The notes below the pieces were generated by a model, which searched no databases, was not told where the DNA came from, and saw only the letters and a program-made list of their open reading frames with translations. A program made the position numbers and the translations under genes. This document shows, one piece after another, positions 1 through 64,000 of a stretch of 64,000 nucleotides of DNA. Positions within the stretch are counted from its first letter, which is position 1. Every line of letters starts with the position of its first letter. Origin of the DNA: Candidatus Iainarchaeum sp. (GTDB lineage: Archaea; Iainarchaeota; Iainarchaeia; Iainarchaeales; UBA10219); contig JAGVWE010000005.1 in the NCBI GenBank assembly GCA_018304425.1, positions 153,534-217,533 of the forward strand, written 5' to 3'.

Positions 1-884
1 AGGAGCTGCGGCGGCTGAACCTCAAGCCCGAGGACTGGCTGCTGGGCCAGGGCACGATTTACCCGGACACCATTGAAAGCGCGGGCACGAGGCACGCCTG
101 CCGCATCAAAACACATCACAACCGCATTGACTCGCTCAAGGAAATGATGGAAGCCGGTTTGCTGGTGGAGCCCATCAAGGAGTTGTACAAGGACGAGGTC
201 CGGGAACTCGGCGTCCAGCTCGGCTTGCCCGGGGCAATCGTGAAACGGCATCCCTTTCCCGGGCCGGGGCTCGCCATCCGGGCCCTTTGCTCGAACGGCC
301 AAACCGAACCCGTGCCGGAGGGCTTGGGGGAACGCGTGAACGCCTTGGCAAGCAAGTTCGGGTTGAAGGCCCAGGTGCTGCCCCTTCGAAGCGTGGGCGT
401 GCAGGGAGACGAGCGCACCTACCGGTTGGCCGTGGCGTTGCAGGGCCAGGCAAGCTGGACCGCCTTGGAGGAATGCTCGACGCGGCTCACCAACGAGGTC
501 AAGGAAGTCAACCGCGTGGTGTGGCTGCTTGAACCGAAGGCCATTGAATCGGTGAGGGTCAGGCCCGGCTATTTGACGCGCAGCCGGCTGGACTCGTTGC
601 GGGAAGCCGATGACGTGGTCAACCAGGCAATGGCAAAAACCAGGTGGTATGACCGGATATGGCAGTTTCCCGTGGTGCTCGTGCCCCTCGCGGTCAACGC
701 CGGAGAAGGCGAGTCCATCGTGTTGAGGCCGGTGTTCTCCACCGAGGCCATGACCGCGAAATTCGCCCCCCTGCCTCCCGCCTTGGTGGAGAAAATGGTG
801 AAGGGCATCCGGAAACTCAAGGGAATAACGGCCGTGTTCTACGACGTGACGCACAAGCCGCCGGCCACGATTTGCTGGGAGTGA
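1..884 (+). CDS. guaA: GMP synthase, ATP-pyrophosphatase/C-terminal part (5' end outside window)
   Basis: This is the C-terminal part of GMP synthase, which aminates XMP to GMP in purine synthesis. The frame is open from base 3 and ends with TGA at 882-884, so the start lies upstream. Visible family motifs are GQGTIYPD, IKTHHN, the ELGVQLGLP segment, RHPFPGPGLAIR and the C-terminal KPPATICWE, all typical of the dimerisation/XMP-binding domain. Whether the glutaminase is fused or separate (archaea often split GuaAa/GuaAb) cannot be seen. Its 3' end lies 6 bases from the convergent rpe gene. Identification is firm; only the length is unknown. Confidence 0.95.
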   Translation, partial: ELRRLNLKPEDWLLGQGTIYPDTIESAGTRHACRIKTHHNRIDSLKEMMEAGLLVEPIKELYKDEVRELGVQLGLPGAIVKRHPFPGPGLAIRALCSNGQTEPVPEGLGERVNALASKFGLKAQVLPLRSVGVQGDERTYRLAVALQGQASWTALEECSTRLTNEVKEVNRVVWLLEPKAIESVRVRPGYLTRSRLDSLREADDVVNQAMAKTRWYDRIWQFPVVLVPLAVNAGEGESIVLRPVFSTEAMTAKFAPLPPALVEKMVKGIRKLKGITAVFYDVTHKPPATICWE

Positions 885-890
885 AAAACG

Positions 891-1538
891 TCAGGGCTTC
901 AAGGCCTTGAGTTGTTCTACCGCTTCCGCTGGGTTGGCGGACGCGAAGACGGTGGTTCCGGCCACCAAGACGTTGGCTCCTGCCTTGAGGCAGCGCAAGC
1001 CGGTTTCCAGGTCTATTCCGCCGTCGACCTCGACGTCGCAGGCAATCTTTTTCTCTTTGAGGTAGCGCGCGAGTTGCTGGATTTTGTAGACCGCGTTCAC
1101 GTTAAAGGCTTGGCCGCCAAAACCTGCTTCGACGGTCATGACTTGTGCCAGGTCGACGTCGGCGAGAAAGGGGAACAGTTTTTCTATGTCCACCCGGGCG
1201 TTGGCCGAAATGCCTTTGACCAGGTCGTTGACTTGCATGAGTTTGATGGTTTGCAGGGGGTTGGCAACCGTTTCAACGTGGAAAATGGCCCCATTCGCCC
1301 CGGCCTCGGCAAAGGGCTTGATGAACCGGTCCGGGTTTGAAACCATCAAGTGGACTTCAATGGGGAGGTCGGTCACTTTCCGGAGGGCCTTGACGACGGG
1401 AACGCCCATGGAGAGGTTCGGCACGTAGTGGCCGTCCATCACGTCCACGTGGATGAAGTCCGCGTTCTTCACCTTGCCGATTTCCTCGGCCAGGTGCGCG
1501 AAGTCCGCGTTCAAGATGCTGGGACCGACTTTGACCAT
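891..1538 (-). CDS. rpe: Ribulose-phosphate 3-epimerase
   Basis: A TIM-barrel epimerase interconverting ribulose-5-P and xylulose-5-P. It begins MVKVGPSILNADF and carries HVDVMDGHYVPN, EVHLMV and VEVDGGI, matching the family; about 215 residues is normal. The ATG at 1538 is preferred because an ATAAATA box (1561-1567) lies about 26 bases upstream, giving a leaderless transcript; in-frame ATG 1544 and TTG 1556 are alternatives. Two usually conserved stretches differ: the LNP-type segment reads ISANARVD, and the usual MTVNPGFGGQ reads MTVEAGFGGQ. The fold and metal/acid motifs remain, so activity is likely but the phosphate/loop region is atypical. It follows tRNA-Ala on the same strand. Confidence 0.9.
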   Translation of the reverse strand: MVKVGPSILNADFAHLAEEIGKVKNADFIHVDVMDGHYVPNLSMGVPVVKALRKVTDLPIEVHLMVSNPDRFIKPFAEAGANGAIFHVETVANPLQTIKLMQVNDLVKGISANARVDIEKLFPFLADVDLAQVMTVEAGFGGQAFNVNAVYKIQQLARYLKEKKIACDVEVDGGIDLETGLRCLKAGANVLVAGTTVFASANPAEAVEQLKALKP

Positions 1539-1560
1539 GACCATTACCTGCAGCAAAGCC

Positions 1561-1634
1561 TATTTATGTCCCATCGAGCCCTTCAGGCGAGATGGGACGA
1601 CGTATCGTGTGCAGCCGCCACCTTCAGGCGGCTA
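1561..1634 (+). repeat. Two-hairpin dispersed element, copy A
   Basis: Begins TATTTATG, then hairpin 1 (TCCCATC 1569-1575 with GATGGGA 1591-1597; inner GCC/GGC stem flanked by tandem GA/GA), a linker CGACGTATCGTGTGC, and hairpin 2 (AGCCGCC 1613-1619 with GGCGGCT 1627-1633). It ends one base from the tRNA-Ala discriminator. On the minus strand its ATAAATA end acts as the likely TATA box of rpe. Copies B, C and D are at 12451, 36004 and 52003. Confidence 0.8.
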
Positions 1635-1706
1635 TGGACTGGCGGGGAATCGAACCCCGAGTCTCCGCGTTGCGAACGCGGCGTCTTACCATTCGACTAC
1701 CAGCCC
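1635..1706 (-). tRNA. tRNA-Ala (anticodon CGC)
   Basis: A 72-base cloverleaf on the minus strand. The acceptor stem GGGCTGG/CCAGTCC contains the G3:U70 wobble pair that marks alanine tRNAs. The anticodon stem CCGCG/CGCGG encloses TTCGCAA (anticodon CGC), and the T arm is CGGGG-TTCGATT-CCCCG. The discriminator is A. CCA is not encoded and no intron is seen. Copy A of the dispersed element starts immediately after its 3' end, and a hairpin array lies immediately upstream. Confidence 0.95.
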
Positions 1707-1707
1707 A

Positions 1708-1899
1708 AGGGCTTTTTACAAAAGCCCTGCGAAAAGGTGCCATTCTCACGAATGGCACGGCCTTTTTACAAAGGGTTTGCGACCTTGTCTCCCCCTGGGA
1801 GACGAGGCCCCGAAGACAAAGTCTTCGGGGAAATGCCCTGTGCATTGCACAGGGCTGGCTCGGCCTTTCGGCCTCGCATCTGGGCAGCCGTTGCCCAGA
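1708..1899 (-). other. Array of eight consecutive hairpins, possible structured RNA
   Basis: Back-to-back inverted repeats fill this gene-free stretch: 1708-1728 (9-bp stem), 1737-1758 (9 bp), 1761-1774 (5 bp), 1787-1803 (7 bp), 1808-1830 (10 bp), 1835-1855 (9 bp), 1862-1873 (4 bp) and 1879-1899 (8 bp). Loops are 3-5 bases. Read on the minus strand, three loops are GNRA tetraloops (GTGA, GTAA, GAAA), which favours that strand as RNA. A minus-strand TATA-like box (CTTAATAAA, about 1925-1933) could start a transcript near the first hairpin and run on into tRNA-Ala. I could not match it to RNase P RNA or SRP RNA. Confidence 0.6.
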
Positions 1900-1925
1900 C
1901 TGCAAGATAACTGAAACCAAAGGAA

Positions 1926-1933
1926 TTTATTAA
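1926..1933 (+). promoter_or_regulatory. TATA box for the HerA-like ATPase gene
   Basis: TTTATTAA is centred about 25 bases before the ATG at 1955, consistent with a leaderless archaeal transcript. The same A/T-rich block may also serve the minus strand toward the hairpin array. Confidence 0.6.
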
Positions 1934-1954
1934 GGGTTAACATTAATATAAAGC

Positions 1955-4900
1955 ATGCCGGATGGAGAGGGGAAGGACGCGGTAGCCGCTGGTTCGGGGG
2001 AGAAGCCCAGGCCCTTGGGGGCAGGGGAGCGGGTGGTGAAGCTCAAGGCCGCGCCGAAGACCGACCTCTTTGAAGAGGTCTTGACCGGGAAAAGCCATGA
2101 AGAGCAGTCCCTGGACGAGCTCTCGGAGGCCGAGGAAAAGAGGGCCCAGGAAGCCGAGAAAACCGTGGCCACCAAGCCGGGCAGCGGGGCTGCGCCGGTG
2201 GCGGGGGCGGAAATGCCGGCGCCTGTTCAGGCTCGCCGCGGGAGCCCTCGGAAGGCTGCCCCTAAAATCAGGGTACGCAAGAAGGGGGTTGAAGAAGCCG
2301 GGGCCGGCGTTGCGTCGAGTGAGGGCGGGGACGACGATGACGAGGAAGACGAGCCAGGGGAACCGAAGCCGCCCCTGGACATCGAGGAAGGCGATGACTT
2401 AAGTGCCGGCGACTGGAATGACTTGTTCAAGGAGGGAGACACCCGGGAGGAAGGCATCAAGGCGGCGCAGGCCCTGCCGGAGGCAGGGGCCGGGGAAGCG
2501 GGGTCTTCGGCGGGCGAAGAAGGACCGGTGGAGGCAAAAACCCCGCAGCCCAGCAAGGAGGAAATCCGCAGGGAGTTGATTGCCAGGACCGTTGCGGCCG
2601 GCCAAGGGGATTTGACTCCCTTGAAGGAGGGGTTGCCGCTCAAGTTCTTGGAGGACCCGGAGAAGGGCAACGTGTTCATTGGCCGCAAGAAAAACATTTG
2701 GAAGAAGTACGGGTATGAGGGCGCGTTGCTGGTTGGAAAGGTAGTGGAAGAAGAGTTCAAGGAACGGCACGTCTACTTGGACTCGTTGAACCCGCACGTG
2801 GTGTTCGTTTGCGGGGCCCGGGGTTCGGGTAAATCGTATATCATGGGGGTCATGGCCGAGGAACTCGCGCGCAAGAACAAGAACGTGGGAACGGTGGTCA
2901 TTGACCCGGTTGGCGTGTTTTGGAGCATGAAGTACCCGAATAAGGAGGAAAAGGAGCTCGCGTTGATGCCGGACTGGGGCTTGCAGCCGGAGGGCCTGGA
3001 CAGCTTGCGCGTGTTCATCCCAGAGGGCATCAAGAGCCAGACGCCTAAGGAGACCTATGACGCTACCTTCACCATGCAGCCCAGCCTCTTGACTTCGGAT
3101 GACTGGTGCCTGACCTACGGCATTGACCGGTTCAGCCCCACGGGCCTCTTACTGGAAAAGACGCTGAAGAAAGTCGAGTTGGGGTATGAGAACCTGGATG
3201 GCAAGAAGTTCCCAGCCCGCAGGCGGTCTTATTCCCTGGATGACCTCATTGCCTGCCTGGAAACGGATGCGGAATTGAATTCGAGGGACAAGGGGTACAA
3301 GCAGGACTCCATTCGTGCCCTGGTTTCCCGATTTGAGGCCGCCAAGAACTGGGGGATTTTCAGTGATAGGGGCACGCCCTTGGTGGAAATCAGCAAGGAA
3401 GGCCAGTTAACGGTCATTGACACGAGTTTCCTGGACGACAATGTCACGGCCCTGGTCATCGGGATACTGGCGAGGAGGCTGTTGGCGGCCAGGAAGCTGT
3501 CCACGCGGAAGGAGGCCGCCAAGAAGTTCCAGGAAGAGGAGGGGGTTGACGTCCTGGAAACGGATATTCCGCCTACCTGGCTGTTCATCGACGAGGCGCA
3601 CACCCTTATCCCGAGTGGCAACGTCAAGACCCCGGCCACGCATGCCCTGGTCGAGTACGTGAAGCAGGGGCGTCGACCGGGTTGTTCCCTGGTGTTTGCC
3701 ACGCAGCAGCCTTCGGCCATTGACACCAAGGTGTTGAGCCAATTGGATGTGATGGTCACCCACAAGCTGGTGTTCGACGACGACATCAAGGCCATTTACA
3801 AGCGCAGCCCGACCATCGTGCCCTTTAAGTACAAGAAGCCGAGTTTCGTGAAGACCCTGCCGATTGGCACGGCGCTGGTGGGGGATCGGACGGAGGAAAC
3901 GAGCCGCGCCTTCATCATGAAAATCAGGCCCCGGTTGTCCCAGCACGAGGGCCGTGAGGCGGAGACCACGGAGCGTTCCGTGGAGTTGGGGGCCAAGCAG
4001 GTGGAGCAGTTGGCGGTGAGCATGTTGTTGCGCCGCCTGGAAGAAGAGGGCGAGACCAGCATCGAGACCGTGGAGAAGAGCGTGCAGGTGCTTAACCAGA
4101 AGTACAAGAGCACAGCCGACGCGGAGAACGTGCTCGCGATGCTGAAGCGGCATGGACTTGTAGTGGACGAGGAGTTCGTGCGGTTGAAGGAGTACGTGGA
4201 GAAGGAAGAGGGAACCGGGAAACCGGCGGCAGCCAAAGCCGGCGAGGAAAGCCCCGTGGAAGCGGAAGAAGAAAAGGAGGCCGAGGAAGAGGCCCAGGAA
4301 ACGGCGGGGGAGGAAAAACAGGGGAAACCCGTCCCCGAAGCCGTGGAAGCGGGCTTCGGCGGGCAGACCGAGTTGCTGGCCTTGCCTGCCCGCGTGAACC
4401 AGCAGGCGGCGCAGCGCGTGGTGGATGGCCTGCGGCACAGGAAAGTCCTGGGCTTGCTGGGCAGCGAGGAAGTCATCGAGGACCTGCAATTGAAGTATGT
4501 CACGATTTGGCGCGTCAAATACGATGTCTACAACCAGCGCAAGGAATTCATTGCCCGGGAATGCTTCGTTAATTCCATGAGCGGGGAATTCATCCACTTC
4601 TTGAAGGACCGGTTCGTGGAAAGCAAGGGCTTGAAGGAAGTGTACGAGTTGGGCGAGGACGAAATCCAGTTCGTGCGCCTGCTGGGCCGCAAGGAGATGT
4701 CCTTACAGGAAATCGTGAAGCACACGCTGTTGGACGAGAAAAAAGTCCGCCCCGTCCTCGACAAGCTGCACTTCAAACGGTTGCTGGGCAAGACCAAGAA
4801 GAACAACGAACTCCATTACTGGCTGTTGAAGGAGTTTGACTTGCCGCCCCATGAAAGGCACGACCTCCTGCAGTCCATCCGGAACCTGCCGTTCGTGCGC

Positions 4901-5092
4901 GCGGAGGCCCTGGCCAAGGAACGCGAAATCTACGGCCGGAAGGAAATCCCCGAGGTCCTGGGCAAGCTATGGAAAAACATTCTGGTGCACAAAATCGAGG
5001 AACTCCACTGGCCCATCTGGCAGGCCACGTTGAAGGAAGGCCAGCGCACCCGCAAGGTCGGCATCGACGCAGTTACCGGGAAAGCGGTTTAG
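1955..5092 (+). CDS. HerA/DUF87-family ATPase with long acidic N-terminus
   Basis: A 1045-residue P-loop ATPase. Residues 1 to about 240 are low-complexity and acidic/Ala/Pro-rich. The ATPase core carries Walker A GARGSGKS (about residue 287), Walker B WLFIDEAH (about 542) and a following FATQQPSAID segment typical of HerA/VirD4-like DUF87 pumps. A second charged linker (about 740-790) precedes a C-terminal alpha-helical, winged-helix-like region ending VGIDAVTGKAV. HerA proteins act in DNA-end resection or DNA translocation, usually beside nurA; no nurA, mre11 or rad50 is nearby, so its partner is unknown. The 3' end overlaps the convergent acetyltransferase gene by four bases. Confidence 0.85.
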   Translation: MPDGEGKDAVAAGSGEKPRPLGAGERVVKLKAAPKTDLFEEVLTGKSHEEQSLDELSEAEEKRAQEAEKTVATKPGSGAAPVAGAEMPAPVQARRGSPRKAAPKIRVRKKGVEEAGAGVASSEGGDDDDEEDEPGEPKPPLDIEEGDDLSAGDWNDLFKEGDTREEGIKAAQALPEAGAGEAGSSAGEEGPVEAKTPQPSKEEIRRELIARTVAAGQGDLTPLKEGLPLKFLEDPEKGNVFIGRKKNIWKKYGYEGALLVGKVVEEEFKERHVYLDSLNPHVVFVCGARGSGKSYIMGVMAEELARKNKNVGTVVIDPVGVFWSMKYPNKEEKELALMPDWGLQPEGLDSLRVFIPEGIKSQTPKETYDATFTMQPSLLTSDDWCLTYGIDRFSPTGLLLEKTLKKVELGYENLDGKKFPARRRSYSLDDLIACLETDAELNSRDKGYKQDSIRALVSRFEAAKNWGIFSDRGTPLVEISKEGQLTVIDTSFLDDNVTALVIGILARRLLAARKLSTRKEAAKKFQEEEGVDVLETDIPPTWLFIDEAHTLIPSGNVKTPATHALVEYVKQGRRPGCSLVFATQQPSAIDTKVLSQLDVMVTHKLVFDDDIKAIYKRSPTIVPFKYKKPSFVKTLPIGTALVGDRTEETSRAFIMKIRPRLSQHEGREAETTERSVELGAKQVEQLAVSMLLRRLEEEGETSIETVEKSVQVLNQKYKSTADAENVLAMLKRHGLVVDEEFVRLKEYVEKEEGTGKPAAAKAGEESPVEAEEEKEAEEEAQETAGEEKQGKPVPEAVEAGFGGQTELLALPARVNQQAAQRVVDGLRHRKVLGLLGSEEVIEDLQLKYVTIWRVKYDVYNQRKEFIARECFVNSMSGEFIHFLKDRFVESKGLKEVYELGEDEIQFVRLLGRKEMSLQEIVKHTLLDEKKVRPVLDKLHFKRLLGKTKKNNELHYWLLKEFDLPPHERHDLLQSIRNLPFVRAEALAKEREIYGRKEIPEVLGKLWKNILVHKIEELHWPIWQATLKEGQRTRKVGIDAVTGKAV

Positions 5093-5817
5093 GCCTTTCC
5101 CTTGGCGTCCCTGGCCTTGAGTTCGACCCTGGCCTTGTCCACTACCTGGGCTTGGGTAACGCCTTTGACGAGCTTGTCCGCGGGCAGGAAGCCCTGGATG
5201 CTTTGCGCCGTGACCCAGGTGTGCGCCCCGACCAGGGTACCGGGAGAGGTAACGACGTTCGCACCGAGCCGGGCGTAGTCGCCGAGAATGCAGCCGAACT
5301 TGTCCGAACCCGTGGAAAGTTTCTCGCCCCTGATTTTCACCTGCACGACCTGCTGGTCAAAGCGCCGGTTGCCAAGGATGGTGCCGGAACCGATACGCGT
5401 CCCTTGTCCAAGGACGCTGTCGCCGACGAAGCAGTTGGTGCCGATTTTCGCGCCGTTGAAGAGGAGGGCGTTCTTCATCTCGACGCCCTTGCCGATGACG
5501 CAGCCGTTGCCGATGACGGTCACGGGCCGAATCCAGACGTGGGGGCGGATGGTGACGTTCTCGCCGATGATGCACGGCCCCTCGATGACGGTGAAGGGCT
5601 CGACTACCGTGCCCTTGCCGATGACGACGTTGCCCTTGATGACGACAGTTGGGTGGACTTCGCCCTCGATGCGGGAAGCGCCAGGGTTGACCAGGGAATT
5701 CTTGCCTTCCACCATTTCCCAGGGGTGCCTGAATTTCTTCAACTCCTGGAGGGGGCAGGCGGAAAAGTCTTCGAAGTAGTAGTCGAGGCCCCCTTCCTTC
5801 AAAACTTTTGGGTTCAT
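5089..5817 (-). CDS. Left-handed beta-helix acyltransferase, GlmU C-terminal-like (glucosamine-1-P N-acetyltransferase)
   Basis: A 242-residue hexapeptide-repeat protein (runs such as GKGTVVEPFTVI, GNGCVIGKGVEMKN, GSGTILGNRRFD) ending in a basic tail. It is the third gene of an operon after glmS and glmM, joined by an ATGA overlap, so acetylation of glucosamine-1-P to GlcNAc-1-P is the likely reaction. Family GlmU enzymes and their archaeal counterparts usually carry an N-terminal nucleotidyltransferase; here only about 40 residues precede the helix. UDP transfer must therefore come from another protein. A sugar-nucleotide acetyltransferase of different specificity remains possible. Confidence 0.8.
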   Translation of the reverse strand: MNPKVLKEGGLDYYFEDFSACPLQELKKFRHPWEMVEGKNSLVNPGASRIEGEVHPTVVIKGNVVIGKGTVVEPFTVIEGPCIIGENVTIRPHVWIRPVTVIGNGCVIGKGVEMKNALLFNGAKIGTNCFVGDSVLGQGTRIGSGTILGNRRFDQQVVQVKIRGEKLSTGSDKFGCILGDYARLGANVVTSPGTLVGAHTWVTAQSIQGFLPADKLVKGVTQAQVVDKARVELKARDAKGKA

Positions 5818-7202
5818 GCACCAATCACCTTCCGGATTTCCGATGCAATGGACTGCGCAAGCTTACTTATTTCGGTTTGGTGCTTGCCTTCAATCATGAC
5901 GCGCGCCAGGTTCTCGGTGCCCGAGTAGCGGACCAGTACGCGGCCCTCGGAGCCCAGCTTGCCCTCTACATAATGGATTCTTTCCTGCACGCCCTCCATG
6001 GCCTCGAAGGGCCGTTTTTCCCTGACCTTGAGGTTGACCAGCACCTGGGGATAGGCTTTCATGCACCGTGCCAGCCGGGAGAGGGGCTGCCGCTTTTCGC
6101 ACAGGAGCCGCAGCAACTGGAGGCCCGTGATGATGCCGTCCCCGGTGGTCGAGTACTCGTGGAACACGAGGTGCCCGGATTGCTCGCCGCCAAGCACGAA
6201 ACCGCCCCTGCGCATCTCGTCAATGACGTACTTGTCTCCCACTTGCGTGACCTTGACCTGGAGGCCTGCCTGCCTCATGGCCTCGTGGAAGCCCAGGTTG
6301 GCCATGACGGTTGAGACCACGGTGTCGCGGGCCAGCTTGCCCTTGGCCTTCAAGTCCAGGGCCATGAGCGCGAGTAAATGATCGCCGTCCACCAGTTTTC
6401 CCTTTTCGTCGCAGACGATGATGCGGTCGGCGTCCCCGTCCAGGGCAATGCCCAAGTCGGCTTTCTGCCTGCGGACTTCCCGTTGCATCTGCTCCGGGTG
6501 CAGGGCACCGCAGTTGAGGTTGATGTTCAGGCCATCTGGCTCGGTGTTCAGGGAAACCACTTGGGCGCCGAGCTCGGAAAAAATGTAGGGCGCGATGTGG
6601 TAGGCCGCGCCATTGGCGCAGTCCAGGACCACTTTGAGGCCCTGCAGGCTGAGATTGTCAATCGAGGACTTGCAGAACTCGATGTAGCGGCCCCGGGCGT
6701 CATCGATGCGGAAGGCCTTGCCGATGTCGTTGCCCGTGACCTCTCCCGAGTCAAAGCCGTTGGAGTTGACGAGCTGTTCGATCCGGTCTTCGAGGTCCTC
6801 GCCCAGCTTGTAGCCGGCGTGGTCGAACACCTTGATGCCGTTGTCGTGCGCGGGGTTGTGGGAAGCCGAAATCACGATGCCCGCGTCCGCGTTCATGGAC
6901 TTGGTCAGGTGCGCGATGGCGGGCGTTGGCATCGGGCCCACCAGGAAGACGTGCGCGCCCTGGGAGACGATGCCGGAAGTCAACGCGGTCTCAAGCATGT
7001 AGCCGGACAAGCGCGTGTCCTTGCCGATGACGATTTTGGGCTTGCCTTGCCGTTTCTTGTCCGCGCGCTGGAGGACGGTTGCAACGGCTTTGCCCACGCG
7101 CAACGCGATTTCCGGCGTCATGGGGTAGACGTTCGCTTTTCCCCGGATGCCGTCGGTGCCGAAGATTTTCCCGTTCCCGTTGTCGTTCAAGGAGGACATC
7201 AT
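5814..7202 (-). CDS. glmM: Phosphoglucosamine mutase
   Basis: A 462-residue alpha-D-phosphohexomutase converting glucosamine-6-P to glucosamine-1-P. It has GTDGIRG near the N-terminus, the phosphoserine loop ISASHNPAHDNG, the metal loop DGDADRI, the sugar-binding GGEQSGH and the phosphate-binding RYSGTENLARV near the C-terminus. Placement between glmS and a GlmU-like acetyltransferase supports glucosamine rather than mannose or glucose specificity. It overlaps both neighbours by four bases, indicating translational coupling. Confidence 0.93.
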   Translation of the reverse strand: MMSSLNDNGNGKIFGTDGIRGKANVYPMTPEIALRVGKAVATVLQRADKKRQGKPKIVIGKDTRLSGYMLETALTSGIVSQGAHVFLVGPMPTPAIAHLTKSMNADAGIVISASHNPAHDNGIKVFDHAGYKLGEDLEDRIEQLVNSNGFDSGEVTGNDIGKAFRIDDARGRYIEFCKSSIDNLSLQGLKVVLDCANGAAYHIAPYIFSELGAQVVSLNTEPDGLNINLNCGALHPEQMQREVRRQKADLGIALDGDADRIIVCDEKGKLVDGDHLLALMALDLKAKGKLARDTVVSTVMANLGFHEAMRQAGLQVKVTQVGDKYVIDEMRRGGFVLGGEQSGHLVFHEYSTTGDGIITGLQLLRLLCEKRQPLSRLARCMKAYPQVLVNLKVREKRPFEAMEGVQERIHYVEGKLGSEGRVLVRYSGTENLARVMIEGKHQTEISKLAQSIASEIRKVIGA

Positions 7203-8965
7203 TTCACCGTCACGCTTTTCGCGAGGTTGCGCGGCTTGTCCGGGTCATTCCCACGCAACACCGCGAGATAGTAGGCAAGCAATTGCACGGGCACGAGTTC
7301 CGCGATAGCGGAAGCGATGCCAAGGTCGGGCACGGGGAGGTGGAGGTCGAAGACCTCGTTGTCCTGGGGTGCCAGGCCGATGATGTAAGCCCCTCGCGAC
7401 TTGACCTCCATGGCGTTGCTCAGGACTTCTGCCTGGGTCTCATCGCAGGCAGCCAGGACGATGCAGGGGGTTCTCTTCTCGATGAGGGCTATGGGGCCAT
7501 GCTTCAATTCCCCGCCGGCAAAGCCTTCGGCATGGATGTAGGAAACCTCCTGCAGCTTGATGGCGGATTCGAGGGCGATGGGATAGTGCAGGCCGCGGCC
7601 GATGATGTACAAGTTTTCCTTGGCCTTTATTTTCTGCGCAAGGGCCTTGAGCCGCTTGCACTGCGCATCATCCAGCGTCCGGGCCAGGGCGGCGCTTGCT
7701 ATTTGAAGGGCTTTCCGGCCCTCGGCCAGGCGTCCGGCCGTGGCATAGGCCAGCAGGGCCAGCACGGCCAATTGGCCGGTGGCAGCCTTGGTGGAGGCCA
7801 CGGCCTTCTCAGGGCCGGCGTTGATGAGCAGGTTGTAATCGGACTGGCGCATCATGGTGCTTCCGTACACGTTGAGGAGGGAGACCACTTTCGCGCCGCG
7901 TTTCTTGGCGATGGAAAGGGCCTCGAGGGTGTCCGCCGTCTCCCCGCTTTGGGAGACGGCAATCACCAACGTGTCAGGCCCGACGAAGGGGGCGAAGTTC
8001 GGGAATTCCGAGCCCACGCAAAAGTGCGTCTGCCTGCCCGCGATCTTCGCGAACAGGTAGGTTCCCGCGAGGCACATCTTTCCGGCGGTGCCGCAGCCGA
8101 CCAGCACCGTTTGCTTGGCACGGGTGATTAGTTGCGCGATTTTTTCGAGCTGCTCGTCGTCCTGCACCAGGGCACGAGAAACGGATTCGCGCTGCTCGAG
8201 GATTTCCTTGAGCATGAAGTGCGGGAACTTTCCCTTCTCTGCCTGTTCGGGCGTCCAGGAAATCTTCTGCGGCTTCACGGGCAGCTGCTTTCCGGAGCGA
8301 AGGTCAAATAACCGGAGCGCGGAATCGATGAGGACAAGCTGCTGGTCGTCGAGGAACACGACCTGGTTGGTGTGGGGGAGGAAAGCCGGGATGTCGGAAG
8401 CGAGGAAGAATTCGTCTTTGCCGAGGCCGGCCAGGAGCGGGGAACCATTTCGGGCGCCGATGAGCTGCCCGGAATCCGCGTCGAGGACGATAAAGGAATA
8501 CCGGCCTTCGAGCAGCAGGCAGGTGTGCCGCACCGCGGTGGGGAAGTCGTCGCCTTTTTTCAGGAAGTCTTCGACGAGCAGGGGGATGGTCTCGGTGTCG
8601 GTCTGGGAGTGGAACGTGTAACCCGCGGCCTGCAGGCGCTTGCGCAGGGCCTGGTAGTTTTCCACGATGCCGTTGTGGGCCACGGCAATGCGCTTATTGT
8701 TGGACAAGTGGGGGTGGGCATTGGACTGGGTTACCCCCCCGTGGGTGGCCCATCTCGTGTGGCCCAGGGCCAGGTTTGCCTCAGGCAACGCCTTAAACCC
8801 CTTGAAATTGCCTATCTTGCCCACGTTTTTCTTTACTTGGAGGCCCGTTCCATCGAGAAAAGCGATGCCCCAGGAATCATATCCACGGTATTCGAGGGTT
8901 TTAAGGCCTTCCAAGACGATGGATACAGCCTGGTCTCCGCCTTTATAGCCAATGATTCCACACAT
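7199..8965 (-). CDS. glmS: Glutamine-fructose-6-phosphate aminotransferase (isomerizing)
   Basis: A 588-residue enzyme making glucosamine-6-P from fructose-6-P and glutamine, the first step of UDP-GlcNAc synthesis. The start MCGIIGY exposes the catalytic cysteine after methionine removal. The class-II glutaminase domain (GHTRWATHG, HNGIVENY) is followed by two SIS domains (SQSGETADT; EGFAGGELKHGP) and the family C-terminus DKPRNLAKSVTV. It is the first gene of glmS-glmM-acetyltransferase on the minus strand. A TATA box at 9018-9025 gives a leader of about 30 bases. No glmS ribozyme-like structure is visible. Confidence 0.96.
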   Translation of the reverse strand: MCGIIGYKGGDQAVSIVLEGLKTLEYRGYDSWGIAFLDGTGLQVKKNVGKIGNFKGFKALPEANLALGHTRWATHGGVTQSNAHPHLSNNKRIAVAHNGIVENYQALRKRLQAAGYTFHSQTDTETIPLLVEDFLKKGDDFPTAVRHTCLLLEGRYSFIVLDADSGQLIGARNGSPLLAGLGKDEFFLASDIPAFLPHTNQVVFLDDQQLVLIDSALRLFDLRSGKQLPVKPQKISWTPEQAEKGKFPHFMLKEILEQRESVSRALVQDDEQLEKIAQLITRAKQTVLVGCGTAGKMCLAGTYLFAKIAGRQTHFCVGSEFPNFAPFVGPDTLVIAVSQSGETADTLEALSIAKKRGAKVVSLLNVYGSTMMRQSDYNLLINAGPEKAVASTKAATGQLAVLALLAYATAGRLAEGRKALQIASAALARTLDDAQCKRLKALAQKIKAKENLYIIGRGLHYPIALESAIKLQEVSYIHAEGFAGGELKHGPIALIEKRTPCIVLAACDETQAEVLSNAMEVKSRGAYIIGLAPQDNEVFDLHLPVPDLGIASAIAELVPVQLLAYYLAVLRGNDPDKPRNLAKSVTVK

Positions 8966-9017
8966 GGGGGTTGCACCGCAAAATAAGAAGCAATGGAACT
9001 ATTCTGGGGCATTAGAG

Positions 9018-9025
9018 TTTAAATA
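9018..9025 (-). promoter_or_regulatory. TATA box for glmS operon
   Basis: TATTTAAA on the minus strand lies 53-60 bases before the glmS ATG, predicting a short untranslated leader. Confidence 0.55.
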
Positions 9026-9127
9026 CCCCGTTGAAAGCCCATTACAGCCAGTATAAGCCTGGGCATAACGGAAACCCCAAGGCTTTTAAAGACTAACTAC
9101 ACTAATACTAACTAACCCATAATAGTA

Positions 9128-9134
9128 GTATAAC
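9128..9134 (+). promoter_or_regulatory. TATA-like box for the HTH/S-layer-like gene
   Basis: GTATAAC is centred 25 bases before the GTG at 9156. A second box, CTTTTAAAG near 9081-9089, lies farther upstream. Confidence 0.4.
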
Positions 9135-9155
9135 AAAACTTGTAATGGTGAATGC

Positions 9156-10112
9156 GTGGCGGATTTCCTGTTGTTGGATGGCGAGAAGCGCGTGCCCACC
9201 AAGCGCGTGGACTCCGTGGAAGCCTTGAAGCCCCTGCTGAACGAGTCGGCCTGGCAAATCGTGAAACTCCTGCGCAGGCAGGAATCCTATCCCGCGGAAA
9301 TCGCGAAAAAACTGGGCCTCAACGAGCAAACCGTTTACTACTATGTCAAGCAGCTGAAAGCCAGCGGCTTGATTGAGGTGTCACGCACCGAGGAAAAGCA
9401 GGGCGCGCTCGCGAAATTCTTCCGCTGCAACTATGACTCGTTTTCCCTCGTGGCCTCGGCCGAGAACGCGAGAAAAGCGGAGTTCACGTCCTCGCCTGGC
9501 ACGGCCAAGCAACTCGAACCCGCGCTCAAGGAATTCCTGGAGCCCTTCATCACCGAGGGCGGGCGGTTCGACGCCAAAATCGTGGTCGGCAGCCCTGACC
9601 CGCATGGGGAGTTGAAGGCGCGGGCGCGCGACGGCCACCTGGCCGTTGAACTCGCGGCCTTCCTGGGCTCGCTCTGCAACGAAATAAACTATCCCCTCAT
9701 CTACTTGGACACGCAGATTCCCTCGGTCGAGAAAGAGAACTCGAACCTGATCCTCCTCGGCGGCCCCATCACGAACCGGTTGGCCGAGGAACTCAACGAG
9801 CATTTGAGCATCCGGTTTGCCTCCAGCGGCGGCCAGTGGCTCGTGAAATCCAAGGCCAGCGACAAGGAGTATGCCGAGGACGCGACCGGCTTCATCGAGA
9901 AAATCAGGCACCCCTCCTATCCCAACCGCGCCATCCTCGTCATCGCCGGCAAACGCAATGCGGGCACGCGGGCCGCCATCATCGGGTTAATCAAGCAAAC
10001 CCATGAAATGGCGAAACCCAACAAATTCGACGAGCGCCTGCACGCCCGCATAGTGGAGGGCCTGGACCTGGATGGAGACGGCATCATCGACGACGTCGAA
10101 ATAAAGGAGTAG
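9156..10112 (+). CDS. HTH regulator fused to an S-layer C-terminal-like domain with EF-hand-like tail
   Basis: A 318-residue protein without signal peptide. Residues about 28-80 form an ArsR-type winged helix (ESYPAEIAKKLGLNEQTVYY, GLIEVSR). Residues about 135-295 resemble the archaeal S-layer C-terminal domain: ILLGGPITNRLAEELN is followed about 60 residues later by VIAGKRNAGTRAAI. The tail LDLDGDGIIDDVEIKE has EF-hand/dockerin-type calcium-ligand spacing. DNA binding is inferred from the HTH; the ligand is unknown. The start is a GTG about 25 bases after a TATA-like box. It is divergent from glmS and convergent with the membrane protein that follows. Confidence 0.75.
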   Translation: MADFLLLDGEKRVPTKRVDSVEALKPLLNESAWQIVKLLRRQESYPAEIAKKLGLNEQTVYYYVKQLKASGLIEVSRTEEKQGALAKFFRCNYDSFSLVASAENARKAEFTSSPGTAKQLEPALKEFLEPFITEGGRFDAKIVVGSPDPHGELKARARDGHLAVELAAFLGSLCNEINYPLIYLDTQIPSVEKENSNLILLGGPITNRLAEELNEHLSIRFASSGGQWLVKSKASDKEYAEDATGFIEKIRHPSYPNRAILVIAGKRNAGTRAAIIGLIKQTHEMAKPNKFDERLHARIVEGLDLDGDGIIDDVEIKE

Positions 10113-10138
10113 AAACGACCCAGGCGCCTTCAGCTGGC

Positions 10139-10876
10139 TTAGTCCAGCAGGTTCTTCCAGCTCTTGCCCTTCCGCTTCTTGAGGTTGACGGCTCCGACCA
10201 AGGCATCGAACATGTCCTGGTTGGCGAGCGCGGCGCGCTCGATGGGGGCCTTGAAGCCCAAGCCAATTGCCAGTCCCACGCCCAAGCCGACCGCGATGAC
10301 GATGGTGATCATGGCGAGGCGCAGGATGTCCAACAAAATCGTGGTCTCGGCTGCCGGCAGGATGATGGGCAAGGCAATGATGATGCCCACGTAAATGACG
10401 AATATCTCCACGAAGCTCGCGACCTGGTCCTTGAAGGCGAAGATGCCGCGCCTCCGGATCTTCTCGGAAATGAAGTCCCCGAGGAACAGGGTGCCGACCA
10501 GCACGGCAATGCCCTCGATGAGGTTCGGCACGTAGTTCATGATGGAGGCCACGATGTTGCTGAAGTAAGCCAATCCAACCAGGTCGGTGGCCGTGCCGAA
10601 GAACAGCAACGCGATGTAGAGTTCAACGAGGATCGTGATTATTTCCGTGAGCCTGAAGCCCAGCAGGGCGTCTCCGAGGCCGTGCCCGGCAATGGTTTCC
10701 TCGAGCTTGATGGCCCGCGAAATCCGGCGGATGAGGATGGTCGTGTACTTGCCCACGATTTTGCTGACCAGGAAAAAAGCGACTAAAACGATTAAGGCAA
10801 TGATGGAGTTCTGCGCGTACCCAATGACCTGCGAAGTCATGGCCCCAAAATCCAAGTTAGTCAACCCAACAGCCAT
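10139..10876 (-). CDS. Membrane protein, conserved-TM-helix (mechanosensitive-channel-like)
   Basis: 245 residues with about five transmembrane segments: an N-terminal one (SIIALIVLVAFFLVSKIVG), further segments in the middle, and two near the C-terminus. Basic loops such as IRRISRAIK and KIRRRG sit between them. Composition resembles proteins with the conserved TM-helix repeat found in MscS-like channels, but the MscS beta domain is missing, so channel function is inference. A TATA box (CCTATTAAATG, 10899-10908) lies 27 bases before the ATG, indicating a leaderless transcript. Confidence 0.65.
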   Translation of the reverse strand: MAVGLTNLDFGAMTSQVIGYAQNSIIALIVLVAFFLVSKIVGKYTTILIRRISRAIKLEETIAGHGLGDALLGFRLTEIITILVELYIALLFFGTATDLVGLAYFSNIVASIMNYVPNLIEGIAVLVGTLFLGDFISEKIRRRGIFAFKDQVASFVEIFVIYVGIIIALPIILPAAETTILLDILRLAMITIVIAVGLGVGLAIGLGFKAPIERAALANQDMFDALVGAVNLKKRKGKSWKNLLD

Positions 10877-10898
10877 AGTAAACCCATCTAATCAAGTC

Positions 10899-10908
10899 AT
10901 TTAATAGG
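10899..10908 (-). promoter_or_regulatory. TATA box for the TM-helix protein gene
   Basis: CCTATTAAATG on the minus strand is centred about 27 bases before the ATG at 10876. Confidence 0.6.
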
Positions 10909-10947
10909 ATTTAACCGCTTAAAAACATATCGTCCGGGTGTTTTGGC

Positions 10948-11220
10948 GTGGAATGGAGTGAATTCGGGATGCGGCCCTGCAAGAACCGCCTGGCATTCGA
11001 CGTGGTGCCCAGGCAAAGGCTTTCCCTGGACTGGCAGACAACCTGCCAGCGGCTGCGCGCCAATGGCCTGGAAGTGGAAGCCGAAACCCCCCGGTTGGTT
11101 CTGGTGCGGGTGCAAGGCAAACCGGTTTGCCTCTACCCGGACGGCCGGTTCCAGGTGCGGCAGGCCCGGGATGCCGTGGAAGCGAAAGCCGTCGCCGTCG
11201 CGGTTATCGGCTGCCTTTAA
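10948..11220 (+). CDS. Small hypothetical protein, possible half-TBP/Pcc1-like fold
   Basis: A 90-residue protein. The order of an initial beta strand (NRLAFDVV), helix, two strands (RLVLVRVQ, KPVCLYPDGRFQV) and a C-terminal helix (RQARDAVEAKAVAVAVI) resembles small TBP-half or Pcc1-like alpha/beta proteins, but no family motif is decisive. A TATA-like CTTAAAAACATA (10918-10929) is about 25 bases before the ATG. It lies 40 bases ahead of the site-2 protease gene and may be co-transcribed with it. Confidence 0.55.
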   Translation: MEWSEFGMRPCKNRLAFDVVPRQRLSLDWQTTCQRLRANGLEVEAETPRLVLVRVQGKPVCLYPDGRFQVRQARDAVEAKAVAVAVIGCL

Positions 11221-11259
11221 GGCAATGGAATTAAAAAGCGCTGCCACCCCAGCCATGGT

Positions 11260-12378
11260 ATGGCTGGCCTGAAACTGGGAAGCGTTTTCGGCATTGGCGT
11301 CGAACTGCACCCCACCTTCGTGTGGCTGTTTGCAGCGCTCGCCGTGTTCCTGCTGGTCTTTGACGCCGCGAGTTTCGTGCCCAGCATGGTCATGCTGGTC
11401 TTCCTCTTCGTCAGCGTGTTCGTCCACGAGTTGTTCCACTCCCTGGTCGCCTTGTCCAAGCACGTGCGCGTGGAAAAAATCGTGTTGCTGCCGATTGGCG
11501 GCATCTCCATGGCCGAGGAAATGCCTGAAAAGCCGTTGGACGAGTTCCTGGTGGCCATCGCCGGGCCGTTGTTCAATTTCCTGGTCGTGTTCCTCATCCT
11601 CTTCCTGGTAGCAGTGGTGCCCGGCCTGCCGTGGCCGCACGCGTTGTTCTCCGGCCAAGCCGATTACGCCCTGGTCGAGGAAGCCATGCTGGCCTATCCC
11701 CTCTTCGCCTTGCTGTGGGTGAACCTGATGCTGGGCGCGTTCAATCTCTTCGTGCCCGCGCTGCCCATGGACGGGGGAAGGGTGTTGCGCGCGCTCCTCT
11801 CCATGGTCATGGGCCACGCCAAGGCCACCGCGCTTGCCTCCAAGATTAGCCTGGGCTTTGCTTTCCTGATGGCGTTGCTGGGCTTGCTGGGCGGCAGCCT
11901 CATGCTGGTCGTCATCGCGGTGTTCCTCTACTTTGGCGCCACCTATGAACGCGACCTCACGGCCATGAAGGAAACCATTCGCGGCGCGGACTACGGGAAA
12001 ATCGTGTCGAAAAAGTTTTCCGCCGTGGACGAGGGCATGCGGTTCGAGGACGCGCTCAAGGCCATGGCCGAAAAAAACACGGGCCTGCTCCTCGTGAAAG
12101 GCGGCACGGGCATTGGCTACCTCTCGACCGATGACTTGCTGGCCGTGGAGAAATCCAAGCGCCTGGGCGCCTTGACCGTTGGCCAACTGGCAAAGCGGCT
12201 GCCGGTCTTCGAAGCCGGAACCCCGGCCGAGAAGCTCATGGGCTTCTTCGCCTCCAAGGGCGTGCCCGTGGTCGGCATTTCCAGGGGCAAAAAGCTGTCC
12301 GGCCTCCTCTTCCAAGCCGATTTGGACGCCCTCTACCAATTGACAAAGTTGAAAAAGAAGTTCGATTTACAGTATTGA
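11260..12378 (+). CDS. Site-2-type membrane metalloprotease (M50) with C-terminal CBS region
   Basis: 372 residues. About five to six transmembrane helices carry the zinc motif HELFH (about residue 60) and the second motif LPMDGGRVLRAL (about 170), where the usual NPxDG has become PMDG. Residues about 240-372 are soluble and resemble a CBS pair (AVDEGMRFEDALKAM, GYLSTDDLLAV, KGVPVVGIS). The family cleaves transmembrane segments of anchored regulators, with CBS domains sensing adenylates; the substrate is unknown. All catalytic residues are present. Confidence 0.88.
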   Translation: MAGLKLGSVFGIGVELHPTFVWLFAALAVFLLVFDAASFVPSMVMLVFLFVSVFVHELFHSLVALSKHVRVEKIVLLPIGGISMAEEMPEKPLDEFLVAIAGPLFNFLVVFLILFLVAVVPGLPWPHALFSGQADYALVEEAMLAYPLFALLWVNLMLGAFNLFVPALPMDGGRVLRALLSMVMGHAKATALASKISLGFAFLMALLGLLGGSLMLVVIAVFLYFGATYERDLTAMKETIRGADYGKIVSKKFSAVDEGMRFEDALKAMAEKNTGLLLVKGGTGIGYLSTDDLLAVEKSKRLGALTVGQLAKRLPVFEAGTPAEKLMGFFASKGVPVVGISRGKKLSGLLFQADLDALYQLTKLKKKFDLQY

Positions 12379-12450
12379 CGGCGACGGCCGGTGAAAGCTG
12401 GCCTTTTCCCCGGAGCAAGAGCGAAGGGGCAGGAAGCGTGGTTGGCGGCA

Positions 12451-12510
12451 TATTTATGTCCCGCCGCAGGCGGGACGACGTATGCGGTGCCGGCTGACGC
12501 CTCGTCAGCC
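12451..12510 (+). repeat. Two-hairpin dispersed element, copy B
   Basis: TATTTATG (12451-12458), hairpin 1 TCCCGCC/GGCGGGA (12459-12475, loop GCA), linker CGACGTATGCGGTGCC, and hairpin 2 GGCTGACG/CGTCAGCC (12492-12510). Stem bases differ from the other copies but keep pairing. It abuts the first base of tRNA-Ser exactly. TATTTATG could act as a TATA box for a precursor with a leader of about 30 bases. The rest of the gap (12379-12450) shows only a GC-rich stretch. Confidence 0.8.
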
Positions 12511-12595
12511 GCGGAGATGGCGGAATCTGGTAAACGCACTCGCCTCGAGAGCGAGAGCCCGCAAGGGCGCGTGGGTTCAAATCCCACTCTCCGCG
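12511..12595 (+). tRNA. tRNA-Ser (anticodon CGA)
   Basis: An 85-base class-II tRNA. Acceptor stem GCGGAGA/TCTCCGC, anticodon stem CTCGC/GCGAG around CTCGAGA (anticodon CGA), long variable arm GCCCGCAAGGGC, T arm GTGGG-TTCAAAT-CCCAC, and discriminator G as in serine tRNAs. CCA is not encoded and a T run follows the 3' end. Repeat copy B ends directly at its 5' end. Confidence 0.94.
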
Positions 12596-12622
12596 CTTTT
12601 TCCTGCCTTTGGCTGGAAACAA

Positions 12623-12630
12623 TTAAATAG
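12623..12630 (+). promoter_or_regulatory. TATA box for hicBA
   Basis: TTAAATAG is centred 27 bases before the hicB ATG, as expected for a leaderless transcript. Confidence 0.6.
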
Positions 12631-12652
12631 TTTGAGAGGCATAGGTAAATAC

Positions 12653-12877
12653 ATGCGGCAAAAGACTAGAGCCTTTACGGCTGTTGTGGTAAAGGAAGAC
12701 GACCTGTTTGTTGCCGAGTGTCCCGAGGTTGGCACGGCCAGCCAAGGGCACACGATTGCGGAAGCAGTCAAGAACCTGAAGCTGGCCACCGAACTCTATC
12801 TGGAGGAATTTCCCGAAAAGGGGAAAGCTCACTCCGTGCTGACGAAGTTCGAGGTGGCCGCGGTTGCCAAGACTTAA
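12653..12877 (+). CDS. hicB: HicB-like antitoxin
   Basis: 74 residues: a partial RNase-H-like fold typical of HicB, with FTAVVVKEDDLFVAECPEVG, the TIAEAVKNLKLATELYLEEF helix and a short C-terminus with no obvious HTH. It neutralises the HicA mRNA interferase encoded by the next gene, which it overlaps by 14 bases. The antitoxin-first order is a known variant. ATG 12653 is chosen because TTAAATAG sits 27 bases upstream. Confidence 0.88.
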   Translation: MRQKTRAFTAVVVKEDDLFVAECPEVGTASQGHTIAEAVKNLKLATELYLEEFPEKGKAHSVLTKFEVAAVAKT

Positions 12878-13094
12878 ACCTGTTTCTGGCTTCGAGTGCC
12901 TGAAGATTTTGTGCAACAAGTTTGGCTTTGGCGTCGCGCGACAGAGCGGTGACCACGTCGTGCTCAAAAAGGAGACGCCTCAAGGCAGAATCGGCACGGT
13001 CATCCCCCTGCATCGCGAACTCAAAAGGAGAACCCTCCGGCGGGCATTGCAACTCGCCAAAGTCACGGAAGAGGAATTTGCGAAATATCTCTGA
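12864..13094 (+). CDS. hicA: HicA-like mRNA interferase toxin
   Basis: 76 residues with a double-stranded-RNA-binding-like HicA fold: VSGFECLKILCNKFGFGV, the catalytic-histidine segment RQSGDHVVLKK (most relatives have GSH) and the C-terminal RTLRRALQLAKVTEEEFAKYL. It starts at TTG inside the end of hicB, so translation is probably coupled. Expected action is ribosome-independent mRNA cleavage. Confidence 0.88.
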   Translation: MPRLKPVSGFECLKILCNKFGFGVARQSGDHVVLKKETPQGRIGTVIPLHRELKRRTLRRALQLAKVTEEEFAKYL

Positions 13095-13141
13095 AGTCCG
13101 CTGCCGTTAACCATTTAACCCCTTCCGGCTTTGGGTTGGAC

Positions 13142-14557
13142 ATGAAGTATGCCCGTGAGCTCTTGATGGTCTTGTTGATGGGGGCCGTGCTCCGGTTTGC
13201 GCCCGTGCTGTTCTACGGCGTGCCCTTGAGCTATGATGCTCCCTTTCATTTGACGCGGGCCTGGGAAACCATTTACTCGGGTTCCCTGAACCGAGCCGAA
13301 TTCTATCCCCCCCTGTACCGCCTGCTGTTGGCCGGCATCCAGATGGCCACCGGCTTTGACCTGGTGTGGGTGGGCGCGGTGCTGTTGCCCTTGTTTTCCA
13401 CGCTCACGGTTTTGAGCGTGTTCGCCTTCGTGCGCGCCCTGGCTGGCCCGAGAATGGCCTTACTGGCCTCGCTCCTGATTGCATGGGGCGCGCCCCTCCT
13501 CGCGGCCGCCTACGACAGCCCCGAAAACATCGTCCTCTTCCTCCTGCCCGCCGGCTTCCTCCTCTACCGGCACGACCGAAAGGCACTAGCCCCCCTCGTG
13601 ATTGCCTCGGCCATCCTCTGGAACCAGTTGGCGGCCCTCGTCGTGGTGGCGTCCTTTACCGCCGCCTACTACCGGCACTGGCGCAGCATGCGCCACTTCG
13701 CCGTGGCCGCCCTGGCCTTCCTCGGCGTATACCTTTTCTCCGTGGACTGGAAGCTGGTCGCCGGGCAAAGCATTTCCGCTGGCATGGCCTTCATCCAATT
13801 CAACCTACGCGAGGCTTTGCCGGTCATGGCCCTGGCCTCCCTGGCCTTCGCGGTGCCCCTCCTCTACGCGTGCCAGGCCAAGCGCGCCATCGCGGGCTGG
13901 ACGCGGTTCTGGTTCTACTGGTTCACGCTTTCAACCCTGGGCGTGGCCTCCTACGCCGCCAGCACCTTCCTCCGCCCCTGGGAGCACGTGAAGTTCCTGT
14001 TCTATTCGGGCGCAGTGCTGCTCTCCCTGGTGCGGGGCGAGCAGAAGTTCAGGGCCTTCGCCTACATCTTGACGGCCTTCCTCTTCCTTTCCGCGGTCAT
14101 CGTTTCCTTTCAACTGGTCTACCCCAAGATGCAGCAACACGACTTTCCCGCCATCGAGTTCCTGGAATTCCGGGCCCGGCAAAACCAGGGCCTCATTTTG
14201 GCCGAGCCCAGCCTCAGCCAATGGATTGCGTTTGCCACGGGCCTCGACGACCGGCTGCTGACTTCCCTCCACTTCGAGGCCGCCAAGACAGGCAGCCGCT
14301 TCCAAGAGGGCCTGGGCTTCCTGCAATCCCAGGGAACCGGCTCTGAACGCTCCCTGCAGGAACTGGGCGTGAAGTACGTGGTGCTGAACTTCGAAGACGA
14401 AAGACTGCGGGGCGTGAACGGCATCGAGTCCAAGCCCTACCTCAACAAAGTGTATTCCGTGGAATACTTTTCGGGCTGCCCCTTTGGCTTCCTGCCCAGG
14501 CTATGGGGCCTGGCCTGCGGTTGGAACCAGGCGGAAGTCCTGGAAACCAGGGAGTGA
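13142..14557 (+). CDS. Polytopic membrane protein, GT-C-type glycosyltransferase-like
   Basis: About 471 residues with roughly ten to twelve transmembrane helices and a C-terminal soluble stretch of about 120 residues. The first extracytoplasmic loop, SYDAPFHLTRAWE, resembles the acidic catalytic motif of GT-C enzymes such as STT3 and PMT. The C-terminal ELGVKYVVLNFEDE segment is reminiscent of AglB-type proteins. Donor and acceptor cannot be named. ATG 13142 is preferred over TTG 13136 because CATTTAAC (13112-13119) is 26 bases upstream. It is seven bases ahead of the aminotransferase gene. Confidence 0.65.
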   Translation: MKYARELLMVLLMGAVLRFAPVLFYGVPLSYDAPFHLTRAWETIYSGSLNRAEFYPPLYRLLLAGIQMATGFDLVWVGAVLLPLFSTLTVLSVFAFVRALAGPRMALLASLLIAWGAPLLAAAYDSPENIVLFLLPAGFLLYRHDRKALAPLVIASAILWNQLAALVVVASFTAAYYRHWRSMRHFAVAALAFLGVYLFSVDWKLVAGQSISAGMAFIQFNLREALPVMALASLAFAVPLLYACQAKRAIAGWTRFWFYWFTLSTLGVASYAASTFLRPWEHVKFLFYSGAVLLSLVRGEQKFRAFAYILTAFLFLSAVIVSFQLVYPKMQQHDFPAIEFLEFRARQNQGLILAEPSLSQWIAFATGLDDRLLTSLHFEAAKTGSRFQEGLGFLQSQGTGSERSLQELGVKYVVLNFEDERLRGVNGIESKPYLNKVYSVEYFSGCPFGFLPRLWGLACGWNQAEVLETRE

Positions 14558-14563
14558 AAGGAA

Positions 14564-15739
14564 ATGACGGAACCCTTCGCGGAACGCGTGTCAAAAGCGG
14601 AAGCCAACCCCATCTTCGAAGTAATCAAGAAAGCCAGGGACTTGAAGGCGCAAGGCAAACCCGTGCTCCGCTTCGACGTCGGCGAAACCGATTTTCCCAC
14701 TCCTGAAAACGTGAAGGCCGCGGCCAAGAAGGCGCTCGACGAGAACTTCACGTATTACACGCCGGCCGAGGGCATCAAGGAATTGCGGCAGGCGATTGCG
14801 GAAAAACTGGGAAAGGCGAATGACATCCCGGCTTCCTGGGAAGAAGTCATGGCCACGGTCGGCGGCAAGCAGGCCCTCTTCAACGCCACTCAGGCCCTGC
14901 TCCAGGAAGGCGACGAATGCGTGCTGGGCCTGCCTTACTGGGTTTCGCACCTCGAGCAAATCAAGCTGGCCTCCGCCACCCCAGTCCTCGTGCAAACCGA
15001 CGAGCGATTCAAGTTGCGCGCGGAGGACATGGAGGAGGCGTTGACACCGCGCACCAAGATGGTGATTCTCTCCAGCCCCTCCAATCCAACCGGAGCCGTG
15101 ATGGACGAAAAGGACTTGAAGCGGGTGGCGGCGCTCGCGGTCGAAAGAAATTTCTGGCTGGTCTCCGACGAAGTGTACGAGCCCTTCGTGTTCGACGGGA
15201 AAAAGCATTTCTCGCCTGCCTCGTTCGGCGCCGAGGTGCGCGCGCACACGATTACCGTGAACGCGTTCTCGAAGACCTATGCCATGACCGGCTGGAGGCT
15301 GGGCTATGCCCATGCCCCCAAAGAAGTCATCAAGCGGATGGCGTACGTGCAAGGCCATTCAACCAGTCACCCGGACAGCCTGGCTCAAAAGGCCGGCCTC
15401 GAAGCCCTGCGCGGGCCCCAGGACTCGGTCAAGGAAATGGTGCGCGTCTTCGAGGAACGACGGAACGCCTTGGTGGCCAGGCTCAAGAAGCTCCCTGGCT
15501 TCAAGGTCGTGAACCCCGAAGGGGCTTTCTACGCCTTCCCCGACGTGCGCGGCTGCTTCGGCGGAAAAGTGCGTTCAGGGCTTGAACTGGCCAATTACCT
15601 GGTGGACCAGGCCCTGGTCACGGTGGTGCCAGGCGAGGCCTGCGGCAGCAAGAACCACGTGCGCTTGTGCTATGCCACGCCCGTTTCCGTCATCCACGAG
15701 GCCATGGACCGGGTTGAAAAGGCGTTGAAGGAACTGTGA
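14564..15739 (+). CDS. Class I/II pyridoxal-phosphate aminotransferase (aspartate aminotransferase-like)
   Basis: 391 residues. SSPSNPTGAV, the VSDEVYEPF segment and the PLP-lysine motif NAFSKTYAMTGWRLGY identify fold-type I aminotransferases of the archaeal AspC group; RLCYATP near the C-terminus supplies the carboxylate-binding arginine. Transamination between aspartate (or another amino acid) and 2-oxoglutarate is expected; exact substrate is not determinable. Malate dehydrogenase follows convergently, which fits oxaloacetate metabolism. An SD-like AAAGGAA precedes the ATG. Confidence 0.87.
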   Translation: MTEPFAERVSKAEANPIFEVIKKARDLKAQGKPVLRFDVGETDFPTPENVKAAAKKALDENFTYYTPAEGIKELRQAIAEKLGKANDIPASWEEVMATVGGKQALFNATQALLQEGDECVLGLPYWVSHLEQIKLASATPVLVQTDERFKLRAEDMEEALTPRTKMVILSSPSNPTGAVMDEKDLKRVAALAVERNFWLVSDEVYEPFVFDGKKHFSPASFGAEVRAHTITVNAFSKTYAMTGWRLGYAHAPKEVIKRMAYVQGHSTSHPDSLAQKAGLEALRGPQDSVKEMVRVFEERRNALVARLKKLPGFKVVNPEGAFYAFPDVRGCFGGKVRSGLELANYLVDQALVTVVPGEACGSKNHVRLCYATPVSVIHEAMDRVEKALKEL

Positions 15740-15757
15740 ACCCGTTTCCGGTGCCAA

Positions 15758-16681
15758 TCAGATGCCTGTTTCCTTGACGGCTTTCCGGGTTTCCTCTGCT
15801 GACTTGCGGAGCAAGGCCAGCTCTTCGCTGGATAACTTTAATTCGGTGATTTTTTCAAGGCCTTTTTTGCCTAAAACGCAGGGAACCCCGACAAACACGC
15901 CGTGCAAACCGTATTCTCCTTCGAGGTAGGCCGAACAGGGGAGGGTTTTCTTTTTGTTTTTCACGATGGCTTCCACCATTTCCGTGATGGCTGCCGCGGG
16001 AGCGAAAAAAGCCGAGCCCGTTTTTAGGTGAGCCACGATTTCGGCTCCGGCCTGCTGGGTGTGTTCAATGATTTCAGCCAGCTTCCGCTTGGACAAGAGT
16101 TTTTCAACGGGTTTCCCTCCAACCCTTGTATGCCGGGTCAAGGGCACCATGTTGTCGCCGTGGCTGCCCAACACCGTCGAGTAAACGTGTTTGGCGGGAA
16201 TGCCCAGCTCTTTGCCGATAAAGTAACTCATCCGGGAGGAGTCCAGCAATCCGGACATGCCGATGAGCCTCTGCCTTGGAAAGCCCAGCGCCTTTTTTGC
16301 CACCATGCACAGGACGTCCAAGGGGTTGGTCACCACGATGACGATGCAGTTCTTGGCAGCGGATTTTTTGATGTGCCTGCATACTTCTTCGACGATCCGC
16401 TTGTTGGTGTTCAGCAGGTCCAGCCTCGACATGCCGGGCTTCCTCGGCACACCGGCTGTAATGACGGCGATTTCCGCGCCGGCCATGCATCGGAAGTCAT
16501 TGCAGCCGAGAACGGAGTGCTCGAAACCCAGCAGGGGCGAGGCCTCCATCAAGTCCAGGGCATGCCCTTGCGGCAGGCCCTCCACCAGGTCAACGAGAAT
16601 GATGTCTCCCAGGTTCTTGAATGCCATCAGGAAGGCGGCCGTGGAACCGACCTTTCCCGCCCCAATAATGGCTATCTTCAA
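15758..16681 (-). CDS. mdh: Malate dehydrogenase (LDH/MDH family)
   Basis: 307 residues. Nucleotide-binding GAGKVGSTAA is at the N-terminus, ITAGVPRKPGMSR carries the arginine typical of malate specificity, VTNPLDVL follows, and GSHGDNMVPLTR contains the catalytic histidine. It would interconvert malate and oxaloacetate with NAD(P). The start codon is TTG at 16681; the next in-frame candidates would remove the Rossmann strand. It lies 18 bases downstream of the glycosyltransferase gene on the same strand. Confidence 0.9.
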   Translation of the reverse strand: MKIAIIGAGKVGSTAAFLMAFKNLGDIILVDLVEGLPQGHALDLMEASPLLGFEHSVLGCNDFRCMAGAEIAVITAGVPRKPGMSRLDLLNTNKRIVEEVCRHIKKSAAKNCIVIVVTNPLDVLCMVAKKALGFPRQRLIGMSGLLDSSRMSYFIGKELGIPAKHVYSTVLGSHGDNMVPLTRHTRVGGKPVEKLLSKRKLAEIIEHTQQAGAEIVAHLKTGSAFFAPAAAITEMVEAIVKNKKKTLPCSAYLEGEYGLHGVFVGVPCVLGKKGLEKITELKLSSEELALLRKSAEETRKAVKETGI

Positions 16682-16699
16682 GCAAAACCCTCAAGCAAT

Positions 16700-17899
16700 T
16701 CATTTACTGTGCCCTAATAGGGTTTTTAATTGTGAGAGGTGCCTGGACCGGGCGAGCACCGCGTAGTTGGCCACCAGCCTTCGCTTGATGTCGGCCAGGG
16801 TCTCCGGCAAGTCGAAGGCTGGCTTTCTCCGCTTTTCCTCTGCTTCGATGATTTCGTTTATTTTTTTGAGGATGGCCTTGTTGTCGGGCTGGATGTTGGC
16901 CGCGTCCAGGGCCTGCCGGTAAAAGTCGAGGTTGCGGAAGAAGAGCGAGAGGTTTTCCCTGGAGGCATGCTCGTACAATTCGCCGAAGCCCAGGTTTTGG
17001 GCGAGCAGGCCGTTGAAATAGCGTTCGAAGAAGTCGGGTTTGGTGAAGACGTAGACGGGTTTCTTGAAGACCACGATTTCGTAGAGAATCGAGGTCCCCC
17101 CGTGGCATAGCACGGCCTGCGCGGACAGCAGGTCTTTGGCGAATCCTTTTTCGGAGAACACCTTGAACTGCAGGTTGCGGTCCTTGCGTGCAACGTTTTT
17201 TCCGTAGACGATGAATTTCTTGTCCGGGAAGAGGGGCAGGAGTTTAAGCACGGGGTCAATCTGCTCATCCGAGCCGTACACGAGCACGTGCTTTCCTTCG
17301 ACAGGGGGGACAGCGGCCAGCAGGCTCTCGCGGACGATGGGGTGGAAGAAGTGGACGTTTTTCTCCCTGGGCTCGGGCTTGATGAGCGAGGGGATGATGA
17401 AGTACTTGGAGGCGATGAAGGCGTTGAGCACCGGTTTTTCCGTCAAATAGTATTCCACCATCTGGTTGAATTTTAGGTGGGGTTTCACGTAGTTCATGAG
17501 GTGCATGTTGGAAATCGTGATGACCGGGATGCGGAACAAGTGCCCGACGTAGAGGCCGTTGACGTCGAAGTCCGAGATGATGAGGTCGGGCTTGAAGTCG
17601 CGCACCAGCTGCACCATTTTCTGGAAGTTGGTGGCAGCAACCCTCGGCAGGAGGGGCAGGCTCTGGAAGAACGTGCGGGCCTTGAGGTATTGGCTGCCCT
17701 TGAAGACCAGTTCAAACCAGTGGAGTTTGGCCCCATTGCGGGCCATTTCCTCCCTGAACTCGCGGCCGAGGTATTCATACCCCGAACCGTAGCTGGCGAT
17801 GAAGACCTGGTGGCGCTTGAAGAGGCTTCGGATGAGCACCGAGCTCCGGGTCGCGTGGCCGAGGCCGAGGCCGCAGACCGTGAAGAGGATGCGGGCCAT
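16700..17899 (-). CDS. MurG-like GT-B glycosyltransferase (MJ1255 family)
   Basis: 399 residues. The N-terminal Rossmann motif FTVCGLGLGHATRS and the C-terminal donor-binding LCHGGTSILYEIV match the GT28/MurG-like family found widely in archaea (MJ1255 type). A UDP-sugar donor, perhaps UDP-GlcNAc, is inferred. The basic C-terminal helix is unusual in being about 70 residues long. Its start is one base after the stop of the HTH gene 17901-18725, so the two form an operon. Confidence 0.8.
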   Translation of the reverse strand: MARILFTVCGLGLGHATRSSVLIRSLFKRHQVFIASYGSGYEYLGREFREEMARNGAKLHWFELVFKGSQYLKARTFFQSLPLLPRVAATNFQKMVQLVRDFKPDLIISDFDVNGLYVGHLFRIPVITISNMHLMNYVKPHLKFNQMVEYYLTEKPVLNAFIASKYFIIPSLIKPEPREKNVHFFHPIVRESLLAAVPPVEGKHVLVYGSDEQIDPVLKLLPLFPDKKFIVYGKNVARKDRNLQFKVFSEKGFAKDLLSAQAVLCHGGTSILYEIVVFKKPVYVFTKPDFFERYFNGLLAQNLGFGELYEHASRENLSLFFRNLDFYRQALDAANIQPDNKAILKKINEIIEAEEKRRKPAFDLPETLADIKRRLVANYAVLARSRHLSQLKTLLGHSK

Positions 17900-17900
17900 T

Positions 17901-18725
17901 TCATTCCCCCAGCAGGCCGTTCAGCTTCGAAAAGGGGCCGATGAATTCCAGGCCGTTGACGTCCAGCAAGGCCTTGATCCCGGGAAAGTAGAAGCTGAGC
18001 CAGAGCTTCTTCCCCTCCCTTGCGTGGGTGGAAAGCAGGGACACGAGGCCCGGCATTTCCTTGAGTTCCACGAGGAGGTTGTTGGCCTTCGGCTTTGAGG
18101 CCGTGACGGTGGACAGTTGTTCCAGGAGCAGGGCGTCATCCGATTCAACGGTTATTTTTTCCGCGTTCAACTTGTTGGCGGCCTCGACCAGCAGGCCCAA
18201 CGTCACCGGGTTGAGGTCCATCCGCCTGGAATCGTTGAAGTCAAAGGCCTTTAAGGCATTGATTTGCTCGGAAAACACTTTGGAGACCTTGCTGAGCTGC
18301 TCGACCTGGGTGAGGATGCGCTGGTTGATGCGGGCGAGTTCCGAGACCGTGAACTCCGTGGAGCCCTTGGCTGCCTTCAACAGGTCGGCATCCGTCTTCG
18401 AGCGCTCGATGAGGGCGTGCAGCAGTTCGACGATGGGGTTGATGCCCAGGTGCGGGTTCTTGGCGCGCACCAACTGGTTCAAGCGGATGAGGAGCTTGGA
18501 CTTCATCTCGGAACTGATTTCCGTGGACGCCTTGTCGGTGATGAAGAGATTGCTGCCCTGCTTGGTGACCAAGCCGAAGGCGCGGAGGTCTTTGAGGGTG
18601 CGGGACAAGGCTGCGCGCGCGGAGTTCAGCGTGGAATAGTTGGCCGCGATTTTGTTGAGCAGGGCATGGTATTCCATGCCCTGGTTCTGCTTGATGATTA
18701 ACAGGACGGCGTTGCGCGCAGTCAT
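17901..18725 (-). CDS. Hypothetical protein with N-terminal winged-helix domain
   Basis: 274 residues. The first 70 (YHALLNKIAANYSTLNSARA, LKDLRAFGLVTKQGSNLFIT) form a winged helix; a predominantly helical middle follows, then an alpha/beta C-terminal part with KKLWLSFYFPG. No family was recognised. It is first in an operon with the MurG-like enzyme. A TATA box TTTTTAAC (18749-18756) lies 27 bases upstream beside the palindrome AGTTAACT, a possible autoregulatory site. Confidence 0.6.
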   Translation of the reverse strand: MTARNAVLLIIKQNQGMEYHALLNKIAANYSTLNSARAALSRTLKDLRAFGLVTKQGSNLFITDKASTEISSEMKSKLLIRLNQLVRAKNPHLGINPIVELLHALIERSKTDADLLKAAKGSTEFTVSELARINQRILTQVEQLSKVSKVFSEQINALKAFDFNDSRRMDLNPVTLGLLVEAANKLNAEKITVESDDALLLEQLSTVTASKPKANNLLVELKEMPGLVSLLSTHAREGKKLWLSFYFPGIKALLDVNGLEFIGPFSKLNGLLGE

Positions 18726-18748
18726 GTTAAGGCAGAAAGAGTTAACTG

Positions 18749-18756
18749 GTTAAAAA
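18749..18756 (-). promoter_or_regulatory. TATA box with adjacent AGTTAACT palindrome
   Basis: TTTTTAAC on the minus strand is 27 bases before the ATG at 18725. The 8-bp palindrome AGTTAACT between box and start may bind the encoded HTH protein; this is inference. Confidence 0.5.
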
Positions 18757-18799
18757 GGAGACGGACGGCTGTTAAGCGACCTGCCCTCTTCGAGGACGC

Positions 18800-18815
18800 G
18801 CGGCCTTTAGGCCGC
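18800..18815 (-). terminator. Hairpin enclosing the eL42 stop codon
   Basis: A perfect 6-bp stem GCGGCC/GGCCGC has the loop TAAA on the minus strand, so the TAA stop of eL42 is the hairpin loop. Possible 3'-end or stability structure. Confidence 0.5.
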
Positions 18816-19091
18816 TTGGAGTTCGACTTTCTTCATCCGCTTGGGGATGACGCGGTAGTGCTTGCGGCCGCACGCCGAGCATTCGGCGACGAAGGCCGGC
18901 TTCTTGGTTTGTTTTTTGACGATCGCCGTGAACTCGGCTTTTCCGCCATAGCCTTTCTTGTGCTTGCGGACGTTCTGCCGCACGCCCCAGGCCATGGCCC
19001 GCGCCGTGCCAGCCTTGAAGAGTTTGAGCTTGTGCGGGGTGTGCGCATTGCACTTGGGACAATAGTCCTTGACTTCCTTGGGAACGTTCAT
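18807..19091 (-). CDS. rpl44e: Ribosomal protein eL42 (L44e)
   Basis: 94 residues, starting MNVPKEVKDYCPKC. Two CxxC zinc pairs (CPKC, CSAC), the KKGYGGKAEF segment and the basic C-terminus KRMKKVELQAA match eL42, a protein near the ribosomal E site found in archaea and eukaryotes. ATG 19091 is chosen by homology; upstream in-frame codons add non-conserved sequence. A TATA-like TTTTAAAC lies at about 19150. Usually rps27e follows eL42 in archaea; it is absent here. Confidence 0.93.
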   Translation of the reverse strand: MNVPKEVKDYCPKCNAHTPHKLKLFKAGTARAMAWGVRQNVRKHKKGYGGKAEFTAIVKKQTKKPAFVAECSACGRKHYRVIPKRMKKVELQAA

Positions 19092-19298
19092 GCAAACCAC
19101 GAAAAAGCCGCTAAAAACAGCTTCAATTGACTCCATTGTCCTGGCAAGGGTTTAAAACCGTTGCGGTAAAGCCGGCCAGGAAAACACGGGTTTTGCCCAA
19201 ACCAACCAAAATAATAATTTTTCGTCAATAGACGTAATACATGCGCGGGCTTTCGATTACCGTCAAACGGCCAAGCAGGCTTTTATTCTAGAGCGTCT

Positions 19299-19523
19299 AT
19301 GGTGCTGGAAGCAGAAGTCAAGCTCAAAAAGTGGGGGAGTTCCATTGGAATGGTCCTGCCGAAGAAGGCCGTGGAAAAGGAGGGGCTCAAGGAGGGCGAG
19401 ACCGTACGGGTGATGATCTTCAAGAAGAGAAACCCGTGGATTGAAAGCTTCGGCACCATGAAATTCTCCAAATCAACCGAGGAAATACTCAAAGAAGTGG
19501 ATGAAGAGGGATGGGATGAGTGA
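19299..19523 (+). CDS. AbrB/SpoVT-type antitoxin
   Basis: 74 residues. EVKLKKWGSSIGMVLPKKAVE and LKEGETVRVMIFKKR form a swapped-hairpin AbrB DNA-binding domain; the acidic C-terminus would bind the toxin. It overlaps the downstream PIN-domain gene, the usual VapBC layout. A short inverted repeat CGTC-AATA-GACG (about 19222-19233) lies upstream. The gap 19137-19298 otherwise holds only A/T-rich sequence. Confidence 0.85.
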   Translation: MVLEAEVKLKKWGSSIGMVLPKKAVEKEGLKEGETVRVMIFKKRNPWIESFGTMKFSKSTEEILKEVDEEGWDE

Positions 19524-19878
19524 AGGCCGGTATTTCTATGACACGAACGCCATTTGCGAGATACTCAAGGGAAACCCGGCCTATAAGGAGCGTTCGAAAG
19601 CCGGTGGTTCGACCACCCTTTTCAATCTCGCTGAATTGAATTATTCGTTAAAACGCCAGGGCAAGGAGCGAGCTGACGAACAAACAACGGACTATGCTTC
19701 CTGTCTCGTCGATGTCACGGTTGCCGATGTCTTAGAAGCCATGAGCCTCCGCGTCATGCGCCGCGCGTTTTCCGTCCCGGATGCCATCGGCTACGTGGTC
19801 GCCAAGCGGTTAGGCCTCAAGTTCCTCACCGGCGACAAGGAATTCCAGGGCATGGACAACGTGGAATTCGTCAAGTGA
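19516..19878 (+). CDS. vapC: VapC-like PIN-domain ribonuclease toxin
   Basis: About 120 residues. YFYDTNAICEIL supplies the first catalytic aspartate, NLAELNYSL a conserved glutamate, PDAIGYVVAKRLGLKFLTGDKEF the C-terminal acidic cluster of PIN nucleases. It overlaps the AbrB-type antitoxin by 8 bases; an in-frame ATG at 19501 would overlap by 23. Toxic RNA cleavage is expected from the family. Confidence 0.88.
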   Translation: MSEGRYFYDTNAICEILKGNPAYKERSKAGGSTTLFNLAELNYSLKRQGKERADEQTTDYASCLVDVTVADVLEAMSLRVMRRAFSVPDAIGYVVAKRLGLKFLTGDKEFQGMDNVEFVK

Positions 19879-19880
19879 AG

Positions 19881-19890
19881 CCTTAAATAC
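19881..19890 (+). promoter_or_regulatory. TATA box for 19912-20202
   Basis: CCTTAAATAC is centred 26 bases before the ATG at 19912. Confidence 0.6.
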
Positions 19891-19911
19891 AAGTTGAGAC
19901 ACGGTTTTTTC

Positions 19912-20202
19912 ATGGCATACAAACTGCCTGGCAAACCCTGGGGCCACGCCCCCTGGAAGCAGCGCAAGAACCAGGGCATGGAAGGCCGGCGAGTACGCAA
20001 GTTGGAGGACAACGAAGCCCGCGCCGCCAGGGATTCGGCGGAAAGGCGGAGGGCCCAGCAGAGCCTCCTCCACGGGCTGTCGCCCGAGCATAAACGCGCG
20101 CTCCTCGCCGAATTGTTTGCGAACGGCCTCAAGCCCAGGGACCAGCGCAGGCCCCAAACCGAAATCGTGGCCGCCTATAAAGCAAGTCACGGGCTCCGCT
20201 AA
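19912..20202 (+). CDS. Small basic hypothetical protein
   Basis: 96 residues beginning MAYKLPGKPWGHAPWKQRK. The protein is rich in Arg, Gln and Ala, mostly helical, with no transmembrane segment. Its composition suggests nucleic-acid binding but no family was recognised. ATG 19912 fits a leaderless start with CCTTAAATAC 26 bases upstream; an in-frame upstream ATG would fall too close to the TATA box. Confidence 0.6.
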   Translation: MAYKLPGKPWGHAPWKQRKNQGMEGRRVRKLEDNEARAARDSAERRRAQQSLLHGLSPEHKRALLAELFANGLKPRDQRRPQTEIVAAYKASHGLR

Positions 20203-20210
20203 AGAAACCC

Positions 20211-20218
20211 TTAAATAG
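20211..20218 (+). promoter_or_regulatory. TATA box for 20245-21039
   Basis: TTAAATAG is centred about 30 bases before ATG 20245. Confidence 0.55.
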
Positions 20219-20244
20219 CCCTTTCGCCTAATGATTGCGGGGTA

Positions 20245-21039
20245 ATGGGTTTGATTGTCAGCCTGATGGCCGGAGTTTTCGAGTTGGTGAAGCGGCCGAC
20301 CGCGGTGTTGCCGGCCCTGGTGGCGGCCTTGTTCCAGACCGGGCTCTTCCTGCTGGCCTGGGAGCCCCTGTTCTCGTTGTTGTTCGAGTTGGGGCCCGGC
20401 GCAGGCATGCCGCGGGGCAGCCTCCTGGAATTGCCTTTCCTGTTGCTGGTTCGGTTCCCCAACGAAATCTCGGTGGCCGTGCTGCTTGCCTTTTTCTCCC
20501 TGGCCGCAGGCAACTGGCTGGTGTTCTCCTACAGCTACCTGTTCCGGAAAGAAAAGCCCCTGGGAACCCTGAAAGCCATGGCCGCTGCCTTGAAGGACTT
20601 CAAGCAAATCCTGGGCCTCACGGTTTTCCTGTTCGCGCTCGGCGTGGTGTTCCTGGCGTTCACCCTCGTCCTGGCCCTGGCCCTGAAACCGCTCGCCGAA
20701 ATCGGCGCAATCCTGTTGCTGGCCTGGCTGGTGCTCGGCTACTACGCTTACCTCAAGCTGTCGTTCACGCCCATCGCCATGCCCTTTGAAGGCGTGAAAC
20801 TCAGGGAAGCCCTGAAGCGGAGCTGGCGCTTTACCCGCGGAAAAATCCCCGCCCTCCTCCTGCTCGGCATCGTGTTGTCGCTGGTTACCTCGCTTTTGTC
20901 CAACGCCGGCAGCCTGGCCTCCGACTTCGTCGAAGAAGAAACCGCCAGCTTCCTCGCCCTCGCCTTCTTCCTCGCCCTGGGAACCGCCTACGCCAACATT
21001 GTGCTCGTCAAGTACTGGCTGGTGGGGCGGGAAAAATAG
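20245..21039 (+). CDS. Polytopic membrane protein (DUF975/GPDPase-membrane-domain-like)
   Basis: 264 residues with about six transmembrane helices. FEGVKLREALKRSWRFTRGK is the amphipathic motif repeated in DUF4013/DUF975 and glycerophosphodiester-phosphodiesterase membrane-domain proteins. Function is unknown in that family. ATG 20245 is the first in-frame ATG after the TATA box; an ATG at 20231 meets a stop after four codons. Confidence 0.65.
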   Translation: MGLIVSLMAGVFELVKRPTAVLPALVAALFQTGLFLLAWEPLFSLLFELGPGAGMPRGSLLELPFLLLVRFPNEISVAVLLAFFSLAAGNWLVFSYSYLFRKEKPLGTLKAMAAALKDFKQILGLTVFLFALGVVFLAFTLVLALALKPLAEIGAILLLAWLVLGYYAYLKLSFTPIAMPFEGVKLREALKRSWRFTRGKIPALLLLGIVLSLVTSLLSNAGSLASDFVEEETASFLALAFFLALGTAYANIVLVKYWLVGREK

Positions 21040-21150
21040 ATGCCTGAAAAACCGGTCCCACGCAGGAAAAGCGCCTGGAAACTCATCCGCCGAGCCACTT
21101 ACAAAGGGCCAGCCACGGACTGCGTGAGGGAAGTGGACACAACCCTATAA
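21040..21150 (+). CDS. Possible 36-residue basic peptide
   Basis: An ATG directly after the TAG of the membrane-protein gene opens a short frame, MPEKPVPRRKSAWKLIRRAT and 16 more residues, ending TAA at 21150. The zero spacing would allow coupled translation, and the basic composition is plausible for a small protein, but no homology or conservation can be judged. It may be chance. Confidence 0.3.
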   Translation: MPEKPVPRRKSAWKLIRRATYKGPATDCVREVDTTL

Positions 21151-21205
21151 GCGGCTCGCACCGTTTGCAAGCCCCTGTGCGCGGCTGAAAGGCCTTGGAA
21201 AAGGG

Positions 21206-21213
21206 TTTATTAA
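21206..21213 (+). promoter_or_regulatory. TATA box for the SMC-like gene
   Basis: TTTATTAA lies about 58 bases before ATG 21268, giving a leader of about 30 bases that contains AGGGGACTGGG. Confidence 0.5.
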
Positions 21214-21267
21214 TCCCTTCAGCGTTAATCCATTGAATTCTGTTTAGGCAAGGGGACTGGGTTGGAA

Positions 21268-24200
21268 ATGATTCGCATCGCGCGCCTCCGTTTGAAGAAC
21301 TTCAAGAGCTTCCGCAAGGCCAACATCCCCTTTCACGAGGGCTTCACCTGCATTGCGGGCAGCAATGCCAGCGGCAAGTGCGTGGTGGGGGACACGAAAG
21401 TCTACCTGTCGGACGGCTCCGCCAAACGCATCGACGAGTTGGTTGAAGCGGCGCTCGCGAAGTCGCAGCAGCCAGAGAAAATGGAGGACGGGTGCTTCAC
21501 CCTCGCCAACCCGGAAAACGTCGAGGTCGCATGCCTTAACACGTGCTCGCTGAAAATGGAGCCCATGCCCGTGCGCTCGTTCATCAAGCGCACGAGCCCC
21601 GCCACGCTCCTGAAACTCACGACGAAAAGCGGGCGCAGCGTCACGGCCACGGCCTACCACCCGGTCTACTCGCTGCAGGACGGAAAGCTCAAGGCATTGC
21701 AGGCCGGCGAACTGAAGGCCGGCACGCGCATCGCGGTGCCGCGGCGCCTCGTCAAGGAAACGCCGGACGGTTTTTTCCGGGAGCTGATTGAAGCGGTCGC
21801 CGAGGAAGACAACCTGTATGCGCCGAATTACGGAGAGTACCGCGAGATTGCGCGCAAGTGGCTGAAGGAAAACGGCCTGACGCAGAAAGCGGGGGCGGCG
21901 CGCACCGGCATCCCTTACCTGGCCTTGAAGTCGTTGCTGGACGGCCAGGCCATGAAGCTGGCATACTTGTTCAGGTTGCTGAAGGCCGCAGGCCACGAAG
22001 CAAAAGAAATAGCCTGCCTGGTTCCGATGGCAAAGGGCAAGACCGGCGCGAAGGAAGTGGTCATTCCCTGGCATAACTCCAAGAAATTCGCGCGGCTGCT
22101 GGGGTACTTGTTCGCGGAAGGCCGGAACTCGACGAACAACCAGGTGTGGTTCACCAACGGCACGCCAGAAATCGTGGAAGACTATGCGAGCCTGTGCCGG
22201 CAGACCCTGGGCATCGAACCATTCGTGAAAAAATACAAGCCGAACGCCTGGGACGCCATCCTGTTCTCGAACCCCGCCAGCCTGTTCCTGGACAAGTTCG
22301 GGTTATGCAGGGGCAAACGCACGAAGCACAAGCGGTTGAACGAATTTTTCATCAGGCACGCGTCGCCTGAAGAGCTGGCGGAGTTCCTGAACGGCTTGTA
22401 TTGCGGCGACGGTTACGTGACTGGCAACACCGTTGAGCTGACCAGCGCGAGCCGGGAGCTGGCTTTAAGCGTGCAACGCCTCCTGCTGATGCTGGACATT
22501 CCGGGGCGCCTCAAGCAGCGCACCAAGCATGCGACCAACACGGGCCGGAGCGGCATCTATTGGAGTGTGAGCGTATTCGGCCAGGAAAACCTCCGGAAAT
22601 TCAACGAGAAAATCCGGCTCGTGCACGAGGCGAAGCGACGAACGCTGGAAAGCGCGGTTGCCGAGCCGCGACGGATCCATTCCAATGTGGACCTCATTCC
22701 GGGGTTGCAAGGCGTTATCCGAGAAACCTGCCAGGTGCTGGGTTCGCACCCCATGCGCAAAACCGACCGCTATCCGAAGCTCCAAGCCTATGCGAGGAAC
22801 CTGTGCGAGGTCAGCCGGCACGGCCTGCAGGAGGTCATCGAAAGGGAGTTCGCTCCCTTGGCGGTCGCGTCCCCGGAGAAGCTGGCCGGCCTCCGGCTGC
22901 TGGCGGAATCGGATGTTCTGTGGGACGAAATCGTGTCCATTGAAGCCTTGGAATCGGCGGAAGAATGGGTGTACGACCTGTGCATCGACGAGCACCACAA
23001 CTTCGTGGCCGACAATGTGTTCGTGCACAACAGCAACATCCTGGACTCCATCCTGTTCGCCTTGGGCGCCACGAGCCTCAAGATGCTGCGGGCCTCGCGG
23101 TTGACCGACCTGGTGAACCATGACGCGGACGAGGACTATGCGAAGGCCGAGCTGGTGCTGAATGAGAACGGCCAGGAAATCGAGGTCAAGCGGCTGATTG
23201 ACAAGAAGGGGCGCGGCGCGGTCAAGCTGAACGGGAAGAAGAAGAGCCTGGATGAGGTCACGGCCTACCTCGAGGAGCTGGGCCTACGGGCCAGCGGCCA
23301 CAACATCGTTGTCCAGGGAGACATAACCAAAATCATCGAGATGAACCCCAAGGAGCGGCGACAAATCATTGACCGGGTCGCGGGCCTCCAGGAGTTCGAG
23401 GAAAAAAAGGAGGAAGCGCTCAAGAAGCTGGAGAAGGTCGAGCAGAAGGTGCGCGAGGTCGGCATCGTCTTGAAGGAACGCGAGCTGTACCTGGGGGAAC
23501 TGGAAAAAGAGCGGGCGCTGGCCCTGAAGTTCGAGCAACTCAACACCGAGTTGAAGCAGTCGAAGGCCACGATTTTGGCGCTGGAGATAAAGAAGGTCAA
23601 GGCCGAGTTGGCGAGCGCGGAAAAAAAGCGGGAGAGCCTGCAGAAGCAGATTGACCGCCTGGCCAGGGAAAAAGAGGGGTTGGCCGAGGAGGGCCGCAAG
23701 GCAGGGGAAAAATTGGAGGAACTGACCCGGAAACTCTTGGAGGCCAGCCAGAAGACCTATTCCGGCATCGGCCGCGAAATCGAGGAAAAAAAGGCGGAAG
23801 CCCGCGTCCTCCGCGAGCGACTGGCGGGTTTGAACCAGCGCCTGCAACAGGATTCCCTGGCCCTCCAGCAACGGGTGGACCAGGCCAAGAACCTGGCCAA
23901 GACCGCGGGCGAGCGGGAGCGGGAACTGCACACCGCGCGGGACAAGCTTCAGGGACTCAGCGAGTCGCTCAAGCAATTGCAGGGCCTGATTGAAGCCAAG
24001 TCCAAGACGGTTTCCGCCAAGAGCGGGGCGTTGAAGGCCAAGGAAGGCCAGATCGAGGGGTTGAAGGCGAGGGCCTTGGAGCACAAGGAGGCCTTGATGG
24101 GCACGCACGGCGAAATCGCGTGGGCCGAGAACCTCCTGGCCTCGCGGGAGCACTCCATTGAGGCCGTGGAAAAGGAGAACGCGGCGTTGCACAAGAAGCT

Positions 24201-25959
24201 GGAGGAGAAGGGCGAGCTGTTGAAGCGGCTCCGGGAACTCGAGAAACGCAAGGACCACGAGCAGGCCTTGTTGAAGAAGGAAGCCGAGCTGGAGAAGGCC
24301 TTGGAGGACATCAGTTACTCGAAGAACCGCATCGAGGGCCTCCACGAGGAGATGGCGGCCCTGCAGAAGGCGAAAACCTCTTGCCCGGTCTGCGAGAACG
24401 AGTTGACCGGGGAGCGGAAGGACAAGTTGCGCGCGAAAAAGGAGCGCGAGAAGGACGAGTTCGAGGCCCGCATCCAGGAAAAGCACGCCTTGCGCGTGGA
24501 AATCGCGCGCGAGAAGGACGAGTTGCGGCACACCCTCAACGAGATAATCAAGTTGCGCGCCCAGCTCGAGGACGTGGACGAGCTGAAGAAGAAGCTGGAG
24601 GACAACCGCAAGCGCGTGCTGGAGTTGACCGCGGAATTGAAGAAGGTGGACTTGCCGGGCCTCAAGGCCAGGGAAAAAGAGCAGCAGCACGAGCTCGAGC
24701 GCGTGGAACGCGAGTGCTCGCTGGCCGTGAAGGGCCTGGAGAACATGCAGGAATCCGCGGAGAACCTGGCGTTCAACCAGTTGATGGAGAAATTCAACGA
24801 AGCCAACGCCGAGCACGCGGAGCGGCAGGAGCGGTTGCTCAAGCTGGAAAGCGAGTTGAACAATGCCAGGGAGGCCAGGGAGCGGCTGGGCGGCGAGGCC
24901 AAGGCCCTGGAAGGCCAGGTAAAGGGGTTCGGCGAGCAGCGGATGGAGAACGAGCGCGCCCTCCAAGGCATTGAAGGGGAACTGGCGGAGAAGCAGCTGG
25001 AAATGGAGAAGTCCCGGCAGGAAACCGGGTTGATGGAGCAGGAAAAGCAGCGGGTGTCCGCGCGGGTGCACGCGGTGGCCGGCGAGAAAGGCGAACTAGA
25101 GGGAAGGATTTCCGGGCTGGAACGGGAACTCAACGAGTTCAATCTCGAGCAGTCGCGGAACGAGGTCCGAATCGTCGACCTGGAAGAGGAATTCAAGCCC
25201 TTCGCGTCCATCGAATTGCTGAAGGAAGCCGAGCTGCCCGCCCTGCGGAGCCGCCTGCCGAAAATCGAGGCCGAACTCGACAAAATCGGGGCGGTCAACA
25301 TGAAGGCCATCCAGAGCTATGAAGACTACAAGAAGGAAGTCGAGGACGTGCGTGGCAAGGCGGCCGTGCTCGAAGGGGAGCGGAAGGCCGTGCTGGAAAT
25401 GATTGACAAGATCGAGGTCAAGAAACTCAACGTGTTCATGGAGTGCTTCAACAAGGTCAGCTATTTCTTCGGCGAACTCTACAAGAGCGTCTTCCAGAAG
25501 GAGGGAAGGCTGGGCTTGTCCGATGCCGTGAACCCCTTGGCAGGCGGCCTCCTGATCCAGGCCAAGTACAAGGAAGACAAGATGAAGAGCCTGGACGAGA
25601 TGTCGGGCGGGGAAAAGTCGTTGACGGCGTTGGCGTTCCTGTTCGCCATCCAGCAATACCAGCCCTCGCCCTTCTATATCTTTGACGAGATTGACGCGGC
25701 CCTGGACAAGGAGAACTCGGTGCGTGTGGGCCTGATGATCCAGCAGGTGGCCCGGAAAAGCCAGGTCATCAGCATCACGCACAATGATGCAGTCATCAAG
25801 CTGGCCGACCAGCTCATCGGCGTGGCCCTGAACAAGCAGAAGAGCAGCGTGGTGGGGTTGAAGCTCAAGGGCGTGCTTTCGGCCGGTGGGGTCTTGGGCG
25901 GCGGGGAGAAACCCGACGAGGTCAGCGACGAGGAAGGCGCGGAAGAGCTCTCCGCGTAG
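21268..25959 (+). CDS. SMC-type ABC ATPase with Rad50-like zinc hook, interrupted by an intein
   Basis: 1563 residues, 1012 after removal of the 551-residue intein. The head is SMC: LRLKNFKSFRKANI, Walker A GSNASGK/SNILDSILFALG split by the intein, VVQGDITKIIEMNPKERR, signature SGGEKSLTALA and Walker B FYIFDEIDAALD. Long coiled coils join it to residue about 488 of the spliced protein, where CPVC followed by ENELTGE takes the place of the roughly 150-residue SMC hinge. CPxC is the zinc-hook motif of Rad50. No hinge motif occurs elsewhere in the coils. DNA-bridging or condensation is expected; no scpA, scpB or mre11 is nearby. ATG 21268 gives the exact SMC N-terminus (TTG 21262 is in frame). 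Confidence 0.88.
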   Translation: MIRIARLRLKNFKSFRKANIPFHEGFTCIAGSNASGKCVVGDTKVYLSDGSAKRIDELVEAALAKSQQPEKMEDGCFTLANPENVEVACLNTCSLKMEPMPVRSFIKRTSPATLLKLTTKSGRSVTATAYHPVYSLQDGKLKALQAGELKAGTRIAVPRRLVKETPDGFFRELIEAVAEEDNLYAPNYGEYREIARKWLKENGLTQKAGAARTGIPYLALKSLLDGQAMKLAYLFRLLKAAGHEAKEIACLVPMAKGKTGAKEVVIPWHNSKKFARLLGYLFAEGRNSTNNQVWFTNGTPEIVEDYASLCRQTLGIEPFVKKYKPNAWDAILFSNPASLFLDKFGLCRGKRTKHKRLNEFFIRHASPEELAEFLNGLYCGDGYVTGNTVELTSASRELALSVQRLLLMLDIPGRLKQRTKHATNTGRSGIYWSVSVFGQENLRKFNEKIRLVHEAKRRTLESAVAEPRRIHSNVDLIPGLQGVIRETCQVLGSHPMRKTDRYPKLQAYARNLCEVSRHGLQEVIEREFAPLAVASPEKLAGLRLLAESDVLWDEIVSIEALESAEEWVYDLCIDEHHNFVADNVFVHNSNILDSILFALGATSLKMLRASRLTDLVNHDADEDYAKAELVLNENGQEIEVKRLIDKKGRGAVKLNGKKKSLDEVTAYLEELGLRASGHNIVVQGDITKIIEMNPKERRQIIDRVAGLQEFEEKKEEALKKLEKVEQKVREVGIVLKERELYLGELEKERALALKFEQLNTELKQSKATILALEIKKVKAELASAEKKRESLQKQIDRLAREKEGLAEEGRKAGEKLEELTRKLLEASQKTYSGIGREIEEKKAEARVLRERLAGLNQRLQQDSLALQQRVDQAKNLAKTAGERERELHTARDKLQGLSESLKQLQGLIEAKSKTVSAKSGALKAKEGQIEGLKARALEHKEALMGTHGEIAWAENLLASREHSIEAVEKENAALHKKLEEKGELLKRLRELEKRKDHEQALLKKEAELEKALEDISYSKNRIEGLHEEMAALQKAKTSCPVCENELTGERKDKLRAKKEREKDEFEARIQEKHALRVEIAREKDELRHTLNEIIKLRAQLEDVDELKKKLEDNRKRVLELTAELKKVDLPGLKAREKEQQHELERVERECSLAVKGLENMQESAENLAFNQLMEKFNEANAEHAERQERLLKLESELNNAREARERLGGEAKALEGQVKGFGEQRMENERALQGIEGELAEKQLEMEKSRQETGLMEQEKQRVSARVHAVAGEKGELEGRISGLERELNEFNLEQSRNEVRIVDLEEEFKPFASIELLKEAELPALRSRLPKIEAELDKIGAVNMKAIQSYEDYKKEVEDVRGKAAVLEGERKAVLEMIDKIEVKKLNVFMECFNKVSYFFGELYKSVFQKEGRLGLSDAVNPLAGGLLIQAKYKEDKMKSLDEMSGGEKSLTALAFLFAIQQYQPSPFYIFDEIDAALDKENSVRVGLMIQQVARKSQVISITHNDAVIKLADQLIGVALNKQKSSVVGLKLKGVLSAGGVLGGGEKPDEVSDEEGAEELSA
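21379..23031 (+). mobile_element. Intein with LAGLIDADG homing endonuclease in the SMC Walker A motif
   Basis: 551 codons inserted between the Walker A lysine codon and the serine that follows. It starts CVVGDTKVYLSDGS (splicing block A, Cys1), has TAYHPVYSL (block B histidine), LLGYLFAEG and FLNGLYCGDGYV (paired LAGLIDADG motifs with the acidic residues kept), and ends VYDLCIDEHHNFVADN-VFVHN (blocks F/G, His-Asn). The +1 residue is Ser. All splicing residues are intact, and so are the endonuclease acids, suggesting an active homing element. A short HTH-like region lies between the splicing and endonuclease parts. Confidence 0.93.
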
Positions 25960-25972
25960 GCCAGGCACAAGG

Positions 25973-25980
25973 TATAAATA
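25973..25980 (+). promoter_or_regulatory. TATA box for hppA
   Basis: TATAAATA lies about 75 bases before the TTG start, predicting a leader of about 48 bases. GGAGGGG at 26039-26045 is a strong ribosome binding site that fixes the TTG start at 26050. Confidence 0.6.
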
Positions 25981-26049
25981 CCTTTCCCAAGTCAATTTTG
26001 GAATGAATGGCCCGATTTGGGTCGTTAAAGCTATTTTGGAGGGGTTGGA

Positions 26050-28098
26050 TTGGAATTGATTTTGCTCGTGTTCGCAATCAGCGTGCTATCCGTCGGGTTC
26101 GCGGGGTATCTCGCCAATTACGTCCTGAAGAAGGACACGGGGACCCCGAAAATGCGGGAAATCAGCAACGCCATCATGGAGGGCGCGAACGCCTTCCTCA
26201 AAAGGCAGTACAAGACCATCGCGGTCATCTGCGTGGTGCTTGCGGTCCTGATCATGGGCGCCTATGCCTTGACCGGCAAGGTCGACTTCGGCCTCAAGAC
26301 CGCGGTTGCCTTCGTGTTCGGGGCCTTTTGCTCCGCGCTGTCGGGTTACATCGGCATGTGGATTTCCATCCGCGCCAACATCCGCGCGGCCTCCGGCGCG
26401 CAGCGCAGCCTCAACGAGGCGTTGACCATTGCCTTGCGCGGCGGAGCGGTGTCCGGCATCATCATCGTGGCCTTGTCCTTGCTGGGCGTGAGCGCACTCT
26501 ATTACTTCTACGGGCTCTCCGCGCCCCTCACGGAAGTGCCTTTCCTGATCGTGGGCTTTGGATTTGGGGCCAGCTTCGTGGCCTTGTTCGCGCAACTCGG
26601 CGGCGGCATTTACACGAAAGCGGCTGACGTCGGCGCGGACCTGGTCGGAAAAGTCGAAGCCGGCATCCCGGAAGACGACCCCAGGAACCCCGCCGTCATC
26701 GCGGACCTCGTCGGAGACAACGTCGGCGACTGCGCGGGAAGGGGGGCCGACTTGTTTGAAAGCACGGCCGCCGAAAACATCGGGGCCATGATCCTTGGAG
26801 TGGCCTTGTTTCCCGTGTTCGGCGTGAACGGCATCGTGTTCCCCCTAGTGGCAAGGGCCTTCGGCTTGATCGCCTCCATTATCGGGATCATGGCCGTGAA
26901 GGCCAGGGAAGACGAGGACCCCATGAACGCCTTGAACCGCGGCTATCTGATTACCTCGGTGCTGGCCGCCATTGCCTTCTACATCGCCACCCAGTGGCTG
27001 TTGGGCAACATCCTGTTCTTCTACGCCGGCCTCGTAGGCATCCTGGCCAGCATTGCCTTCGTCTACATCACCATCTACTACACGGACCAAAAGTATGGGC
27101 CCGTTAAGTCGATTGCGGAGGCCTCGAAGACCGGGCACGCGACCAACATCATCGCGGGATTTGGGGTGGGACTCGAATGCGTGGCGGCACCGGTCATCGT
27201 CTTGAGCGCGGCCCTCATGGGCTCGTTCATGATTGGCGAGCTGTCCGGGTATGCGAACGGCGGCTTATACGGAACGGCCATCGCGACCATGGGCATGCTT
27301 TCAACGGCTGCCTTCGTCTTGGCCATGGACACTTTCGGCCCCATCACGGACAACGCCGGGGGAATCGTGGAGATGAGCAAGAGCCCGGAAAAAGTCCGGA
27401 AGATCACGGACCGGCTGGACGCGGTCGGCAACACCACCAAGGCCCTGACGAAGGGCTACGCGGTGGGCTCGGCCGGCCTCGCGGCGTTCCTGTTGTTCAC
27501 GGCCTACATGGATGAAGTCACGAAACTGGTGGGGCACCCCATGACGGTGAATCTCGCCAAAGTGGACGTGTTCGTGGGCGGGTTGCTGGGCGCCATGCTG
27601 GTGTTCCTGTTCAGCAGCTACGCCATCAAGGCCGTTGGAAAGACCGCGGGCAGCGTCATCGAGGAAGTCCGGAGGCAGTTCAGGGAAATCCCCGGCCTCA
27701 TGAAGGGAAAAGCCAAGCCCGACTACGCGAAATGCGTGGACATCTGCACCACGGCCGCCTTGAAGGAAATGGTGTTGCCAGGGCTTCTCGTGGTTTTCAT
27801 GACCCTGGCCGTAGGCTATGTCCTCAAAGCCGAGGCCGCGGCGGCTTTCCTGATGGTGGGAACCATGAGCGGAATCCTCATGGCCTTGCTGCTCAACACG
27901 GGTGGAGGCGCCTGGGACAACGCCAAGAAATACATTGAAACCGGTGCCTTTGGCGGCAAGGGAAGCGAAGCCCACAAGGCCGCCGTAACCGGGGACACGG
28001 TGGGGGATCCCTTCAAGGACACGGCAGGCCCGAGCCTGCACGTGTTAATCAAGCTCTTGGGAACCCTTACCCTGGTGCTCGCGCCCCTATTCATATAG
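26050..28098 (+). CDS. hppA: Membrane-bound proton-translocating pyrophosphatase
   Basis: 682 residues with about 16 transmembrane helices. The substrate-binding blocks GGGIYTKAADVGADLVGK, DLVGDNVGDCAGRGADLFES and GDTVGDPFKDTAGPS are intact. GNTTKALTKG has lysine at the position that makes family members potassium-independent, so this is predicted to be the K+-independent H+-pumping type. It hydrolyses cytoplasmic PPi to build a membrane gradient. The start is TTG, supported by GGAGGGG just upstream and by the protein beginning MELILLVFAISVLSVGFAGY. Confidence 0.94.
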   Translation: MELILLVFAISVLSVGFAGYLANYVLKKDTGTPKMREISNAIMEGANAFLKRQYKTIAVICVVLAVLIMGAYALTGKVDFGLKTAVAFVFGAFCSALSGYIGMWISIRANIRAASGAQRSLNEALTIALRGGAVSGIIIVALSLLGVSALYYFYGLSAPLTEVPFLIVGFGFGASFVALFAQLGGGIYTKAADVGADLVGKVEAGIPEDDPRNPAVIADLVGDNVGDCAGRGADLFESTAAENIGAMILGVALFPVFGVNGIVFPLVARAFGLIASIIGIMAVKAREDEDPMNALNRGYLITSVLAAIAFYIATQWLLGNILFFYAGLVGILASIAFVYITIYYTDQKYGPVKSIAEASKTGHATNIIAGFGVGLECVAAPVIVLSAALMGSFMIGELSGYANGGLYGTAIATMGMLSTAAFVLAMDTFGPITDNAGGIVEMSKSPEKVRKITDRLDAVGNTTKALTKGYAVGSAGLAAFLLFTAYMDEVTKLVGHPMTVNLAKVDVFVGGLLGAMLVFLFSSYAIKAVGKTAGSVIEEVRRQFREIPGLMKGKAKPDYAKCVDICTTAALKEMVLPGLLVVFMTLAVGYVLKAEAAAAFLMVGTMSGILMALLLNTGGGAWDNAKKYIETGAFGGKGSEAHKAAVTGDTVGDPFKDTAGPSLHVLIKLLGTLTLVLAPLFI

Positions 28099-28114
28099 TG
28101 GCGCGCACCCCCTC

Positions 28115-28140
28115 CTTTTTCCCTCTTCTTTTTATTTCTT
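28115..28140 (+). terminator. Pyrimidine/T-rich terminator after hppA
   Basis: Runs TTTTT, CTTCTTTTTA and TTTCTTT follow the hppA stop within 45 bases and precede the S16 protease gene, as expected for archaeal T-tract termination. Confidence 0.5.
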
Positions 28141-28173
28141 TGGCCCCCCCTACAATTACGTCGGTGCAGCTTC

Positions 28174-28944
28174 ATGGAAGAAAAACAACGCTCCTTGCTC
28201 GTCATCCTGATTGCGGCCCTGATTTTCGGGTTGGGCGCCTTCTCCGGCCCCACGTTCTTGGGCCTCTTGTCGGGCGAAAACGGTTTGGGGAGTCCGGGCC
28301 TGCCAGCCATCCAGTCCAGCGGGCAGACCGCCAGCATCAACATCGTGGCGGTAACCAGCCAGGGCGGCGGAGAGGTGTCCAAGGGAGTCGTCGAGTTGGT
28401 GCCGGGAAAGGGCCGCGTGTTAATCAACACCAACCCCTTTGTGGAACCGGACACGCAGTACTCGTTTGAGACCGCTGCCCAGGTAGCCGAAGGGGTCACG
28501 GGAAAGAGCTTGAAGAACGTGGACATCATTTTCACGGTCGAAGAATCCAAGGCCAAGCTGGTGGGCGGTCCCTCCGCAGGCGCGGCCTTCACCGTGGCCA
28601 CCATCGCGGCCGTGGAAGGCCGGAAAGTGCGGACCGATGCCGCCATCACGGGAACCATGGACAAGACCGGCCGGATCGGCCCCATCGGCGGCGTGCTCGA
28701 GAAAATGGTGGCCTTCGGCGAACTCGGCGGCAAACTCTTCCTGGTACCCAAGGGACAGGGCACCGTCAACTACCTGGTCGAGGAACCGGCCGGCGAGGGA
28801 AGGCAGGGGCCCTACCTCATCAAGCGGTTCCGCATGACGCAAAAGGCCCTGAAACTCGATGACTACGCCAAGGAACATTTCGAGGGAATGAAGGTAGTGG
28901 AAGTAGCGCACGTCGATGAAGCCCTGGCGCTGCTGGTACAATAG
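28174..28944 (+). CDS. Membrane-anchored Lon-type (S16) serine protease domain protein
   Basis: 256 residues. One N-terminal transmembrane helix (LLVILIAALIFGLGAFSG) is followed by a stand-alone Lon protease domain with catalytic serine in GGPSAGAAFT and catalytic lysine in IGGVLEKMVAF. There is no AAA+ domain, unlike LonB. The orientation of the helix would place the protease outside the cytoplasm. It converges on a larger S16 protein whose end lies eight bases away. Confidence 0.82.
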   Translation: MEEKQRSLLVILIAALIFGLGAFSGPTFLGLLSGENGLGSPGLPAIQSSGQTASINIVAVTSQGGGEVSKGVVELVPGKGRVLINTNPFVEPDTQYSFETAAQVAEGVTGKSLKNVDIIFTVEESKAKLVGGPSAGAAFTVATIAAVEGRKVRTDAAITGTMDKTGRIGPIGGVLEKMVAFGELGGKLFLVPKGQGTVNYLVEEPAGEGRQGPYLIKRFRMTQKALKLDDYAKEHFEGMKVVEVAHVDEALALLVQ

Positions 28945-28952
28945 GTCACGCG

Positions 28953-31403
28953 TTATTTTTTCGGCTCTGGCTTCTTTTTGGGGAGTGGCTTGACCTGCTT
29001 CCGCACCGAGCGCTGGACTTCCGACCAATCGCTTTCAACTCTCCCTACTGCCTGCCTTGCCTGGTCGGCTGCCACAACCTGGTCAATGGACTCCTCTTCG
29101 GCCAGGGCCTCGTACAACTGCTTGACCTTGGCATTGTATTCGTTGGTGAGTTTCCGGAAGTCCTCGGGGGAGATGCTGCGCTGCTTGAGGCTCCGCCGCA
29201 GGTCCCTGGACTTCATGTCAAACAACAAGAGGTCGGCGCGCAGCTTGTCCGAGGCAAAGGACTCCTCGGTCTTGGCTTCCCGCATGCGGAGCAGCCTCCG
29301 CAGTTGCTCGGACAACCGGCCTGACTCGGAGAGGTACTCGTCCTGGGAGAGCCTGCCCCTTGAAAGCCTTTCCTCGATTTCCCGCTGCTTTTGCTTGACC
29401 CCCTTTATTTCCTCGTACACCGAGTACTTGACGTCCGACTTCCGGGCTTTCAGTATCTTGAGCAGCAACACCAGCAGCACGATGAACAACACGGTGGGCA
29501 GGAGGAAAAACATGAGGTACCACTTGGTCTGATCGGTTTTCACGACCTCGTCGACGGCCGACTCCGAGCCCGTGTAGGGCTTGGCGGCGTTCTTTTCATA
29601 GAACTCGCTGACCTCTTCCACGGTCTTGAAGAGGCTCTCCGCCAACATGGCCAGGCTCAACCCGTTCTTCAGGGAGGAAAGGGCATCGCTTTTGTGGTTC
29701 AATTCCTTGTAGTAAACGGCTTCCTCCAGGTAATAGCGGGCGTGGTCGAGGTAGAGGTTGGCCCAGACATGCCGGTACTTGGAGTTGGCAATGGCCGAGC
29801 CCAAGTCGGCCAGTTTCTTGCGGAGGCTGGCCTCGAGCTTGACGGCATCGTCTTCCTTGGCCAGGCGCTTGCCCTCGATCAAGGCCTGCGCCGAGGCCGC
29901 GTTGAACAGGGCCGAGAGGCTCCAGCCACGCTTGAGTTCCTCCCGCGCCGAGGCAATCCGCCGCTCAATGTCCTCGATGTCCTCGCCCTTGAAAACCGTC
30001 AACCCGTTTTCCGCCTTCACCAGCAGGTCCTGCACGCGTTCCACGAAGTCAGGCAAGGGCTTCACCTTCTTCTGGGAGACCTTGGCCGCCTCGAAGAATT
30101 CCCGGGCCACCAGCAGCCAGGCCCTTGCGGACTCGAACTTGTAGAGGGCGTCGATGACGGCTTCCTTCTTGTCGGCCGAGCCCCCCGCCGAGACCACGAT
30201 GGTCTGGCCGCGGGACAACTCGTTCAAGGTGGTTTCGGCCCAGCCCAGCCGCTGCTGCGCGGAAACCATCCACTCCAGGCGGTCAACGGGCATGAACTCG
30301 GACAATTGCTTCTTCAAGTCCACGAGTTCCTGCTTGAGCAAATCCACTTTCAGGTCGAAAACCGTGGAATCGTCGGACAACAGCGAGGGGTTTTCCGCGA
30401 TGTCCTTGATGAGCATGGCGTTGACCCTTGCCAGGAATGCGAAGTTCGCGCTGCTGTACAGGTAGCCCTGGTCCAGGAGGATATCGGCCGTTTTGAGGTT
30501 CTTTTCCGCGTTGTTGAGGCTAGCCACCATCCGGCCGATGATGGAAACGTCTTCAATCAGGGTCGAGGAAAGCGCGTTCCGCGCCTCCTTCATGAGCTGC
30601 TTGGTTTCCTTCAAGTGCTTCCGGGTAATCTCCTTCATGGGCAGCAGTTCCTCTGCCGGCGTGGTCGGCTTTGGGACGAATTCGGGGGGCTCCTTTTCCG
30701 CCAACTCCTTGATGTCAATCTGCGATACATCCGTGTATGCGTACTTCAGGACGTCGTCCAGGGTGGAGGCCTCGACCACGTAGAGCCCCCACTTGTCCTT
30801 CGCGTACTGAATGAGGTTGATGGATTCGACGCCCGACTCGAGTTTCTCGATGCGGCGGGCTTCCCCCGAGGGAATCATGAACAGCTTCATGCCCCCGTCC
30901 TTCGCTGCCCTGGCCTTTTCGAAGACCCCTCCCACCGTGCCCACGATTCCGTCCTCGGAAATCGTGCCCGTGATGCTCACGTCTCGGGGAACGGTTTTTC
31001 CCTGCAGCAGGGCCGCCACCATGTAAGCCATGGCCGCTCCCGCCGAGGGCCCCTCGACCACGGCAGCGGTTGAACCAATCGAGAACTTGTAGTCGAACTT
31101 CTCCCATTCAGGAGAATACTTTTTTGCGGCCTGGACCGCGGCCTTTTCAGCGCTCTGCGTGGTCGTGCCCACCAGGGGGTTGACGGAAGTCCAGACCTTT
31201 CCGGTGCCGGGAACCAGTTCCAGGTAGAGGTCGGCTGAAAGCCCCTCGCCGTCGCCCGTGACGGCAAAAATCTTCATGGCCCCGCTGCGCACCTCGCCCT
31301 GGGACGCGGGCACGGCTTCCACGGCCCAGGCAAGCTGGCCAAGGCTGAACAGGAACAGGAAAACCAGTGCCACCTGCTTATTGAAAGCCAACCATTCACC
31401 CAA
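28953..31403 (-). CDS. Secreted/membrane S16-type serine protease with coiled-coil region (COG1750-like)
   Basis: 816 residues. A signal peptide (VALVFLFLFSLGQLAWAVEA) precedes a Lon-type protease domain with serine in EGPSAGAAMAYM and lysine in VGGVFEKARAA (residues about 40-230). A long helical region spans about 260-590, then one transmembrane helix (FFLLPTVLFIVLLVLLLKIL) and a charged cytoplasmic tail of about 190 residues ending in KPLPKKKPEPKK. The TTG start at 31403 is 31 bases from a minus-strand TTTAAAT box (31431-31437). Extracytoplasmic protein processing is inferred; no ATPase is attached. Confidence 0.82.
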   Translation of the reverse strand: MGEWLAFNKQVALVFLFLFSLGQLAWAVEAVPASQGEVRSGAMKIFAVTGDGEGLSADLYLELVPGTGKVWTSVNPLVGTTTQSAEKAAVQAAKKYSPEWEKFDYKFSIGSTAAVVEGPSAGAAMAYMVAALLQGKTVPRDVSITGTISEDGIVGTVGGVFEKARAAKDGGMKLFMIPSGEARRIEKLESGVESINLIQYAKDKWGLYVVEASTLDDVLKYAYTDVSQIDIKELAEKEPPEFVPKPTTPAEELLPMKEITRKHLKETKQLMKEARNALSSTLIEDVSIIGRMVASLNNAEKNLKTADILLDQGYLYSSANFAFLARVNAMLIKDIAENPSLLSDDSTVFDLKVDLLKQELVDLKKQLSEFMPVDRLEWMVSAQQRLGWAETTLNELSRGQTIVVSAGGSADKKEAVIDALYKFESARAWLLVAREFFEAAKVSQKKVKPLPDFVERVQDLLVKAENGLTVFKGEDIEDIERRIASAREELKRGWSLSALFNAASAQALIEGKRLAKEDDAVKLEASLRKKLADLGSAIANSKYRHVWANLYLDHARYYLEEAVYYKELNHKSDALSSLKNGLSLAMLAESLFKTVEEVSEFYEKNAAKPYTGSESAVDEVVKTDQTKWYLMFFLLPTVLFIVLLVLLLKILKARKSDVKYSVYEEIKGVKQKQREIEERLSRGRLSQDEYLSESGRLSEQLRRLLRMREAKTEESFASDKLRADLLLFDMKSRDLRRSLKQRSISPEDFRKLTNEYNAKVKQLYEALAEEESIDQVVAADQARQAVGRVESDWSEVQRSVRKQVKPLPKKKPEPKK

Positions 31404-31522
31404 TCGAATTCATATAATTAAGGGGCCGGGATTTAAATAGTTTTCCCGGTGGCTGGCAACGCCTTAAACGTGGATAAACAGGGGCATGCCCCGAAAAAAG
31501 AGGGAAACGGATTGCTGGTTTC

Positions 31523-31547
31523 GGCCCTGGCCCTTCGGCCATTGGCC
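31523..31547 (-). terminator. Nested hairpin immediately after the L12 stop
   Basis: Inner stem TGGCC/GGCCA (31528-31541) and outer GGCC/GGCC enclose the region directly after the TGA of L12. The gap beyond also holds the perfect palindrome GGGGCATGCCCC (31481-31492). Confidence 0.45.
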
Positions 31548-31856
31548 TCAGCCGAACAATCCTGCGAGTCCTTCCGCTGCTTCCGCTTCCGATTTGCCGG
31601 CATCTTCCTTCTTCTCTTCCTTCTTGGCTTCGCCGGCGTGGCCTGCTGCGGCTGCTGGTGCGGCGGCTGCGGCTGGCGCGAAGGCTGCCTGCTTGATTGC
31701 GTCGTCGATGTTCACGTCCTTGAGGGACGCGACCAGCGCCTTCACCTGCGCTGAATCAGCCTTGACTCCGGCTGCTTCCAGCACCTTGGTTACGTGCGCT
31801 TCGTCGACTGGCTGCTTTACGGAATGCAAGAGCATTGCAGTGTAGACGTACTCCAT
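31548..31856 (-). CDS. rpl12: Ribosomal stalk protein P1 (archaeal L12)
   Basis: 102 residues starting MEYVYTAMLLHS, with a helical dimerisation domain, Ala-rich hinge (FAPAAAAAPAAAAGHAG), acidic KKEEKKEDAG stretch and the conserved C-terminus GLAGLFG that recruits translation factors. ATG 31856 matches the family N-terminus; an upstream in-frame start adds MRGEK only. It closes the L1-L10-L12 operon. Confidence 0.95.
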   Translation of the reverse strand: MEYVYTAMLLHSVKQPVDEAHVTKVLEAAGVKADSAQVKALVASLKDVNIDDAIKQAAFAPAAAAAPAAAAGHAGEAKKEEKKEDAGKSEAEAAEGLAGLFG

Positions 31857-31896
31857 TTTTTCACCTCGCAAGATTTTTTTGTAAGCCTTACTCCCT

Positions 31897-32790
31897 TCAC
31901 TCCTTCTTCTCCGGTGCCTCGGCCTTCGAGGCCTCGGCCGCCGCCGCTGGTCCCTTGACCAGGCCCTTCAACGCGCCTGCCTGGGCGCTGGCCTTGGCCA
32001 GCAACAGGGGCGTGGTCTCGGCCGTGAAAATGCCGGCCTCCAGGGCCAATGCCCTGGCTTCCCTCGCCGCCTTGCCGATAAGCAGGGGCGTGGTCTGCAC
32101 CGTCAAGTACGCGATGTTGAACGCCAAGTTGAAGGCCTGGGTGTGGGCGACGACGAAGTCGTTGAACACCTGGTCCAAGTCGATGTCAAGGACGTCGGCC
32201 TTGTAAATCAGGCCCTTCTCCAGGGCAGCTGAAACCCGCATCGCGATTTTGATGGGCTTGATGTTGAGCTTGGAAAGCGTGGATGCAACGGGCTTGGTGA
32301 TGGGCTGGCCCTTCTTCGTGACCACCTTGTCTTCGACGACGTGAATGGTTGCACCCATCGGCCGGACGTTCAAGCCGGCTGCCTTGAGGTCGGACAGGGC
32401 CGGGCCAGGCGGCAGGCCCGTGTCCCCCGCCGGCACCGTGATGTCTTCAGGGGCCAGTTGGCCTTCCTTGGCAAAGGCAGCGCCCTTGTTCTTCTTGATA
32501 AACCCATACAATTCAAAGGGGTTCATCTTGCTGAAAATGATGCCCACGCTGCCCTTGACGTTCTCGGTGAGGCCCGCTCCCTTGAGCCTGGATTCCTCGA
32601 TGGCCTTCTGCACCACCCTCGCCTTGGACACCCTGACCACGGCATTGGGGTAGAGTTTCTTCCGCAACTGCGCGAAGAGGTTGGCCGGGAACCTTTCCAG
32701 GTCGGCCACGGCGATGACCGGGTAACTGTTCAGCAAATCCTTGATCTCGGCCAGCTGCTGCTTCTTCCACTTGAGGGTGTGGGACTTCAT
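31897..32790 (-). CDS. rplP0: Ribosomal protein uL10 (P0)
   Basis: 297 residues. N-terminal rRNA-binding domain (WKKQQLAEIKDLLNSYPVIA, LRKKLYPNAVVRVSKARVV), the archaeal insertion domain (GDTGLPPGPALSDLKAAGL, VVTKKGQPITKPVAS), and C-terminal helices that bind P1 dimers. It overlaps the L1 stop by four bases. The tail is rich in Ala/Glu/Lys and lacks the GLFG peptide carried by L12. Confidence 0.95.
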   Translation of the reverse strand: MKSHTLKWKKQQLAEIKDLLNSYPVIAVADLERFPANLFAQLRKKLYPNAVVRVSKARVVQKAIEESRLKGAGLTENVKGSVGIIFSKMNPFELYGFIKKNKGAAFAKEGQLAPEDITVPAGDTGLPPGPALSDLKAAGLNVRPMGATIHVVEDKVVTKKGQPITKPVASTLSKLNIKPIKIAMRVSAALEKGLIYKADVLDIDLDQVFNDFVVAHTQAFNLAFNIAYLTVQTTPLLIGKAAREARALALEAGIFTAETTPLLLAKASAQAGALKGLVKGPAAAAEASKAEAPEKKE

Positions 32791-33620
32791 TGCGCGTCGC
32801 CTCCCTCGGCGGGTTCAGCAGCGGTTGCTGGCGCAGCGGCTTTGGCTGCTTTCTTGGCTTTCGACTTTTTGGCGGCCTTGGCTTTCGCCTCGACGGGTTC
32901 CGATGCCTTCTTGGTTTCGGCCGCCGCCTTCCGGGCCAGCTTTTCCTTGTCAAGCTTGCGGTAGAACGCGCCAATCTTGACGCAGGGCCCCATGGTCAGC
33001 TTCACGAACGCGTTCTTGATGTTGTGCTTCTTCTTTTCGAGCACGGGCAGCACCGCGTTGTAGACTGCCAAGGCATTGGCGACGAGTTGCTGGTCCTCGC
33101 TTTTCTCGCTGCCGATGAGTAGTTGGACCACGGGCATGAACTTGCCCTTGTTGTTGGACACCTTCACGCTGGACGCCATGCCGGCCACGAACTTCTCGTA
33201 CTCGGCGACGCTGGGCTGCATGGGCTTGGGCATCTTCCGCTTGGGGGCCAGAGTCTGGCCCAGGCATTTCGCGACCACCAGCATGACCGCTCCCTCGGCG
33301 AGAAAACCATCATAGTCGTTGGCGAGTTTCTCGCCTTCCTTCTTGCCGAGCTTTTCGAGGTCCGCCTCCAACAGGAAGGGAATGCCTTTTTCCTTCAATT
33401 GTTCGGCGAAGTTCCGGTCCTTGACGAACACGAGGACTTTTGCCTGCGCGGCCTGACCCGTCCCAAACGGCAGGGTCACGTCCACGCTGACGCGGTTCGT
33501 GGCCTTCTTGAAGTCAACTCCCTTGAAGTTGATGCCGAACTCGACGGACTGCGTGAACTTCCTCGGAGGCGAGGACTCGCGCATCAGCTTGACGGCTTCC
33601 AGTATTTCCCTTTCTTCCAC
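32787..33620 (-). CDS. rpl1: Ribosomal protein uL1
   Basis: 277 residues. The GTG start at 33620 gives MEEREILEAVKLMRES, the normal L1 N-terminus, and GGGAGGT lies 8-9 bases upstream as ribosome binding site; a longer in-frame extension to 33710 is non-conserved leader. SPPRKFTQSVEFGINFKGVD and GKFMPVVQLLIGS are typical. A Lys/Ala-rich tail of about 50 residues follows the core. L1 binds the 23S stalk and, in some archaea, represses its own mRNA. Confidence 0.93.
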   Translation of the reverse strand: MEEREILEAVKLMRESSPPRKFTQSVEFGINFKGVDFKKATNRVSVDVTLPFGTGQAAQAKVLVFVKDRNFAEQLKEKGIPFLLEADLEKLGKKEGEKLANDYDGFLAEGAVMLVVAKCLGQTLAPKRKMPKPMQPSVAEYEKFVAGMASSVKVSNNKGKFMPVVQLLIGSEKSEDQQLVANALAVYNAVLPVLEKKKHNIKNAFVKLTMGPCVKIGAFYRKLDKEKLARKAAAETKKASEPVEAKAKAAKKSKAKKAAKAAAPATAAEPAEGGDAQ

Positions 33621-33728
33621 GTTGAACGACCTCCCAATATCAGTCCCGAAGGGCTGGATTGGTGAAACGGTGCTAACCACCCGGAGGCGAAAAATAGCAC
33701 GTAAACGCACTAATTGGCTGCGGCAAGG

Positions 33729-33737
33729 TTTTTAAAG
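33729..33737 (-). promoter_or_regulatory. TATA box for the L1-L10-L12 operon
   Basis: CTTTAAAAA on the minus strand predicts transcription from about 33705, leaving a leader of about 85 bases ahead of the GTG of L1. That leader has a small CAGCCCTTCGGGACTG stem-loop near 33660, a possible but unproven L1 autoregulation site. Confidence 0.5.
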
Positions 33738-33750
33738 CTATTCCCGGCGG

Positions 33751-34308
33751 CTATTGCTCAAACAACGGAAGCTGGCGAGCCCGTCCAGTAGGCTCCTGGC
33801 GGATTTCCAAGGCCCGATGAAAAACCAGCAGGGCCTCCCGCTCGGTGCTTCCCTTTTTTAACCGGTTTTTTGCCTGTTCAACCGCATCCAAAACGAGTTT
33901 CCGGTTCTGGGGGCTAACTGTGTCCGACAAATAGCTTTGGGCATAGGCGCGGATGCTGAAGTTCTCGTGCAATAACGCGTTGGCCACGGCCCGGATGGCA
34001 AAACGGTTGCCGTGGGAGGCCAGCAAACCCAACTTGAGCAAGGCATGGGCTTGGATTCCATGGGATTCCTTGCTATAAAGGACTCGGTTGATTTGGTTCA
34101 CGGCGGCCATGGAAGCCCGGGTGTTGCCGTTCAGAGCCAAGCGAGTGAAGCGCTCCAATGCCGCCTCGAGCTCTTCCTGCGAAGGAGCGCGCCAGCGTTT
34201 TTTGACTCTGCCTTCCTTGGTTCGCACAAAAGAGGACACCGTCCGAACCCGGCCTCTCCGGTCCACTTCAAGGCGGCCGACACGGTTCAAGCGACTGGGT
34301 ACCGACAT
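33751..34308 (-). CDS. Hypothetical protein inserted in the ribosomal protein cluster (helical, HEAT-like)
   Basis: 185 residues. A basic N-terminus (LEVDRRGRVRTVSSFVR) precedes helical-hairpin repeats of HEAT type, such as IQAHALLKLGLLASHGNRFA and NALLHENFSIRAYAQSYLSD. No known family was recognised. It sits between L11 and L1, normally adjacent or nearly so in archaea, and has its own TATA box and a terminator of L11 in front, so it is a separate transcription unit. Confidence 0.6.
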   Translation of the reverse strand: MSVPSRLNRVGRLEVDRRGRVRTVSSFVRTKEGRVKKRWRAPSQEELEAALERFTRLALNGNTRASMAAVNQINRVLYSKESHGIQAHALLKLGLLASHGNRFAIRAVANALLHENFSIRAYAQSYLSDTVSPQNRKLVLDAVEQAKNRLKKGSTEREALLVFHRALEIRQEPTGRARQLPLFEQ

Positions 34309-34337
34309 TCATTCCACGCACTAATTAGGGGAGCAGG

Positions 34338-34346
34338 TTATATAAA
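34338..34346 (-). promoter_or_regulatory. TATA box for 33751-34308
   Basis: TTTATATAA on the minus strand is centred 34 bases before the ATG at 34308 and directly follows the L11 terminator T-runs. Confidence 0.55.
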
Positions 34347-34365
34347 AAAAGCGAGCCCAAAAAAA
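34344..34365 (-). terminator. Double T-tract terminator of the spt5-L11 unit
   Basis: Two runs of seven T (minus strand) separated by GGGCTCGC follow the L11 stop within 30 bases. Confidence 0.55.
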
Positions 34366-34370
34366 GCGCT

Positions 34371-35273
34371 TCACTTCTTTTTCTTGGGCCGGATGATGAG
34401 CGTGTTCCTATCCTCGGCCATGATATGGGTCATGGCAGTACTGGCCGAGGGCTTGGGCTTGGCTGTGCCGCGCTGCATTTCCTGGATGGCGCTCAACGGC
34501 CGGGCCGGAGCTTTGGGGACCTCGACCTTAGGGGCCTCGGCGGCCTTGGGTGTCTCGGCGGCCTTGGGAGTTACGTGCACAGGCACGGGTTCCTGCACCT
34601 TGGACGCGCCCGAAGGGTGGGGCACCGCGGGTTTCTCCATGACCGGCTCGGCCTTGGGTTCAATGTGCTTGGGCTCGTGTTTTGGCTCCTCCTTGGGAGC
34701 GGCAACGGCCTTGGGGGGCTCGTGCTTGGGCAAAGCCTTGGGTTCTTCCGGGGCTTTCTTGGGCGCTTCTTCGACGGCGTACTCCTTTTTTTCGGCGGGG
34801 GCGCCGAAGACGTCCGAGAACTCTCCCGCGTCAAAGCGTTTCTGCATGTCCTTGCCGCGCAGGCCCTCCACTTGGACGCCCATGGAATCGCAGACGCCGA
34901 TGACTTCGCGGGCCGCGCTGCGCAGGCTATAGGAGTTCATCTTGCCCATCTTCATTTCCGCGACCTTCTTGACCTGGTCGAGGGTCGCGTTGCCCACGAC
35001 TTCCGTCTTGGGGTTGGCGGCGCCGCGCTCGATGCCCAGCTCTTTCTTGATGAGTGCGCTCGTGGGCGGGCTGCCCACTTCGATGTCGAAGGACTTGGTC
35101 TTCGCGTCCACCAAAACCTTGACCGGCACCTTCATGCCGACAAAGGCCTTCGTCTTCTCGTTGATCGCGGAAACGACTTCGCCGATGTTCACGCCCATGG
35201 GACCCAATGCCGGGCCGAGGGGCGCGCCGGCGCTTGCTTTTCCGCCGTCCACCATGACGCTGAGTTCGGGCAT
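34371..35273 (-). CDS. rpl11: Ribosomal protein uL11 with long charged C-terminal extension
   Basis: 300 residues. The first 160 are normal L11: APLGPALGPMGVNIGEVV, GSPPTSALIKKELG and the C-terminal rRNA-binding helices ending MGVQVEGLRGKDMQKRF. The next 135 form a Pro/Ala/Lys/Glu-rich tail ending NTLIIRPKKKK, about doubling the usual length. The frame is uninterrupted and the stop is followed by a terminator, so the tail is real rather than read-through. Its role is unknown. L11 follows spt5 with about ten bases between. Confidence 0.93.
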   Translation of the reverse strand: MPELSVMVDGGKASAGAPLGPALGPMGVNIGEVVSAINEKTKAFVGMKVPVKVLVDAKTKSFDIEVGSPPTSALIKKELGIERGAANPKTEVVGNATLDQVKKVAEMKMGKMNSYSLRSAAREVIGVCDSMGVQVEGLRGKDMQKRFDAGEFSDVFGAPAEKKEYAVEEAPKKAPEEPKALPKHEPPKAVAAPKEEPKHEPKHIEPKAEPVMEKPAVPHPSGASKVQEPVPVHVTPKAAETPKAAEAPKVEVPKAPARPLSAIQEMQRGTAKPKPSASTAMTHIMAEDRNTLIIRPKKKK

Positions 35274-35283
35274 TGGGTTTCAT

Positions 35284-35724
35284 TCACTCCTTCAAAATCC
35301 GGATGTGCTCGGCCTTGATGGTAACCGGGATCTTGACCGCGGCTTCGAGCAATTCAACCGTGACCTCTTCCTTAGTGTCGTTCACCCTAATAACCCTTGC
35401 CTTTTCGCCCTTGAAGGGCCCGGTGATGAGTTCGACCTTCTGGCCGGCCTTGATGGACTTCATGAGGGGCTTGGCCTCCAAGAGGCTGGATAGCTCGTCA
35501 ATCTTGACTTCCCCGCCGACGATGCCCCGGCCCTTGATGTGGGGCGTGTTGGCGATGCCTCGCCTCACCGTCATCTCGTTGTCGGCCTCGACCAGGATAT
35601 AACCCTTCAAGCCGGGAATCACGCAAAACGAGTAAATGTTCAGGTCCTCTTTCCTAATCTTGTTGGCGAGAATGTCGACTACGAGGGACTCCTGTCCGAC
35701 CGTGGTCCGCACCGTGAAAATCAT
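35284..35724 (-). CDS. spt5: Transcription elongation factor Spt5 (NusG)
   Basis: 146 residues with an NGN domain (MIFTVRTTVGQESLVVDILA, GLKGYILVEA) and a KOW domain (AGQKVELITGPFKGEKARVI). Spt5 binds RNA polymerase clamp and, with Spt4, aids processivity. It lies between secE and L11, the common archaeal order, but has its own TATA box at 35774-35781. Confidence 0.95.
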   Translation of the reverse strand: MIFTVRTTVGQESLVVDILANKIRKEDLNIYSFCVIPGLKGYILVEADNEMTVRRGIANTPHIKGRGIVGGEVKIDELSSLLEAKPLMKSIKAGQKVELITGPFKGEKARVIRVNDTKEEVTVELLEAAVKIPVTIKAEHIRILKE

Positions 35725-35773
35725 GGAAAAACCCTTTCCTTCAACGAAACGCTATTGGATTAAAGTAATAACA

Positions 35774-35781
35774 ATTATAAA
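35774..35781 (-). promoter_or_regulatory. TATA box for spt5-L11
   Basis: TTTATAAT on the minus strand lies about 54 bases before the spt5 ATG, giving a leader of about 26 bases. Confidence 0.5.
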
Positions 35782-35796
35782 AGCGTGCCTACGTGC

Positions 35797-35979
35797 CTAC
35801 GCCTTCAAGCCCAGGAACAGGAAGACCAGGCTGATGAGGAAGCCAATGATGCCGATGAGGATGATGCCAATGCCCGTGACCTTCACCATGGTCGCGTACT
35901 CCTTGGCGTCGGGCTTCTTGGAGACCATGAGAATCCTCTTCGAGGCCTCCAAGAACTCCTGCAACGACATTCCAAACAT
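35797..35979 (-). CDS. secE: Preprotein translocase subunit SecE (Sec61 gamma)
   Basis: 60 residues: an amphipathic N-terminal helix (SLQEFLEASKRILMVSKKPD) and one transmembrane helix (VTGIGIILIGIIGFLISLVF), the complete archaeal SecE layout. It stabilises SecY in the membrane. Its likely promoter, TAATATTT at 36004-36011, is the end of repeat copy C, 28 bases before the ATG. Confidence 0.92.
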   Translation of the reverse strand: MFGMSLQEFLEASKRILMVSKKPDAKEYATMVKVTGIGIILIGIIGFLISLVFLFLGLKA

Positions 35980-36003
35980 GCTGATTCAGCCTCTTCCGAC
36001 AAA

Positions 36004-36078
36004 TATTACCGCCCCATCGAACCCCTTTGGGGCAAGATGGGGCACGTATAGCGCGCAGCCGCCGCTTTCGTGCGGCTA
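36004..36078 (+). repeat. Two-hairpin dispersed element, copy C
   Basis: Begins TATTACCG, then hairpin 1 CCCCATC/GATGGGG (36012-36042, with inner CCCC/GGGG stem), linker CACGTATAGCGCGC, hairpin 2 AGCCGC/GCGGCT (36057-36077). The first stem pair is C-G here against T-A in other copies, a compensatory change. Hairpin 2 contains part of the ftsZ stop codon, and the opposite end supplies the secE TATA box. Confidence 0.72.
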
Positions 36079-37269
36079 CCCGGTGAACTCAATGCCCAGG
36101 TCAAGCGGTCCCTTGGGGACCTTCAACTCGCCTTTCTCGGCGTCGAATTCCTCGACGTTGTCCAGGTAGGGAAACCTTCCCCCGGCGATGACGACCATGG
36201 CCTGGATCTGGTTCCTGGGAATGTTTTCGTCGATCATGGCGCCCCAGATGATGTGCGCGTTGGGGTTGATTTTGGCCGAGACCGCTTCCACGATCATTTC
36301 GGCCTCGCGCAGGGTCATGTCGGTTCCGCCCACCACGTTGACCAGGGCCCGGTTGGCGCCGGAAATGTCGACGTCCAACAGGGGTGAGGTCAACGCGTTT
36401 TCAACGGCTTCCAAAGCCCTTGAATCCGAGGCCTTCTCGCTCCTGGACTCGCCCAAGCCAATCATGGCCGCTCCCCCGTTGTGGAGGATGGTGCGCAGGT
36501 CCGCGAAGTCGAGGTTGATGAGGCCTGGCTTGGTGACCATTTCGGTGATGCCCTTGACGGCGTTGGTCAGCACCTCGTCCGCGACCTTGAACGCGGTGTT
36601 CAACGGCAGGTCCGGCGCAATCTCGAGTATCTTGTCGTTGGGAATGACGATGACCGTGTCCGCGTTCTTGCGGAGCCTGGCCAGTCCCTGGAGGGCGTGC
36701 TCCATGCGAGTCCTGCCTTCCACCGTGAACGGCAGGGTGACGACTCCAATTGTGAGCGCCTTGACTTCGGACGCGATTTCCGCGATGATGGGTGCAGCCC
36801 CGGTTCCCGTGCCGCCGCCCATTCCACACGTTATGAAGATGAGGTCGGAGTCCGCGAAGGTCTCGATGAGTTCGTCCAGCGATTCCCGCGCCGCGGCTTC
36901 TCCAACCGTTGGGTCGGAGCCCGAGCCCAGACCTCTGGTCAGCTTGCGGCCGATGAGGACTTTCCGGTCAGCGGCCACCTTCAACAGGTCCTGGGCGTCC
37001 GTGTTAATGGCGTAGGTTTCCGCGCCAATGATGCCGACTTCGCTCATGCGGTTAATCGTGTTGCAGCCGCCTCCCCCGCAGCCCACCACTCTAATGCGGG
37101 CCTGGGCTTTTTCCAGCAACTCGATGAGGTCCTCTTCCTTGTAATTGGTCTTGGCCTTGGGCTTGCCCTTGACCGCGTCGATTTTGTCCTTCAATTTGTC
37201 CATTTTCTTCTCAGCCTCGATGCGTTTAACGGCCTTGTTCACCAGCGAAGTGTCCTTGTCCAGTATCAC
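36076..37269 (-). CDS. ftsZ: Cell division protein FtsZ
   Basis: 397 residues. An N-terminal charged extension of about 50 residues precedes the tubulin-like GTPase: RVVGCGGGGCNTINRM, the signature GGGTGTGAAP and DLIFITCGMG. The protein ends LGIEFTG after a short tail. It forms the cytokinetic ring. The start is GTG at 37269 preceded by GGGGGTC; a TATA box lies at 37321-37331. The stop codon overlaps repeat copy C. Confidence 0.95.
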   Translation of the reverse strand: MILDKDTSLVNKAVKRIEAEKKMDKLKDKIDAVKGKPKAKTNYKEEDLIELLEKAQARIRVVGCGGGGCNTINRMSEVGIIGAETYAINTDAQDLLKVAADRKVLIGRKLTRGLGSGSDPTVGEAAARESLDELIETFADSDLIFITCGMGGGTGTGAAPIIAEIASEVKALTIGVVTLPFTVEGRTRMEHALQGLARLRKNADTVIVIPNDKILEIAPDLPLNTAFKVADEVLTNAVKGITEMVTKPGLINLDFADLRTILHNGGAAMIGLGESRSEKASDSRALEAVENALTSPLLDVDISGANRALVNVVGGTDMTLREAEMIVEAVSAKINPNAHIIWGAMIDENIPRNQIQAMVVIAGGRFPYLDNVEEFDAEKGELKVPKGPLDLGIEFTG

Positions 37270-37320
37270 AATCTTGACCCCCTAAGTTGCACCCGTTGCC
37301 CGGCTTTCGGGCGATTTGGG

Positions 37321-37331
37321 CAATATATTAC
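37321..37331 (-). promoter_or_regulatory. TATA box for ftsZ
   Basis: GTAATATATTG on the minus strand gives an expected start near 37298. The leader can form a GCCCG/CGGGC stem-loop. Confidence 0.55.
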
Positions 37332-37446
37332 TCCCGTCTGAAAGGCTTTTAAAGGGTGCCCCCACAAGAAGCCCCTAAAACCCCTCAAACCGGCTGATTC
37401 AGGCTTAAAAATAATAAGCAAGCAGGCGTAATAGGGTAAGAGGGTT

Positions 37447-38403
37447 ATGCCAGGCAACCGGTTTAAATCCATTGTACGGGACATTAAGTGCCTTAAAATC
37501 CAGGGCGCCAGCCAGGTCCGCAAGTGGGCCATGAAGGCCCTGCGCTGGAGCGTCCGGGACAGCAGGGCCCGCTCCCTGGAAGCCTTTCGCCGGGAATTGA
37601 AGGGGAACGCGGTAACCCTGTTGAGGACGCGGCCCACGGAACCCGAGCTGCGCACCAGCCTCCGCATCTTCTTGCAGCAGGCCAACACCGGGTCTCCCAC
37701 GGTTCCGGCCTTGAAGCGGCTCCTGTTGAAGGCCTTGGACGGCTATGAAGGGGAACGCGTGCAGGCCTTGAAGGACGTGGCCGAAAACGGGTTGAAGGTC
37801 TTCTTCGACAACGCGGTTGTTTTCACGCACTGCCACTCGCACACCGTGGAAGCCGTTTTGTTGAAGGCCTGGAAGGCCGGCAAACTGAAAAGGGTTTACT
37901 GCACGGAGACGAGGCCGCTCTTCCAAGGCAGAATCACCGCGGCCAACCTCGCGAAGCACGGCGTGCCCGTGACCCTCATGGTTGACGGCGCCGCCGCCAC
38001 CTACATGAAGGAAGCCGACTTCTTCTTGTCCGGGGCCGATGCCGTGCTCGAAGACGGGAGCGTGGTGAACAAGGTGGGCACCAAGGCATTGTCCCTGATT
38101 GCGGCCCGTGAAGGCAAGCCCCACTTCGTGGCCTGTTCGACGAAAAAGTTCGACCCCATCACGTACTTTGGCGTCGAAGAAAAAATCGAGATGCGGAACC
38201 CGCGCGAGGTCTGGCCCGATAAACCCGGGCGCGTGCAGGTCCTGAACCCGGCCTTCGACTTGACCGAGGCAAGGTACGTGAAAGGCATCCTCACCGAGAA
38301 AGGCGTGCTCAAGCCCGAGCTCTTCGCCCTGCACATGATCAAGGAACTGGAACTCGACAAAAACAAGCGCGAGTGGTTCAGCCTGATCAGGTTGATGAAA
38401 TAG
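37447..38403 (+). CDS. Ribose-1,5-bisphosphate isomerase (aIF2B/eIF-2B alpha-type family)
   Basis: 318 residues of the eIF-2B alpha/R15P-isomerase family: FTHCHSHTVEAVL with the cysteine (about residue 128), ETRPLFQGRITAANL, GADAVLEDGSVVNKVGTKAL with an aspartate near the active site, and VACSTKKFDP. Cys and Asp positions fit the isomerase group that converts ribose-1,5-bisphosphate to ribulose-1,5-bisphosphate rather than translation-factor homologues. AMP phosphorylase, which makes the substrate, is encoded at 50456. RuBisCO is not in this window. Confidence 0.82.
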   Translation: MPGNRFKSIVRDIKCLKIQGASQVRKWAMKALRWSVRDSRARSLEAFRRELKGNAVTLLRTRPTEPELRTSLRIFLQQANTGSPTVPALKRLLLKALDGYEGERVQALKDVAENGLKVFFDNAVVFTHCHSHTVEAVLLKAWKAGKLKRVYCTETRPLFQGRITAANLAKHGVPVTLMVDGAAATYMKEADFFLSGADAVLEDGSVVNKVGTKALSLIAAREGKPHFVACSTKKFDPITYFGVEEKIEMRNPREVWPDKPGRVQVLNPAFDLTEARYVKGILTEKGVLKPELFALHMIKELELDKNKREWFSLIRLMK

Positions 38404-38414
38404 GGGGCAAACAA

Positions 38415-39191
38415 ATGAAACCAGGAGCAAAGCCGCGCACGCCATTCAGGCAACGGCTGGGCCGCCTGGCCGGGCGCGTGGGCCGCTCGCTGGCGTTGTC
38501 GGCGGCGCTTGCGGCTGCCGCGTGTGCGACCCTACCGGAATCAACGCTGCCGCGCGCGCCCAAGCCCCAACGGCCAACCGCGGCGGATTACGAGCCGGCG
38601 AGGCGGGCCGTGCGGGAGATGCGGAGCGTGCGAAGAAACCCGGCACGCATGCAAGCCATTGAAGACAGCGTCCGGGCGCGCGCCCTCGAAGCCTGGAACC
38701 GGATGAACTTGGAGCTCATCGAGGAAACGCGGAAGGCCGTGGCCGAGAGCCGTTCGCCGGTTGCAGGCCTTTCCATGAAATTGCAGGGGTATCCTCCTGT
38801 CTTGCGCAGTGCCCTCATTGAAAACTTCCGCACCCACCACGGGCTTTTCGTGGAGGCCAACAACGTGGCCGGCGAGATTTTGAACCGGGCCGGCAACCGG
38901 GCGCGCGTCCAGGAAATGCTGGAAACCGGCCGGCCGATTGCGGTTTATGAAGGCGGAAAAGGGTTCACGCTGGACCTGGAACGGGGAACGCCCCTGGAAA
39001 CGGTAACAAGCATTGAACGGGCCTTGAAGCCGATTGCGGCGCGCATGGCGGAGGCCGATGCCCGCGTCAACCAGCGCGTGGAAGCATTCATTCGGAAAAC
39101 CATTGACCACGAAGTCGAGCTGGCGGACACGAAGGCCGAGCTGGAGCGCACGAACGAGGAGCTGCGCAAAAAACTGCACGGCCCAAAATAG
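38415..39191 (+). CDS. Putative lipoprotein, helical
   Basis: 258 residues. A basic N-terminus (KPRTPFRQRLGRLAGRVGR), a short hydrophobic stretch and AAAC followed by ATLPEST form a lipoprotein-type signal. The rest is helical, rich in Arg/Glu/Ala, ending in a coiled coil (VELADTKAELERTNEELRKK). No family was recognised. It follows the R15P isomerase gene by 12 bases with GGGGG upstream of the ATG and converges on carB with one base between stops. Confidence 0.6.
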   Translation: MKPGAKPRTPFRQRLGRLAGRVGRSLALSAALAAAACATLPESTLPRAPKPQRPTAADYEPARRAVREMRSVRRNPARMQAIEDSVRARALEAWNRMNLELIEETRKAVAESRSPVAGLSMKLQGYPPVLRSALIENFRTHHGLFVEANNVAGEILNRAGNRARVQEMLETGRPIAVYEGGKGFTLDLERGTPLETVTSIERALKPIAARMAEADARVNQRVEAFIRKTIDHEVELADTKAELERTNEELRKKLHGPK

Positions 39192-39192
39192 T

Positions 39193-42100
39193 TCAAACGT
39201 ACTCATCCCAGGCCTTGATTTCGAGGTCGTCTTTCTTGAGCTTGATGATGGAGTCCAGGAAGAGTTTCGAGACCTGGAGGTTGGTCAAGAGCGTAATCGA
39301 GTGGTCAACGGCGTTGCGGCGCAGCTCGTATTCTTCGTCGATGCCGGCCTGGAGTTCCGTGTCCGGGATGCAGATGACCAGGTCGAGTCTCCGTTGCCGC
39401 ATGTAGGAGAGGATGTTGGGCTCCCCCTTTTCCTGGAGCTTGAACAACCGCGCCATTTTCACGCCGTGTCCGTTGAAGAACGCGGCCGTGTGCTCCGTAC
39501 CATACAAGTGGAAACCGCGCTTTTGCACCCGCCGGAGGACGGGCAACAGCTTGAACCGACCCTTGTCGCCGTGCACGGAGACCAGGATGTTTTTTTCGGG
39601 GATTTTCACCCCGACGGAGAGCATGGCCTTGAGGAAGGCGTCCTCCAGCGTGTCGCCAATGCAGGCCACTTCCCCCGTGGAAGCCATTTCCACGCCCAGA
39701 ACCGGGTCCGCGCCCCGCAGCCGGCCGAAGCTGAACTGGGGCACCTTGACCCCGACATGGCCCAGTTCCAACGTCGACGACTTGAGGGGCTCCGGGTTCT
39801 GGCCGAGGATGGCCTTCGTGGCCAGTTCGATGAAGTTGTGCCCGGAGACCTTGGAAACGAAGGGAAACGACCGGGAGGCGCGGAGGTTGCATTCGATGAC
39901 GCTGACCTTGTTGTCCTTGGCGATGAACTGGATGTTGAAGGGCCCGCTGATTTCGAGGGCGGCCGCGATTTTGGAGGCGATGGCCTTTATTTCGCGGACC
40001 GTCTGGAGGTAGAGTTTCTGGGGCGGCAACACCATGGTGGCATCTCCTGAGTGGACGCCCGCGTTCTCCACGTGCTCGGTGATGGCCGAAATCACCAGCT
40101 TGCCCTTGTTGGCCACGGCGTCGATCTCGACTTCCTTGGCGTTCGCGATGAACTTGCTGACCACAACAGGGTATTCTTCTGACACGGTGGTTGCTTTCTC
40201 GAGGTAGGTCTTGAGGTCGGCGGGAGTGAAGGCGATGTTCATGGCCGCGCCGCTCAAGACATAGCTGGGCCGGATGAGCACGGGAAAGCCGACGCGTTCC
40301 GCGAACTTCGCGGCCTGCTTTTCGCTCTTGGCTTCCGCCCACTCGGGCTGGTCGATGCCCAAGGAATCGCAGAGCTTGGAGAACTTGTGCCGGTCCTCGG
40401 CCTGGTCGATGTGCTCGGGCTTGGTGCCCAGCACGGTGACCCCGGCGTTCGCGCACTTGAGGGCGAGGTTGTTCGCTATTTGCCCGCCCGTGGAAAGGAT
40501 GACGCCCTTCGGCTTTTCCAGGCCATAAATGTCCAGCACCCGTTCGAGGCTCAGTTCCTCGAAGTACAGGCGGTCGCACAAGTCATAGTCGGTGGAAACC
40601 GTTTCCGGGTTGAAGTTGACCATGATGGCCTGGAAGCCGAGCTTCCGGGCGGCCAACGCCGCGTTGACCCCGCACCAGTCGAATTCCACGCTGGAACCAA
40701 TGTGGTAGGCCCCGGACCCCAGCACCAGGACCGCGTTCGAGGCAGGGAAGGCCACGTCGTGCTCGCTCCCATTATAAGTCATATATAAGTAGTTGGTTTG
40801 CGCCGGGAACTCCGCGGCCAGGGTGTCAATCTGCTTGACCACTGGCAGGATTCCATGGCGTTTCCGGAGTTCCCGCACGACCAGTTCGCTCTGGTGGTTC
40901 AAGAGCATGGCCAGCTGCTTGTCGGAAAACCCGAGTTCCTTGGCGCGGCGCAAGAGTCCAGGCGAAACGGTTTTCACGTCATGGCAGCGGATTTCCCGCT
41001 CCAGGTCCACCACGTTCTTGAGCTTGTGCAGGAACCAGGAATCGATGCCGGACAAGCCGTGCAGTTTCTTGACAGAATGACCTGCCTTCAAGGAGTCCAC
41101 GACGGCGAACAACCGCTTGTCGGTCGGGTTCTTCACCGTGTGCAGGACCTTCTTGAACTCGATTTTGTTGCAGACCAAACCGTACATGCCGATGTTCAGC
41201 ATGCGGATGGCCTTCTGGAGGGCTTCCTCGAACTTCCTCCCAATCGCCATGACTTCCCCGACGGACTTCATTTCGCTGCCGATTTGCGTGCTGACCTTCC
41301 GGAACTTCTGCAAATCCCATCGCGGGATTTTCACCACGCAATAGTCCAGCGCGGGCTCGAAACAGGCCATGGTCTTTTTCGTGATGGAGTTCGGCAACTC
41401 GTGCAAGGCATGCCCCAAGGCCAGCTTGGCGGCAATGAACGCAAGGGGGTAGCCGGTCGCCTTCGAGGCCAATGCCGAGGAACGGGAGAGGCGGGCGTTG
41501 ACCTCGATGACCCGGTAGTCCTCGGACTTCGGGTCCAACGCGAACTGGATGTTGCACTCGCCCACGATTTTCAGGTGCCGGATGACGCGGATGGAGAGCT
41601 CACGCAACTTGTGGTACTCGTGGTTTGAAAGCGTCTGCGAGGGCGCAACCACGATGCTTTCCCCGGTGTGAATGCCCATGGGGTCGAAGTTCTCCATGTT
41701 GCAGACCGTGATGCAGTTGTCGAACTGGTCGCGCACGACCTCGTACTCGATTTCCTTCCAGTGGTGCAGGTATTCCTCGACCAGGACCTGGGGCGCGTGC
41801 GTGAACGCGCTCTCCAGAATGCTTTCCAGCTCGCGCGCGTTGCGCGCGACCCCGGAACCCTTGCCGCCCAAGGCAAAGGCCGCGCGGACAATGACCGGGA
41901 ACCCCAGCTCCTGGGCTGCCTTCAAACCGGCTTTCGCCAAGGTAACGGAGAGGCTGCTCGGCGTCTGGACGCCAATCTTGGCCAGTTCCTTCTTGAAGAG
42001 CTCCCGGTCCTCGGTGTCGCGGATGGCCTTGACGGGCGTGCCCAGTACCCGGACTTTGTGCCGCTCGAAGACCTTCTTTTCGGCCAGGGCCAGGCCGCAG

Positions 42101-42387
42101 TTCAACGCCGTCTGGCCGCCGAAGCCGAGGAGGATGCCGTCCGGCTTCTCGCGGGCGATGACTTTTTCGACGAAGAAGGGGTTGACCGGGAGGAAGTACA
42201 CGCGGTCCGCCAGGTCCCAGGAGGTCTGCACCGTGGCAATGTTGGGGTTGACGATGATGACTTCACAGCCCTCTTCCTTCAAGGCCTTGATGGCTTGGGA
42301 GCCGGAATAATCGAATTCCCCGGCCTGCCCGATTTTCAAGGCGCCCGAGCCCAGCACCAAGACCTTCTTGGCTTCCACGCGCTTCAT
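39193..42387 (-). CDS. carB: Carbamoyl-phosphate synthase large subunit
   Basis: 1064 residues, full length. Two homologous ATP-grasp halves are visible: LVLGSGALKIGQAGEFDYSG at the N-terminus and LVLGSGAYHIGSSVEFDWCG near the middle, each followed by carboxyphosphate or carbamate kinase signatures (EVNARLSRSSALASK; ECNLRASRSFPFVSK). The C-terminal MGS-like domain ends IKAWDEYV. ATG 42387 overlaps the carA stop (ATGA); the open frame farther upstream is carA in another frame. It makes carbamoyl phosphate for PyrB. Confidence 0.96.
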   Translation of the reverse strand: MKRVEAKKVLVLGSGALKIGQAGEFDYSGSQAIKALKEEGCEVIIVNPNIATVQTSWDLADRVYFLPVNPFFVEKVIAREKPDGILLGFGGQTALNCGLALAEKKVFERHKVRVLGTPVKAIRDTEDRELFKKELAKIGVQTPSSLSVTLAKAGLKAAQELGFPVIVRAAFALGGKGSGVARNARELESILESAFTHAPQVLVEEYLHHWKEIEYEVVRDQFDNCITVCNMENFDPMGIHTGESIVVAPSQTLSNHEYHKLRELSIRVIRHLKIVGECNIQFALDPKSEDYRVIEVNARLSRSSALASKATGYPLAFIAAKLALGHALHELPNSITKKTMACFEPALDYCVVKIPRWDLQKFRKVSTQIGSEMKSVGEVMAIGRKFEEALQKAIRMLNIGMYGLVCNKIEFKKVLHTVKNPTDKRLFAVVDSLKAGHSVKKLHGLSGIDSWFLHKLKNVVDLEREIRCHDVKTVSPGLLRRAKELGFSDKQLAMLLNHQSELVVRELRKRHGILPVVKQIDTLAAEFPAQTNYLYMTYNGSEHDVAFPASNAVLVLGSGAYHIGSSVEFDWCGVNAALAARKLGFQAIMVNFNPETVSTDYDLCDRLYFEELSLERVLDIYGLEKPKGVILSTGGQIANNLALKCANAGVTVLGTKPEHIDQAEDRHKFSKLCDSLGIDQPEWAEAKSEKQAAKFAERVGFPVLIRPSYVLSGAAMNIAFTPADLKTYLEKATTVSEEYPVVVSKFIANAKEVEIDAVANKGKLVISAITEHVENAGVHSGDATMVLPPQKLYLQTVREIKAIASKIAAALEISGPFNIQFIAKDNKVSVIECNLRASRSFPFVSKVSGHNFIELATKAILGQNPEPLKSSTLELGHVGVKVPQFSFGRLRGADPVLGVEMASTGEVACIGDTLEDAFLKAMLSVGVKIPEKNILVSVHGDKGRFKLLPVLRRVQKRGFHLYGTEHTAAFFNGHGVKMARLFKLQEKGEPNILSYMRQRRLDLVICIPDTELQAGIDEEYELRRNAVDHSITLLTNLQVSKLFLDSIIKLKKDDLEIKAWDEYV

Positions 42388-43472
42388 TTCCGGTACACCT
42401 TCTTGAGGAACTCGTCGAACAAAAAACCCGTGTCCACCGGGCCAGGCGTGGCTTCCGGGTGGAACTGGGAACTGAAAAACGGCTTGCGCTGGTGGCGGAT
42501 GCCTTCGTTGGTGCCGTCGTTGGCGTTCGTGAAAAGCGGTTCCCAGTCGGCCGGCAGCGAGTGGACGTCCACGGCAAAGCCATGGTTTTGGGAGGTGATG
42601 AAGCACTTTTGCGTGCCCTCCATCGTGCATGGCTGGTTCTGGCTCCGGTGGCCATACTTGAGCTTGTAGGTGTTGCCGCCAGCGGCCAACGCGAGCAACT
42701 GGTTGCCGAGGCAGATGCCAAAAGTGGGGATTTCCTTTTCGAGCAGGGCCGCGACGTTGGAGATGGTCTGCTTGCACTGCTTGGGGTCGCCGGGGCCGTT
42801 TGAAATCATGACCCCGTCGAAGTCGAATTTTCCGTTGAGTAGGTCATAGTCCCAGGGCACGCGCAGGACGGATACCCTCCGGGCGCGCAGGCTGCGGATG
42901 ATGTTGTACTTCGCCCCGCAGTCGATTAAGGCAATGGTCTTCCGCTCACTTCCATAGCGGACGGGTTTCCGGACGCTGACGTCGGCCACGATGTTGAACG
43001 CGTTGGGGTCGAAGGGCCTGGCCTGTTTTCCGTTGACCTCGATGCGGCCCATCATGACCCCCTTTTCGCGGAGCTTCTTGGTGAGCGCGCGGGTGTCAAT
43101 CCCGGAAACGGCGGGAATCTTTTCCCTCCTGAGCCATTGGGCAAGGGTCTGGTCGCAGTCCCAGTGGCTGGGCTGCTCGCAGTACTCGGAAACGATGAGG
43201 CCGCGGAGGTGGATTTTGTCCGACTCAAAGCGCGCAGGCAAGCCCTCCTTCCGGGCCCTGCCCGGAACCCCGTAGTTGCCGATAAGGGGATAGGTGAGGC
43301 ACAGGATTTGCCCGGCATAGCTGGGGTCGGTGAAGGACTCGGGATAGCCGGTCATGCCCGTATTGAACACGACTTCGCCTGCAACCGAGTGGGGGTAGCC
43401 AAAGGACTGGCATGGAAACCGCGAACCGTCTTCGAGGACGAGCTCGGCTTTCACGGGCTTCACGGCTTGCAC
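42384..43472 (-). CDS. carA: Carbamoyl-phosphate synthase small (glutaminase) subunit
   Basis: 362 residues. N-terminal CPSase domain (GEVVFNTGMTGYPESFTDPS) and class-I glutaminase with nucleophile GICLGNQLLALA and the His-Glu pair FSSQFHPEATPG. The start is GTG at 43472, with in-frame GTGs at 43463 and 43454. It faces pyrB across a 152-base divergent region. Ammonia is channelled to CarB. Confidence 0.95.
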   Translation of the reverse strand: MQAVKPVKAELVLEDGSRFPCQSFGYPHSVAGEVVFNTGMTGYPESFTDPSYAGQILCLTYPLIGNYGVPGRARKEGLPARFESDKIHLRGLIVSEYCEQPSHWDCDQTLAQWLRREKIPAVSGIDTRALTKKLREKGVMMGRIEVNGKQARPFDPNAFNIVADVSVRKPVRYGSERKTIALIDCGAKYNIIRSLRARRVSVLRVPWDYDLLNGKFDFDGVMISNGPGDPKQCKQTISNVAALLEKEIPTFGICLGNQLLALAAGGNTYKLKYGHRSQNQPCTMEGTQKCFITSQNHGFAVDVHSLPADWEPLFTNANDGTNEGIRHQRKPFFSSQFHPEATPGPVDTGFLFDEFLKKVYRK

Positions 43473-43587
43473 CCCCCGACGGGGCGGGAAACAGGGAAAA
43501 ACGAAAGCACGGAGTCAAGCAAAAAAACAGGGTTTTTGAGGGGGCAAAAAATGCTCATCCTAAAAAAGAAATAATGCCTGGGAAGGA

Positions 43588-43597
43588 ATTTAAAGGG
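43588..43597 (+). promoter_or_regulatory. TATA box for the pyrB-F operon
   Basis: AATTTAAAGG is centred about 33 bases before the pyrB GTG in the carA/pyrB divergent region. The region also holds A-rich runs (43515-43575) that could carry the carA promoter. Confidence 0.6.
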
Positions 43598-43624
43598 ATG
43601 CCCCCCATAATCTAGAGGGTTGTA

Positions 43625-44596
43625 GTGCCTTCGACTTCAACCGGGAAAAAAACCGCGCATTCTCTTTTCAACCGTTCCCTGGTCTCCATCTACGACCTCA
43701 GCAAACAGCAGATCCTGGACGTGCTGACAACAGCCTCCAAAATGGAGCGGTTGAAGCCCGAAGCCAAGGCCAAAATCCTGGCCCATAAAACCGTTGCCTC
43801 GCTGTTCTTCGAGCCCAGCACGCGCACGCGCCTCTCCTTCGAAGCCGCCATCCAGAACCTGGGAGCCAACGTCATTGGCTTCTCCGACGAAAACGTGACC
43901 TCGCTCAAAAAGGGGGAGAGCTTCTCGGACACCATCAAGATGGTGTGCAATTACGCGCACGCCATCGTCATGCGGCACCCCATCACCGGCCACGCCCGGA
44001 TTGCGGCCGGCGAAGCCAGCGTTCCCGTCATCAACGCCGGCGACGGAACGAACGAGCACCCCACGCAAAACCTCCTGGACCTGTACACGATTAAGAAACG
44101 GTTCGGCAGACTCAATGGCCTCAAAATCGGCTTCCTGGGAGACTTGAAGTTCAGCCGCACCATCAAGGGATTGGTGCACGCGCTCAACAAGCTCGGCGAC
44201 AACGAGTACTACTTCATCGCCCCCCACCAGCTGCGCATGGAGGAAGGCATCACGCAGACCCTGAAAGGCGAGGGCTGCAAAATCCTGGAAGGCGAGCACC
44301 TCGAAAACTTCATCGGCCTGCTGGACATCCTCTACGTCACGCGCATCCAAAGGGAGCGGTTTGACTCGCACGCGGAATACGAGCGGCTGCGCGGCAGCTA
44401 CCAGATTGACAAGGGAACGCTGGCCCGGGCCAAGAAAACCCTGGCCCTCATGCACCCCCTGCCCCGCATTGACGAGATTTCCAGGGACGTCGACGAACTC
44501 CCGCAGGCCACGTACTTCCAGCAAGCCCACCATGGGCTCCCAGTACGCGAAGCCATCTTGAGCCTCATCCTGGGAGGCAAGCATGGCAAGAATTGA
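43625..44596 (+). CDS. pyrB: Aspartate carbamoyltransferase catalytic subunit
   Basis: 323 residues. The carbamoyl-phosphate motif FFEPSTRTRLSFE, the loop SLKKGES, MRHPITGHARIAA, and the aspartate-binding MHPLPRIDEI are all present. It condenses carbamoyl phosphate and aspartate. No pyrI regulatory subunit follows, unlike many archaea; the next gene is pyrD, overlapping by 14 bases. The start codon is GTG. Confidence 0.96.
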   Translation: MPSTSTGKKTAHSLFNRSLVSIYDLSKQQILDVLTTASKMERLKPEAKAKILAHKTVASLFFEPSTRTRLSFEAAIQNLGANVIGFSDENVTSLKKGESFSDTIKMVCNYAHAIVMRHPITGHARIAAGEASVPVINAGDGTNEHPTQNLLDLYTIKKRFGRLNGLKIGFLGDLKFSRTIKGLVHALNKLGDNEYYFIAPHQLRMEEGITQTLKGEGCKILEGEHLENFIGLLDILYVTRIQRERFDSHAEYERLRGSYQIDKGTLARAKKTLALMHPLPRIDEISRDVDELPQATYFQQAHHGLPVREAILSLILGGKHGKN

Positions 44597-45503
44597 CTTG
44601 AGCCTTTCGCTTTGCGGCGTCAAGCTCGCGAACCCCACCATCCTTGCCTCCGGCTTTTTGGGCGTTTCCCCGTTCACCCTGGAACGCGTGGGCCGCTGCG
44701 GCGTGGGCGCGGTGACCATGAAAAGCGTGGGCCCCAGGCCCTGGCCGGGTTACCCGAACCCCACCGTGGTCGCGAACGAGGAATTCATGTTGAACGCGGT
44801 GGGCCTGCCGACGGCGGGCTATAAGAACATCGAACCAGAGTGGGAGGGCATGCGCAAGCTCAAAATCCCGTTCATTGCCAGCCTGTATGGCACGAGCCTG
44901 GAAGAGTATGCCGAGGTGGCCGCGGACTTCGCCGCGCGCAAGCCGCCCCTGATTGAGTTGGATTTGTCCTGCCCGCACGCCAAGAAAGGCGGCCACCAGT
45001 TCGCGACCAACCTGGACCTGGCACGCAAGCTGGTCGAAAAAGTCAAGGCCGTTACCGGCCGAAGGGTGCCGGTGTTCGCCAAGCTCTCGCCGAATTGCCC
45101 GAACATCGGGGAAATCGCGGCCGCGTGCGAGGCGGCGGGCGCGGACGGGATTACGGCCATCAACACGGCTTCGGCCATGGCGATTGACATCGAGGCAAAG
45201 TGCCCCGTGCTGTACAACAAGCGCGGCGGCTTGAGCGGCCCGGCCCTGAAACCGATTGCCGTGAAGTGCGTCTACGACGTCTACGAGAAGGTCCACATCC
45301 CCATCATTGCCACGGGCGGCATTTCGACTGGCAGGGACGCGGTCGAGTTGCTGATGGCGGGCGGCACCGGGCTCGGCATTGGCACCGCCATCTACTTGCG
45401 GGGCATCGATTGTTTCGAGAAGATTTGCGGCGAGATGGAGGCCTGGATGAAGGAGAACGGCTACACGAAAGTCAAACAGCTCACGGGGGCCGCGCATGAG
45501 TGA
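44583..45503 (+). CDS. pyrD: Dihydroorotate dehydrogenase, class 1B catalytic subunit
   Basis: 306 residues, FMN-binding TIM barrel. LANPTILASGFLG, the catalytic-cysteine motif ELDLSCPHAKKGG, and IIATGGISTGRDAVELLMAG mark class 1B (cysteine base). It works with the PyrK electron-transfer subunit encoded next. The start overlaps pyrB and the end overlaps pyrK by 8 bases. Confidence 0.95.
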   Translation: MARIDLSLSLCGVKLANPTILASGFLGVSPFTLERVGRCGVGAVTMKSVGPRPWPGYPNPTVVANEEFMLNAVGLPTAGYKNIEPEWEGMRKLKIPFIASLYGTSLEEYAEVAADFAARKPPLIELDLSCPHAKKGGHQFATNLDLARKLVEKVKAVTGRRVPVFAKLSPNCPNIGEIAAACEAAGADGITAINTASAMAIDIEAKCPVLYNKRGGLSGPALKPIAVKCVYDVYEKVHIPIIATGGISTGRDAVELLMAGGTGLGIGTAIYLRGIDCFEKICGEMEAWMKENGYTKVKQLTGAAHE

Positions 45504-46314
45504 ACGCAATGACTTCCCAAGGATGGTGAGGGTCGCAAAGGTCGTGTGGGAGAACCCAAGCACCTGCACCATCCTGTTCGACGAGCGCATGGACGTCAAG
45601 CCCGGCCAGTACGTCATGGTTTGGCTGCCCCGCGTGGACGAGAAGCCCATGAGCGTGACCTATGCCGGTGGAAAGGGGCTTGGGTTCACGGCCCTGGTCC
45701 ACGGCGAGACCACGCGGAAGATGGGCGCGCTGAAGAAAGGCGACCTCGTGGGCGTCCGCGGGCCCTATGGGAACTGGTTCGACTTCGCGAAGGCGAAAAA
45801 GGCGCTGCTGGTGGGTGGAGGCGTGGGAGTGCCACCGCTGGCGTTCCTGGCCGAGGAAATGGCTAAAAAGGGGATGCGCTCCATGTTTATCATGGGCGCG
45901 CGGTCGAAGGACGGGTTGATGTTCGAGCAGCGGATTGGGAAAGCAGCCGAACTGCGGGTGTGCACGGATGACGGCTCCAAGGGGCGGAAGGCGCGCACCC
46001 CGGAACTGGTCGCGGAAGCCCTGGCCGGGGAACGGTTTGACTGCGTGTACACTTGTGGCCCGGAAATCATGATGAAAAAGGTGTTCGACGAATGCGAGAA
46101 GCGGGGAGTCGAGTGCCAGGCCTCGCTGGAACGCTACTTCAAGTGCGCGTTCGGGGCCTGCGGGCAATGCTGTTTGGACGACAAACTGGTGTGCGCGGAT
46201 GGCACGGTGTTCGGCAGCGCGTTCCTGCGGAAGTCCAGTGAGTTCGGCCGGTACTCGTATGCGCGCACGGGTGCCAGGATCACGCTCGAGGAGTGGATGA
46301 AGCATGGAATGTGA
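45496..46314 (+). CDS. pyrK: Dihydroorotate dehydrogenase electron-transfer subunit
   Basis: 272 residues. FAD-binding barrel (DVKPGQYVMVWLPR), NAD-binding LLVGGGVGVPPLAFLAEEM, and a C-terminal [2Fe-2S] motif in CAFGACGQCCLDDKLVC. It passes electrons from PyrD FMN to NAD. Overlaps pyrD and pyrC. Confidence 0.94.
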   Translation: MSERNDFPRMVRVAKVVWENPSTCTILFDERMDVKPGQYVMVWLPRVDEKPMSVTYAGGKGLGFTALVHGETTRKMGALKKGDLVGVRGPYGNWFDFAKAKKALLVGGGVGVPPLAFLAEEMAKKGMRSMFIMGARSKDGLMFEQRIGKAAELRVCTDDGSKGRKARTPELVAEALAGERFDCVYTCGPEIMMKKVFDECEKRGVECQASLERYFKCAFGACGQCCLDDKLVCADGTVFGSAFLRKSSEFGRYSYARTGARITLEEWMKHGM

Positions 46315-47635
46315 GGTGGTCTTGAAGGGCGGGCGGGTGTTCACCGGAAAGAAGTTCGAGGCCGTGAACGTTGGGGTCAGCAAGGGCAGGATTACAGCCG
46401 TTGGGAAAGGGGTTCGAGGAAAAAAGTCAATCGATTGCAGGGGCCGGTGGGTGCTGCCCGCGGCCCTGGACGTCCACGTCCATGCCCGCGACTTCAAGGA
46501 GGCCGCGAAGGAGACCTGGCGCTCGGCCTCCAGCGCGGCCGCGCATGGGGGAGTGGGTTGTTTCTTCGACATGCCCAACAACCAGGGATTTGCCATGAAT
46601 TCCCTGGCAAGGCTCCGGCAAAAGGAGTCAAGGGCCTTGAGGGACTCCCTGGTCGACTTTGGCTTGTATGCGGCCTTGGACGAGGCCTCCGTCGAAAACG
46701 CCCGGGCCCTGGCAAAGGACTGCGTGGGCTTCAAGCTCTACATGGCCGAGTCCACGAATGCCCGGGGGGCTAAGGGCCAGGAATTCCTGGAACGCGCGTT
46801 CCAGGCCGTGGCCAAGACCGGAAAAATTCTGGTAGTCCACGCCGAGGATCCCGAAACGATTGAACGCTTTGCCCGGCACGCCGGCAAGCGCACCGACCCC
46901 TACGCGCACTATGACGCGCGCCCCAACCTCTCGGAGGCCGTGGCCGTGCACAAGGCCCTGTCATTGGCGGAACGGTTTGGCACGCGGCTCCACGTCACGC
47001 ATGTCTCCACGCATGAGGCCCTGCCATTGATTGCGTTGGCCAAGAAAAAGAAGGTGGATGTCTCGGCTGACTGCTCGTTCACGCACCTCACGTTCAGCTT
47101 GTCCGACCATGAGCGGCACGCGCACTGCATCAAGGTCAACCCCCCGGTGAGAACGGAGGCCGACCGAGAAGCCCTGTGGATTGCCTTGCGGAAGGGCGTC
47201 ATCGACTTCATTGCCTCCGACCATGCACCCCACCCGAAGAAGGAAAAACTCGGCCCCAAGGGAAAGAACGTGCCCTCGGGCCTGCCGTGGCTCGATTTCT
47301 TCTTGCCACGCCTGCTGGCCCTTGCCAAGAAGCGGAAGGTACCGGTGGAAGAGGCGCTGGCCTGGGTCACGGAGAAGCCGGCCAAGCGGTTCAAGGTAAA
47401 GGACAAGGGGAGAATCGCGCGGGGCTTTGACGCGGACCTGGTGGTGTTCGACCCGCGCGCGGGGAGCCGCGTGACCGCGAAAGCCATGCACTCCAAGTCC
47501 AAGTGGCATCCCCTGGAAGGCGAGAAACTGCCTGGAAAGGTCGAAACAACCCTTATAAGGGGTTGCGTGGTGTTCGACAAAGGCAAGCCCTTAAGAAGGG
47601 GCTTCAAGGCCCGGAGGGTGGCGTTGGATGGATGA
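46304..47635 (+). CDS. pyrC: Dihydroorotase
   Basis: 443 residues of the amidohydrolase family. Metal ligands lie in LDVHVHARD, carboxylated-lysine segment VGFKLYMAES, VVHAEDPET, LHVTHVSTHEA and IASDHAPHPKKEK. The usual GxID before HVH reads AALD, a mild change. It cyclises carbamoyl aspartate. Overlaps pyrK by 11 bases and pyrE by 8. Confidence 0.93.
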   Translation: MECEVVLKGGRVFTGKKFEAVNVGVSKGRITAVGKGVRGKKSIDCRGRWVLPAALDVHVHARDFKEAAKETWRSASSAAAHGGVGCFFDMPNNQGFAMNSLARLRQKESRALRDSLVDFGLYAALDEASVENARALAKDCVGFKLYMAESTNARGAKGQEFLERAFQAVAKTGKILVVHAEDPETIERFARHAGKRTDPYAHYDARPNLSEAVAVHKALSLAERFGTRLHVTHVSTHEALPLIALAKKKKVDVSADCSFTHLTFSLSDHERHAHCIKVNPPVRTEADREALWIALRKGVIDFIASDHAPHPKKEKLGPKGKNVPSGLPWLDFFLPRLLALAKKRKVPVEEALAWVTEKPAKRFKVKDKGRIARGFDADLVVFDPRAGSRVTAKAMHSKSKWHPLEGEKLPGKVETTLIRGCVVFDKGKPLRRGFKARRVALDG

Positions 47636-48248
47636 CAAGGCCAGGTTGTGCGCGGAGTTGGCGCGGATTGGCGCCGTGAAGTTCGGGGTGTTCACGTTGA
47701 AGTCGGGGTTGAAGAGCCCCGTGTATGTTGACCTGCGGTTGCTGGTCTCGCATCCGGACGTGCTGCGGCTGGTCGGCAAAGCGATTGGCGGGATGGTCAA
47801 GGCCGCGAAGTTCGACCGCGTGTGCGGCATCCCCTACGCCGCGATACCCATTGCAACCGCGGTCTCCCTTGAGTTCGGCTGGCCCATGATTTACCCCCGC
47901 AAGGAAGTCAAGGACTATGGCACGAAGAAAGCCATTGAGGGCGAGTTCAAGGCAGGGGAAACCATTCTCGTGATTGACGACTTGATTACGACGGGGCTCA
48001 GCAAGGTCGAGGCCATCGCGCCCCTGGAAGCCGCGGGCCTGAAAGTAAGGGACATCGCGGTCTTGATTGACCGCGAGCAGGGCGGCAAAAAGGAACTGGA
48101 AGCGAAGGGCTACCGGTTGCACGCCGTGCTGGCGATTTCCGAGTTGCTGGAGTCGCTCAAGCAGGCGAAGAAAATCGACGAGCCAACCTACGCGCAGGTC
48201 AAGGCCTATTTCAGGGACCCGGGCGCCTGGCAGAAGGCGCACCCATGA
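47628..48248 (+). CDS. pyrE: Orotate phosphoribosyltransferase
   Basis: 206 residues. Type-I PRTase fold with the PRPP loop TILVIDDLITTGLSK, the YPRKEVKDYG flexible loop and RVCGIPYAAIP. It joins orotate and PRPP to OMP. The TGA stop overlaps the ATG of the micro-ORF cassette that separates it from pyrF. Confidence 0.94.
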   Translation: MDDKARLCAELARIGAVKFGVFTLKSGLKSPVYVDLRLLVSHPDVLRLVGKAIGGMVKAAKFDRVCGIPYAAIPIATAVSLEFGWPMIYPRKEVKDYGTKKAIEGEFKAGETILVIDDLITTGLSKVEAIAPLEAAGLKVRDIAVLIDREQGGKKELEAKGYRLHAVLAISELLESLKQAKKIDEPTYAQVKAYFRDPGAWQKAHP

Positions 48249-48298
48249 AACCCTTTTGCTGCGCAAAAGCGTTTACGGAAAGCAGGGTGAACCCATGA
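48245..48298 (+). other. Hairpin/micro-ORF cassette, copy 1 (pyrE-pyrF junction)
   Basis: ATGAAACCCTTTTGC begins a 17-codon frame (MKPFCCAKAFTESRVNP) whose ATG overlaps the pyrE stop (ATGA) and whose TGA overlaps the pyrF ATG. Bases 48253-48269 form the hairpin CTTTTGC/GCAAAAG, followed by GCGTTTACGGAAA. The same arrangement, with a stem one base pair longer, occurs at 60821-60880. Confidence 0.55.
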
Positions 48299-49158
48299 CC
48301 GAGTGGAGCGAGTCATTGGAGCACGCGGCCAAGCAAAACAAGAGCCTGGCCTGCTTTGGCTTGGACCCCGTCATCGAGCGGATTCCCATCAAGGAAGGCA
48401 ACGCGGAACAGAAGATTGCGGGTTTTTACGGGGAAATCCTGGACGCCTGCGAGGCCGAGGACTGCCTTCCCGGGGCTGTAAAGCCCAATTACGCGTTCTT
48501 CGCCCAGTACGGGTTCGAGGGCCTGCGCGCGTTGAAAGCCGTGGTGGACCGGGCGCGGAAGACGAAGTTGCCCGTCATTTTGGACGCCAAGCGCGGCGAC
48601 ATCGGGAACTCGAGCAAGGCCTACGCCCACGAGGTCTTCGGCTTCTGGCAGGCCGACGCGGTTACTATCGCGCCCTACATGGGCTCGGATTCTGTGAAGC
48701 CCTTCATCGAGTTCTCCGAGAGACATGGCAAAGGCGTTTACGTCCTCAACCGCACGAGCAACGCGGGGGCCAAGGACTTCCAGGACCTGCCGGTAGGCGG
48801 CGGCAAGAAACTGTACTTGGTGGTGGCCGAGAAAATCGTGGAATGGGGCCTGCACGCGAAAGGCAACCTGGGCGCGGTGGTCGGGGCAACCTCTTTGGAC
48901 GAGCTCGCGGAAATCAATTCCTTTTACGCGAAAGCCAAGAACCCGGTGCCCCTGCTGATTCCCGGCGTGGGCGCGCAGGGCGCGAAGGCCGGGGACGTCG
49001 TGGCCGCGCTGAAAAAGGCTTCAAAGAACCTGGCCGTGCACCGCATCAACTCGTCGAGCGAATTGAATTACGCCTACGAAAAGCAGGGCACGAGCGACTA
49101 CGCCGGGGCCAGCGTGAAGGCGCTCAAGCACTTGAACAAGGACATCGGGTTGTTCTGA
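48295..49158 (+). CDS. pyrF: Orotidine 5'-phosphate decarboxylase
   Basis: 287 residues, the longer type-2 form. FGLDPVIERIP, the catalytic LDAKRGDIGNSSKAYA (Asp-Lys-Asp tetrad) and LLIPGVGAQGAKAGD are present. It yields UMP and completes the pathway. ATG 48295 is fixed by homology and by the coupled ATGA at the end of the upstream micro-ORF. Confidence 0.95.
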   Translation: MTEWSESLEHAAKQNKSLACFGLDPVIERIPIKEGNAEQKIAGFYGEILDACEAEDCLPGAVKPNYAFFAQYGFEGLRALKAVVDRARKTKLPVILDAKRGDIGNSSKAYAHEVFGFWQADAVTIAPYMGSDSVKPFIEFSERHGKGVYVLNRTSNAGAKDFQDLPVGGGKKLYLVVAEKIVEWGLHAKGNLGAVVGATSLDELAEINSFYAKAKNPVPLLIPGVGAQGAKAGDVVAALKKASKNLAVHRINSSSELNYAYEKQGTSDYAGASVKALKHLNKDIGLF

Positions 49159-49159
49159 C

Positions 49160-49906
49160 ATGGCGAGGCGAACCGTCGCCGGACTTTTCAGGGGCCGGAA
49201 ACCGCGGGCGTTGTGGGGCGGGGCAGGAAAAAGCGCGCGGGCCCGGTACAAAACCGGAAGGGGGAACATGCAGGCACGGTCTGTTCGGCACAGCCCCCGT
49301 GCAAAAGGCGTGAATGTCGCACTGGCATATCGGGAACTGATGGCCTTGGAGGAGCTCGAGAAGACGGGCGTATCGCCGAAGAAATACGATATCAATGGGG
49401 CAGGCCTCTCGACGACTCGGCCGCCGAGCAAACGCCATGTGCGGGCGCTTCGAGCGATGCGCAGTGGGGGCACCCATTGGGTGGTCGAGCATATCCTTGG
49501 CCCCATAGGAAGGAAAAGGTTCCGTCGGCTGGCCAGCGAATTGCCGGGCCTCAAGTGGGAGGAAGAGCATGAACAGCGGGATTGGTCGAAAATCTTTCCA
49601 CGGCGAGGGACACCGCGCTGGGAACACGCGAAGGAATGGGCAGGGCGGATAGTCGAAGAGGCCACGGAATTGAAAAAGGAACTGGATGAAAATTTCACGG
49701 CTTTCGCGATTGCAATCTATGAGTTGCCCGATGCTCGACGATACCGCGAAGTGAAAGACAACTTTTGGGGGACGCGAACCGAGGAAGAGGAGAGGACCCG
49801 GCGCATCAACGCCATCACCCATCACTCGAGGAGGCATGTCGGATTCCTTAATGGCTCGTTGACGGTTCTGATCGAGGAGGCGGGGAAATGGGCGGCAAGC
49901 AGATGA
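49160..49906 (+). CDS. Hypothetical protein
   Basis: 248 residues, basic N-terminus then mixed helical sequence (WVVEHILGPIGRKRFRRLAS, WEHAKEWAGRIVEEATELKK). No family was recognised. A second start at ATG 49268, preceded by GGGGG, would give 212 residues and drop the odd Arg/Gly-rich beginning. Codon choice looks less GC-biased at the third base than in pyrF, hinting at later arrival. It lies one base after pyrF and overlaps the LOG-like gene by 19 bases. Confidence 0.55.
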   Translation: MARRTVAGLFRGRKPRALWGGAGKSARARYKTGRGNMQARSVRHSPRAKGVNVALAYRELMALEELEKTGVSPKKYDINGAGLSTTRPPSKRHVRALRAMRSGGTHWVVEHILGPIGRKRFRRLASELPGLKWEEEHEQRDWSKIFPRRGTPRWEHAKEWAGRIVEEATELKKELDENFTAFAIAIYELPDARRYREVKDNFWGTRTEEEERTRRINAITHHSRRHVGFLNGSLTVLIEEAGKWAASR

Positions 49907-50433
49907 AGACCAAAATTGCGGTGGTGGGCTCGGCCGTGGACTGGCCGAAGAAGTCGGAGAAGCTGGCGCGGGAGCTGGGCCGCGAGATTGCCGCCCGCGA
50001 CTGTGTGCTGGTTACCGGCGCGACCACGGGCCTCACGTACGAGGCCGTGAAGGGAGCCAAAGAGCGGCGCGGGTTCGTGCTGGGCATCTCCCCGGCCGCC
50101 AGCGAGCAGGAACACGTGGAGGCCTATGGCAAGCCCACAGAGGGCTTCGACATAATCGTGTTCACGGGCGTGGGCTTGATCGGCCGCAACAGCACCATCA
50201 TCCGGACCGCGGACGCCGTGATAGTCGTTGGAGGCCAGGCGGGAACCCTGAACGAGTTCACCGTGGCCAGCGTCGAGGGAAAGGTCATCGGGGTGTTGAA
50301 GGGCAGCGGCCAAATCGCGGAAATGCTGCCGGAAATCGCACGGGCCTGCGGCACGGACGCCGGCAAACTGGTGGTCGAGAAAGAGCCGGCCCGGCTGGTG
50401 GCAAGGGTGCTGCAAAGGATTAAAAACCGGTAA
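49888..50433 (+). CDS. LOG/SLOG-family protein (TIGR00725-like, possible nucleotide phosphoribohydrolase)
   Basis: 181 residues, Rossmann-like: KIAVVGSAVDWPKK, VLVTGATTGLTYEAVKGA, and VVGGQAGTLNEFTVA, the variant of the GGGxGTxxE motif of lysine-decarboxylase-like (LOG) enzymes. Such enzymes can split nucleoside 5'-monophosphates into base and ribose-5-P. Position directly before AMP phosphorylase supports a nucleotide-salvage role, by inference. GGAGG twelve bases before ATG 49888 supports that start; ATG 49903 is in frame. Confidence 0.8.
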   Translation: MGGKQMKTKIAVVGSAVDWPKKSEKLARELGREIAARDCVLVTGATTGLTYEAVKGAKERRGFVLGISPAASEQEHVEAYGKPTEGFDIIVFTGVGLIGRNSTIIRTADAVIVVGGQAGTLNEFTVASVEGKVIGVLKGSGQIAEMLPEIARACGTDAGKLVVEKEPARLVARVLQRIKNR

Positions 50434-50455
50434 AACATTGTAAGTAGGGATACCG

Positions 50456-51991
50456 ATGCAGTACGTCCACAAGCTGAAGACCAAGTGCCTGGACTTGGAG
50501 GCCGGCAAACTGGTTGCACTCCTCCATGAGCACGACGCCAAGCAGCTCGGCATCCTGCCCCTGGACCGCATCGAAATCAGGAACCCGCTGACCGGCAAGG
50601 CGGTTGTTACCGTCGTGGACACCACCCAGACCATGGTGAGGGCAGGGGAAATCGGGATTTTCCGGGATGTTTCCGCGTCCCTGGACGGCTTCAAGGACCA
50701 CTGTGACCTCGACATCGTGGAAGTGCGCGTGGTGCCCCAGCCGCAGAGCGTGGGCTTCATCAAGAAGAAGATGGATGGCGTGAAGCTGGCCGACGCGGAA
50801 ATCAAGGCGATTGTGGCCGACATCGCGGTCAACAAGCTCTCGGAAATCGAGGCAACGGCCTTCGTTTCCGCGGTGTACATGCGGGGCTTCGACCTCGAGG
50901 AAACGGTTTCCATGACCAAGGCCCTGGTGGGCAACGGTGGCAGGATGCAGTTGAAGCACGGCCCGGTATTGGACAAGCATTCCGTGGGCGGCCTGAACGG
51001 CCGGGCAACCATGATTATCGTGCCCATCGTGGCCGCGGCCGGGTATTACGTGCCGAAAACCTCTTCTCGGTCGATTACTTCGGCGGCGGGAACCGCGGAC
51101 GCCATGGAAGTGCTGGCCTCCGTGAACCTCAGCAAAGCGGACATCAAGCGCATCACCGAGGAAGTGGGCGCGGTCATCACCTGGGGCGGCGCCGTGGACC
51201 TGGCGCCGGCGGACGATAAAATCATCAAGATCGAGCACCCGCTCTCGCTCGACCCCGAAGGGCAGGTGATTGCTTCCGTGCTCGCGAAGAAGGCCTCGGT
51301 GGGCGCGGAGTACGTCGTGATTGATTTGCCCATCGGCCCGGAAGTGAAAATCAAGTCCAAGGAAAGGGGCGAGGAGATGGCGAAGAAGTTCGTGGTCGTG
51401 GGCAAGGCCGTGGGAATGAAGGTAGAGGCCGTGCTGACGGACGGGAGGGCTCCCAGCGGCCCCGCGTTCGGCCCCGCCCTCGAAGCGCGGCACGTGCTTG
51501 AAATCCTGGAGGGCAAGGCCTGGAACAACCTGGCCGAGAAGAGTTGTGAGATGGCTGGAACCATGCTCGAACTCGTGGGAAAATGTAAGGACGGCGACGG
51601 GTACAAACTGGCCAAGGAAATCCTCGTCTCCGGCAAGGCCCTCGCCAAGATGAAGGAAATCATCCGCGCGCAAAGCGGGGGCACGGGCATCACCGCTTCC
51701 AAGGACGTGCCCGCGGCGAAATTGGTGGAAAGGATCTGCACCGACCAGGATGGGGAAATCGCCACCATCAACGTGCGTTCGCTCATCAACATCGCGCGCA
51801 TTGCGGGGGCGCCGGCCGACAAGCTGGCGGGGGTGTGGCTCCACGTGAGCGCGGAATCGAAGGTGAAAAAAGGGGGTTGCCTGTTCGAAATCCACGCCGA
51901 AAACAAGGAGAAGCTGGGCCTGGCCGTGAAGATTGCGAAGACCAGCCCCCTCATCGAACTGGAACGGTCGATTATCGAGAAGTTCGAGTGA
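50456..51991 (+). CDS. deoA: AMP phosphorylase
   Basis: 511 residues. An N-terminal archaeal-specific domain of about 85 residues is followed by the thymidine-phosphorylase fold: KHGPVLDKHSVGGLNGR (phosphate binding) and KTSSRSITSAAGTADAMEVL. It converts AMP plus phosphate to adenine and ribose-1,5-bisphosphate in the archaeal AMP pathway. The isomerase for the next step is at 37447. Its 3' end is 11 bases from repeat copy D. Confidence 0.93.
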   Translation: MQYVHKLKTKCLDLEAGKLVALLHEHDAKQLGILPLDRIEIRNPLTGKAVVTVVDTTQTMVRAGEIGIFRDVSASLDGFKDHCDLDIVEVRVVPQPQSVGFIKKKMDGVKLADAEIKAIVADIAVNKLSEIEATAFVSAVYMRGFDLEETVSMTKALVGNGGRMQLKHGPVLDKHSVGGLNGRATMIIVPIVAAAGYYVPKTSSRSITSAAGTADAMEVLASVNLSKADIKRITEEVGAVITWGGAVDLAPADDKIIKIEHPLSLDPEGQVIASVLAKKASVGAEYVVIDLPIGPEVKIKSKERGEEMAKKFVVVGKAVGMKVEAVLTDGRAPSGPAFGPALEARHVLEILEGKAWNNLAEKSCEMAGTMLELVGKCKDGDGYKLAKEILVSGKALAKMKEIIRAQSGGTGITASKDVPAAKLVERICTDQDGEIATINVRSLINIARIAGAPADKLAGVWLHVSAESKVKKGGCLFEIHAENKEKLGLAVKIAKTSPLIELERSIIEKFE

Positions 51992-52002
51992 GGGCGAACG
52001 AC

Positions 52003-52060
52003 TATTTATGTCCCATCGCAGATGGGACGACGTAGCGTGTGCAGCCGGCACTAGCCGGCT
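52003..52060 (+). repeat. Two-hairpin dispersed element, copy D
   Basis: TATTTATG (52003-52010), hairpin 1 TCCCATC/GATGGGA (52011-52027, loop GCA), linker CGACGTAGCGTGTGC, hairpin 2 AGCCGGC/GCCGGCT (52043-52060, loop ACTA). It lies between convergent deoA and ksgA; the ksgA TAG stop forms part of the hairpin 2 loop. Confidence 0.82.
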
Positions 52061-52887
52061 TCGCACAAGCTTTTATAGAGTTCCACGAAGTCCGCCGTGC
52101 CCAGCAGGTAGACCTTCTCGCCCGGGATTTCCGCGGCCGCGAGCCTTTTTTCAAACGATTTTTGGTCAGCCCAGCCGAACAAGTCCTTGAGGAAGGGATA
52201 GCTCAGGCGCAGGGAATTGAGCAAGGCCTTGTTCTTGAAGCGGAACAGGCAGCCCACGAACTTGCGGAACCGGGCTTCGTCTTGGACGGGCTTGAACCGC
52301 TTTTTGCACGTCAGCTTGACCATGGAGGAAAACGATTGCGGCCTCGGAAAGAAGCTGTCGGGCGTTATTTTTTCGACCAGCACTTTCGGCGCAAAATAAT
52401 AGTGGGCGAGCGCGGCCAATGCATTGTATTCGCTGAGGCCGGGGAAGGCGGTCAGTTTTTCCACGAACTCTTTTTGGAAGACCAGGACGGCTGAATCGAA
52501 CTCGCATTCCATGAGCATGAAGACCAGGTCATGGGAAATGGTGTAAGGCGGCAGCGAGACTATTTTCGTGAACCGCGGCAGCCTGGCCTCGAGGAAATCG
52601 GCTTGTAGGAGGGAAAGGTTTTCCTGCGGCAATTCGTGGCGGAGGACTTCCACCATTTTGGGGTCTGCCTCGACGGCCACGACCTTGCAGGACCCGAGCA
52701 GGGCCCGCGTGAGGAAGCCGGTGCCCGGGCCTATCTCCAGCACGGTGTCCTTGGAGGAGAGCCTGGCTTCTTCCACCAGCCGGTTGATGAGGTTCTGGTC
52801 GGTGACAAAGTGCTGGGAAAGCCGTTTCTCGGGCTTGAACCGGTATTTGACCATTAACCGGTTGAGTTCCACGAACAAGGGATTCAT
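52051..52887 (-). CDS. ksgA: rRNA adenine dimethyltransferase KsgA/Dim1-like, atypical motif IV
   Basis: 278 residues. SAM-binding VLEIGPGTGFLTRALL, VVAVEADPKMVEVL and LLQADFLEA are present. The catalytic NLPY-type motif, normally SNLPYNIS, reads VSLPPYTIS, replacing the conserved Asn. The C-terminal domain is helical and ends LYKSLCEAG inside repeat copy D. The family dimethylates two adenines at the 3' end of 16S rRNA; the substitution may impair methylation while leaving the assembly role. Gene order eL21-rpoF-DUF655-ksgA is the conserved archaeal one. Confidence 0.9.
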   Translation of the reverse strand: MNPLFVELNRLMVKYRFKPEKRLSQHFVTDQNLINRLVEEARLSSKDTVLEIGPGTGFLTRALLGSCKVVAVEADPKMVEVLRHELPQENLSLLQADFLEARLPRFTKIVSLPPYTISHDLVFMLMECEFDSAVLVFQKEFVEKLTAFPGLSEYNALAALAHYYFAPKVLVEKITPDSFFPRPQSFSSMVKLTCKKRFKPVQDEARFRKFVGCLFRFKNKALLNSLRLSYPFLKDLFGWADQKSFEKRLAAAEIPGEKVYLLGTADFVELYKSLCEAG

Positions 52888-52901
52888 GAAGGGAATACGG
52901 C

Positions 52902-53468
52902 TTAAAACCTTTTAAGGGGTTTTGCCTGGGACGGGGGCCTCGAAAAAAGGTAGTGCCTGACGTCCTCGCGCTCCAGCTCGTCGACCACCCGTTTGATGAT
53001 GAGCTTGACCGGGTCAGGCATGAGGTGAACCCTCTTCACGAGGTCCTCAAAGGAAGCGAAAGGCGTTTTCTCGCGTTCCTCCAAGATGCAGAACAAATGC
53101 TTTTTGCCGAGGCCCGGCAGCAATTCGAGCTGGTGCCGCTTGATGGTGATGGGCCTCGACTGGTTGAAGAAGGCCACGTACTTGGCCTCGTCTCCTTTCA
53201 CCAGTTTTTCGACGGCCTTTTCGAGTTCCATCTGGGCCGTGTTGGTGAGCTCCTTGAAGGGGACGCGGCGCTTGATGTAATCGATTTTGTCCCGCTCGTC
53301 TTTGCCCACGTAGACCTCTTCCTGGATTTTCAGGTCGGCCTTGGGCACGACTTCGAGGAGGGTAAAGTAACTGGTTCCCAGCAACTGGGCCAGGGGCTCG
53401 GTCTTGTAGCCCGTGCTCTTGCCTCGCGGCAAGTAATCCAGGACAATGGCGCGCTCTTCGGCCTGCAT
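52902..53468 (-). CDS. DUF655 nucleic-acid-binding protein
   Basis: 188 residues. An OB-like N-terminal part (MQAEERAIVLDYLPRGKST, LLEVVPKADLKIQEEVYVGK) precedes a helix-hairpin-helix segment (QLELLPGLGKKHLFCILEER, FASFEDLVKRV). This matches the archaeal DUF655 family (COG1491), predicted to bind RNA and habitually encoded with rpoF and ksgA, as here. No biochemical function is established from sequence. Confidence 0.88.
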   Translation of the reverse strand: MQAEERAIVLDYLPRGKSTGYKTEPLAQLLGTSYFTLLEVVPKADLKIQEEVYVGKDERDKIDYIKRRVPFKELTNTAQMELEKAVEKLVKGDEAKYVAFFNQSRPITIKRHQLELLPGLGKKHLFCILEEREKTPFASFEDLVKRVHLMPDPVKLIIKRVVDELEREDVRHYLFSRPPSQAKPLKRF

Positions 53469-53493
53469 GCGTTCCCCCCTCTCCCTGCGGCGA

Positions 53494-53844
53494 CTACTTC
53501 AACTGCTTCTTGACCAACTCAAGGGCCTTGCCCAGGTCCTCGTCTGTTCCCTTGAAGGTCTTGGGCACCAAAAGCTTCAGCCGCTCCAGGCTCTCAGGCA
53601 TGATGTCCACGATTTTGACCGCAAACGCCTCGTCAATGGAGGGGCTTTCCTTCGAAGGGATTTCCTTCAATTCCTCCAAGAGCTTCTGGCCCTTGGACTT
53701 CGAGACCCGGCAAAGCTTTTTCGCGTACTCGCTGGCGAGGTTCTGTTCATAGGTCAACTCGCCTTCCTCGCTGCGCGCCTTCAGGATTTCCTTGACTTCG
53801 AACATGGGCACGTAGCTGGTGGAAAGGACTTTCTTGCCAATCAT
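53494..53844 (-). CDS. rpoF: RNA polymerase subunit F (Rpb4)
   Basis: 116 residues. FEVKEILKARSEEGELTYEQ, the AKKLCRV segment and the HRDC-like C-terminus VKIVDIMPESLERLKLL are characteristic. It forms the polymerase stalk with subunit E. ATG overlaps the eL21 stop by four bases. Confidence 0.92.
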   Translation of the reverse strand: MIGKKVLSTSYVPMFEVKEILKARSEEGELTYEQNLASEYAKKLCRVSKSKGQKLLEELKEIPSKESPSIDEAFAVKIVDIMPESLERLKLLVPKTFKGTDEDLGKALELVKKQLK

Positions 53845-54170
53845 GCCATCGCCTCCGCTTTGACTGCTTTACTGGCTTCGACCGGCCGGATGACCCTCAA
53901 GTGAGCGGAGTTGACGATGAGCTTGCACGACTGGTTGCCCTGCAGGACTTCCATGAGGTAGGCCCTGCCCCGCTTGCCCGTGACCACGCCGGTCTTGCCC
54001 TGGAAGCGGCGGTGCGGCATGCCCGAGTGGATGCTTGAATCAATGTTGACCTGGACGTGCGCGCCCGCCGGGATCTCGAGCAACAACTTGTTCACGGAGA
54101 CCTTGGAACCCTTTCCCCGCTTGAGGTTACGGGTTTTCGCGTTCACGCCGCGTGCTTTCTTGCTTGCCAT
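53841..54170 (-). CDS. rpl21e: Ribosomal protein eL21
   Basis: 109 residues beginning MASKKARGVNAKTRNLKRG. HVQVNIDSSIHSGMPHRRFQ and KTGVVTGKRGRAYLMEV match eL21. The ATG at 54170 is chosen by homology; the open frame upstream is untranslated leader carrying four CCTGAA repeats. It heads the operon eL21-rpoF-DUF655-ksgA. Confidence 0.94.
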   Translation of the reverse strand: MASKKARGVNAKTRNLKRGKGSKVSVNKLLLEIPAGAHVQVNIDSSIHSGMPHRRFQGKTGVVTGKRGRAYLMEVLQGNQSCKLIVNSAHLRVIRPVEASKAVKAEAMA

Positions 54171-54180
54171 GTGCCTACCA

Positions 54181-54219
54181 CCTGAAATAGCCTGAAGCCT
54201 ACCTGAATCAAAACCTGAA
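54181..54219 (-). promoter_or_regulatory. Four helically spaced direct repeats in the eL21 leader
   Basis: CCTGAA occurs at 54181, 54191, 54202 and 54214 (TTCAGG on the mRNA strand), spaced 10, 11 and 12 bases, between the predicted transcription start and the eL21 ATG. The last copy overlaps the AGGTGG ribosome binding site. A candidate DNA operator or mRNA-binding site. Confidence 0.5.
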
Positions 54220-54242
54220 TAAGCAAGTATACCCTGCAAACG

Positions 54243-54250
54243 CTTAAAAG
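54243..54250 (-). promoter_or_regulatory. TATA box for the eL21 operon
   Basis: CTTTTAAG on the minus strand; initiation is expected near 54220, giving a leader of about 50 bases. Confidence 0.55.
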
Positions 54251-54308
54251 CCTTCGTAGGGTGCCCTAAAAGCCCGACAAGGACGGTTTGGACAGGCCCT
54301 GGAGGGTA

Positions 54309-54388
54309 TTTAAATAGGTTTTTAAATACTTGCGCGGCGTTTATATAGGAGTTCATTTTTTCCCTATGGAGAATGAACGGTTTAAATA
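54309..54388 (+). promoter_or_regulatory. Cluster of four TATA-like boxes ahead of tbp
   Basis: ATTTAAATAG (about 54309), TTTTTAAATAC (about 54320), GTTTATATAG (54339) and GTTTAAATAG (54380) occur within 80 bases upstream of the TATA-binding-protein gene. Some may serve the divergent eL21 operon. The repetition suggests autoregulation by TBP. Confidence 0.5.
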
Positions 54389-54439
54389 GGGGGGTTCCTT
54401 ATCACTGGCAAACAACTTCCATACCAAATCGTCAACCTC

Positions 54440-54952
54440 GTGGCTTCCGCGAACCTGAATGCCACGCTCGACTTGTATAACCTGGCCATCACGATTCCCA
54501 ACATCGAGTACGAGCCCGAACAGTTTCCGGGCGCGATTCTGAAGCTCAAGGAGCCCAAGGTCTCGATGCTGTTGTTCAAGAACGGGAAAGTCATCTGCTC
54601 GGGGGCCAGCAACGAGAAGGAAATCGTGCTGGGCGTCATGAAGGCAAGCAAGCTCATCCACGAAATCCAGAAGAACGTGAAAATCCAGAAGGACCCGGAG
54701 TACCAGGTCGTCAACCTGGTCGCGACCGCGAACCTGAACACCACGCTGGACCTGTTCAAGACCGCGATGTCCCTGGACAACGTGGAATACGAGCCCGAAC
54801 AGTTTCCGGGCGCGATTCTGCGCATCAACGACCCCAAGCTGACCCTGCTGCTGTTCAAGAACGGCAAGCTCATCTGCGCGGGAGCCAAGAAAGAGGAGTT
54901 CCTGAAGAAGGGCCTGAAGAAGGCCGCGGAACTCATCAAGGGCATCAAGTAG
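54440..54952 (+). CDS. tbp: TATA-binding protein
   Basis: 170 residues from GTG 54440. Two direct repeats of the saddle are clear: EYEPEQFPGAILKLKEPKVS and EYEPEQFPGAILRINDPKLT, each followed by LLFKNGK and a helix. The second repeat begins EYQVVNLVATANLN; the first has the matching PYQIVNLVASANLN, but IVNL lies upstream of the GTG. In-frame homologous codons extend to about 54401, yet no ATG, GTG or TTG occurs there (candidates ATC 54401, ATA 54386). Either a rare start codon, a base error or a shortened first strand is involved. No acidic C-terminal tail. Confidence 0.9.
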   Translation: MASANLNATLDLYNLAITIPNIEYEPEQFPGAILKLKEPKVSMLLFKNGKVICSGASNEKEIVLGVMKASKLIHEIQKNVKIQKDPEYQVVNLVATANLNTTLDLFKTAMSLDNVEYEPEQFPGAILRINDPKLTLLLFKNGKLICAGAKKEEFLKKGLKKAAELIKGIK

Positions 54953-54984
54953 CCCACGAGAGCGGCTGGCCTTGAAGGGCAAGC

Positions 54985-55503
54985 CTATTTCTTCCGCAGC
55001 TCGATGCGCATGGAGTTGGCACGCAGGAACTTGTTGAGGTATTCCTCGTAGAAGCGCGGCCACCGGTTGGCCAGAAAGTTGATCAGGCGGCGCAGGGGAT
55101 AGAAGCCCGAGTTGCAGCCCAGGAACCTCCGCACGATTTCGAACCGCGCCGTCGTGTAAAAGTTGTACTCGTTGCCATCCGTGAAATAAGTGAACGTGTC
55201 ATAGGCGAAGAAGTGCTTGTTGGTCGGGTCGTTGAAGGCCTGGTAGTGCGCGTAATAGGGCACCTTGATCACGAGGCGGCCGCCTGGCTTCAGGACGCGG
55301 TGGATTTCCTCGGTGAGTTTCACGACGTCCTGGCAGTGCTCGTAGAACCAGCAGCAAACCGCTTCGTCCACGCAGTTGTCCGCCAGGGGAATGCCCCGGT
55401 CCAGGTCGCATACGATGTCCACGCCCGGCAGCCTGGCCCGGTCGAGCCCCAGGCAGTCTGCTTCCTTTTTCTTGCCGCAGGCCAGGTCGATTCTGAGGGG
55501 CAT
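54985..55503 (-). CDS. SAM-dependent methyltransferase (type 11-like), paralogue 1
   Basis: 172 residues. RIDLACGKKKEADCLGLDRA is a variant SAM-binding loop, DIVCDLDRGIPLADNCVDEA the second motif and VLKPGGRLVIKVPYYAHYQA the post-III motif. The C-terminus (FYEEYLNKFLRANSMRIELR) is shared with the proteins at 55711 and 61414. Its place beside glycosylation genes suggests a sugar or lipid substrate; this is inference. Confidence 0.8.
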   Translation of the reverse strand: MPLRIDLACGKKKEADCLGLDRARLPGVDIVCDLDRGIPLADNCVDEAVCCWFYEHCQDVVKLTEEIHRVLKPGGRLVIKVPYYAHYQAFNDPTNKHFFAYDTFTYFTDGNEYNFYTTARFEIVRRFLGCNSGFYPLRRLINFLANRWPRFYEEYLNKFLRANSMRIELRKK

Positions 55504-55527
55504 CCAAGAAAGGGGGCGAGGGTAAGC

Positions 55528-55536
55528 CTTTTAAAG
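55528..55536 (+). promoter_or_regulatory. TATA box for 5S rRNA
   Basis: CTTTTAAAG is centred 24 bases before the first base of the 5S stem, the expected archaeal distance. Confidence 0.65.
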
Positions 55537-55555
55537 CCTGCGGGAGCCAATGATA

Positions 55556-55678
55556 GTGATTAGCGGCCATAGCGGCAGGGAAACACCTGGTCTCATTTCG
55601 AACCCAGAAGTTAAGCCTGCCAGCGCCGGAAGCGGCACTGGTCTTTGTGACCGGAGCCCTTTGGACGCTGCTAATCAC
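55556..55678 (+). rRNA. 5S ribosomal RNA
   Basis: 123 bases. Helix I pairs GTGATTAG (55556-55563) with CTAATCAC (55671-55678). The conserved core GGCCATAGCGG, ACACCTGGTCTCATTTCGAAC, CAGAAGTTAAG and CCTGCCAGCGC is intact. No 16S or 23S gene is nearby, so the rRNA genes are dispersed. A TTCTTCTTTTC tract follows as a likely terminator. Confidence 0.96.
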
Positions 55679-55710
55679 TTATACTTCTTCTTTTCAGGTC
55701 TCACGGCCTG

Positions 55711-56211
55711 CTACCCGAGCTTCTGTAGTTTGACGAGGACTTCCGAGCACGGGAAAAACCACTCGTAATAGCGGGGGAACAGGTTGAGGAAGGCATCCAA
55801 GACCGTGTCCTTGCCGCCCAAAAACCGCAACCGGTTCTGCAAGACCCTGAACCCACCGATGGTTTGCCGGACAAAGCCCTCGTTGAGGACATCCTGGTCA
55901 AAGGACACCCACGCAAAATAGCTTTGGTGGTCGAGGTGGTGGGCGAGGCCCGAGGACTTGTGGGGCACCACCAATTCAAGGACGCCGCCCACCTTTAAGA
56001 CGCGGTTGGCTTCGCCCAGGAAAGCCATGCGGTCCCGGAGGTGCTCGAGGACGTGGCTCAGGTAAACGTGTTCCGCGACCCCGGCCTTGAACGGCAGGGG
56101 CCGGTCCAAGTCCGCGACTACAGTGGTGCCTGGAAACCGGAGGTTGTCCACGTTCACATATCCCGGCCTGGGCTTTTCACCGGAACCCAGGTTTAAGCGA
56201 ATGGAAGCCAT
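55711..56211 (-). CDS. SAM-dependent methyltransferase, paralogue 2
   Basis: 166 residues. IRLNLGSGEKPRPGYVNVDN is the SAM loop, VVADLDRPLPFKAG and YLSHVLEHLRDRMAFL the next motifs, VLKVGGVLELVVPH the last. It is divergent from the STT3 gene and shares a TATA region (56231-56245) with it; ATG 56211 would be leaderless. Similar to 54985-55503 and 61414-61959. Confidence 0.82.
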   Translation of the reverse strand: MASIRLNLGSGEKPRPGYVNVDNLRFPGTTVVADLDRPLPFKAGVAEHVYLSHVLEHLRDRMAFLGEANRVLKVGGVLELVVPHKSSGLAHHLDHQSYFAWVSFDQDVLNEGFVRQTIGGFRVLQNRLRFLGGKDTVLDAFLNLFPRYYEWFFPCSEVLVKLQKLG

Positions 56212-56230
56212 TCAATCAAGTTGCTGGGCC

Positions 56231-56245
56231 AATATATTAATTAAC
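56231..56245. promoter_or_regulatory. Shared A/T-rich divergent promoter
   Basis: AATATATTAATTAAC reads as a TATA box on both strands: about 22 bases before the methyltransferase ATG on the minus strand, and upstream of the STT3 gene on the plus strand. Confidence 0.5.
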
Positions 56246-56344
56246 CTAACCCAAGTCAATCCATAGCCGTTTGCGTCCGGCTGTGACGCATACATGTCCT
56301 GCCTCGTTATACTCGGCAGGGTGGTAATATTCACGGGTGCAGGA

Positions 56345-58258
56345 ATGAATCCAAGGCAATGGCTGGTCTCCTACTGGAACGGCGTCAACAAGCGGCACCT
56401 GGTCCTGGCCGGGCTCTTGTTCGTGCTGGCCCTGGCCATCCGCGGCTACATGATGAAGTGGGAGCTGTTCTTCGAGTTCGACACCTACTTCCACGCGCGA
56501 ATCGTCTCCTACCTCTTGCAGGGACAGGGCCTGCCATCCCGCGACCCCATGGCCTACTACCAGCTGGGCGGCACCACCATCCCGGGCGTGACCGTGCTGT
56601 TCTGGTATGCGAGCGCATTCCTCTACAAGCTGTTCACGCTGGGCGCGGCCTATAACAAGGAAGTCTGGATTTATTTCGTGAAATTCCTGCCCGCCTTTTA
56701 TGGGGCCCTCATCTCGGTGGCCATGTTTTACCTGGGCAAGGAAATGTATGGCCCCAAGGCAGGGGCCGCCATGGGCTTTTTCGCCGCCGTTACCCCGGCC
56801 TTCGTCTACCGCACCATGGCCGGCCAGTTCGAAGACGATGCCTTGGGCTTCATCTGGCTGGTGCTGGGCTTCCTCTTCCTGGTGCGCGCGGCCCAGAGCA
56901 AGTCAGCGGACAAGTCGGGCCTGAAAAACGCGGTGATCGCCGGCGTGCTGTTCGGCTTGATGGCCTGGACCTGGGACATGTTCCTGTTGATTCCCTTCAT
57001 CCTCGCGGCCTACGGCTTTTGGACGATTGCCTTGCTCTGGTTCAAGAACGTGGAAAAAAAGGAGATCCTGCACTTCGGAAAGCTGGTGACCGTTGCCTTC
57101 CTCCTCTTCGCGGTGTTTGCGACGGCCAACCCGGCCAGCAACTGGACGCAAAAGGTGTACGATTACACGCGGCTCTACCTCCCGGTTTCGGCCGAAAACA
57201 TAGAGCGGGCGCAGACCAAGGCCCAGACTACCAGCGTGATTGGCTTCACGGTGGGCGAGGAAAACACGGGCAAGGAGTTCTTCGGCACCAAGTACAACGC
57301 CTTGATCGTCTTCCCCGTGCTGGCCCTGCTCCTCATCCCCTACCGCGTCCTGCGCAAGAAGGCCGACAAGGTGAGCCTCCTCGTGTTCTTCTGGACGCTG
57401 ATAACGTTTTACATGGCGTGGAGCAAGCTCAAGTTCACGTACACCCTGGGCCTGTCGATTCCCGCCGCGGCCGGCGCGGTGACCATCGAATTGTTCGAGT
57501 TCCTGCACGGGAGACCAAGCCTCGAGAAAAAGACCCTGCTGCTGCCCCTGGGCTTCATGCTGCTGGTGGGCGCGGGCGCCGCCATGCATTTCATGACCGA
57601 GCAATACCCCTCCATCGAGCAAGCCATCGGCTGGAAGGACGCCCTGGCCTGGATGCGCAACGAGACCCCGGTAGGCAGCAAGATGTTCAACTGGTGGGAT
57701 GAAGGCCACTGGATCAGCTTCATCGGCGAGCGCAGGCCCCTCGTGGACAACCGGAACAACGACTTCCAGGCGGACAGCGACTGGGCGCGCTTCTACCTCA
57801 CGGAGGACCTCAACGAAGCCTACGCCATCGTCCGGAAATACGACGCCGACTACGTCGTCCTAAGCAATGACCTGCTGGGCAAGATGAATTCGCTGGGCTT
57901 TTACGCCTACAACACGACGGACGTCACGGATGCCCGGCTCTCCAAGTTCTTCGGGAACTTCCTGGAATGCAGCCCCCGCAACAACGGGCAGTCCTTCCAA
58001 TGCGGGCCCAACGCCATTCCCGCCCCCCAACTCGAGTCCATTCCCTCGAGTTGGCGGCAGAACCCCAACCAGTTGTTCGAGCAGAAGACGCCCATGTACG
58101 TCTACCGGGACAAGAACAACCGCTTCCTGTACTTCCTCAACGTGCCCTCCAACATCGGCGTAGGGCCGAGGCTCTGGTTCTACGAGACGAGCACCCAAGA
58201 GTATTTCACGCAAGTGTATGAGAACGCGGGCGTAAAGATTTTCAAGGTGAAAAAGTAG
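56345..58258 (+). CDS. aglB: Oligosaccharyltransferase STT3/AglB
   Basis: 637 residues from ATG 56345. About 11-13 transmembrane helices; the first loop FEFDTYFHARIVSYLLQG carries the catalytic acidic motif, FEDDALGFIWL the second, and the soluble domain has NWWDEGHWISFIGERRPLVD, the WWDxG sequon-binding motif. It transfers lipid-linked oligosaccharide to Asn-X-Ser/Thr outside the cytoplasm. An in-frame ATG at 56294 would add 17 atypical residues. The stop is followed directly by the Alg7-like ATG. Confidence 0.93.
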   Translation: MNPRQWLVSYWNGVNKRHLVLAGLLFVLALAIRGYMMKWELFFEFDTYFHARIVSYLLQGQGLPSRDPMAYYQLGGTTIPGVTVLFWYASAFLYKLFTLGAAYNKEVWIYFVKFLPAFYGALISVAMFYLGKEMYGPKAGAAMGFFAAVTPAFVYRTMAGQFEDDALGFIWLVLGFLFLVRAAQSKSADKSGLKNAVIAGVLFGLMAWTWDMFLLIPFILAAYGFWTIALLWFKNVEKKEILHFGKLVTVAFLLFAVFATANPASNWTQKVYDYTRLYLPVSAENIERAQTKAQTTSVIGFTVGEENTGKEFFGTKYNALIVFPVLALLLIPYRVLRKKADKVSLLVFFWTLITFYMAWSKLKFTYTLGLSIPAAAGAVTIELFEFLHGRPSLEKKTLLLPLGFMLLVGAGAAMHFMTEQYPSIEQAIGWKDALAWMRNETPVGSKMFNWWDEGHWISFIGERRPLVDNRNNDFQADSDWARFYLTEDLNEAYAIVRKYDADYVVLSNDLLGKMNSLGFYAYNTTDVTDARLSKFFGNFLECSPRNNGQSFQCGPNAIPAPQLESIPSSWRQNPNQLFEQKTPMYVYRDKNNRFLYFLNVPSNIGVGPRLWFYETSTQEYFTQVYENAGVKIFKVKK

Positions 58259-59272
58259 ATGCAGCCCCTGCTCGGTTACCTCGCCGTTTTCGCGTTGGCG
58301 TTCCTGGCAACCCATTTCATGTTGCCCAAAATCATTCCCCGGCTGCTCCAGCTCGGCTTGAGCGGCAAGGACATGAACAAGGCCTCCGAGCCCGTGGTCG
58401 CGGAAATGGGGGGCATCGCGGTTTTCTTCGGCTTCGTCTCGGCCATCATGCTGGCGCTCGCCTTCCACAGCTATTGGGGCTGGTTCGAGGGCTTGAACCT
58501 CACGGCCCTGCTGGCGGCTTCTTCGACCATCGTCATCATCGGCTTCATCGGCCTCGTGGATGACCTGCTGGGCTGGAAGTCCGGGATTAAACAATGGCAG
58601 AAGACCCTGCTGCCCCTCGTCGCCGCGCTGCCCCTCATGGTGTTGCCGGAAAGCATTGGCCTCACCAAAATCGTGGTGCCCTTCATGGGCGAGGTCCAGC
58701 TGGGCATCCTGTATTCCCTGGCCCTGGTGCCCATCGCGGTTACGGGGGCCAGCAACGCAGTCAACATGCTGGCGGGCTTCAACGGCTTGGAGGCCGGCAT
58801 CGGCTCGATTATCGCGGCCACCTTCATCGCCATCGCGTTGTTCAAGGAAGACCCTTCCCGCACCCTGGAAGTCGTGCTCCTCATGGCCGCGTTGCTGGGT
58901 TCCCTGCTCGCCTTCCTGCGCTTCAACTGGTTTCCCGCCAAGGTCTTCCCAGGGGATTCCCTGACCCTCATGATGGGCGCGGCCTTTGCAGCCGCCGCCA
59001 TCGTGGGCAACATCGAGAAAATCGGCCTGGGCTTGTTCGCCCTCTACTTCGTTGAACTCCTGTTCAAGGCCAAGCACCGGTTCAAGTCCGAGTGCTTTGG
59101 GTTGCCGCAAGAGGACGGCACCCTGCAGGCGGACCCTAGAGGGGGCTCGCTGACGCATTTCATCATGCGGTTGGGCCGGTTCACGGAAGGCCAGGTCGTG
59201 TGCATCCTCTTCGGCCTCCAGTTGCTGGTTTCGGCTGCCGTCTTCGCCTTGTTCTGGTTCAAGCTCTTCTAG
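58259..59272 (+). CDS. UDP-GlcNAc:dolichyl-phosphate GlcNAc-1-P transferase (Alg7/AglH-like)
   Basis: 337 residues, about ten transmembrane helices. GKDMNKASEPVVAEMGG, IGLVDDLLGWKSG (catalytic Asp pair), ASNAVNMLAGFNGLEAG and KVFPGDSLTLMMG are the cytoplasmic motifs of the Alg7/MraY superfamily; NMLAGFNGLE is typical of the Alg7/archaeal branch. It starts N-glycan assembly by making dolichyl-PP-GlcNAc. It begins immediately after the STT3 stop. Confidence 0.9.
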   Translation: MQPLLGYLAVFALAFLATHFMLPKIIPRLLQLGLSGKDMNKASEPVVAEMGGIAVFFGFVSAIMLALAFHSYWGWFEGLNLTALLAASSTIVIIGFIGLVDDLLGWKSGIKQWQKTLLPLVAALPLMVLPESIGLTKIVVPFMGEVQLGILYSLALVPIAVTGASNAVNMLAGFNGLEAGIGSIIAATFIAIALFKEDPSRTLEVVLLMAALLGSLLAFLRFNWFPAKVFPGDSLTLMMGAAFAAAAIVGNIEKIGLGLFALYFVELLFKAKHRFKSECFGLPQEDGTLQADPRGGSLTHFIMRLGRFTEGQVVCILFGLQLLVSAAVFALFWFKLF

Positions 59273-59280
59273 GTGCGCGC

Positions 59281-60036
59281 GTGGAAAAAGAAATCTTTTT
59301 CGCCAATGACCGCGACGAAATCCTTCACGGTATTTTGTTCGCGCCGGAAAAATTCTTGGCGGGGGTCGCGGTCTGCCATGGCTTCGCGGGCCGGTGCGAC
59401 ACCCTCAACAAGCGGGGCTGGGCCCGGGCCCTCGCCGCCAAGGGATTCGCGGTGCTCTTGTTCGACTGCGCGGGCCACGGCAAGTCGGAGGGCGAGTACC
59501 GGAGCAACACGATTTCCCGCGAGGCAGGGGACGCGCACTGCGCGCTCGAGAGGCTGCGGGAACTCGGCTGCGGGAAGCTGGGCCTGGTCGGCCACAGCAT
59601 GGGCGGGATTGTCGCGCTCATCGAGGGGAACCGGAACGCGGACGTGAAGGCAGTGGCCCTGGTGGCCGCGCCCTTCCACCTGCCCAAGTACCCGGATGCG
59701 TTGTTCGGCGAGGCCGGCAGGAAGTGGAAAGAGCACGGCGTGCTGGAATTCGTGGACGACGGGAGAAAGCTCCAACTGGACTACGGTTACAAGCGCGACC
59801 AGCAAAAGTATGACGCCGCCAAGCTGGCGCACGGCCTCAAAAAACCGCTGCTCGTCTTGCACGGCTCCGTCGACAACATCGTGCCCATCGAAGAGGCCAC
59901 GCAATTCTACGCGCACGCGGCCGAGCCCAAGGAGCTGAGAGTCATCGAGGGCGGCGACCACGGCCCCTATGGCGCGAAGCAGCGGGCGAAAGCCGAGCAG
60001 GCTTTGACCGAATTCTTTGAAAAGCGGCTGGCATAA
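59281..60036 (+). CDS. Alpha/beta hydrolase
   Basis: 251 residues. GHSMGG nucleophile elbow, aspartate in HGSVDNIVP and histidine in EGGDHGPYG complete the catalytic triad; VAVCHGFAGRCDTLNKR precedes the oxyanion region. Esterase or acyl-hydrolase activity is expected, substrate unknown. The start is taken at GTG 59281, eight bases after the Alg7-like stop. Confidence 0.85.
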   Translation: MEKEIFFANDRDEILHGILFAPEKFLAGVAVCHGFAGRCDTLNKRGWARALAAKGFAVLLFDCAGHGKSEGEYRSNTISREAGDAHCALERLRELGCGKLGLVGHSMGGIVALIEGNRNADVKAVALVAAPFHLPKYPDALFGEAGRKWKEHGVLEFVDDGRKLQLDYGYKRDQQKYDAAKLAHGLKKPLLVLHGSVDNIVPIEEATQFYAHAAEPKELRVIEGGDHGPYGAKQRAKAEQALTEFFEKRLA

Positions 60037-60059
60037 TCCCCACGCCTTTCAACCCCTGA

Positions 60060-60336
60060 ACGGACTTCAACCCGCAAACACCGGTCACCGCCAAAACCAC
60101 CCTGACCTTTGACACTCAAGACCCAGACCCAGGGGACCCCTTGGCGGCCAGCGTCTACCTCGTGAACGCGGCAGGGCAAAGGACTACCATAAAACAGGGC
60201 ATGGCCCTGGCCAGGGGAACGAACACCCTTGACTTCGACTCCACCCCCCTACTTGAACAATGCCTTTACGCTGGAAGTCGAAGTCAGCGATGGAAAAACC
60301 AAGACCACGGCCACCCAAACGGTGAGCATCGGCTGA
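60060..60336 (+). pseudogene. Frameshifted fragment of a secreted Ig/cadherin-like domain
   Basis: No start codon is present. From 60060 the frame reads TDFNPQTPVTAKTTLTFDTQ and DPDPGDPLAASVYLVNAAG; after a run of six C (60244-60249) the homologous reading moves to another frame, YLNNAFTLEVEVSDGKTKTT then TVSIG and stop TGA 60334. This is the end of an extracellular beta-sandwich repeat protein, left as a remnant between the hydrolase and Alg14-like genes. One C too many may also be a sequencing error, but the missing 5' end shows decay either way. Confidence 0.65.
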
Positions 60337-60374
60337 GGGTTAAGCTAAAAACCCTTCCCAAACCCATGAATGGC

Positions 60375-60821
60375 ATGAAGGTCTGTTTGGCGTGCAGCGC
60401 TGGCGGCCATTTGACGGAGTTGCTGCAGGTCGAGGAAGCCTATAAGGCGCTGCCCCACTACTATGTAACGGATGCCCGCATCGACTCCCGGGAGTTCGCC
60501 GGGCACGAGAAAACCTATTTCGTGGAGTGCCCGCGGCGCAACCCCTTCAAGTCGCTGGTCAACTTAGTCCAGTCACTGAACGTCCTACTCCGGGAAAAGC
60601 CTACGACAATTTTGAGCACGGGCGCGGACACCGCGTTCTTCACCTGCCTGCTGGGCAAGCTCCTGGGCGCGAAACTCGTCTTCATCGAGTCGTTTGCCCG
60701 CATCCGGGAGCCCAGCCTCTCGGGCCGCTTGCTTTATCCCCTGGCCGACCACTTTTTCGTGCAGTGGCCGGACCTGAAAGCGAAACTGCCACGCGCCGTG
60801 TACGCGGGGAGCGTGTTCTGA
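60375..60821 (+). CDS. Alg14-like subunit of a split UDP-GlcNAc transferase
   Basis: 148 residues. VCLACSAGGHLTELLQ is the Alg14/EpsE N-terminal loop, STGADTAFFTCLLGKLLG and FIESFARIREPSLSGRLLYP the core, ending PRAVYAGSVF. Alg14 anchors Alg13 and binds the lipid acceptor; the membrane anchor of eukaryotic Alg14 is absent. ATG 60375 is 26 bases after a GCTAAAAACC box; ATG 60366 is in frame. The Alg13-like partner follows across a micro-ORF cassette. Confidence 0.87.
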   Translation: MKVCLACSAGGHLTELLQVEEAYKALPHYYVTDARIDSREFAGHEKTYFVECPRRNPFKSLVNLVQSLNVLLREKPTTILSTGADTAFFTCLLGKLLGAKLVFIESFARIREPSLSGRLLYPLADHFFVQWPDLKAKLPRAVYAGSVF

Positions 60822-60880
60822 TGAAACCCTTTTTGCTGCGGCAAAAAGCGTTTACGGAAAAACGGAGGCTGCGGCCATGA
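60821..60880 (+). other. Hairpin/micro-ORF cassette, copy 2 (alg14-alg13 junction)
   Basis: A 19-codon frame MKPFLLRQKAFTEKRRLRP starts on the last base of the Alg14-like stop (TGATG) and its TGA overlaps the Alg13-like ATG. It contains the hairpin CTTTTTGC/GCAAAAAG (60829-60848) then GCGTTTACGGAAA. Relative to copy 1 it gains a T, a G and an A, which lengthen the stem and keep the frame. Confidence 0.55.
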
Positions 60881-61395
60881 AGATTTTCGCGACCCTGGGC
60901 ACGCACCCCCAGCCCATGGACCGGCTGCTGGAGAAGCTGGACGAGCTCGCCGGCAAGGGCCGGCTAGGGAAGGAATCGGACTTGTTCGCGCAGACCGGGA
61001 GCTGCACGCACCACCCGATCAACTTTGAGTCAAAGGCCCTGCTGGAGGCACGCGAGCTGGAGCAACGCATCAAATGGGCAGACCTGGTCATCAGCCACGG
61101 GGGAGCGGGCAGCATCATCCACGCTTTGCGGTTGAAGAAAAAACTCATCGTGGTGCCGCGCCTGGAACGGTTCGGCGAGCACACGGACTCGCACCAAGTC
61201 GAGCTGGCCAAGGCCATGGAACGCGAGAACAAGGCCATCGTGGTCTACGGCATGGACCGGCTCGAGCAAGCCATCAAGGACGCGGCGAAGTTCAAGCCCA
61301 ACCTGGACTCGACGCGGAAGGACCTCGTGAAAGCCGTGAAGGCCTGCCTCGGCCCGAAGGGCCTCGGCTACGGCCTCGGCTGCGGCCTCGGCTGA
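60877..61395 (+). CDS. Alg13-like catalytic subunit of a split UDP-GlcNAc transferase
   Basis: 172 residues. FATLGTHPQPMDRLL is the N-terminal loop and DLVISHGGAGSIIHALRLKK the UDP-GlcNAc-binding motif of Alg13/EpsF and MurG C-terminal halves. With Alg14 it would add the second GlcNAc to dolichyl-PP-GlcNAc. The last residues LGYGLGCGLG come from a 12-base tandem repeat (GGCCTCGGCTAC-like, 61360-61395, three units), a likely recent slippage extension. GGAGG precedes ATG 60877. Confidence 0.88.
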   Translation: MKIFATLGTHPQPMDRLLEKLDELAGKGRLGKESDLFAQTGSCTHHPINFESKALLEARELEQRIKWADLVISHGGAGSIIHALRLKKKLIVVPRLERFGEHTDSHQVELAKAMERENKAIVVYGMDRLEQAIKDAAKFKPNLDSTRKDLVKAVKACLGPKGLGYGLGCGLG

Positions 61396-61413
61396 CCCTT
61401 GGGAGGAAAAAAC

Positions 61414-61959
61414 ATGGGCATCAACCTCTCGCGCTTGAAGGAATTCATTGAAACCGGCAAGGGAAAGCGGGTGCTGCACCTGGGCTGCAACGTGCGCGAC
61501 CTGGGGGAAGGCCTCATCAACGTGGACTATGCACGGTTTCCGGGAGTTGACTTACTCGCCGACCTCGACCAACCACTGCCCTTTGCGGATGCATCCGTGG
61601 ACGGGATTGGCATGGCACACGTACTGGAGCACCTGCGCTACATGCGGTTCATGCGCGAGGCCCTCAGAATCCTGAAGCCCGGGAAGCGCGTGTACCTGGT
61701 GGTACCCTATTACACGAGCCACGCAGCCCACATCGGCGAGCACGTCACGCCTGGCTTTGCCTGGATTGCCTTCGACTACTTCCAGCAACCCAACCATCCC
61801 TTCCACGCCTTCAAGGTCTGCTCCAACCGGATTGTCTTCCGCGGCAAACTCAAGTACCTGAACCCCCTCGTGAACTGCTTTCCCCGGTTCTACGACAAGT
61901 GGCTCGCGCACCTCCTACCGGCCGTGGAACTCGAAGTCGTGCTCGAAAAACGGGCATAA
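61414..61959 (+). CDS. SAM-dependent methyltransferase, paralogue 3
   Basis: 181 residues. RVLHLGCNVRDLGEGLINVD, LLADLDQPLPFADASVDGIG, MAHVLEHLRYMRFM and ILKPGKRVYLVVPYYTSHAA align well with the two methyltransferases at 54985 and 55711. GGGAGG lies upstream of ATG 61414. It is the last gene of the alg14-alg13 unit. Confidence 0.82.
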   Translation: MGINLSRLKEFIETGKGKRVLHLGCNVRDLGEGLINVDYARFPGVDLLADLDQPLPFADASVDGIGMAHVLEHLRYMRFMREALRILKPGKRVYLVVPYYTSHAAHIGEHVTPGFAWIAFDYFQQPNHPFHAFKVCSNRIVFRGKLKYLNPLVNCFPRFYDKWLAHLLPAVELEVVLEKRA

Positions 61960-62001
61960 AGGGTTCGATGAATAAGCGTTCGACGATTGCACGATGTAAG
62001 C

Positions 62002-62010
62002 CTTTAAAAG
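62002..62010 (+). promoter_or_regulatory. TATA box for the GT2-GT4 unit
   Basis: CTTTAAAAG is centred about 33 bases before ATG 62039. Confidence 0.55.
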
Positions 62011-62038
62011 GCTGAATGCCCTTGAATTCCATGATTGC

Positions 62039-62902
62039 ATGCCTTGCCTGGTCTCCGTCATCGTCTTGAACTGGAACGGCAAAAAACTGGTCCAGGACTG
62101 CCTTCAATCGATTGAGCGGAACACGGAGAGGGGGAAGTACGAGGTAATCGTCGTGGACAACGGCAGCCGGGACGGCAGCGTGGAATGGCTGCGGGGCCAG
62201 GAACAGGCGGGAAAAATTCGGCTCATCGCCAACCCGGAAAACAAGGGCTTCAGCCACGCCAACAACCAGGGGTTTTTGGCGGCCAAAGGGGACTACGTGT
62301 ACCTGCTCAACAACGATACCCGGGTCACGAAAGGATGGCTGAGCGAGGCCGTGAAGGCCGCGGAAGCCGGGAAACGGATTGGAATCGTGGGAAGCAGGCT
62401 CTACCACCCGACGGAAAAAATCGACGAAAGCGATTTCCGTGTCGTTGAAAAGCAGGCCGTGTGCGGGGCCGGCATGCTCGTCCAACGCGGGGTCATTGAA
62501 CGGATTGGCTACCTGGACTCGGACCACTTTTCCCCCATCTACGGCGAGGAAATCGACTTCTGTTACCGGGCGAGGAACGCGGGCTACCGCGTGGTCGAAG
62601 CCGCGGGAAGCCGCGTCGTGCACCTGGGCTCGCTGAGCATGGTGATGGTGCACGGCAAAGAACAACAGTATGAACGGTTGTTTACCAACACGTACAAGGC
62701 CATGCTCTACAACCTGGGCCTGGCTGGTTTGCTGGGGCACTTGCCAGGCTACCTGCGGGTGTACGGGCTGGCCCTCCAAAAGGGGTTCCTGGGCCTGCAC
62801 GTGAAAGCCATCCTCAACAACCTCCGGAACTGGAAAGAAGTCCAAGCGGAAAGGAAGCGCCGAAAGACCGGGCAGAAAATCGTTCCCAGGGGGATGCCAT
62901 GA
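62039..62902 (+). CDS. Family 2 glycosyltransferase
   Basis: 287 residues. SVIVLNWNGKKLVQDCLQSI, VIVVDNGSRDGS, NKGFSHANNQG, YLLNNDTRV (DxD region) and YGEEIDFCYRARNAGYRVVE are the rhamnosyl-transferase-like GT2 motifs. A C-terminal hydrophobic region about 45 residues long may associate with the membrane. Donor sugar unknown. It overlaps the following GT4 gene (ATGA). Confidence 0.9.
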   Translation: MPCLVSVIVLNWNGKKLVQDCLQSIERNTERGKYEVIVVDNGSRDGSVEWLRGQEQAGKIRLIANPENKGFSHANNQGFLAAKGDYVYLLNNDTRVTKGWLSEAVKAAEAGKRIGIVGSRLYHPTEKIDESDFRVVEKQAVCGAGMLVQRGVIERIGYLDSDHFSPIYGEEIDFCYRARNAGYRVVEAAGSRVVHLGSLSMVMVHGKEQQYERLFTNTYKAMLYNLGLAGLLGHLPGYLRVYGLALQKGFLGLHVKAILNNLRNWKEVQAERKRRKTGQKIVPRGMP

Positions 62903-64000
62903 GGATTTTCTACATTACTTCGGTATTGGGGGACAGCGGGGGCAGCGAGATTTACACCCGCGACCTGCTGCTGGAACTGATGCGGCGCGGCCACGAGTTG
63001 TGCGTGGCGACGACCACGCGTTACACGCTACCGGGCGCGGAGATGGTGTTCATTCCACGGTTCGGGCACCATGGGCTGCATAAGTTCGCCGCGCCGTTGT
63101 TCGCTGGGAAAGTGCTGGCGGCCGCACGGAAGTTCAAGCCCGACCTGGTGCAGAGCCACAGCAACTGCTTCATGGGCTACCTGGGCCACCGCGTGAAAGA
63201 GGCGTTGGGGGTTCCGCACGTGTGCCTCATCGAGCTCCTCAGCGGCGTGAACTTCTCGTTGCACGCGAAAGCCATCCACGCCAGCGAAAAATTCCTGCTG
63301 CCGAAGCTGAACTACGACCGCCTCATCGTGTGGACAGAGAACATGAAGCAACGGTTTCTGCTGCCCTGGGGGATTCCCGAAGAAAAAATTGAAATCATCC
63401 CGGCGGCGGTGAACCTGGAGAACTACCCGCGGGACGCGGACGGTGCGCAGGTCCGAAAGGTGTTTGGCGCCCCAGGGGGGGCGCACCTGATTACCTCCAT
63501 CAAGACTTTGTGGCACAGCAATGCGAAGGGCCTGGAGTACGTCATCAAGGCCATGAAGGACGTGCATGCCCGTCATCCGGAGTACACGTACGTCCTCTTC
63601 GGGGAAGGCAAGAGCCGGGCAGGCCTGGAGCAGCTCGTGGCGCGGCTAGGCCTGGAAGGCTGCGTGAAGCTGCCGGGCGGCATTTCGCCAAGGGATTGCC
63701 AGGAGGTGTGGGCGGCCACGGAGATTGCGCCGCACTCATTTGTCTACGAGTTTTCGACCAGCATTTCCTTGTTGGAGTACATGGCCATGGGCCGGGCCTG
63801 CGTGGTTACTGACATGGGCGCGGTGCGCGAGTTTGTGGGAGACGCGGCCCTGGTCGTGAAACCCGGAGATGAAACCGCCCTGGCTGAAGGCATTAATAAG
63901 CTAATCGAAGACAAGGAGTTACGGGAAGCGCTGGGCCGGAAGGCCCGAAAGCGCGTGGAAGAAAAGTACTCGATTGGGAAAGCGGTGGACAAACTAGTGG
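62899..64000 (+). CDS. Family 4 glycosyltransferase (runs off the window)
   Basis: Open from ATG 62899 to the window end without stop (367 codons). MRIFYITSVLGDSGGSEIYT is the GT4 N-terminal loop, GEGKSRAGLEQLVARLGLEG and the donor-binding EFSTSISLLEYMAMGRACVV with the double-Glu arrangement follow, then VVTDMGAVREFVGD. It is coupled to the GT2 gene by ATGA. Probably nearly complete; 10-40 residues are expected beyond the edge. Confidence 0.9.
   Translation, partial: MRIFYITSVLGDSGGSEIYTRDLLLELMRRGHELCVATTTRYTLPGAEMVFIPRFGHHGLHKFAAPLFAGKVLAAARKFKPDLVQSHSNCFMGYLGHRVKEALGVPHVCLIELLSGVNFSLHAKAIHASEKFLLPKLNYDRLIVWTENMKQRFLLPWGIPEEKIEIIPAAVNLENYPRDADGAQVRKVFGAPGGAHLITSIKTLWHSNAKGLEYVIKAMKDVHARHPEYTYVLFGEGKSRAGLEQLVARLGLEGCVKLPGGISPRDCQEVWAATEIAPHSFVYEFSTSISLLEYMAMGRACVVTDMGAVREFVGDAALVVKPGDETALAEGINKLIEDKELREALGRKARKRVEEKYSIGKAVDKLV

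Follow-up and report, generated by a model that had tools for sequence, protein, structure and literature searches.

What is the short sequence that recurs beside tRNA and protein genes in a 64,000-nt stretch of the Candidatus Iainarchaeum sp. genome (the window)? The original prediction described four copies, each with two covarying hairpins, and left three options: a small mobile palindrome, a processing signal or a regulatory RNA. A covariance-model search (E <= 0.001) of the whole genome returned 23 copies of a foldable repeat of ~60 bases, 5 of them within the window, and related genomes held further copies, so the family extends beyond the original four. For model building, three copies in the alignment (A3) had their hairpin 1 loop shortened by hand, and the resulting model found the full-length copies again. 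The repeat looks like an apparently new family in Diapherotrites, made of short mobile elements that encode no protein and can cap tRNA genes or occupy their introns.

The four copies were recovered where they had been placed (model matches at 1561-1634, 12451-12512, 36004-36078 and 52003-52061, each with E < 1e-12 genome-wide), all on the plus strand. Copy A consists of the box TATTTATG (1561-1568, seen in the sequence and as a model match), hairpin 1 with the stem TCCCATC/GATGGGA and a 15-base loop (1569-1597), CGACGTA plus linker (1598-1612), whose GTG could form a pseudoknot with CAC of the hairpin 2 loop, and hairpin 2 (1613-1633), the end of which adjoins the 3′ end of a minus-strand tRNA-Ala(CGC) gene (1634-1707). 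Read on the complement, the copy A box is CATAAATA, possibly the TATA box of rpe on the minus strand, a promoter role suggested by its sequence. Copy B has the same box TATTTATG (12451-12458, sequence and model match), hairpin 1 with the stem TCCCGCC/GGCGGGA (12459-12475), CGACGTA plus linker (12476-12490) and hairpin 2 (12491-12511), whose outermost pair includes the first base of tRNA-Ser(CGA), a gene starting at 12511. Copy C (36004-36078) carries the box TATTACCG (36004-36011), hairpin 1 with a 17-base loop (36012-36042), CACGTA plus linker (36043-36056) and hairpin 2 (36057-36077), and adjoins the stop codon of ftsZ (ORF 36076-37269, minus strand). Copy D (52003-52061) is made up of its box (52003-52010), hairpin 1 (52011-52027), CGACGTA plus linker (52028-52042) and hairpin 2 (52043-52060), and overlaps the stop codon of ksgA (ORF 52051-52887, minus strand); the hairpin-2 end thus meets the predicted tRNA or stop codon in all four copies. 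A fifth copy in the window, missed originally, lies on the minus strand (copy E, 56264-56329, model R2, E = 4.6e-10), with the box TATTACCA, a hairpin 1 with a 12-base loop, CATGTA, and a pseudoknot in which the linker TGCGTC pairs with GACGCA of the hairpin 2 loop.

Across the phylum, the repeat was present in 21 of 87 genomes, all from a single Diapherotrites order, and the same fold was recovered throughout these 21. Copy number is patchy, at 62 (genome G040, 60% complete), 46, 21 (G013, complete) and 19 per genome versus 0 in most genomes of the order, the first three counts being from relatives of the source genome, and the best whole-genome model E-values reach 1e-26. Near-identical half-units (<=97% over short stretches) are dispersed among flanks that do not match. 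Searches of Rfam 15 at gathering and relaxed thresholds gave no family corresponding to the repeat, what matched being limited to tRNA, 5S and chance similarities below threshold, and among described prokaryotic palindromes none was found to fit, which bears out the earlier impression that no named family applies. A strict repeat pattern gave zero matches in IMG/VR viral contigs, and in the GTDB collection it matched only Diapherotrites, apart from two hits (L237 and L244) that were dismissed as chance, as the rest of the fold is absent from them.

One fold is common to all copies: the 8-base box leads into hairpin 1, then comes C(G)ACGTA, then hairpin 2, and the linker forms a pseudoknot with the hairpin 2 loop. 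The pseudoknot covaries as well and had gone unnoticed; loops range from 3 to ~60 bases, and subfamilies are marked by the TATTTATG box, by CACGTA/CACATA, or by TATTAYYG. A TATA box held between hairpin and start was rejected as a full explanation, since such loops break the spacing and the TATTAYYG subfamily has no TATA box. In a 9-copy alignment, both sides had changed in 9 of 13 pairs, and 98.3% of cells were paired versus 76.5% after shuffling; with 95 copies, double-changed cells numbered 333 versus 81 shuffled. The paired stem changes of the original prediction are therefore real, and covariation lies well beyond both shuffled and slid controls. None of the outcomes named beforehand as refuting that prediction came about: further copies exist, covariation is significant relative to controls, and a known family that matches was not found. 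The changes run nearly always from one Watson-Crick pair to another: element stems contain 3 G.U versus 4 A.C pairs, against 20 versus 1 in tRNA stems of the same genomes. Since G.U is no commoner than A.C, unlike in tRNA stems, the sequences point to both DNA strands being under constraint, not a single RNA, and selection on RNA structure, first proposed alongside a cruciform, is not favored. This near absence of G.U pairs had been overlooked.

Junction and direct-repeat counts were based on 182 copies. The hairpin-2 end lies within 4 bases of a tRNA end in 35 of these, and the box end in 0 of 182; in 23 of the 35 it meets the 3′ end of a tRNA on the opposite strand, and in 12 the 5′ end of one on its own strand. 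The hairpin-2 end is a precise junction. Its contact with a gene boundary, previously described as invariable, holds as a tendency and not for every copy: in the source genome, 10 of 17 strong copies touch a stop codon or lie no more than 4 bases from a tRNA end. Eight tRNA genes predicted to carry an intron, namely Ala-CGC, Cys-GCA (two genomes), Gly-TCC, Gly-CCC, Arg-CCG, Arg-GCG and Pro-TGG, have the hairpin-2 end at, or within 1 base of, the first base of the intron, and in G040 the predicted intron of tRNA-Cys is one whole head-to-head unit; the tRNA-Cys, Ala-CGC, Arg-CCG and Arg-GCG genes of the source genome are intronless. Judged by eye, several of these introns have a 3′ end that is able to base-pair with the anticodon region. 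Like archaeal bulge-helix-bulge tRNA introns, the element occupies the canonical position 3′ of the anticodon; unlike them, it is a copy of a dispersed repeat that is also found outside introns.

In 21 of 182 copies, versus 0-2 in controls, a direct repeat (16-mer, <=2 mismatches) starts flush with the hairpin-2 end, giving a MITE-like target duplication of variable length (~17-50 bp) in those 21, while 161 copies have no detectable direct repeat. For ordinary DDE transposases, duplication length does not vary in this way. Most copies are single or in tandem (20 pairs of tandem neighbors), and 9 head-to-head pairs lie within 250 bp, forming gene-free units of ~120 bp; neither this pairing nor the flush repeats had been reported originally. 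One unit (L204) is flush at both ends, with a whole tRNA-Gln on one side and a fragment of tRNA-Gln from T-loop to 3′ end on the other, and a whole tRNA with a displaced fragment at the far end was seen in a minority of copies (L204, L154, L144 and C3:228827). At C1:16011, the far repeat runs on as a synonymously recoded gene start, which is not what simple target duplication gives. No clean pair of empty and filled sites at one syntenic locus was found in related genomes, where flanks were too diverged; a region of G013 aligning partly with L261 contains a fragment of a tRNA and lacks the element, and its other flank is non-orthologous. A search for long-range attachment pairs in the source genome gave none that were useful.

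Candidate mobilizing enzymes were searched for in element-bearing genomes. In the complete genome G013, RVT_1, Y1_Tnp, Cas1 and TnpB were all without match, PF07282 and PF01797 included, and one tyrosine recombinase was present, of the size of a host Xer; tyrosine recombinases were found in 8 of 8 genomes tested. Y1_Tnp also had no match in G040, whereas the source genome has one Y1 transposase gene, and its TnpB ORF is not a neighbor of the copy at C6:134693. Cas1 was absent from 9 of 9 element-bearing genomes tested, RVT_1 from every element-bearing genome among 53 searched, and no related autonomous transposon was found among the RT, Y1, Cas1 and TnpB families. Several origins were discarded on these grounds: a TnpB omega-RNA (a pseudoknot beside a guide), since rich genomes lack TnpB; IS200/IS605 ends, for want of tnpA/tnpB in G013 and of a TnpB ORF beside the C6:134693 copy in the source genome; a casposon or Cas1-made insertion, since the Cas1-family integrase is absent from the genomes tested; and a SINE-like retroposed element, since the element-bearing genomes searched have no reverse transcriptase.

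The main rival is a role at the RNA level, in which hairpins and pseudoknot would be transcribed with their neighbor as its leader, trailer or intron and flag where a tRNA or mRNA is to be processed, stabilized or terminated. It draws on hairpin 2 lying directly against stop codons, the edges of introns and the ends of mature tRNAs, on the pseudoknot between linker and loop, a typical RNA feature, on the T-run that directly follows many copies in G040, as in a terminator, and on the TATTTATG box before tRNA genes, which could provide the TATA box for a start near ACGTA. We nevertheless consider it rather unlikely: the element occurs in both orientations relative to the gene, so that the RNA would come from different strands, its stems show no preference for G.U, the source genome has an RNase P RNA and most tRNAs carry no element, many copies do not adjoin an RNA gene, and the distribution is multi-copy and patchy. 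Chance hairpins, or ordinary look-alike terminators and promoters, have in their favor that hairpins often occur close to gene ends, as TATA boxes do near genes, but this reading, to which we give practically no credence, is refuted by the E-values, the covariation far above controls and the one shared fold.

Among readings that invoke DNA movement, small, non-autonomous integrative elements are a possible though not favored one; a tyrosine recombinase (the host's XerA, or an integrase in trans) would insert them, with direct repeats as att cores that restore the tRNA. Archaeal and bacterial tyrosine integrases are reported to insert at the anticodon loop, T-loop, 3′ end and 5′ half of tRNA genes (PMC8371274), and tRNA islands made by them (PMC8371274, PMC4383910) share with the element these places and the whole tRNA with a displaced 3′ fragment; the recoded start at C1:16011, as if the element carried its own gene end, and the tyrosine recombinases in 8 of 8 genomes also agree. 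The element differs from such islands in being ~120 bp and gene-free, without an internal integrase, in having many unrelated targets, and in occurring as an intron within the anticodon loop too; a core of its own would be needed for each target, yet a single family strikes numerous tRNA and protein genes, the tRNA is not restored where the element sits as an intron, and integrase genes are not consistently near. Far less probable are REP/BIME-like palindromes moved by a RAYT (REP-associated Y1 transposase), or IS200/IS605 ends. Palindromes tagged CGTC or GTAG are known among REPs (PMC3733652; 20-60 bp), and like these the element is intergenic, occurs in many copies and as head-to-head dimers and keeps perfect pairing while its stems change; the complement of the TATTTATG subfamily reads CGTC just before hairpin 1, and the source genome has its one Y1 gene. 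Unlike them, it has two hairpins with a pseudoknot and direct repeats, is archaeal and joins tRNA ends and intron edges precisely; the richest genomes, G040 and G013, lack a RAYT, the tag is not conserved (CACGTA/CACATA subfamilies lack CGTC), and copies are not consistently close to Y1 or TnpB genes.

Of the three original options, mobile DNA is thus the better supported, and the element is probably a family of short, non-coding, non-autonomous, MITE-like mobile DNA, recent or decaying, at tRNA and gene boundaries. Like MITEs it is short and non-coding, with target duplication, and its head-to-head halves may correspond to their inverted ends; unlike MITEs, its ends are folded hairpins with a pseudoknot, its duplications vary in length and it has no known parent transposase. 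Rickettsia palindromic elements are likewise short palindromes in and beside genes; they insert in frame in proteins, and we know of no preference of theirs for tRNA boundaries. The short hairpin 2 and the pseudoknot presumably leave no room for the R''-L''-L'-R' layout of an integron attC site. In the MITE-like reading, the shared fold would be a half-unit, and a complete unit would comprise two half-units head to head (~115-185 bp), with boxes inside and hairpin 2 at both outer ends. The target would be joined at the hairpin-2 end, preferably at a tRNA gene boundary (3′ end, 5′ end, anticodon-loop intron site or T-loop) or a protein gene end; a target stretch of ~17-50 bp would often be duplicated, so that the gene hit stays whole, and the inserted element could act as leader, trailer, intron or promoter. 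Spread may occur by transposition or site-specific integration, with single-stranded DNA or a cruciform as the form recognized, by an enzyme acting in trans that could be the host Xer, another recombinase or one since lost. More tentatively, and with some doubt, the element may recognize the tRNA gene by that gene's own fold (acceptor end, T-loop, anticodon loop) and become a spliced intron in the anticodon loop, which would make it a living source of archaeal tRNA introns and of new tRNA leaders and trailers.

We know of no system in these archaea in which a DNA element is recognized via a single-strand fold, and a pseudoknotted, wobble-free fold recognized in this way would be unusual. The origin of archaeal tRNA introns is a long-standing open question; here a dispersed repeat sits exactly at the first base of the intron in several tRNA genes, and the predicted intron of one tRNA-Cys consists of it entirely, while the same tRNAs of a relative are intronless. 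If the element were shown to move, intron gain would become directly testable.

The four window copies of the element, a foldable dispersed repeat of about 60 bases, were located by inspection of the sequence where the original prediction had placed them, abutting tRNA-Ala(CGC), tRNA-Ser(CGA), ftsZ, and ksgA as it described. A covariance model built on nine copies (R1) recovered each of them at E < 1e-12. With a broader model that had 95 copies as input (R2), 23 copies were found at E ≤ 0.001 in the genome containing the window (G000; archaeal, 1.48 Mb, 7 contigs), including a fifth window copy at 56264-56329 on the minus strand. Repeat-bearing relatives with named records are listed as Candidatus Diapherotrites. 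The element was present in 21 of 87 genomes of the phylum, all 21 in one order, and absent from all 12 genomes of other families in the class. Copies per genome were 62 in G040 (only 60% complete), 46 in G033, 21 in G013 (one contig), 19 in G026, and 10 in G037, with zero in many close relatives.

Every copy has the same order: a box (TATTTATG, replaced by TATTAYYG in other families), hairpin 1 (7 pairs, loop usually 3 bases, with a longer insert in some copies), C(G)ACGTA or CACATA, a linker, and hairpin 2 (4–9 pairs). In the 95-copy alignment, two-sided changes were seen at 13 of 13 pairs, and double-changed cells numbered 333 against 81 in shuffles, a count biased towards the model to which the alignment was fitted; slid controls collapsed, and a 9-copy MAFFT alignment gave an agreeing covariation picture. 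The linker also pairs with the hairpin 2 loop (TGCG/CGCA, AGCTC/GAGCT, GGATT/AATCC, TGGC/GCCA, CAGATT/AATCTG). The longest complementary run averaged 3.75, compared with 2.81 when loops were reassigned among copies (highest mean in 2000 shuffles, 3.16), and at least 4 linker-loop pairs were formed in 57 of 93 copies (shuffled mean, 23.6). Linker and loop form an H-type pseudoknot, which is an addition to the original prediction.

Selection on one RNA strand should make G.U pairs common as intermediates. When hairpin 1 was kept in register by its conserved CCC/GGG core, 72 copies had 3 G.U and 4 A.C among 288 variable pairs (four per copy), whereas in the same sources the acceptor stems of 95 tRNAs had 20 G.U and 1 A.C among 560 (G.U against A.C, Fisher p = 0.008; 14 to 1 in G000 tRNAs alone). 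This is an indication and no proof, since counts are small and copies are related by descent and non-independent. G.U being rare and no commoner than A.C, pairing appears symmetric for both strands, which would fit palindromic DNA, whether as a cruciform or as either single strand, or RNA made from both strands.

The hairpin-2 end forms a precise junction. In 35 of 182 copies it lies no more than 4 bases from the end of a tRNA; in 23 of these it is the 3' end of a tRNA on the opposite strand, and in 12 the 5' end of one on the same strand. The box end, a built-in control, was so placed in 0 of 182. Eleven copies lie within predicted tRNA introns, whose limits are those given by ARAGORN, and the hairpin-2 end falls within 1 base of the first base of the predicted intron in Ala-CGC, Cys-GCA (G040, G026), Gly-TCC, Gly-CCC, Arg-CCG, Arg-GCG, and Pro-TGG. 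In the tRNA-Cys of G040, one head-to-head unit (two half-units, boxes inside) is the entire predicted intron; the Cys-GCA, Ala-CGC, Arg-CCG, and Arg-GCG tRNAs of G000 are intronless. At protein genes, the hairpin-2 end coincides with the stop codons of ftsZ and ksgA and with that of an ORF whose end lies at C3:229524. Upstream of tRNA-Ser, an ORF at window positions 11260-12378 gives a weak match, 60 residues long, of the site-2 protease-like (RseP) type.

Neighbouring pairs within 250 bp comprised 9 head-to-head, 20 tandem, and 3 tail-to-tail. A 120-bp head-to-head unit (locus L204) sits flush between a whole tRNA-Gln and a 3'-end fragment of it starting in the T-loop, and a similar unit (L261) is flush with two copies of such a fragment, one on either side; L154, L144, and a 71-bp insert behind tRNA-Leu(CAG) of G000 show the same arrangement. 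A repeat starting at the hairpin-2 end was found in 21 of 182 copies, compared with 0–2 when mismatched controls were used and 2 when offsets were shifted, and a few of the 21, in G040 tandem arrays, may be array units instead of target repeats. At protein genes, direct repeats measured 23 bases at L189, where the stop codon is part of the repeat, 27 at L195, 34 at C1:16011, and 48 at L196.

Several side observations were made. At G000 C1:16008-16076 (L013), a RecB-like nuclease gene has its 5' end duplicated around the element; past the 34-base identical core, the first codons, compared by eye, differ only at third positions, with the same amino acids. L261, L263 (both G033), and L314 (G013) carry a 25-base tRNA 3' fragment upstream of homologous genes, without a whole tRNA, perhaps an attachment-site remnant. 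Tandem arrays of the element on G040 C151, C146, and C126 (L160, L163, L162) have T-runs directly after hairpin 2, share the AT-rich spacer TTTATTGTAATCCAAAATTATATGCA, and resemble small promoter-hairpin-terminator units. Five G000 introns start with a hairpin of another type, CCTTTTTACAAAAGG, followed by GCGAAAA or GGGAAAA and a further hairpin. They are those of tRNA-Gly(TCC) (C1:296869-297037), tRNA-Asp(GTC) (C3:170023-170178), tRNA-Leu(CAA) (C4:77500-77643), tRNA-Ser(GGA) (C4:152360-152539), and tRNA-Pro(TGG) (C7:53910-54035). This hairpin type shares its layout with the element and could represent another family related to it; the tRNA-Leu(CAG) insert, at C3:228827-228918, consists of it and comes with 19 duplicated bases from the 3' end of the tRNA.

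A mobile element is favoured because of the precise one-end junction, flush direct repeats, inverted pairs, genome-variable copy number, and half-units that match well across copies whose surroundings do not. Tyrosine integrases target the anticodon loop, T-loop, and 3' end of tRNA genes, and pTN3-like integrases the 5' half (PMC8371274), the same places in which the element inserts. The units contain no gene. Searches of the complete genome G013 for reverse transcriptase, Y1 transposase, Cas1, and TnpB found none, and its one tyrosine recombinase is of Xer size; the mover would therefore be a host recombinase or an enzyme outside the searched families, or movement has ceased there. As the places hit are loops and stem ends of the folded tRNA, a natural guess is that folded single-stranded DNA would be recognised.

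The element is similar to REP/BIME elements, yet lacks the defining REP features tested, and to MITEs, yet no parent transposon is known for it; a non-exhaustive literature search, with subscription papers outside its scope, found no published description. We rate it as a new form within the kind of short palindromic mobile elements, and the link to tRNA introns is the part that could go beyond that.

Follow-up and report, generated by a model that had tools for sequence, protein, structure and literature searches.

Can a cell organise its chromosome with an SMC protein that has no hinge? The hinge is regarded as a defining and essential part of SMC proteins, with proposed roles in DNA binding, in loading and as a gate. 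The question is raised by a gene in a 64,000-nucleotide stretch of DNA (hereafter the window) from Candidatus Iainarchaeum sp., where a first-pass annotation described an SMC-type ATPase head joined to a Rad50-type zinc hook. We consider it very probable that this gene encodes the chromosomal SMC ATPase of a member of the Diapherotrites (Iainarchaeota), and that a short zinc hook of the Rad50 type has taken the place of its hinge, a domain of ~140 amino acids.

An SMC gene split by an intein

The open reading frame at 21262-25959 on the plus strand is an SMC gene interrupted by an intein (Table 1). An in-frame ATG is located at 21268, and a TTG upstream of it is also in frame, such that the SMC protein after splicing comprises 1012 amino acids counted from the ATG or 1014 counted from the TTG. 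The intein splits the Walker A motif (GSNASGK/SN), and the sequence GKSN occurs at the same place in intein-free relatives; excision of the intein would be required to restore Walker A. A wrong spliced length is ruled out by the intein-free relatives, which are equally long and match in sequence across the junction, and a chimeric assembly is ruled out by conservation throughout the order to which the genome belongs. On re-reading the open reading frame, we recovered all of the SMC motifs and the 1012-residue length that the first-pass annotation had reported.

Inteins at Walker A recur in SMC genes of this group, with examples at three further loci (L016, L017 and L073). The intein of L016 is small (~190 amino acids) and shares the insertion point of the window intein, which carries an endonuclease domain of the LAGLIDADG type.

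Directly downstream of the SMC gene, a plus-strand gene (26050-28098) encodes a 682-residue membrane protein with the motif GDNVGDCAGRGADLFE, looking from its sequence like an ion-pumping pyrophosphatase. Two convergent genes follow, at 28174-28944 on the plus strand and 28953-31403 on the minus strand, each encoding a Lon C-terminal protease domain (PF05362); an AAA part was found in neither.

Table 1. Features of the SMC gene, in window coordinates
Feature	Position	Strand	Evidence
SMC gene, intein-containing; sole SMC-type chromosome-organisation gene detected in the genome	21268..25959	+	SMC_N PF02463, E 1.7e-57, spliced protein
N-extein, terminating in Walker A GSNASGK (21358-21378)	21268..21378	+	
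Intein, 551 aa, with LAGLIDADG homing-endonuclease domain, within Walker A	21379..23031	+	Pfam Intein_splicing 8e-19, LAGLIDADG_3 1.7e-20; boundaries CVVGD...FVHN
C-extein: remainder of N-head, both arms, hook and C-head	23032..25956	+	
Ascending coiled-coil arm (approximate limits)	23407..24381	+	Arm-length measurement; continuous helix in a relative's model
Non-helical turn at the arm apex	24379..24408	+	AlphaFold2 model of segment 24172-24624, helices 29-69 and 80-131
Zinc-hook motif CPVC, occupying the hinge position at the apex; spliced residues 488-491	24382..24393	+	Rad50 zinc hooks 6zff and 1l8d are the top matches of the apex profile
Descending coiled-coil arm (approximate limits)	24394..25404	+	Arm-length measurement; a relative's model
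ABC signature SGGEK	25603..25617	+	Sequence; alignment with relatives
Walker B / D-loop DEIDAALD	25684..25707	+	Sequence; alignment with relatives

Absence of the hinge

A Pfam search for the hinge domain (PF06470) gave no match in the source genome, and 52 of the 53 genomes of the order are likewise without a match, the sole one being in genome G061. Because this search also misses some bacteria of its own control set, we applied a second test with a locally built hinge HMM. The scores are bimodal. Nearly all hinged archaeal SMCs tested reach 95-225 bits (some Asgard SMCs are low), and all 43 tested hook SMCs of the order remain below 7 bits, with the window protein at 1.2 bits. The failure of both models to detect a hinge agrees with the initial claim that no SMC hinge segment is present, and with no hinge domain recognised, the protein is classed here as a hinge-less SMC variant rather than a canonical SMC. 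A genome-wide search of the source genome (1.48 Mb) found no hinged SMC elsewhere, although most of the genomes are MAGs, this one being 92.55% complete, so that a second SMC may have escaped detection.

AlphaFold2 predicts a helix-turn-helix hairpin for the apex segment of the window protein, with a mean pLDDT of 89.6 in the monomer model. The turn falls at CPVC, where local confidence is lower (~56). The monomer model of a full-length relative (L090) has a head and long helices that are interrupted for 13 residues at its CPIC, and it contains no globular hinge. A hinge fold in mid-protein, which the first-pass annotation had named as the observation incompatible with its reading, is thus seen in none of these models.

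The two arms were measured as the distances between Walker A and the apex and between the apex and the signature. Median values are 457 and 402 residues for the hook SMCs, 475 and 393 for their hinged class-mates, and 462 and 404 for the SMC of Micrarchaeota; the corresponding values for Rad50 of the order are 320 and 236. The arms therefore retain SMC length, which indicates that only the apex was exchanged. The SMCs of Aenigmatarchaeota and Bipolaricaulota, which appeared short in our scan, proved to be hinged proteins with short arms rather than hinge-less ones.

A Rad50-type hook at the arm apex

Among the genomes of the order whose SMC can be read through the apex, 50 of 57, representing 15 families, have CPxC midway along the arm, and this short hook occupies the place of a hinge of ~140 amino acids. 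An alignment of 15 sequences shows no variation at C488, P489 and C491, which stand almost alone in a poorly conserved arm. Recurrence of CPxC at the same midpoint, together with the invariance of these three residues, argues that CPVC in the window protein does not occur there by chance. The proteins of a few relatives are shorter, at 831 amino acids (G002) and 773 amino acids (G074).

When a profile of the apex was compared with the PDB, the best two matches were the zinc hooks of P. furiosus Rad50 (6zff, 4.3e-13; 1l8d, 6.7e-13), with CPVC aligned. The RAD50 hook 5gox came next (0.018), and an unrelated coiled coil first appeared at E 0.035. A control profile of the arm, made from the same proteins, matched generic coiled coils, with no Rad50 hook among the matches listed. 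A 54-residue hook HMM derived from the SMCs of the order gives a median of 36 bits for the Rad50 hooks of the order and 46.5 bits for the P. furiosus hook, and reaches a maximum of 13.9 bits on 239 arm windows. The Pfam model Rad50_zn_hook (PF04423) matches below threshold (20.8 bits against a cut-off of 24.3; residues 473-518 in the 1014-residue count), and a Foldseek search with the apex model, a method that is weak for coiled coils, returns 1l8d_B at rank 4 (probability 1.00, TMt 0.73, E 0.11). The description of CPVC at the coiled-coil midpoint as the zinc-hook form of Rad50 is thus borne out by its distribution, by the invariant residues and by the apex profile. Because the likeness to Rad50 hooks reaches beyond CPxC, these sequence comparisons suggest that the Diapherotrites hook was probably derived from a Rad50 gene by recombination, the segments concerned being short and flanked by coiled coil.

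The remaining seven of the 57 SMCs comprise four proteins (family f3) with neither hook nor hinge, two (f4) without CxxC, and one (f13) that is hinged. The f3 proteins (L053, L064, L065 and L066) are ~930 amino acids long with a shorter arm region. They group with the hook family f20 in the head tree (support 98/90), and have likely lost the hook secondarily. The f4 SMCs (L076 and L077, from G007 and G008) are 1084 amino acids long, lie on a long branch, and contain neither a match to the hinge HMM nor CxxC; their ~100 extra apex residues are possibly a degenerate hinge. A tree of the N-head does not resolve the placements of f4 or of the hinged relative G061 (f13).

Proteins such as those of f3 bear on an alternative reading of the window protein, according to which the hinge was simply lost, CPVC serves a structural or redox role rather than a dimerising one, and the subunits pair only through heads, arms and kleisin. 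SMCs with neither hinge nor CxxC do exist, in f3 and also among the Pacearchaeota and spirochaetes considered below. However, C-P-C is nearly the sole conserved feature of the arm, CPVC is located at the predicted turn, and the flanking pattern matches that of dimeric Rad50 hooks, all of which make a hinge loss of this kind unlikely.

An SMC head and genes for its probable partners

To place the head, we used a tree of 103 rows and 385 columns that includes seven Rad50s of the order and leaves out ASRP sequences. The SMCs of the order form one group (support 100/100) that is joined to the hinged class-mates (100/98) within archaeal SMC, and the seven Rad50s are separate (100/100). NCBIfam models rank in the same direction: SMC_prok_A (TIGR02169) is the best by far at 525 bits, yet under its curated cut-off of 729, and is followed by SMC_prok_B (387 bits), Rad50 (116 bits) and ASRP (101 bits). 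Searched with the full-length protein, the PDB yields SMC heads as the closest relatives (7.7e-90), ahead of Rad50 (4e-15). The head was therefore correctly recognised as that of an SMC at the outset, and the contrary outcome then envisaged, a head grouping within Rad50, is not observed. What fails is the proposal that such a hybrid links the SMC and Rad50 branches. The protein sits well within the archaeal SMCs and is surrounded there by hinged relatives; the hook is thus a derived replacement rather than a relic of an SMC-Rad50 intermediate.

ScpA is found in 47 of the 53 genomes of the order and ScpB also in 47 of the 53, the source genome being included in both sets. The source genome and nearly all of its relatives in the order also encode a separate Rad50, which in the source genome has 689 amino acids and its own CPVC hook. 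A metallophosphoesterase open reading frame that begins FSDTHLGYSF, with family model support for Metallophos only, is probably Mre11. The remark that no kleisin or mre11 gene is adjacent is accurate locally but misleading, as ScpA, ScpB and the probable Mre11 are encoded elsewhere in the genome; the search proposed in the first-pass annotation recovers all of these as well as Rad50, and no hinged SMC. Since ScpA and ScpB are present and the genome has a Rad50 and a probable Mre11 besides, the role of the chromosomal SMC most likely falls to the hook SMC, with repair left to a distinct complex.

These data also weigh on two readings that take the protein out of the SMC clade. Archaea-specific SMC-related proteins (ASRPs, namely coalescin and Sph) are likewise archaeal SMC-superfamily ATPases that combine SMC-type heads with zinc hooks, and are described as a distinct head clade (PMC9389158). 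Membership of the window protein in this group is very unlikely, because its score of 101 bits with the ASRP model (cut-off 300) is close to the 93 bits reached by a spirochaete SMC and far from its 525 bits with SMC_prok_A, its head nests with hinged archaeal SMCs in the tree built without ASRP sequences, and the genome encodes ScpA and ScpB. More doubtful still is the reading as a repair ATPase, Rad50 itself or similar to it, that acts with Mre11 and has come to resemble SMC in its head by convergence. The zinc-hook apex, with its profile matches to Rad50 hooks, and the lack of an adjacent kleisin gene speak for it, but descent from Rad50 is refuted by the placement of the head in archaeal SMC by tree and profiles. 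In addition, the arms are of SMC length, the genome encodes ScpA and ScpB, and it already holds a Rad50 with a hook of its own and a probable Mre11.

A natural counterpart of an engineered SMC

Rad50 hooks dimerise by chelation of zinc through CXXC motifs from two subunits (PMC5344682). Two subunits of the hook SMC would most likely join at the apex with one zinc shared by two CPVC motifs, and dimerisation through shared zinc rather than a hinge, as originally supposed, thus stands as the most likely consequence of a hook apex. The heads would engage with ATP and be bridged by ScpA with ScpB, and the resulting condensin-like SMC-ScpAB ring would organise the chromosome, presumably through a ring or loop-extrusion function. 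The retained arm length fits this view of a hook-dimerised ring.

The window protein resembles the SMC of Smc-ScpAB condensin (TIGR02169) in head sequence and phylogeny, arm length, occurrence in single copy and the presence of ScpA and ScpB in the genome. It differs in having a short CPxC hook and no hinge, and in a score that falls under the TIGR02169 cut-off. With the Rad50 zinc hook (PF04423; P. furiosus 1l8d and 6zff) it shares CPxC in the turn of a helical hairpin and matching flanks, whereas its hook belongs to a protein with the arms and head of an SMC, in a genome with a separate Rad50.

The same architecture, in which a Rad50 hook stands for the hinge on SMC head and arms, has been built in B. 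subtilis. Cells with this Smc(Zh) chimera, whose hinge is replaced by the P. furiosus Rad50 hook, grow normally, and arm geometry is the dominant constraint in the engineered protein (PMC5344682). Unlike this laboratory construct, the Diapherotrites hook SMC is natural and has been kept across an order. The reverse swap, of a MukB hinge into fission yeast Rad50, is also functional (PMC6969161). Oceanic actinobacterial SMCs similarly combine an SMC head with the lack of a hinge, but they are without CXXC and belong to other organisms (PMC12153180). We found no paper on a naturally hooked protein of the SMC clade in a literature search that most subscription journals lay outside, and a prior description is possible.

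Whole archaeal lineages here run their sole detected SMC hinge-free, while keeping the head, the arm length and ScpAB. As natural counterparts of Smc(Zh), these proteins make hinge-specific loop-extrusion models testable, and whatever hooked SMCs can do needs no hinge. Dimerisation modules also appear to be exchangeable between branches of the SMC superfamily.

Hook SMCs in Pacearchaeota and other hinge-less SMCs

Pacearchaeota also have SMCs, of ~960 amino acids, with CPxC at the midpoint; in a sample of 50 loci from a single order, 41 carry it. The other nine consist of one protein with CFIC and eight shorter proteins without CxxC. These eight (L239-L246; 795-824 amino acids) also have no hinge, in parallel with f3. 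PF06470 has no match in seven Pacearchaeota genomes, and ScpA has matches in all seven.

Seven hook SMCs of Pacearchaeota group together in the head tree (100/100), in the midst of hinged Woesearchaeota and Nanoarchaeota, and a single hook clade of Pacearchaeota and Diapherotrites, a grouping tested after the tree had been seen, is rejected (AU p 1.2e-77). Given this rejection, the Pacearchaeota swap appears to be independent of that in Diapherotrites, and the exchange seems to have occurred naturally on at least two occasions. The Pacearchaeota hook resembles Rad50 hooks weakly beyond CPxC. Hook-less Pacearchaeota are partly scattered among hooked ones in a quick tree, and the existence of hook-less members in both lineages suggests that the hook was secondarily lost in each. 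With f3 and the eight sampled Pacearchaeota lacking CxxC, the hook is evidently dispensable in some lineages.

Taken as a whole, we think it probable that two DPANN lineages independently swapped the hinge of their sole SMC for a zinc hook, at least one of them copying it from Rad50, and that some descendants then lost the hook. If so, SMC-ScpAB can do without the hinge fold and, in places, without any recognisable apex domain. The least credible account makes the hook ancestral and the hinge a later acquisition, with Diapherotrites and Pacearchaeota retaining an SMC-Rad50 intermediate: both lineages belong to the DPANN archaea, for which a deep position among archaea is sometimes proposed, but well-supported branches place each of the two hook groups within hinged SMCs, the nearest kin are hinged class-mates, and a single hook clade is rejected by the AU result above.

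Spirochaetota provide a further set of unusual SMCs. Seven proteins (L102, L103, L108, L115, L121, L162 and L167) of ~945-1070 amino acids score below 2 bits with the hinge HMM and contain no CxxC, and two of these genomes have no PF06470 match and do have ScpA. Judged by sequence, they look like another hinge-less SMC lineage.
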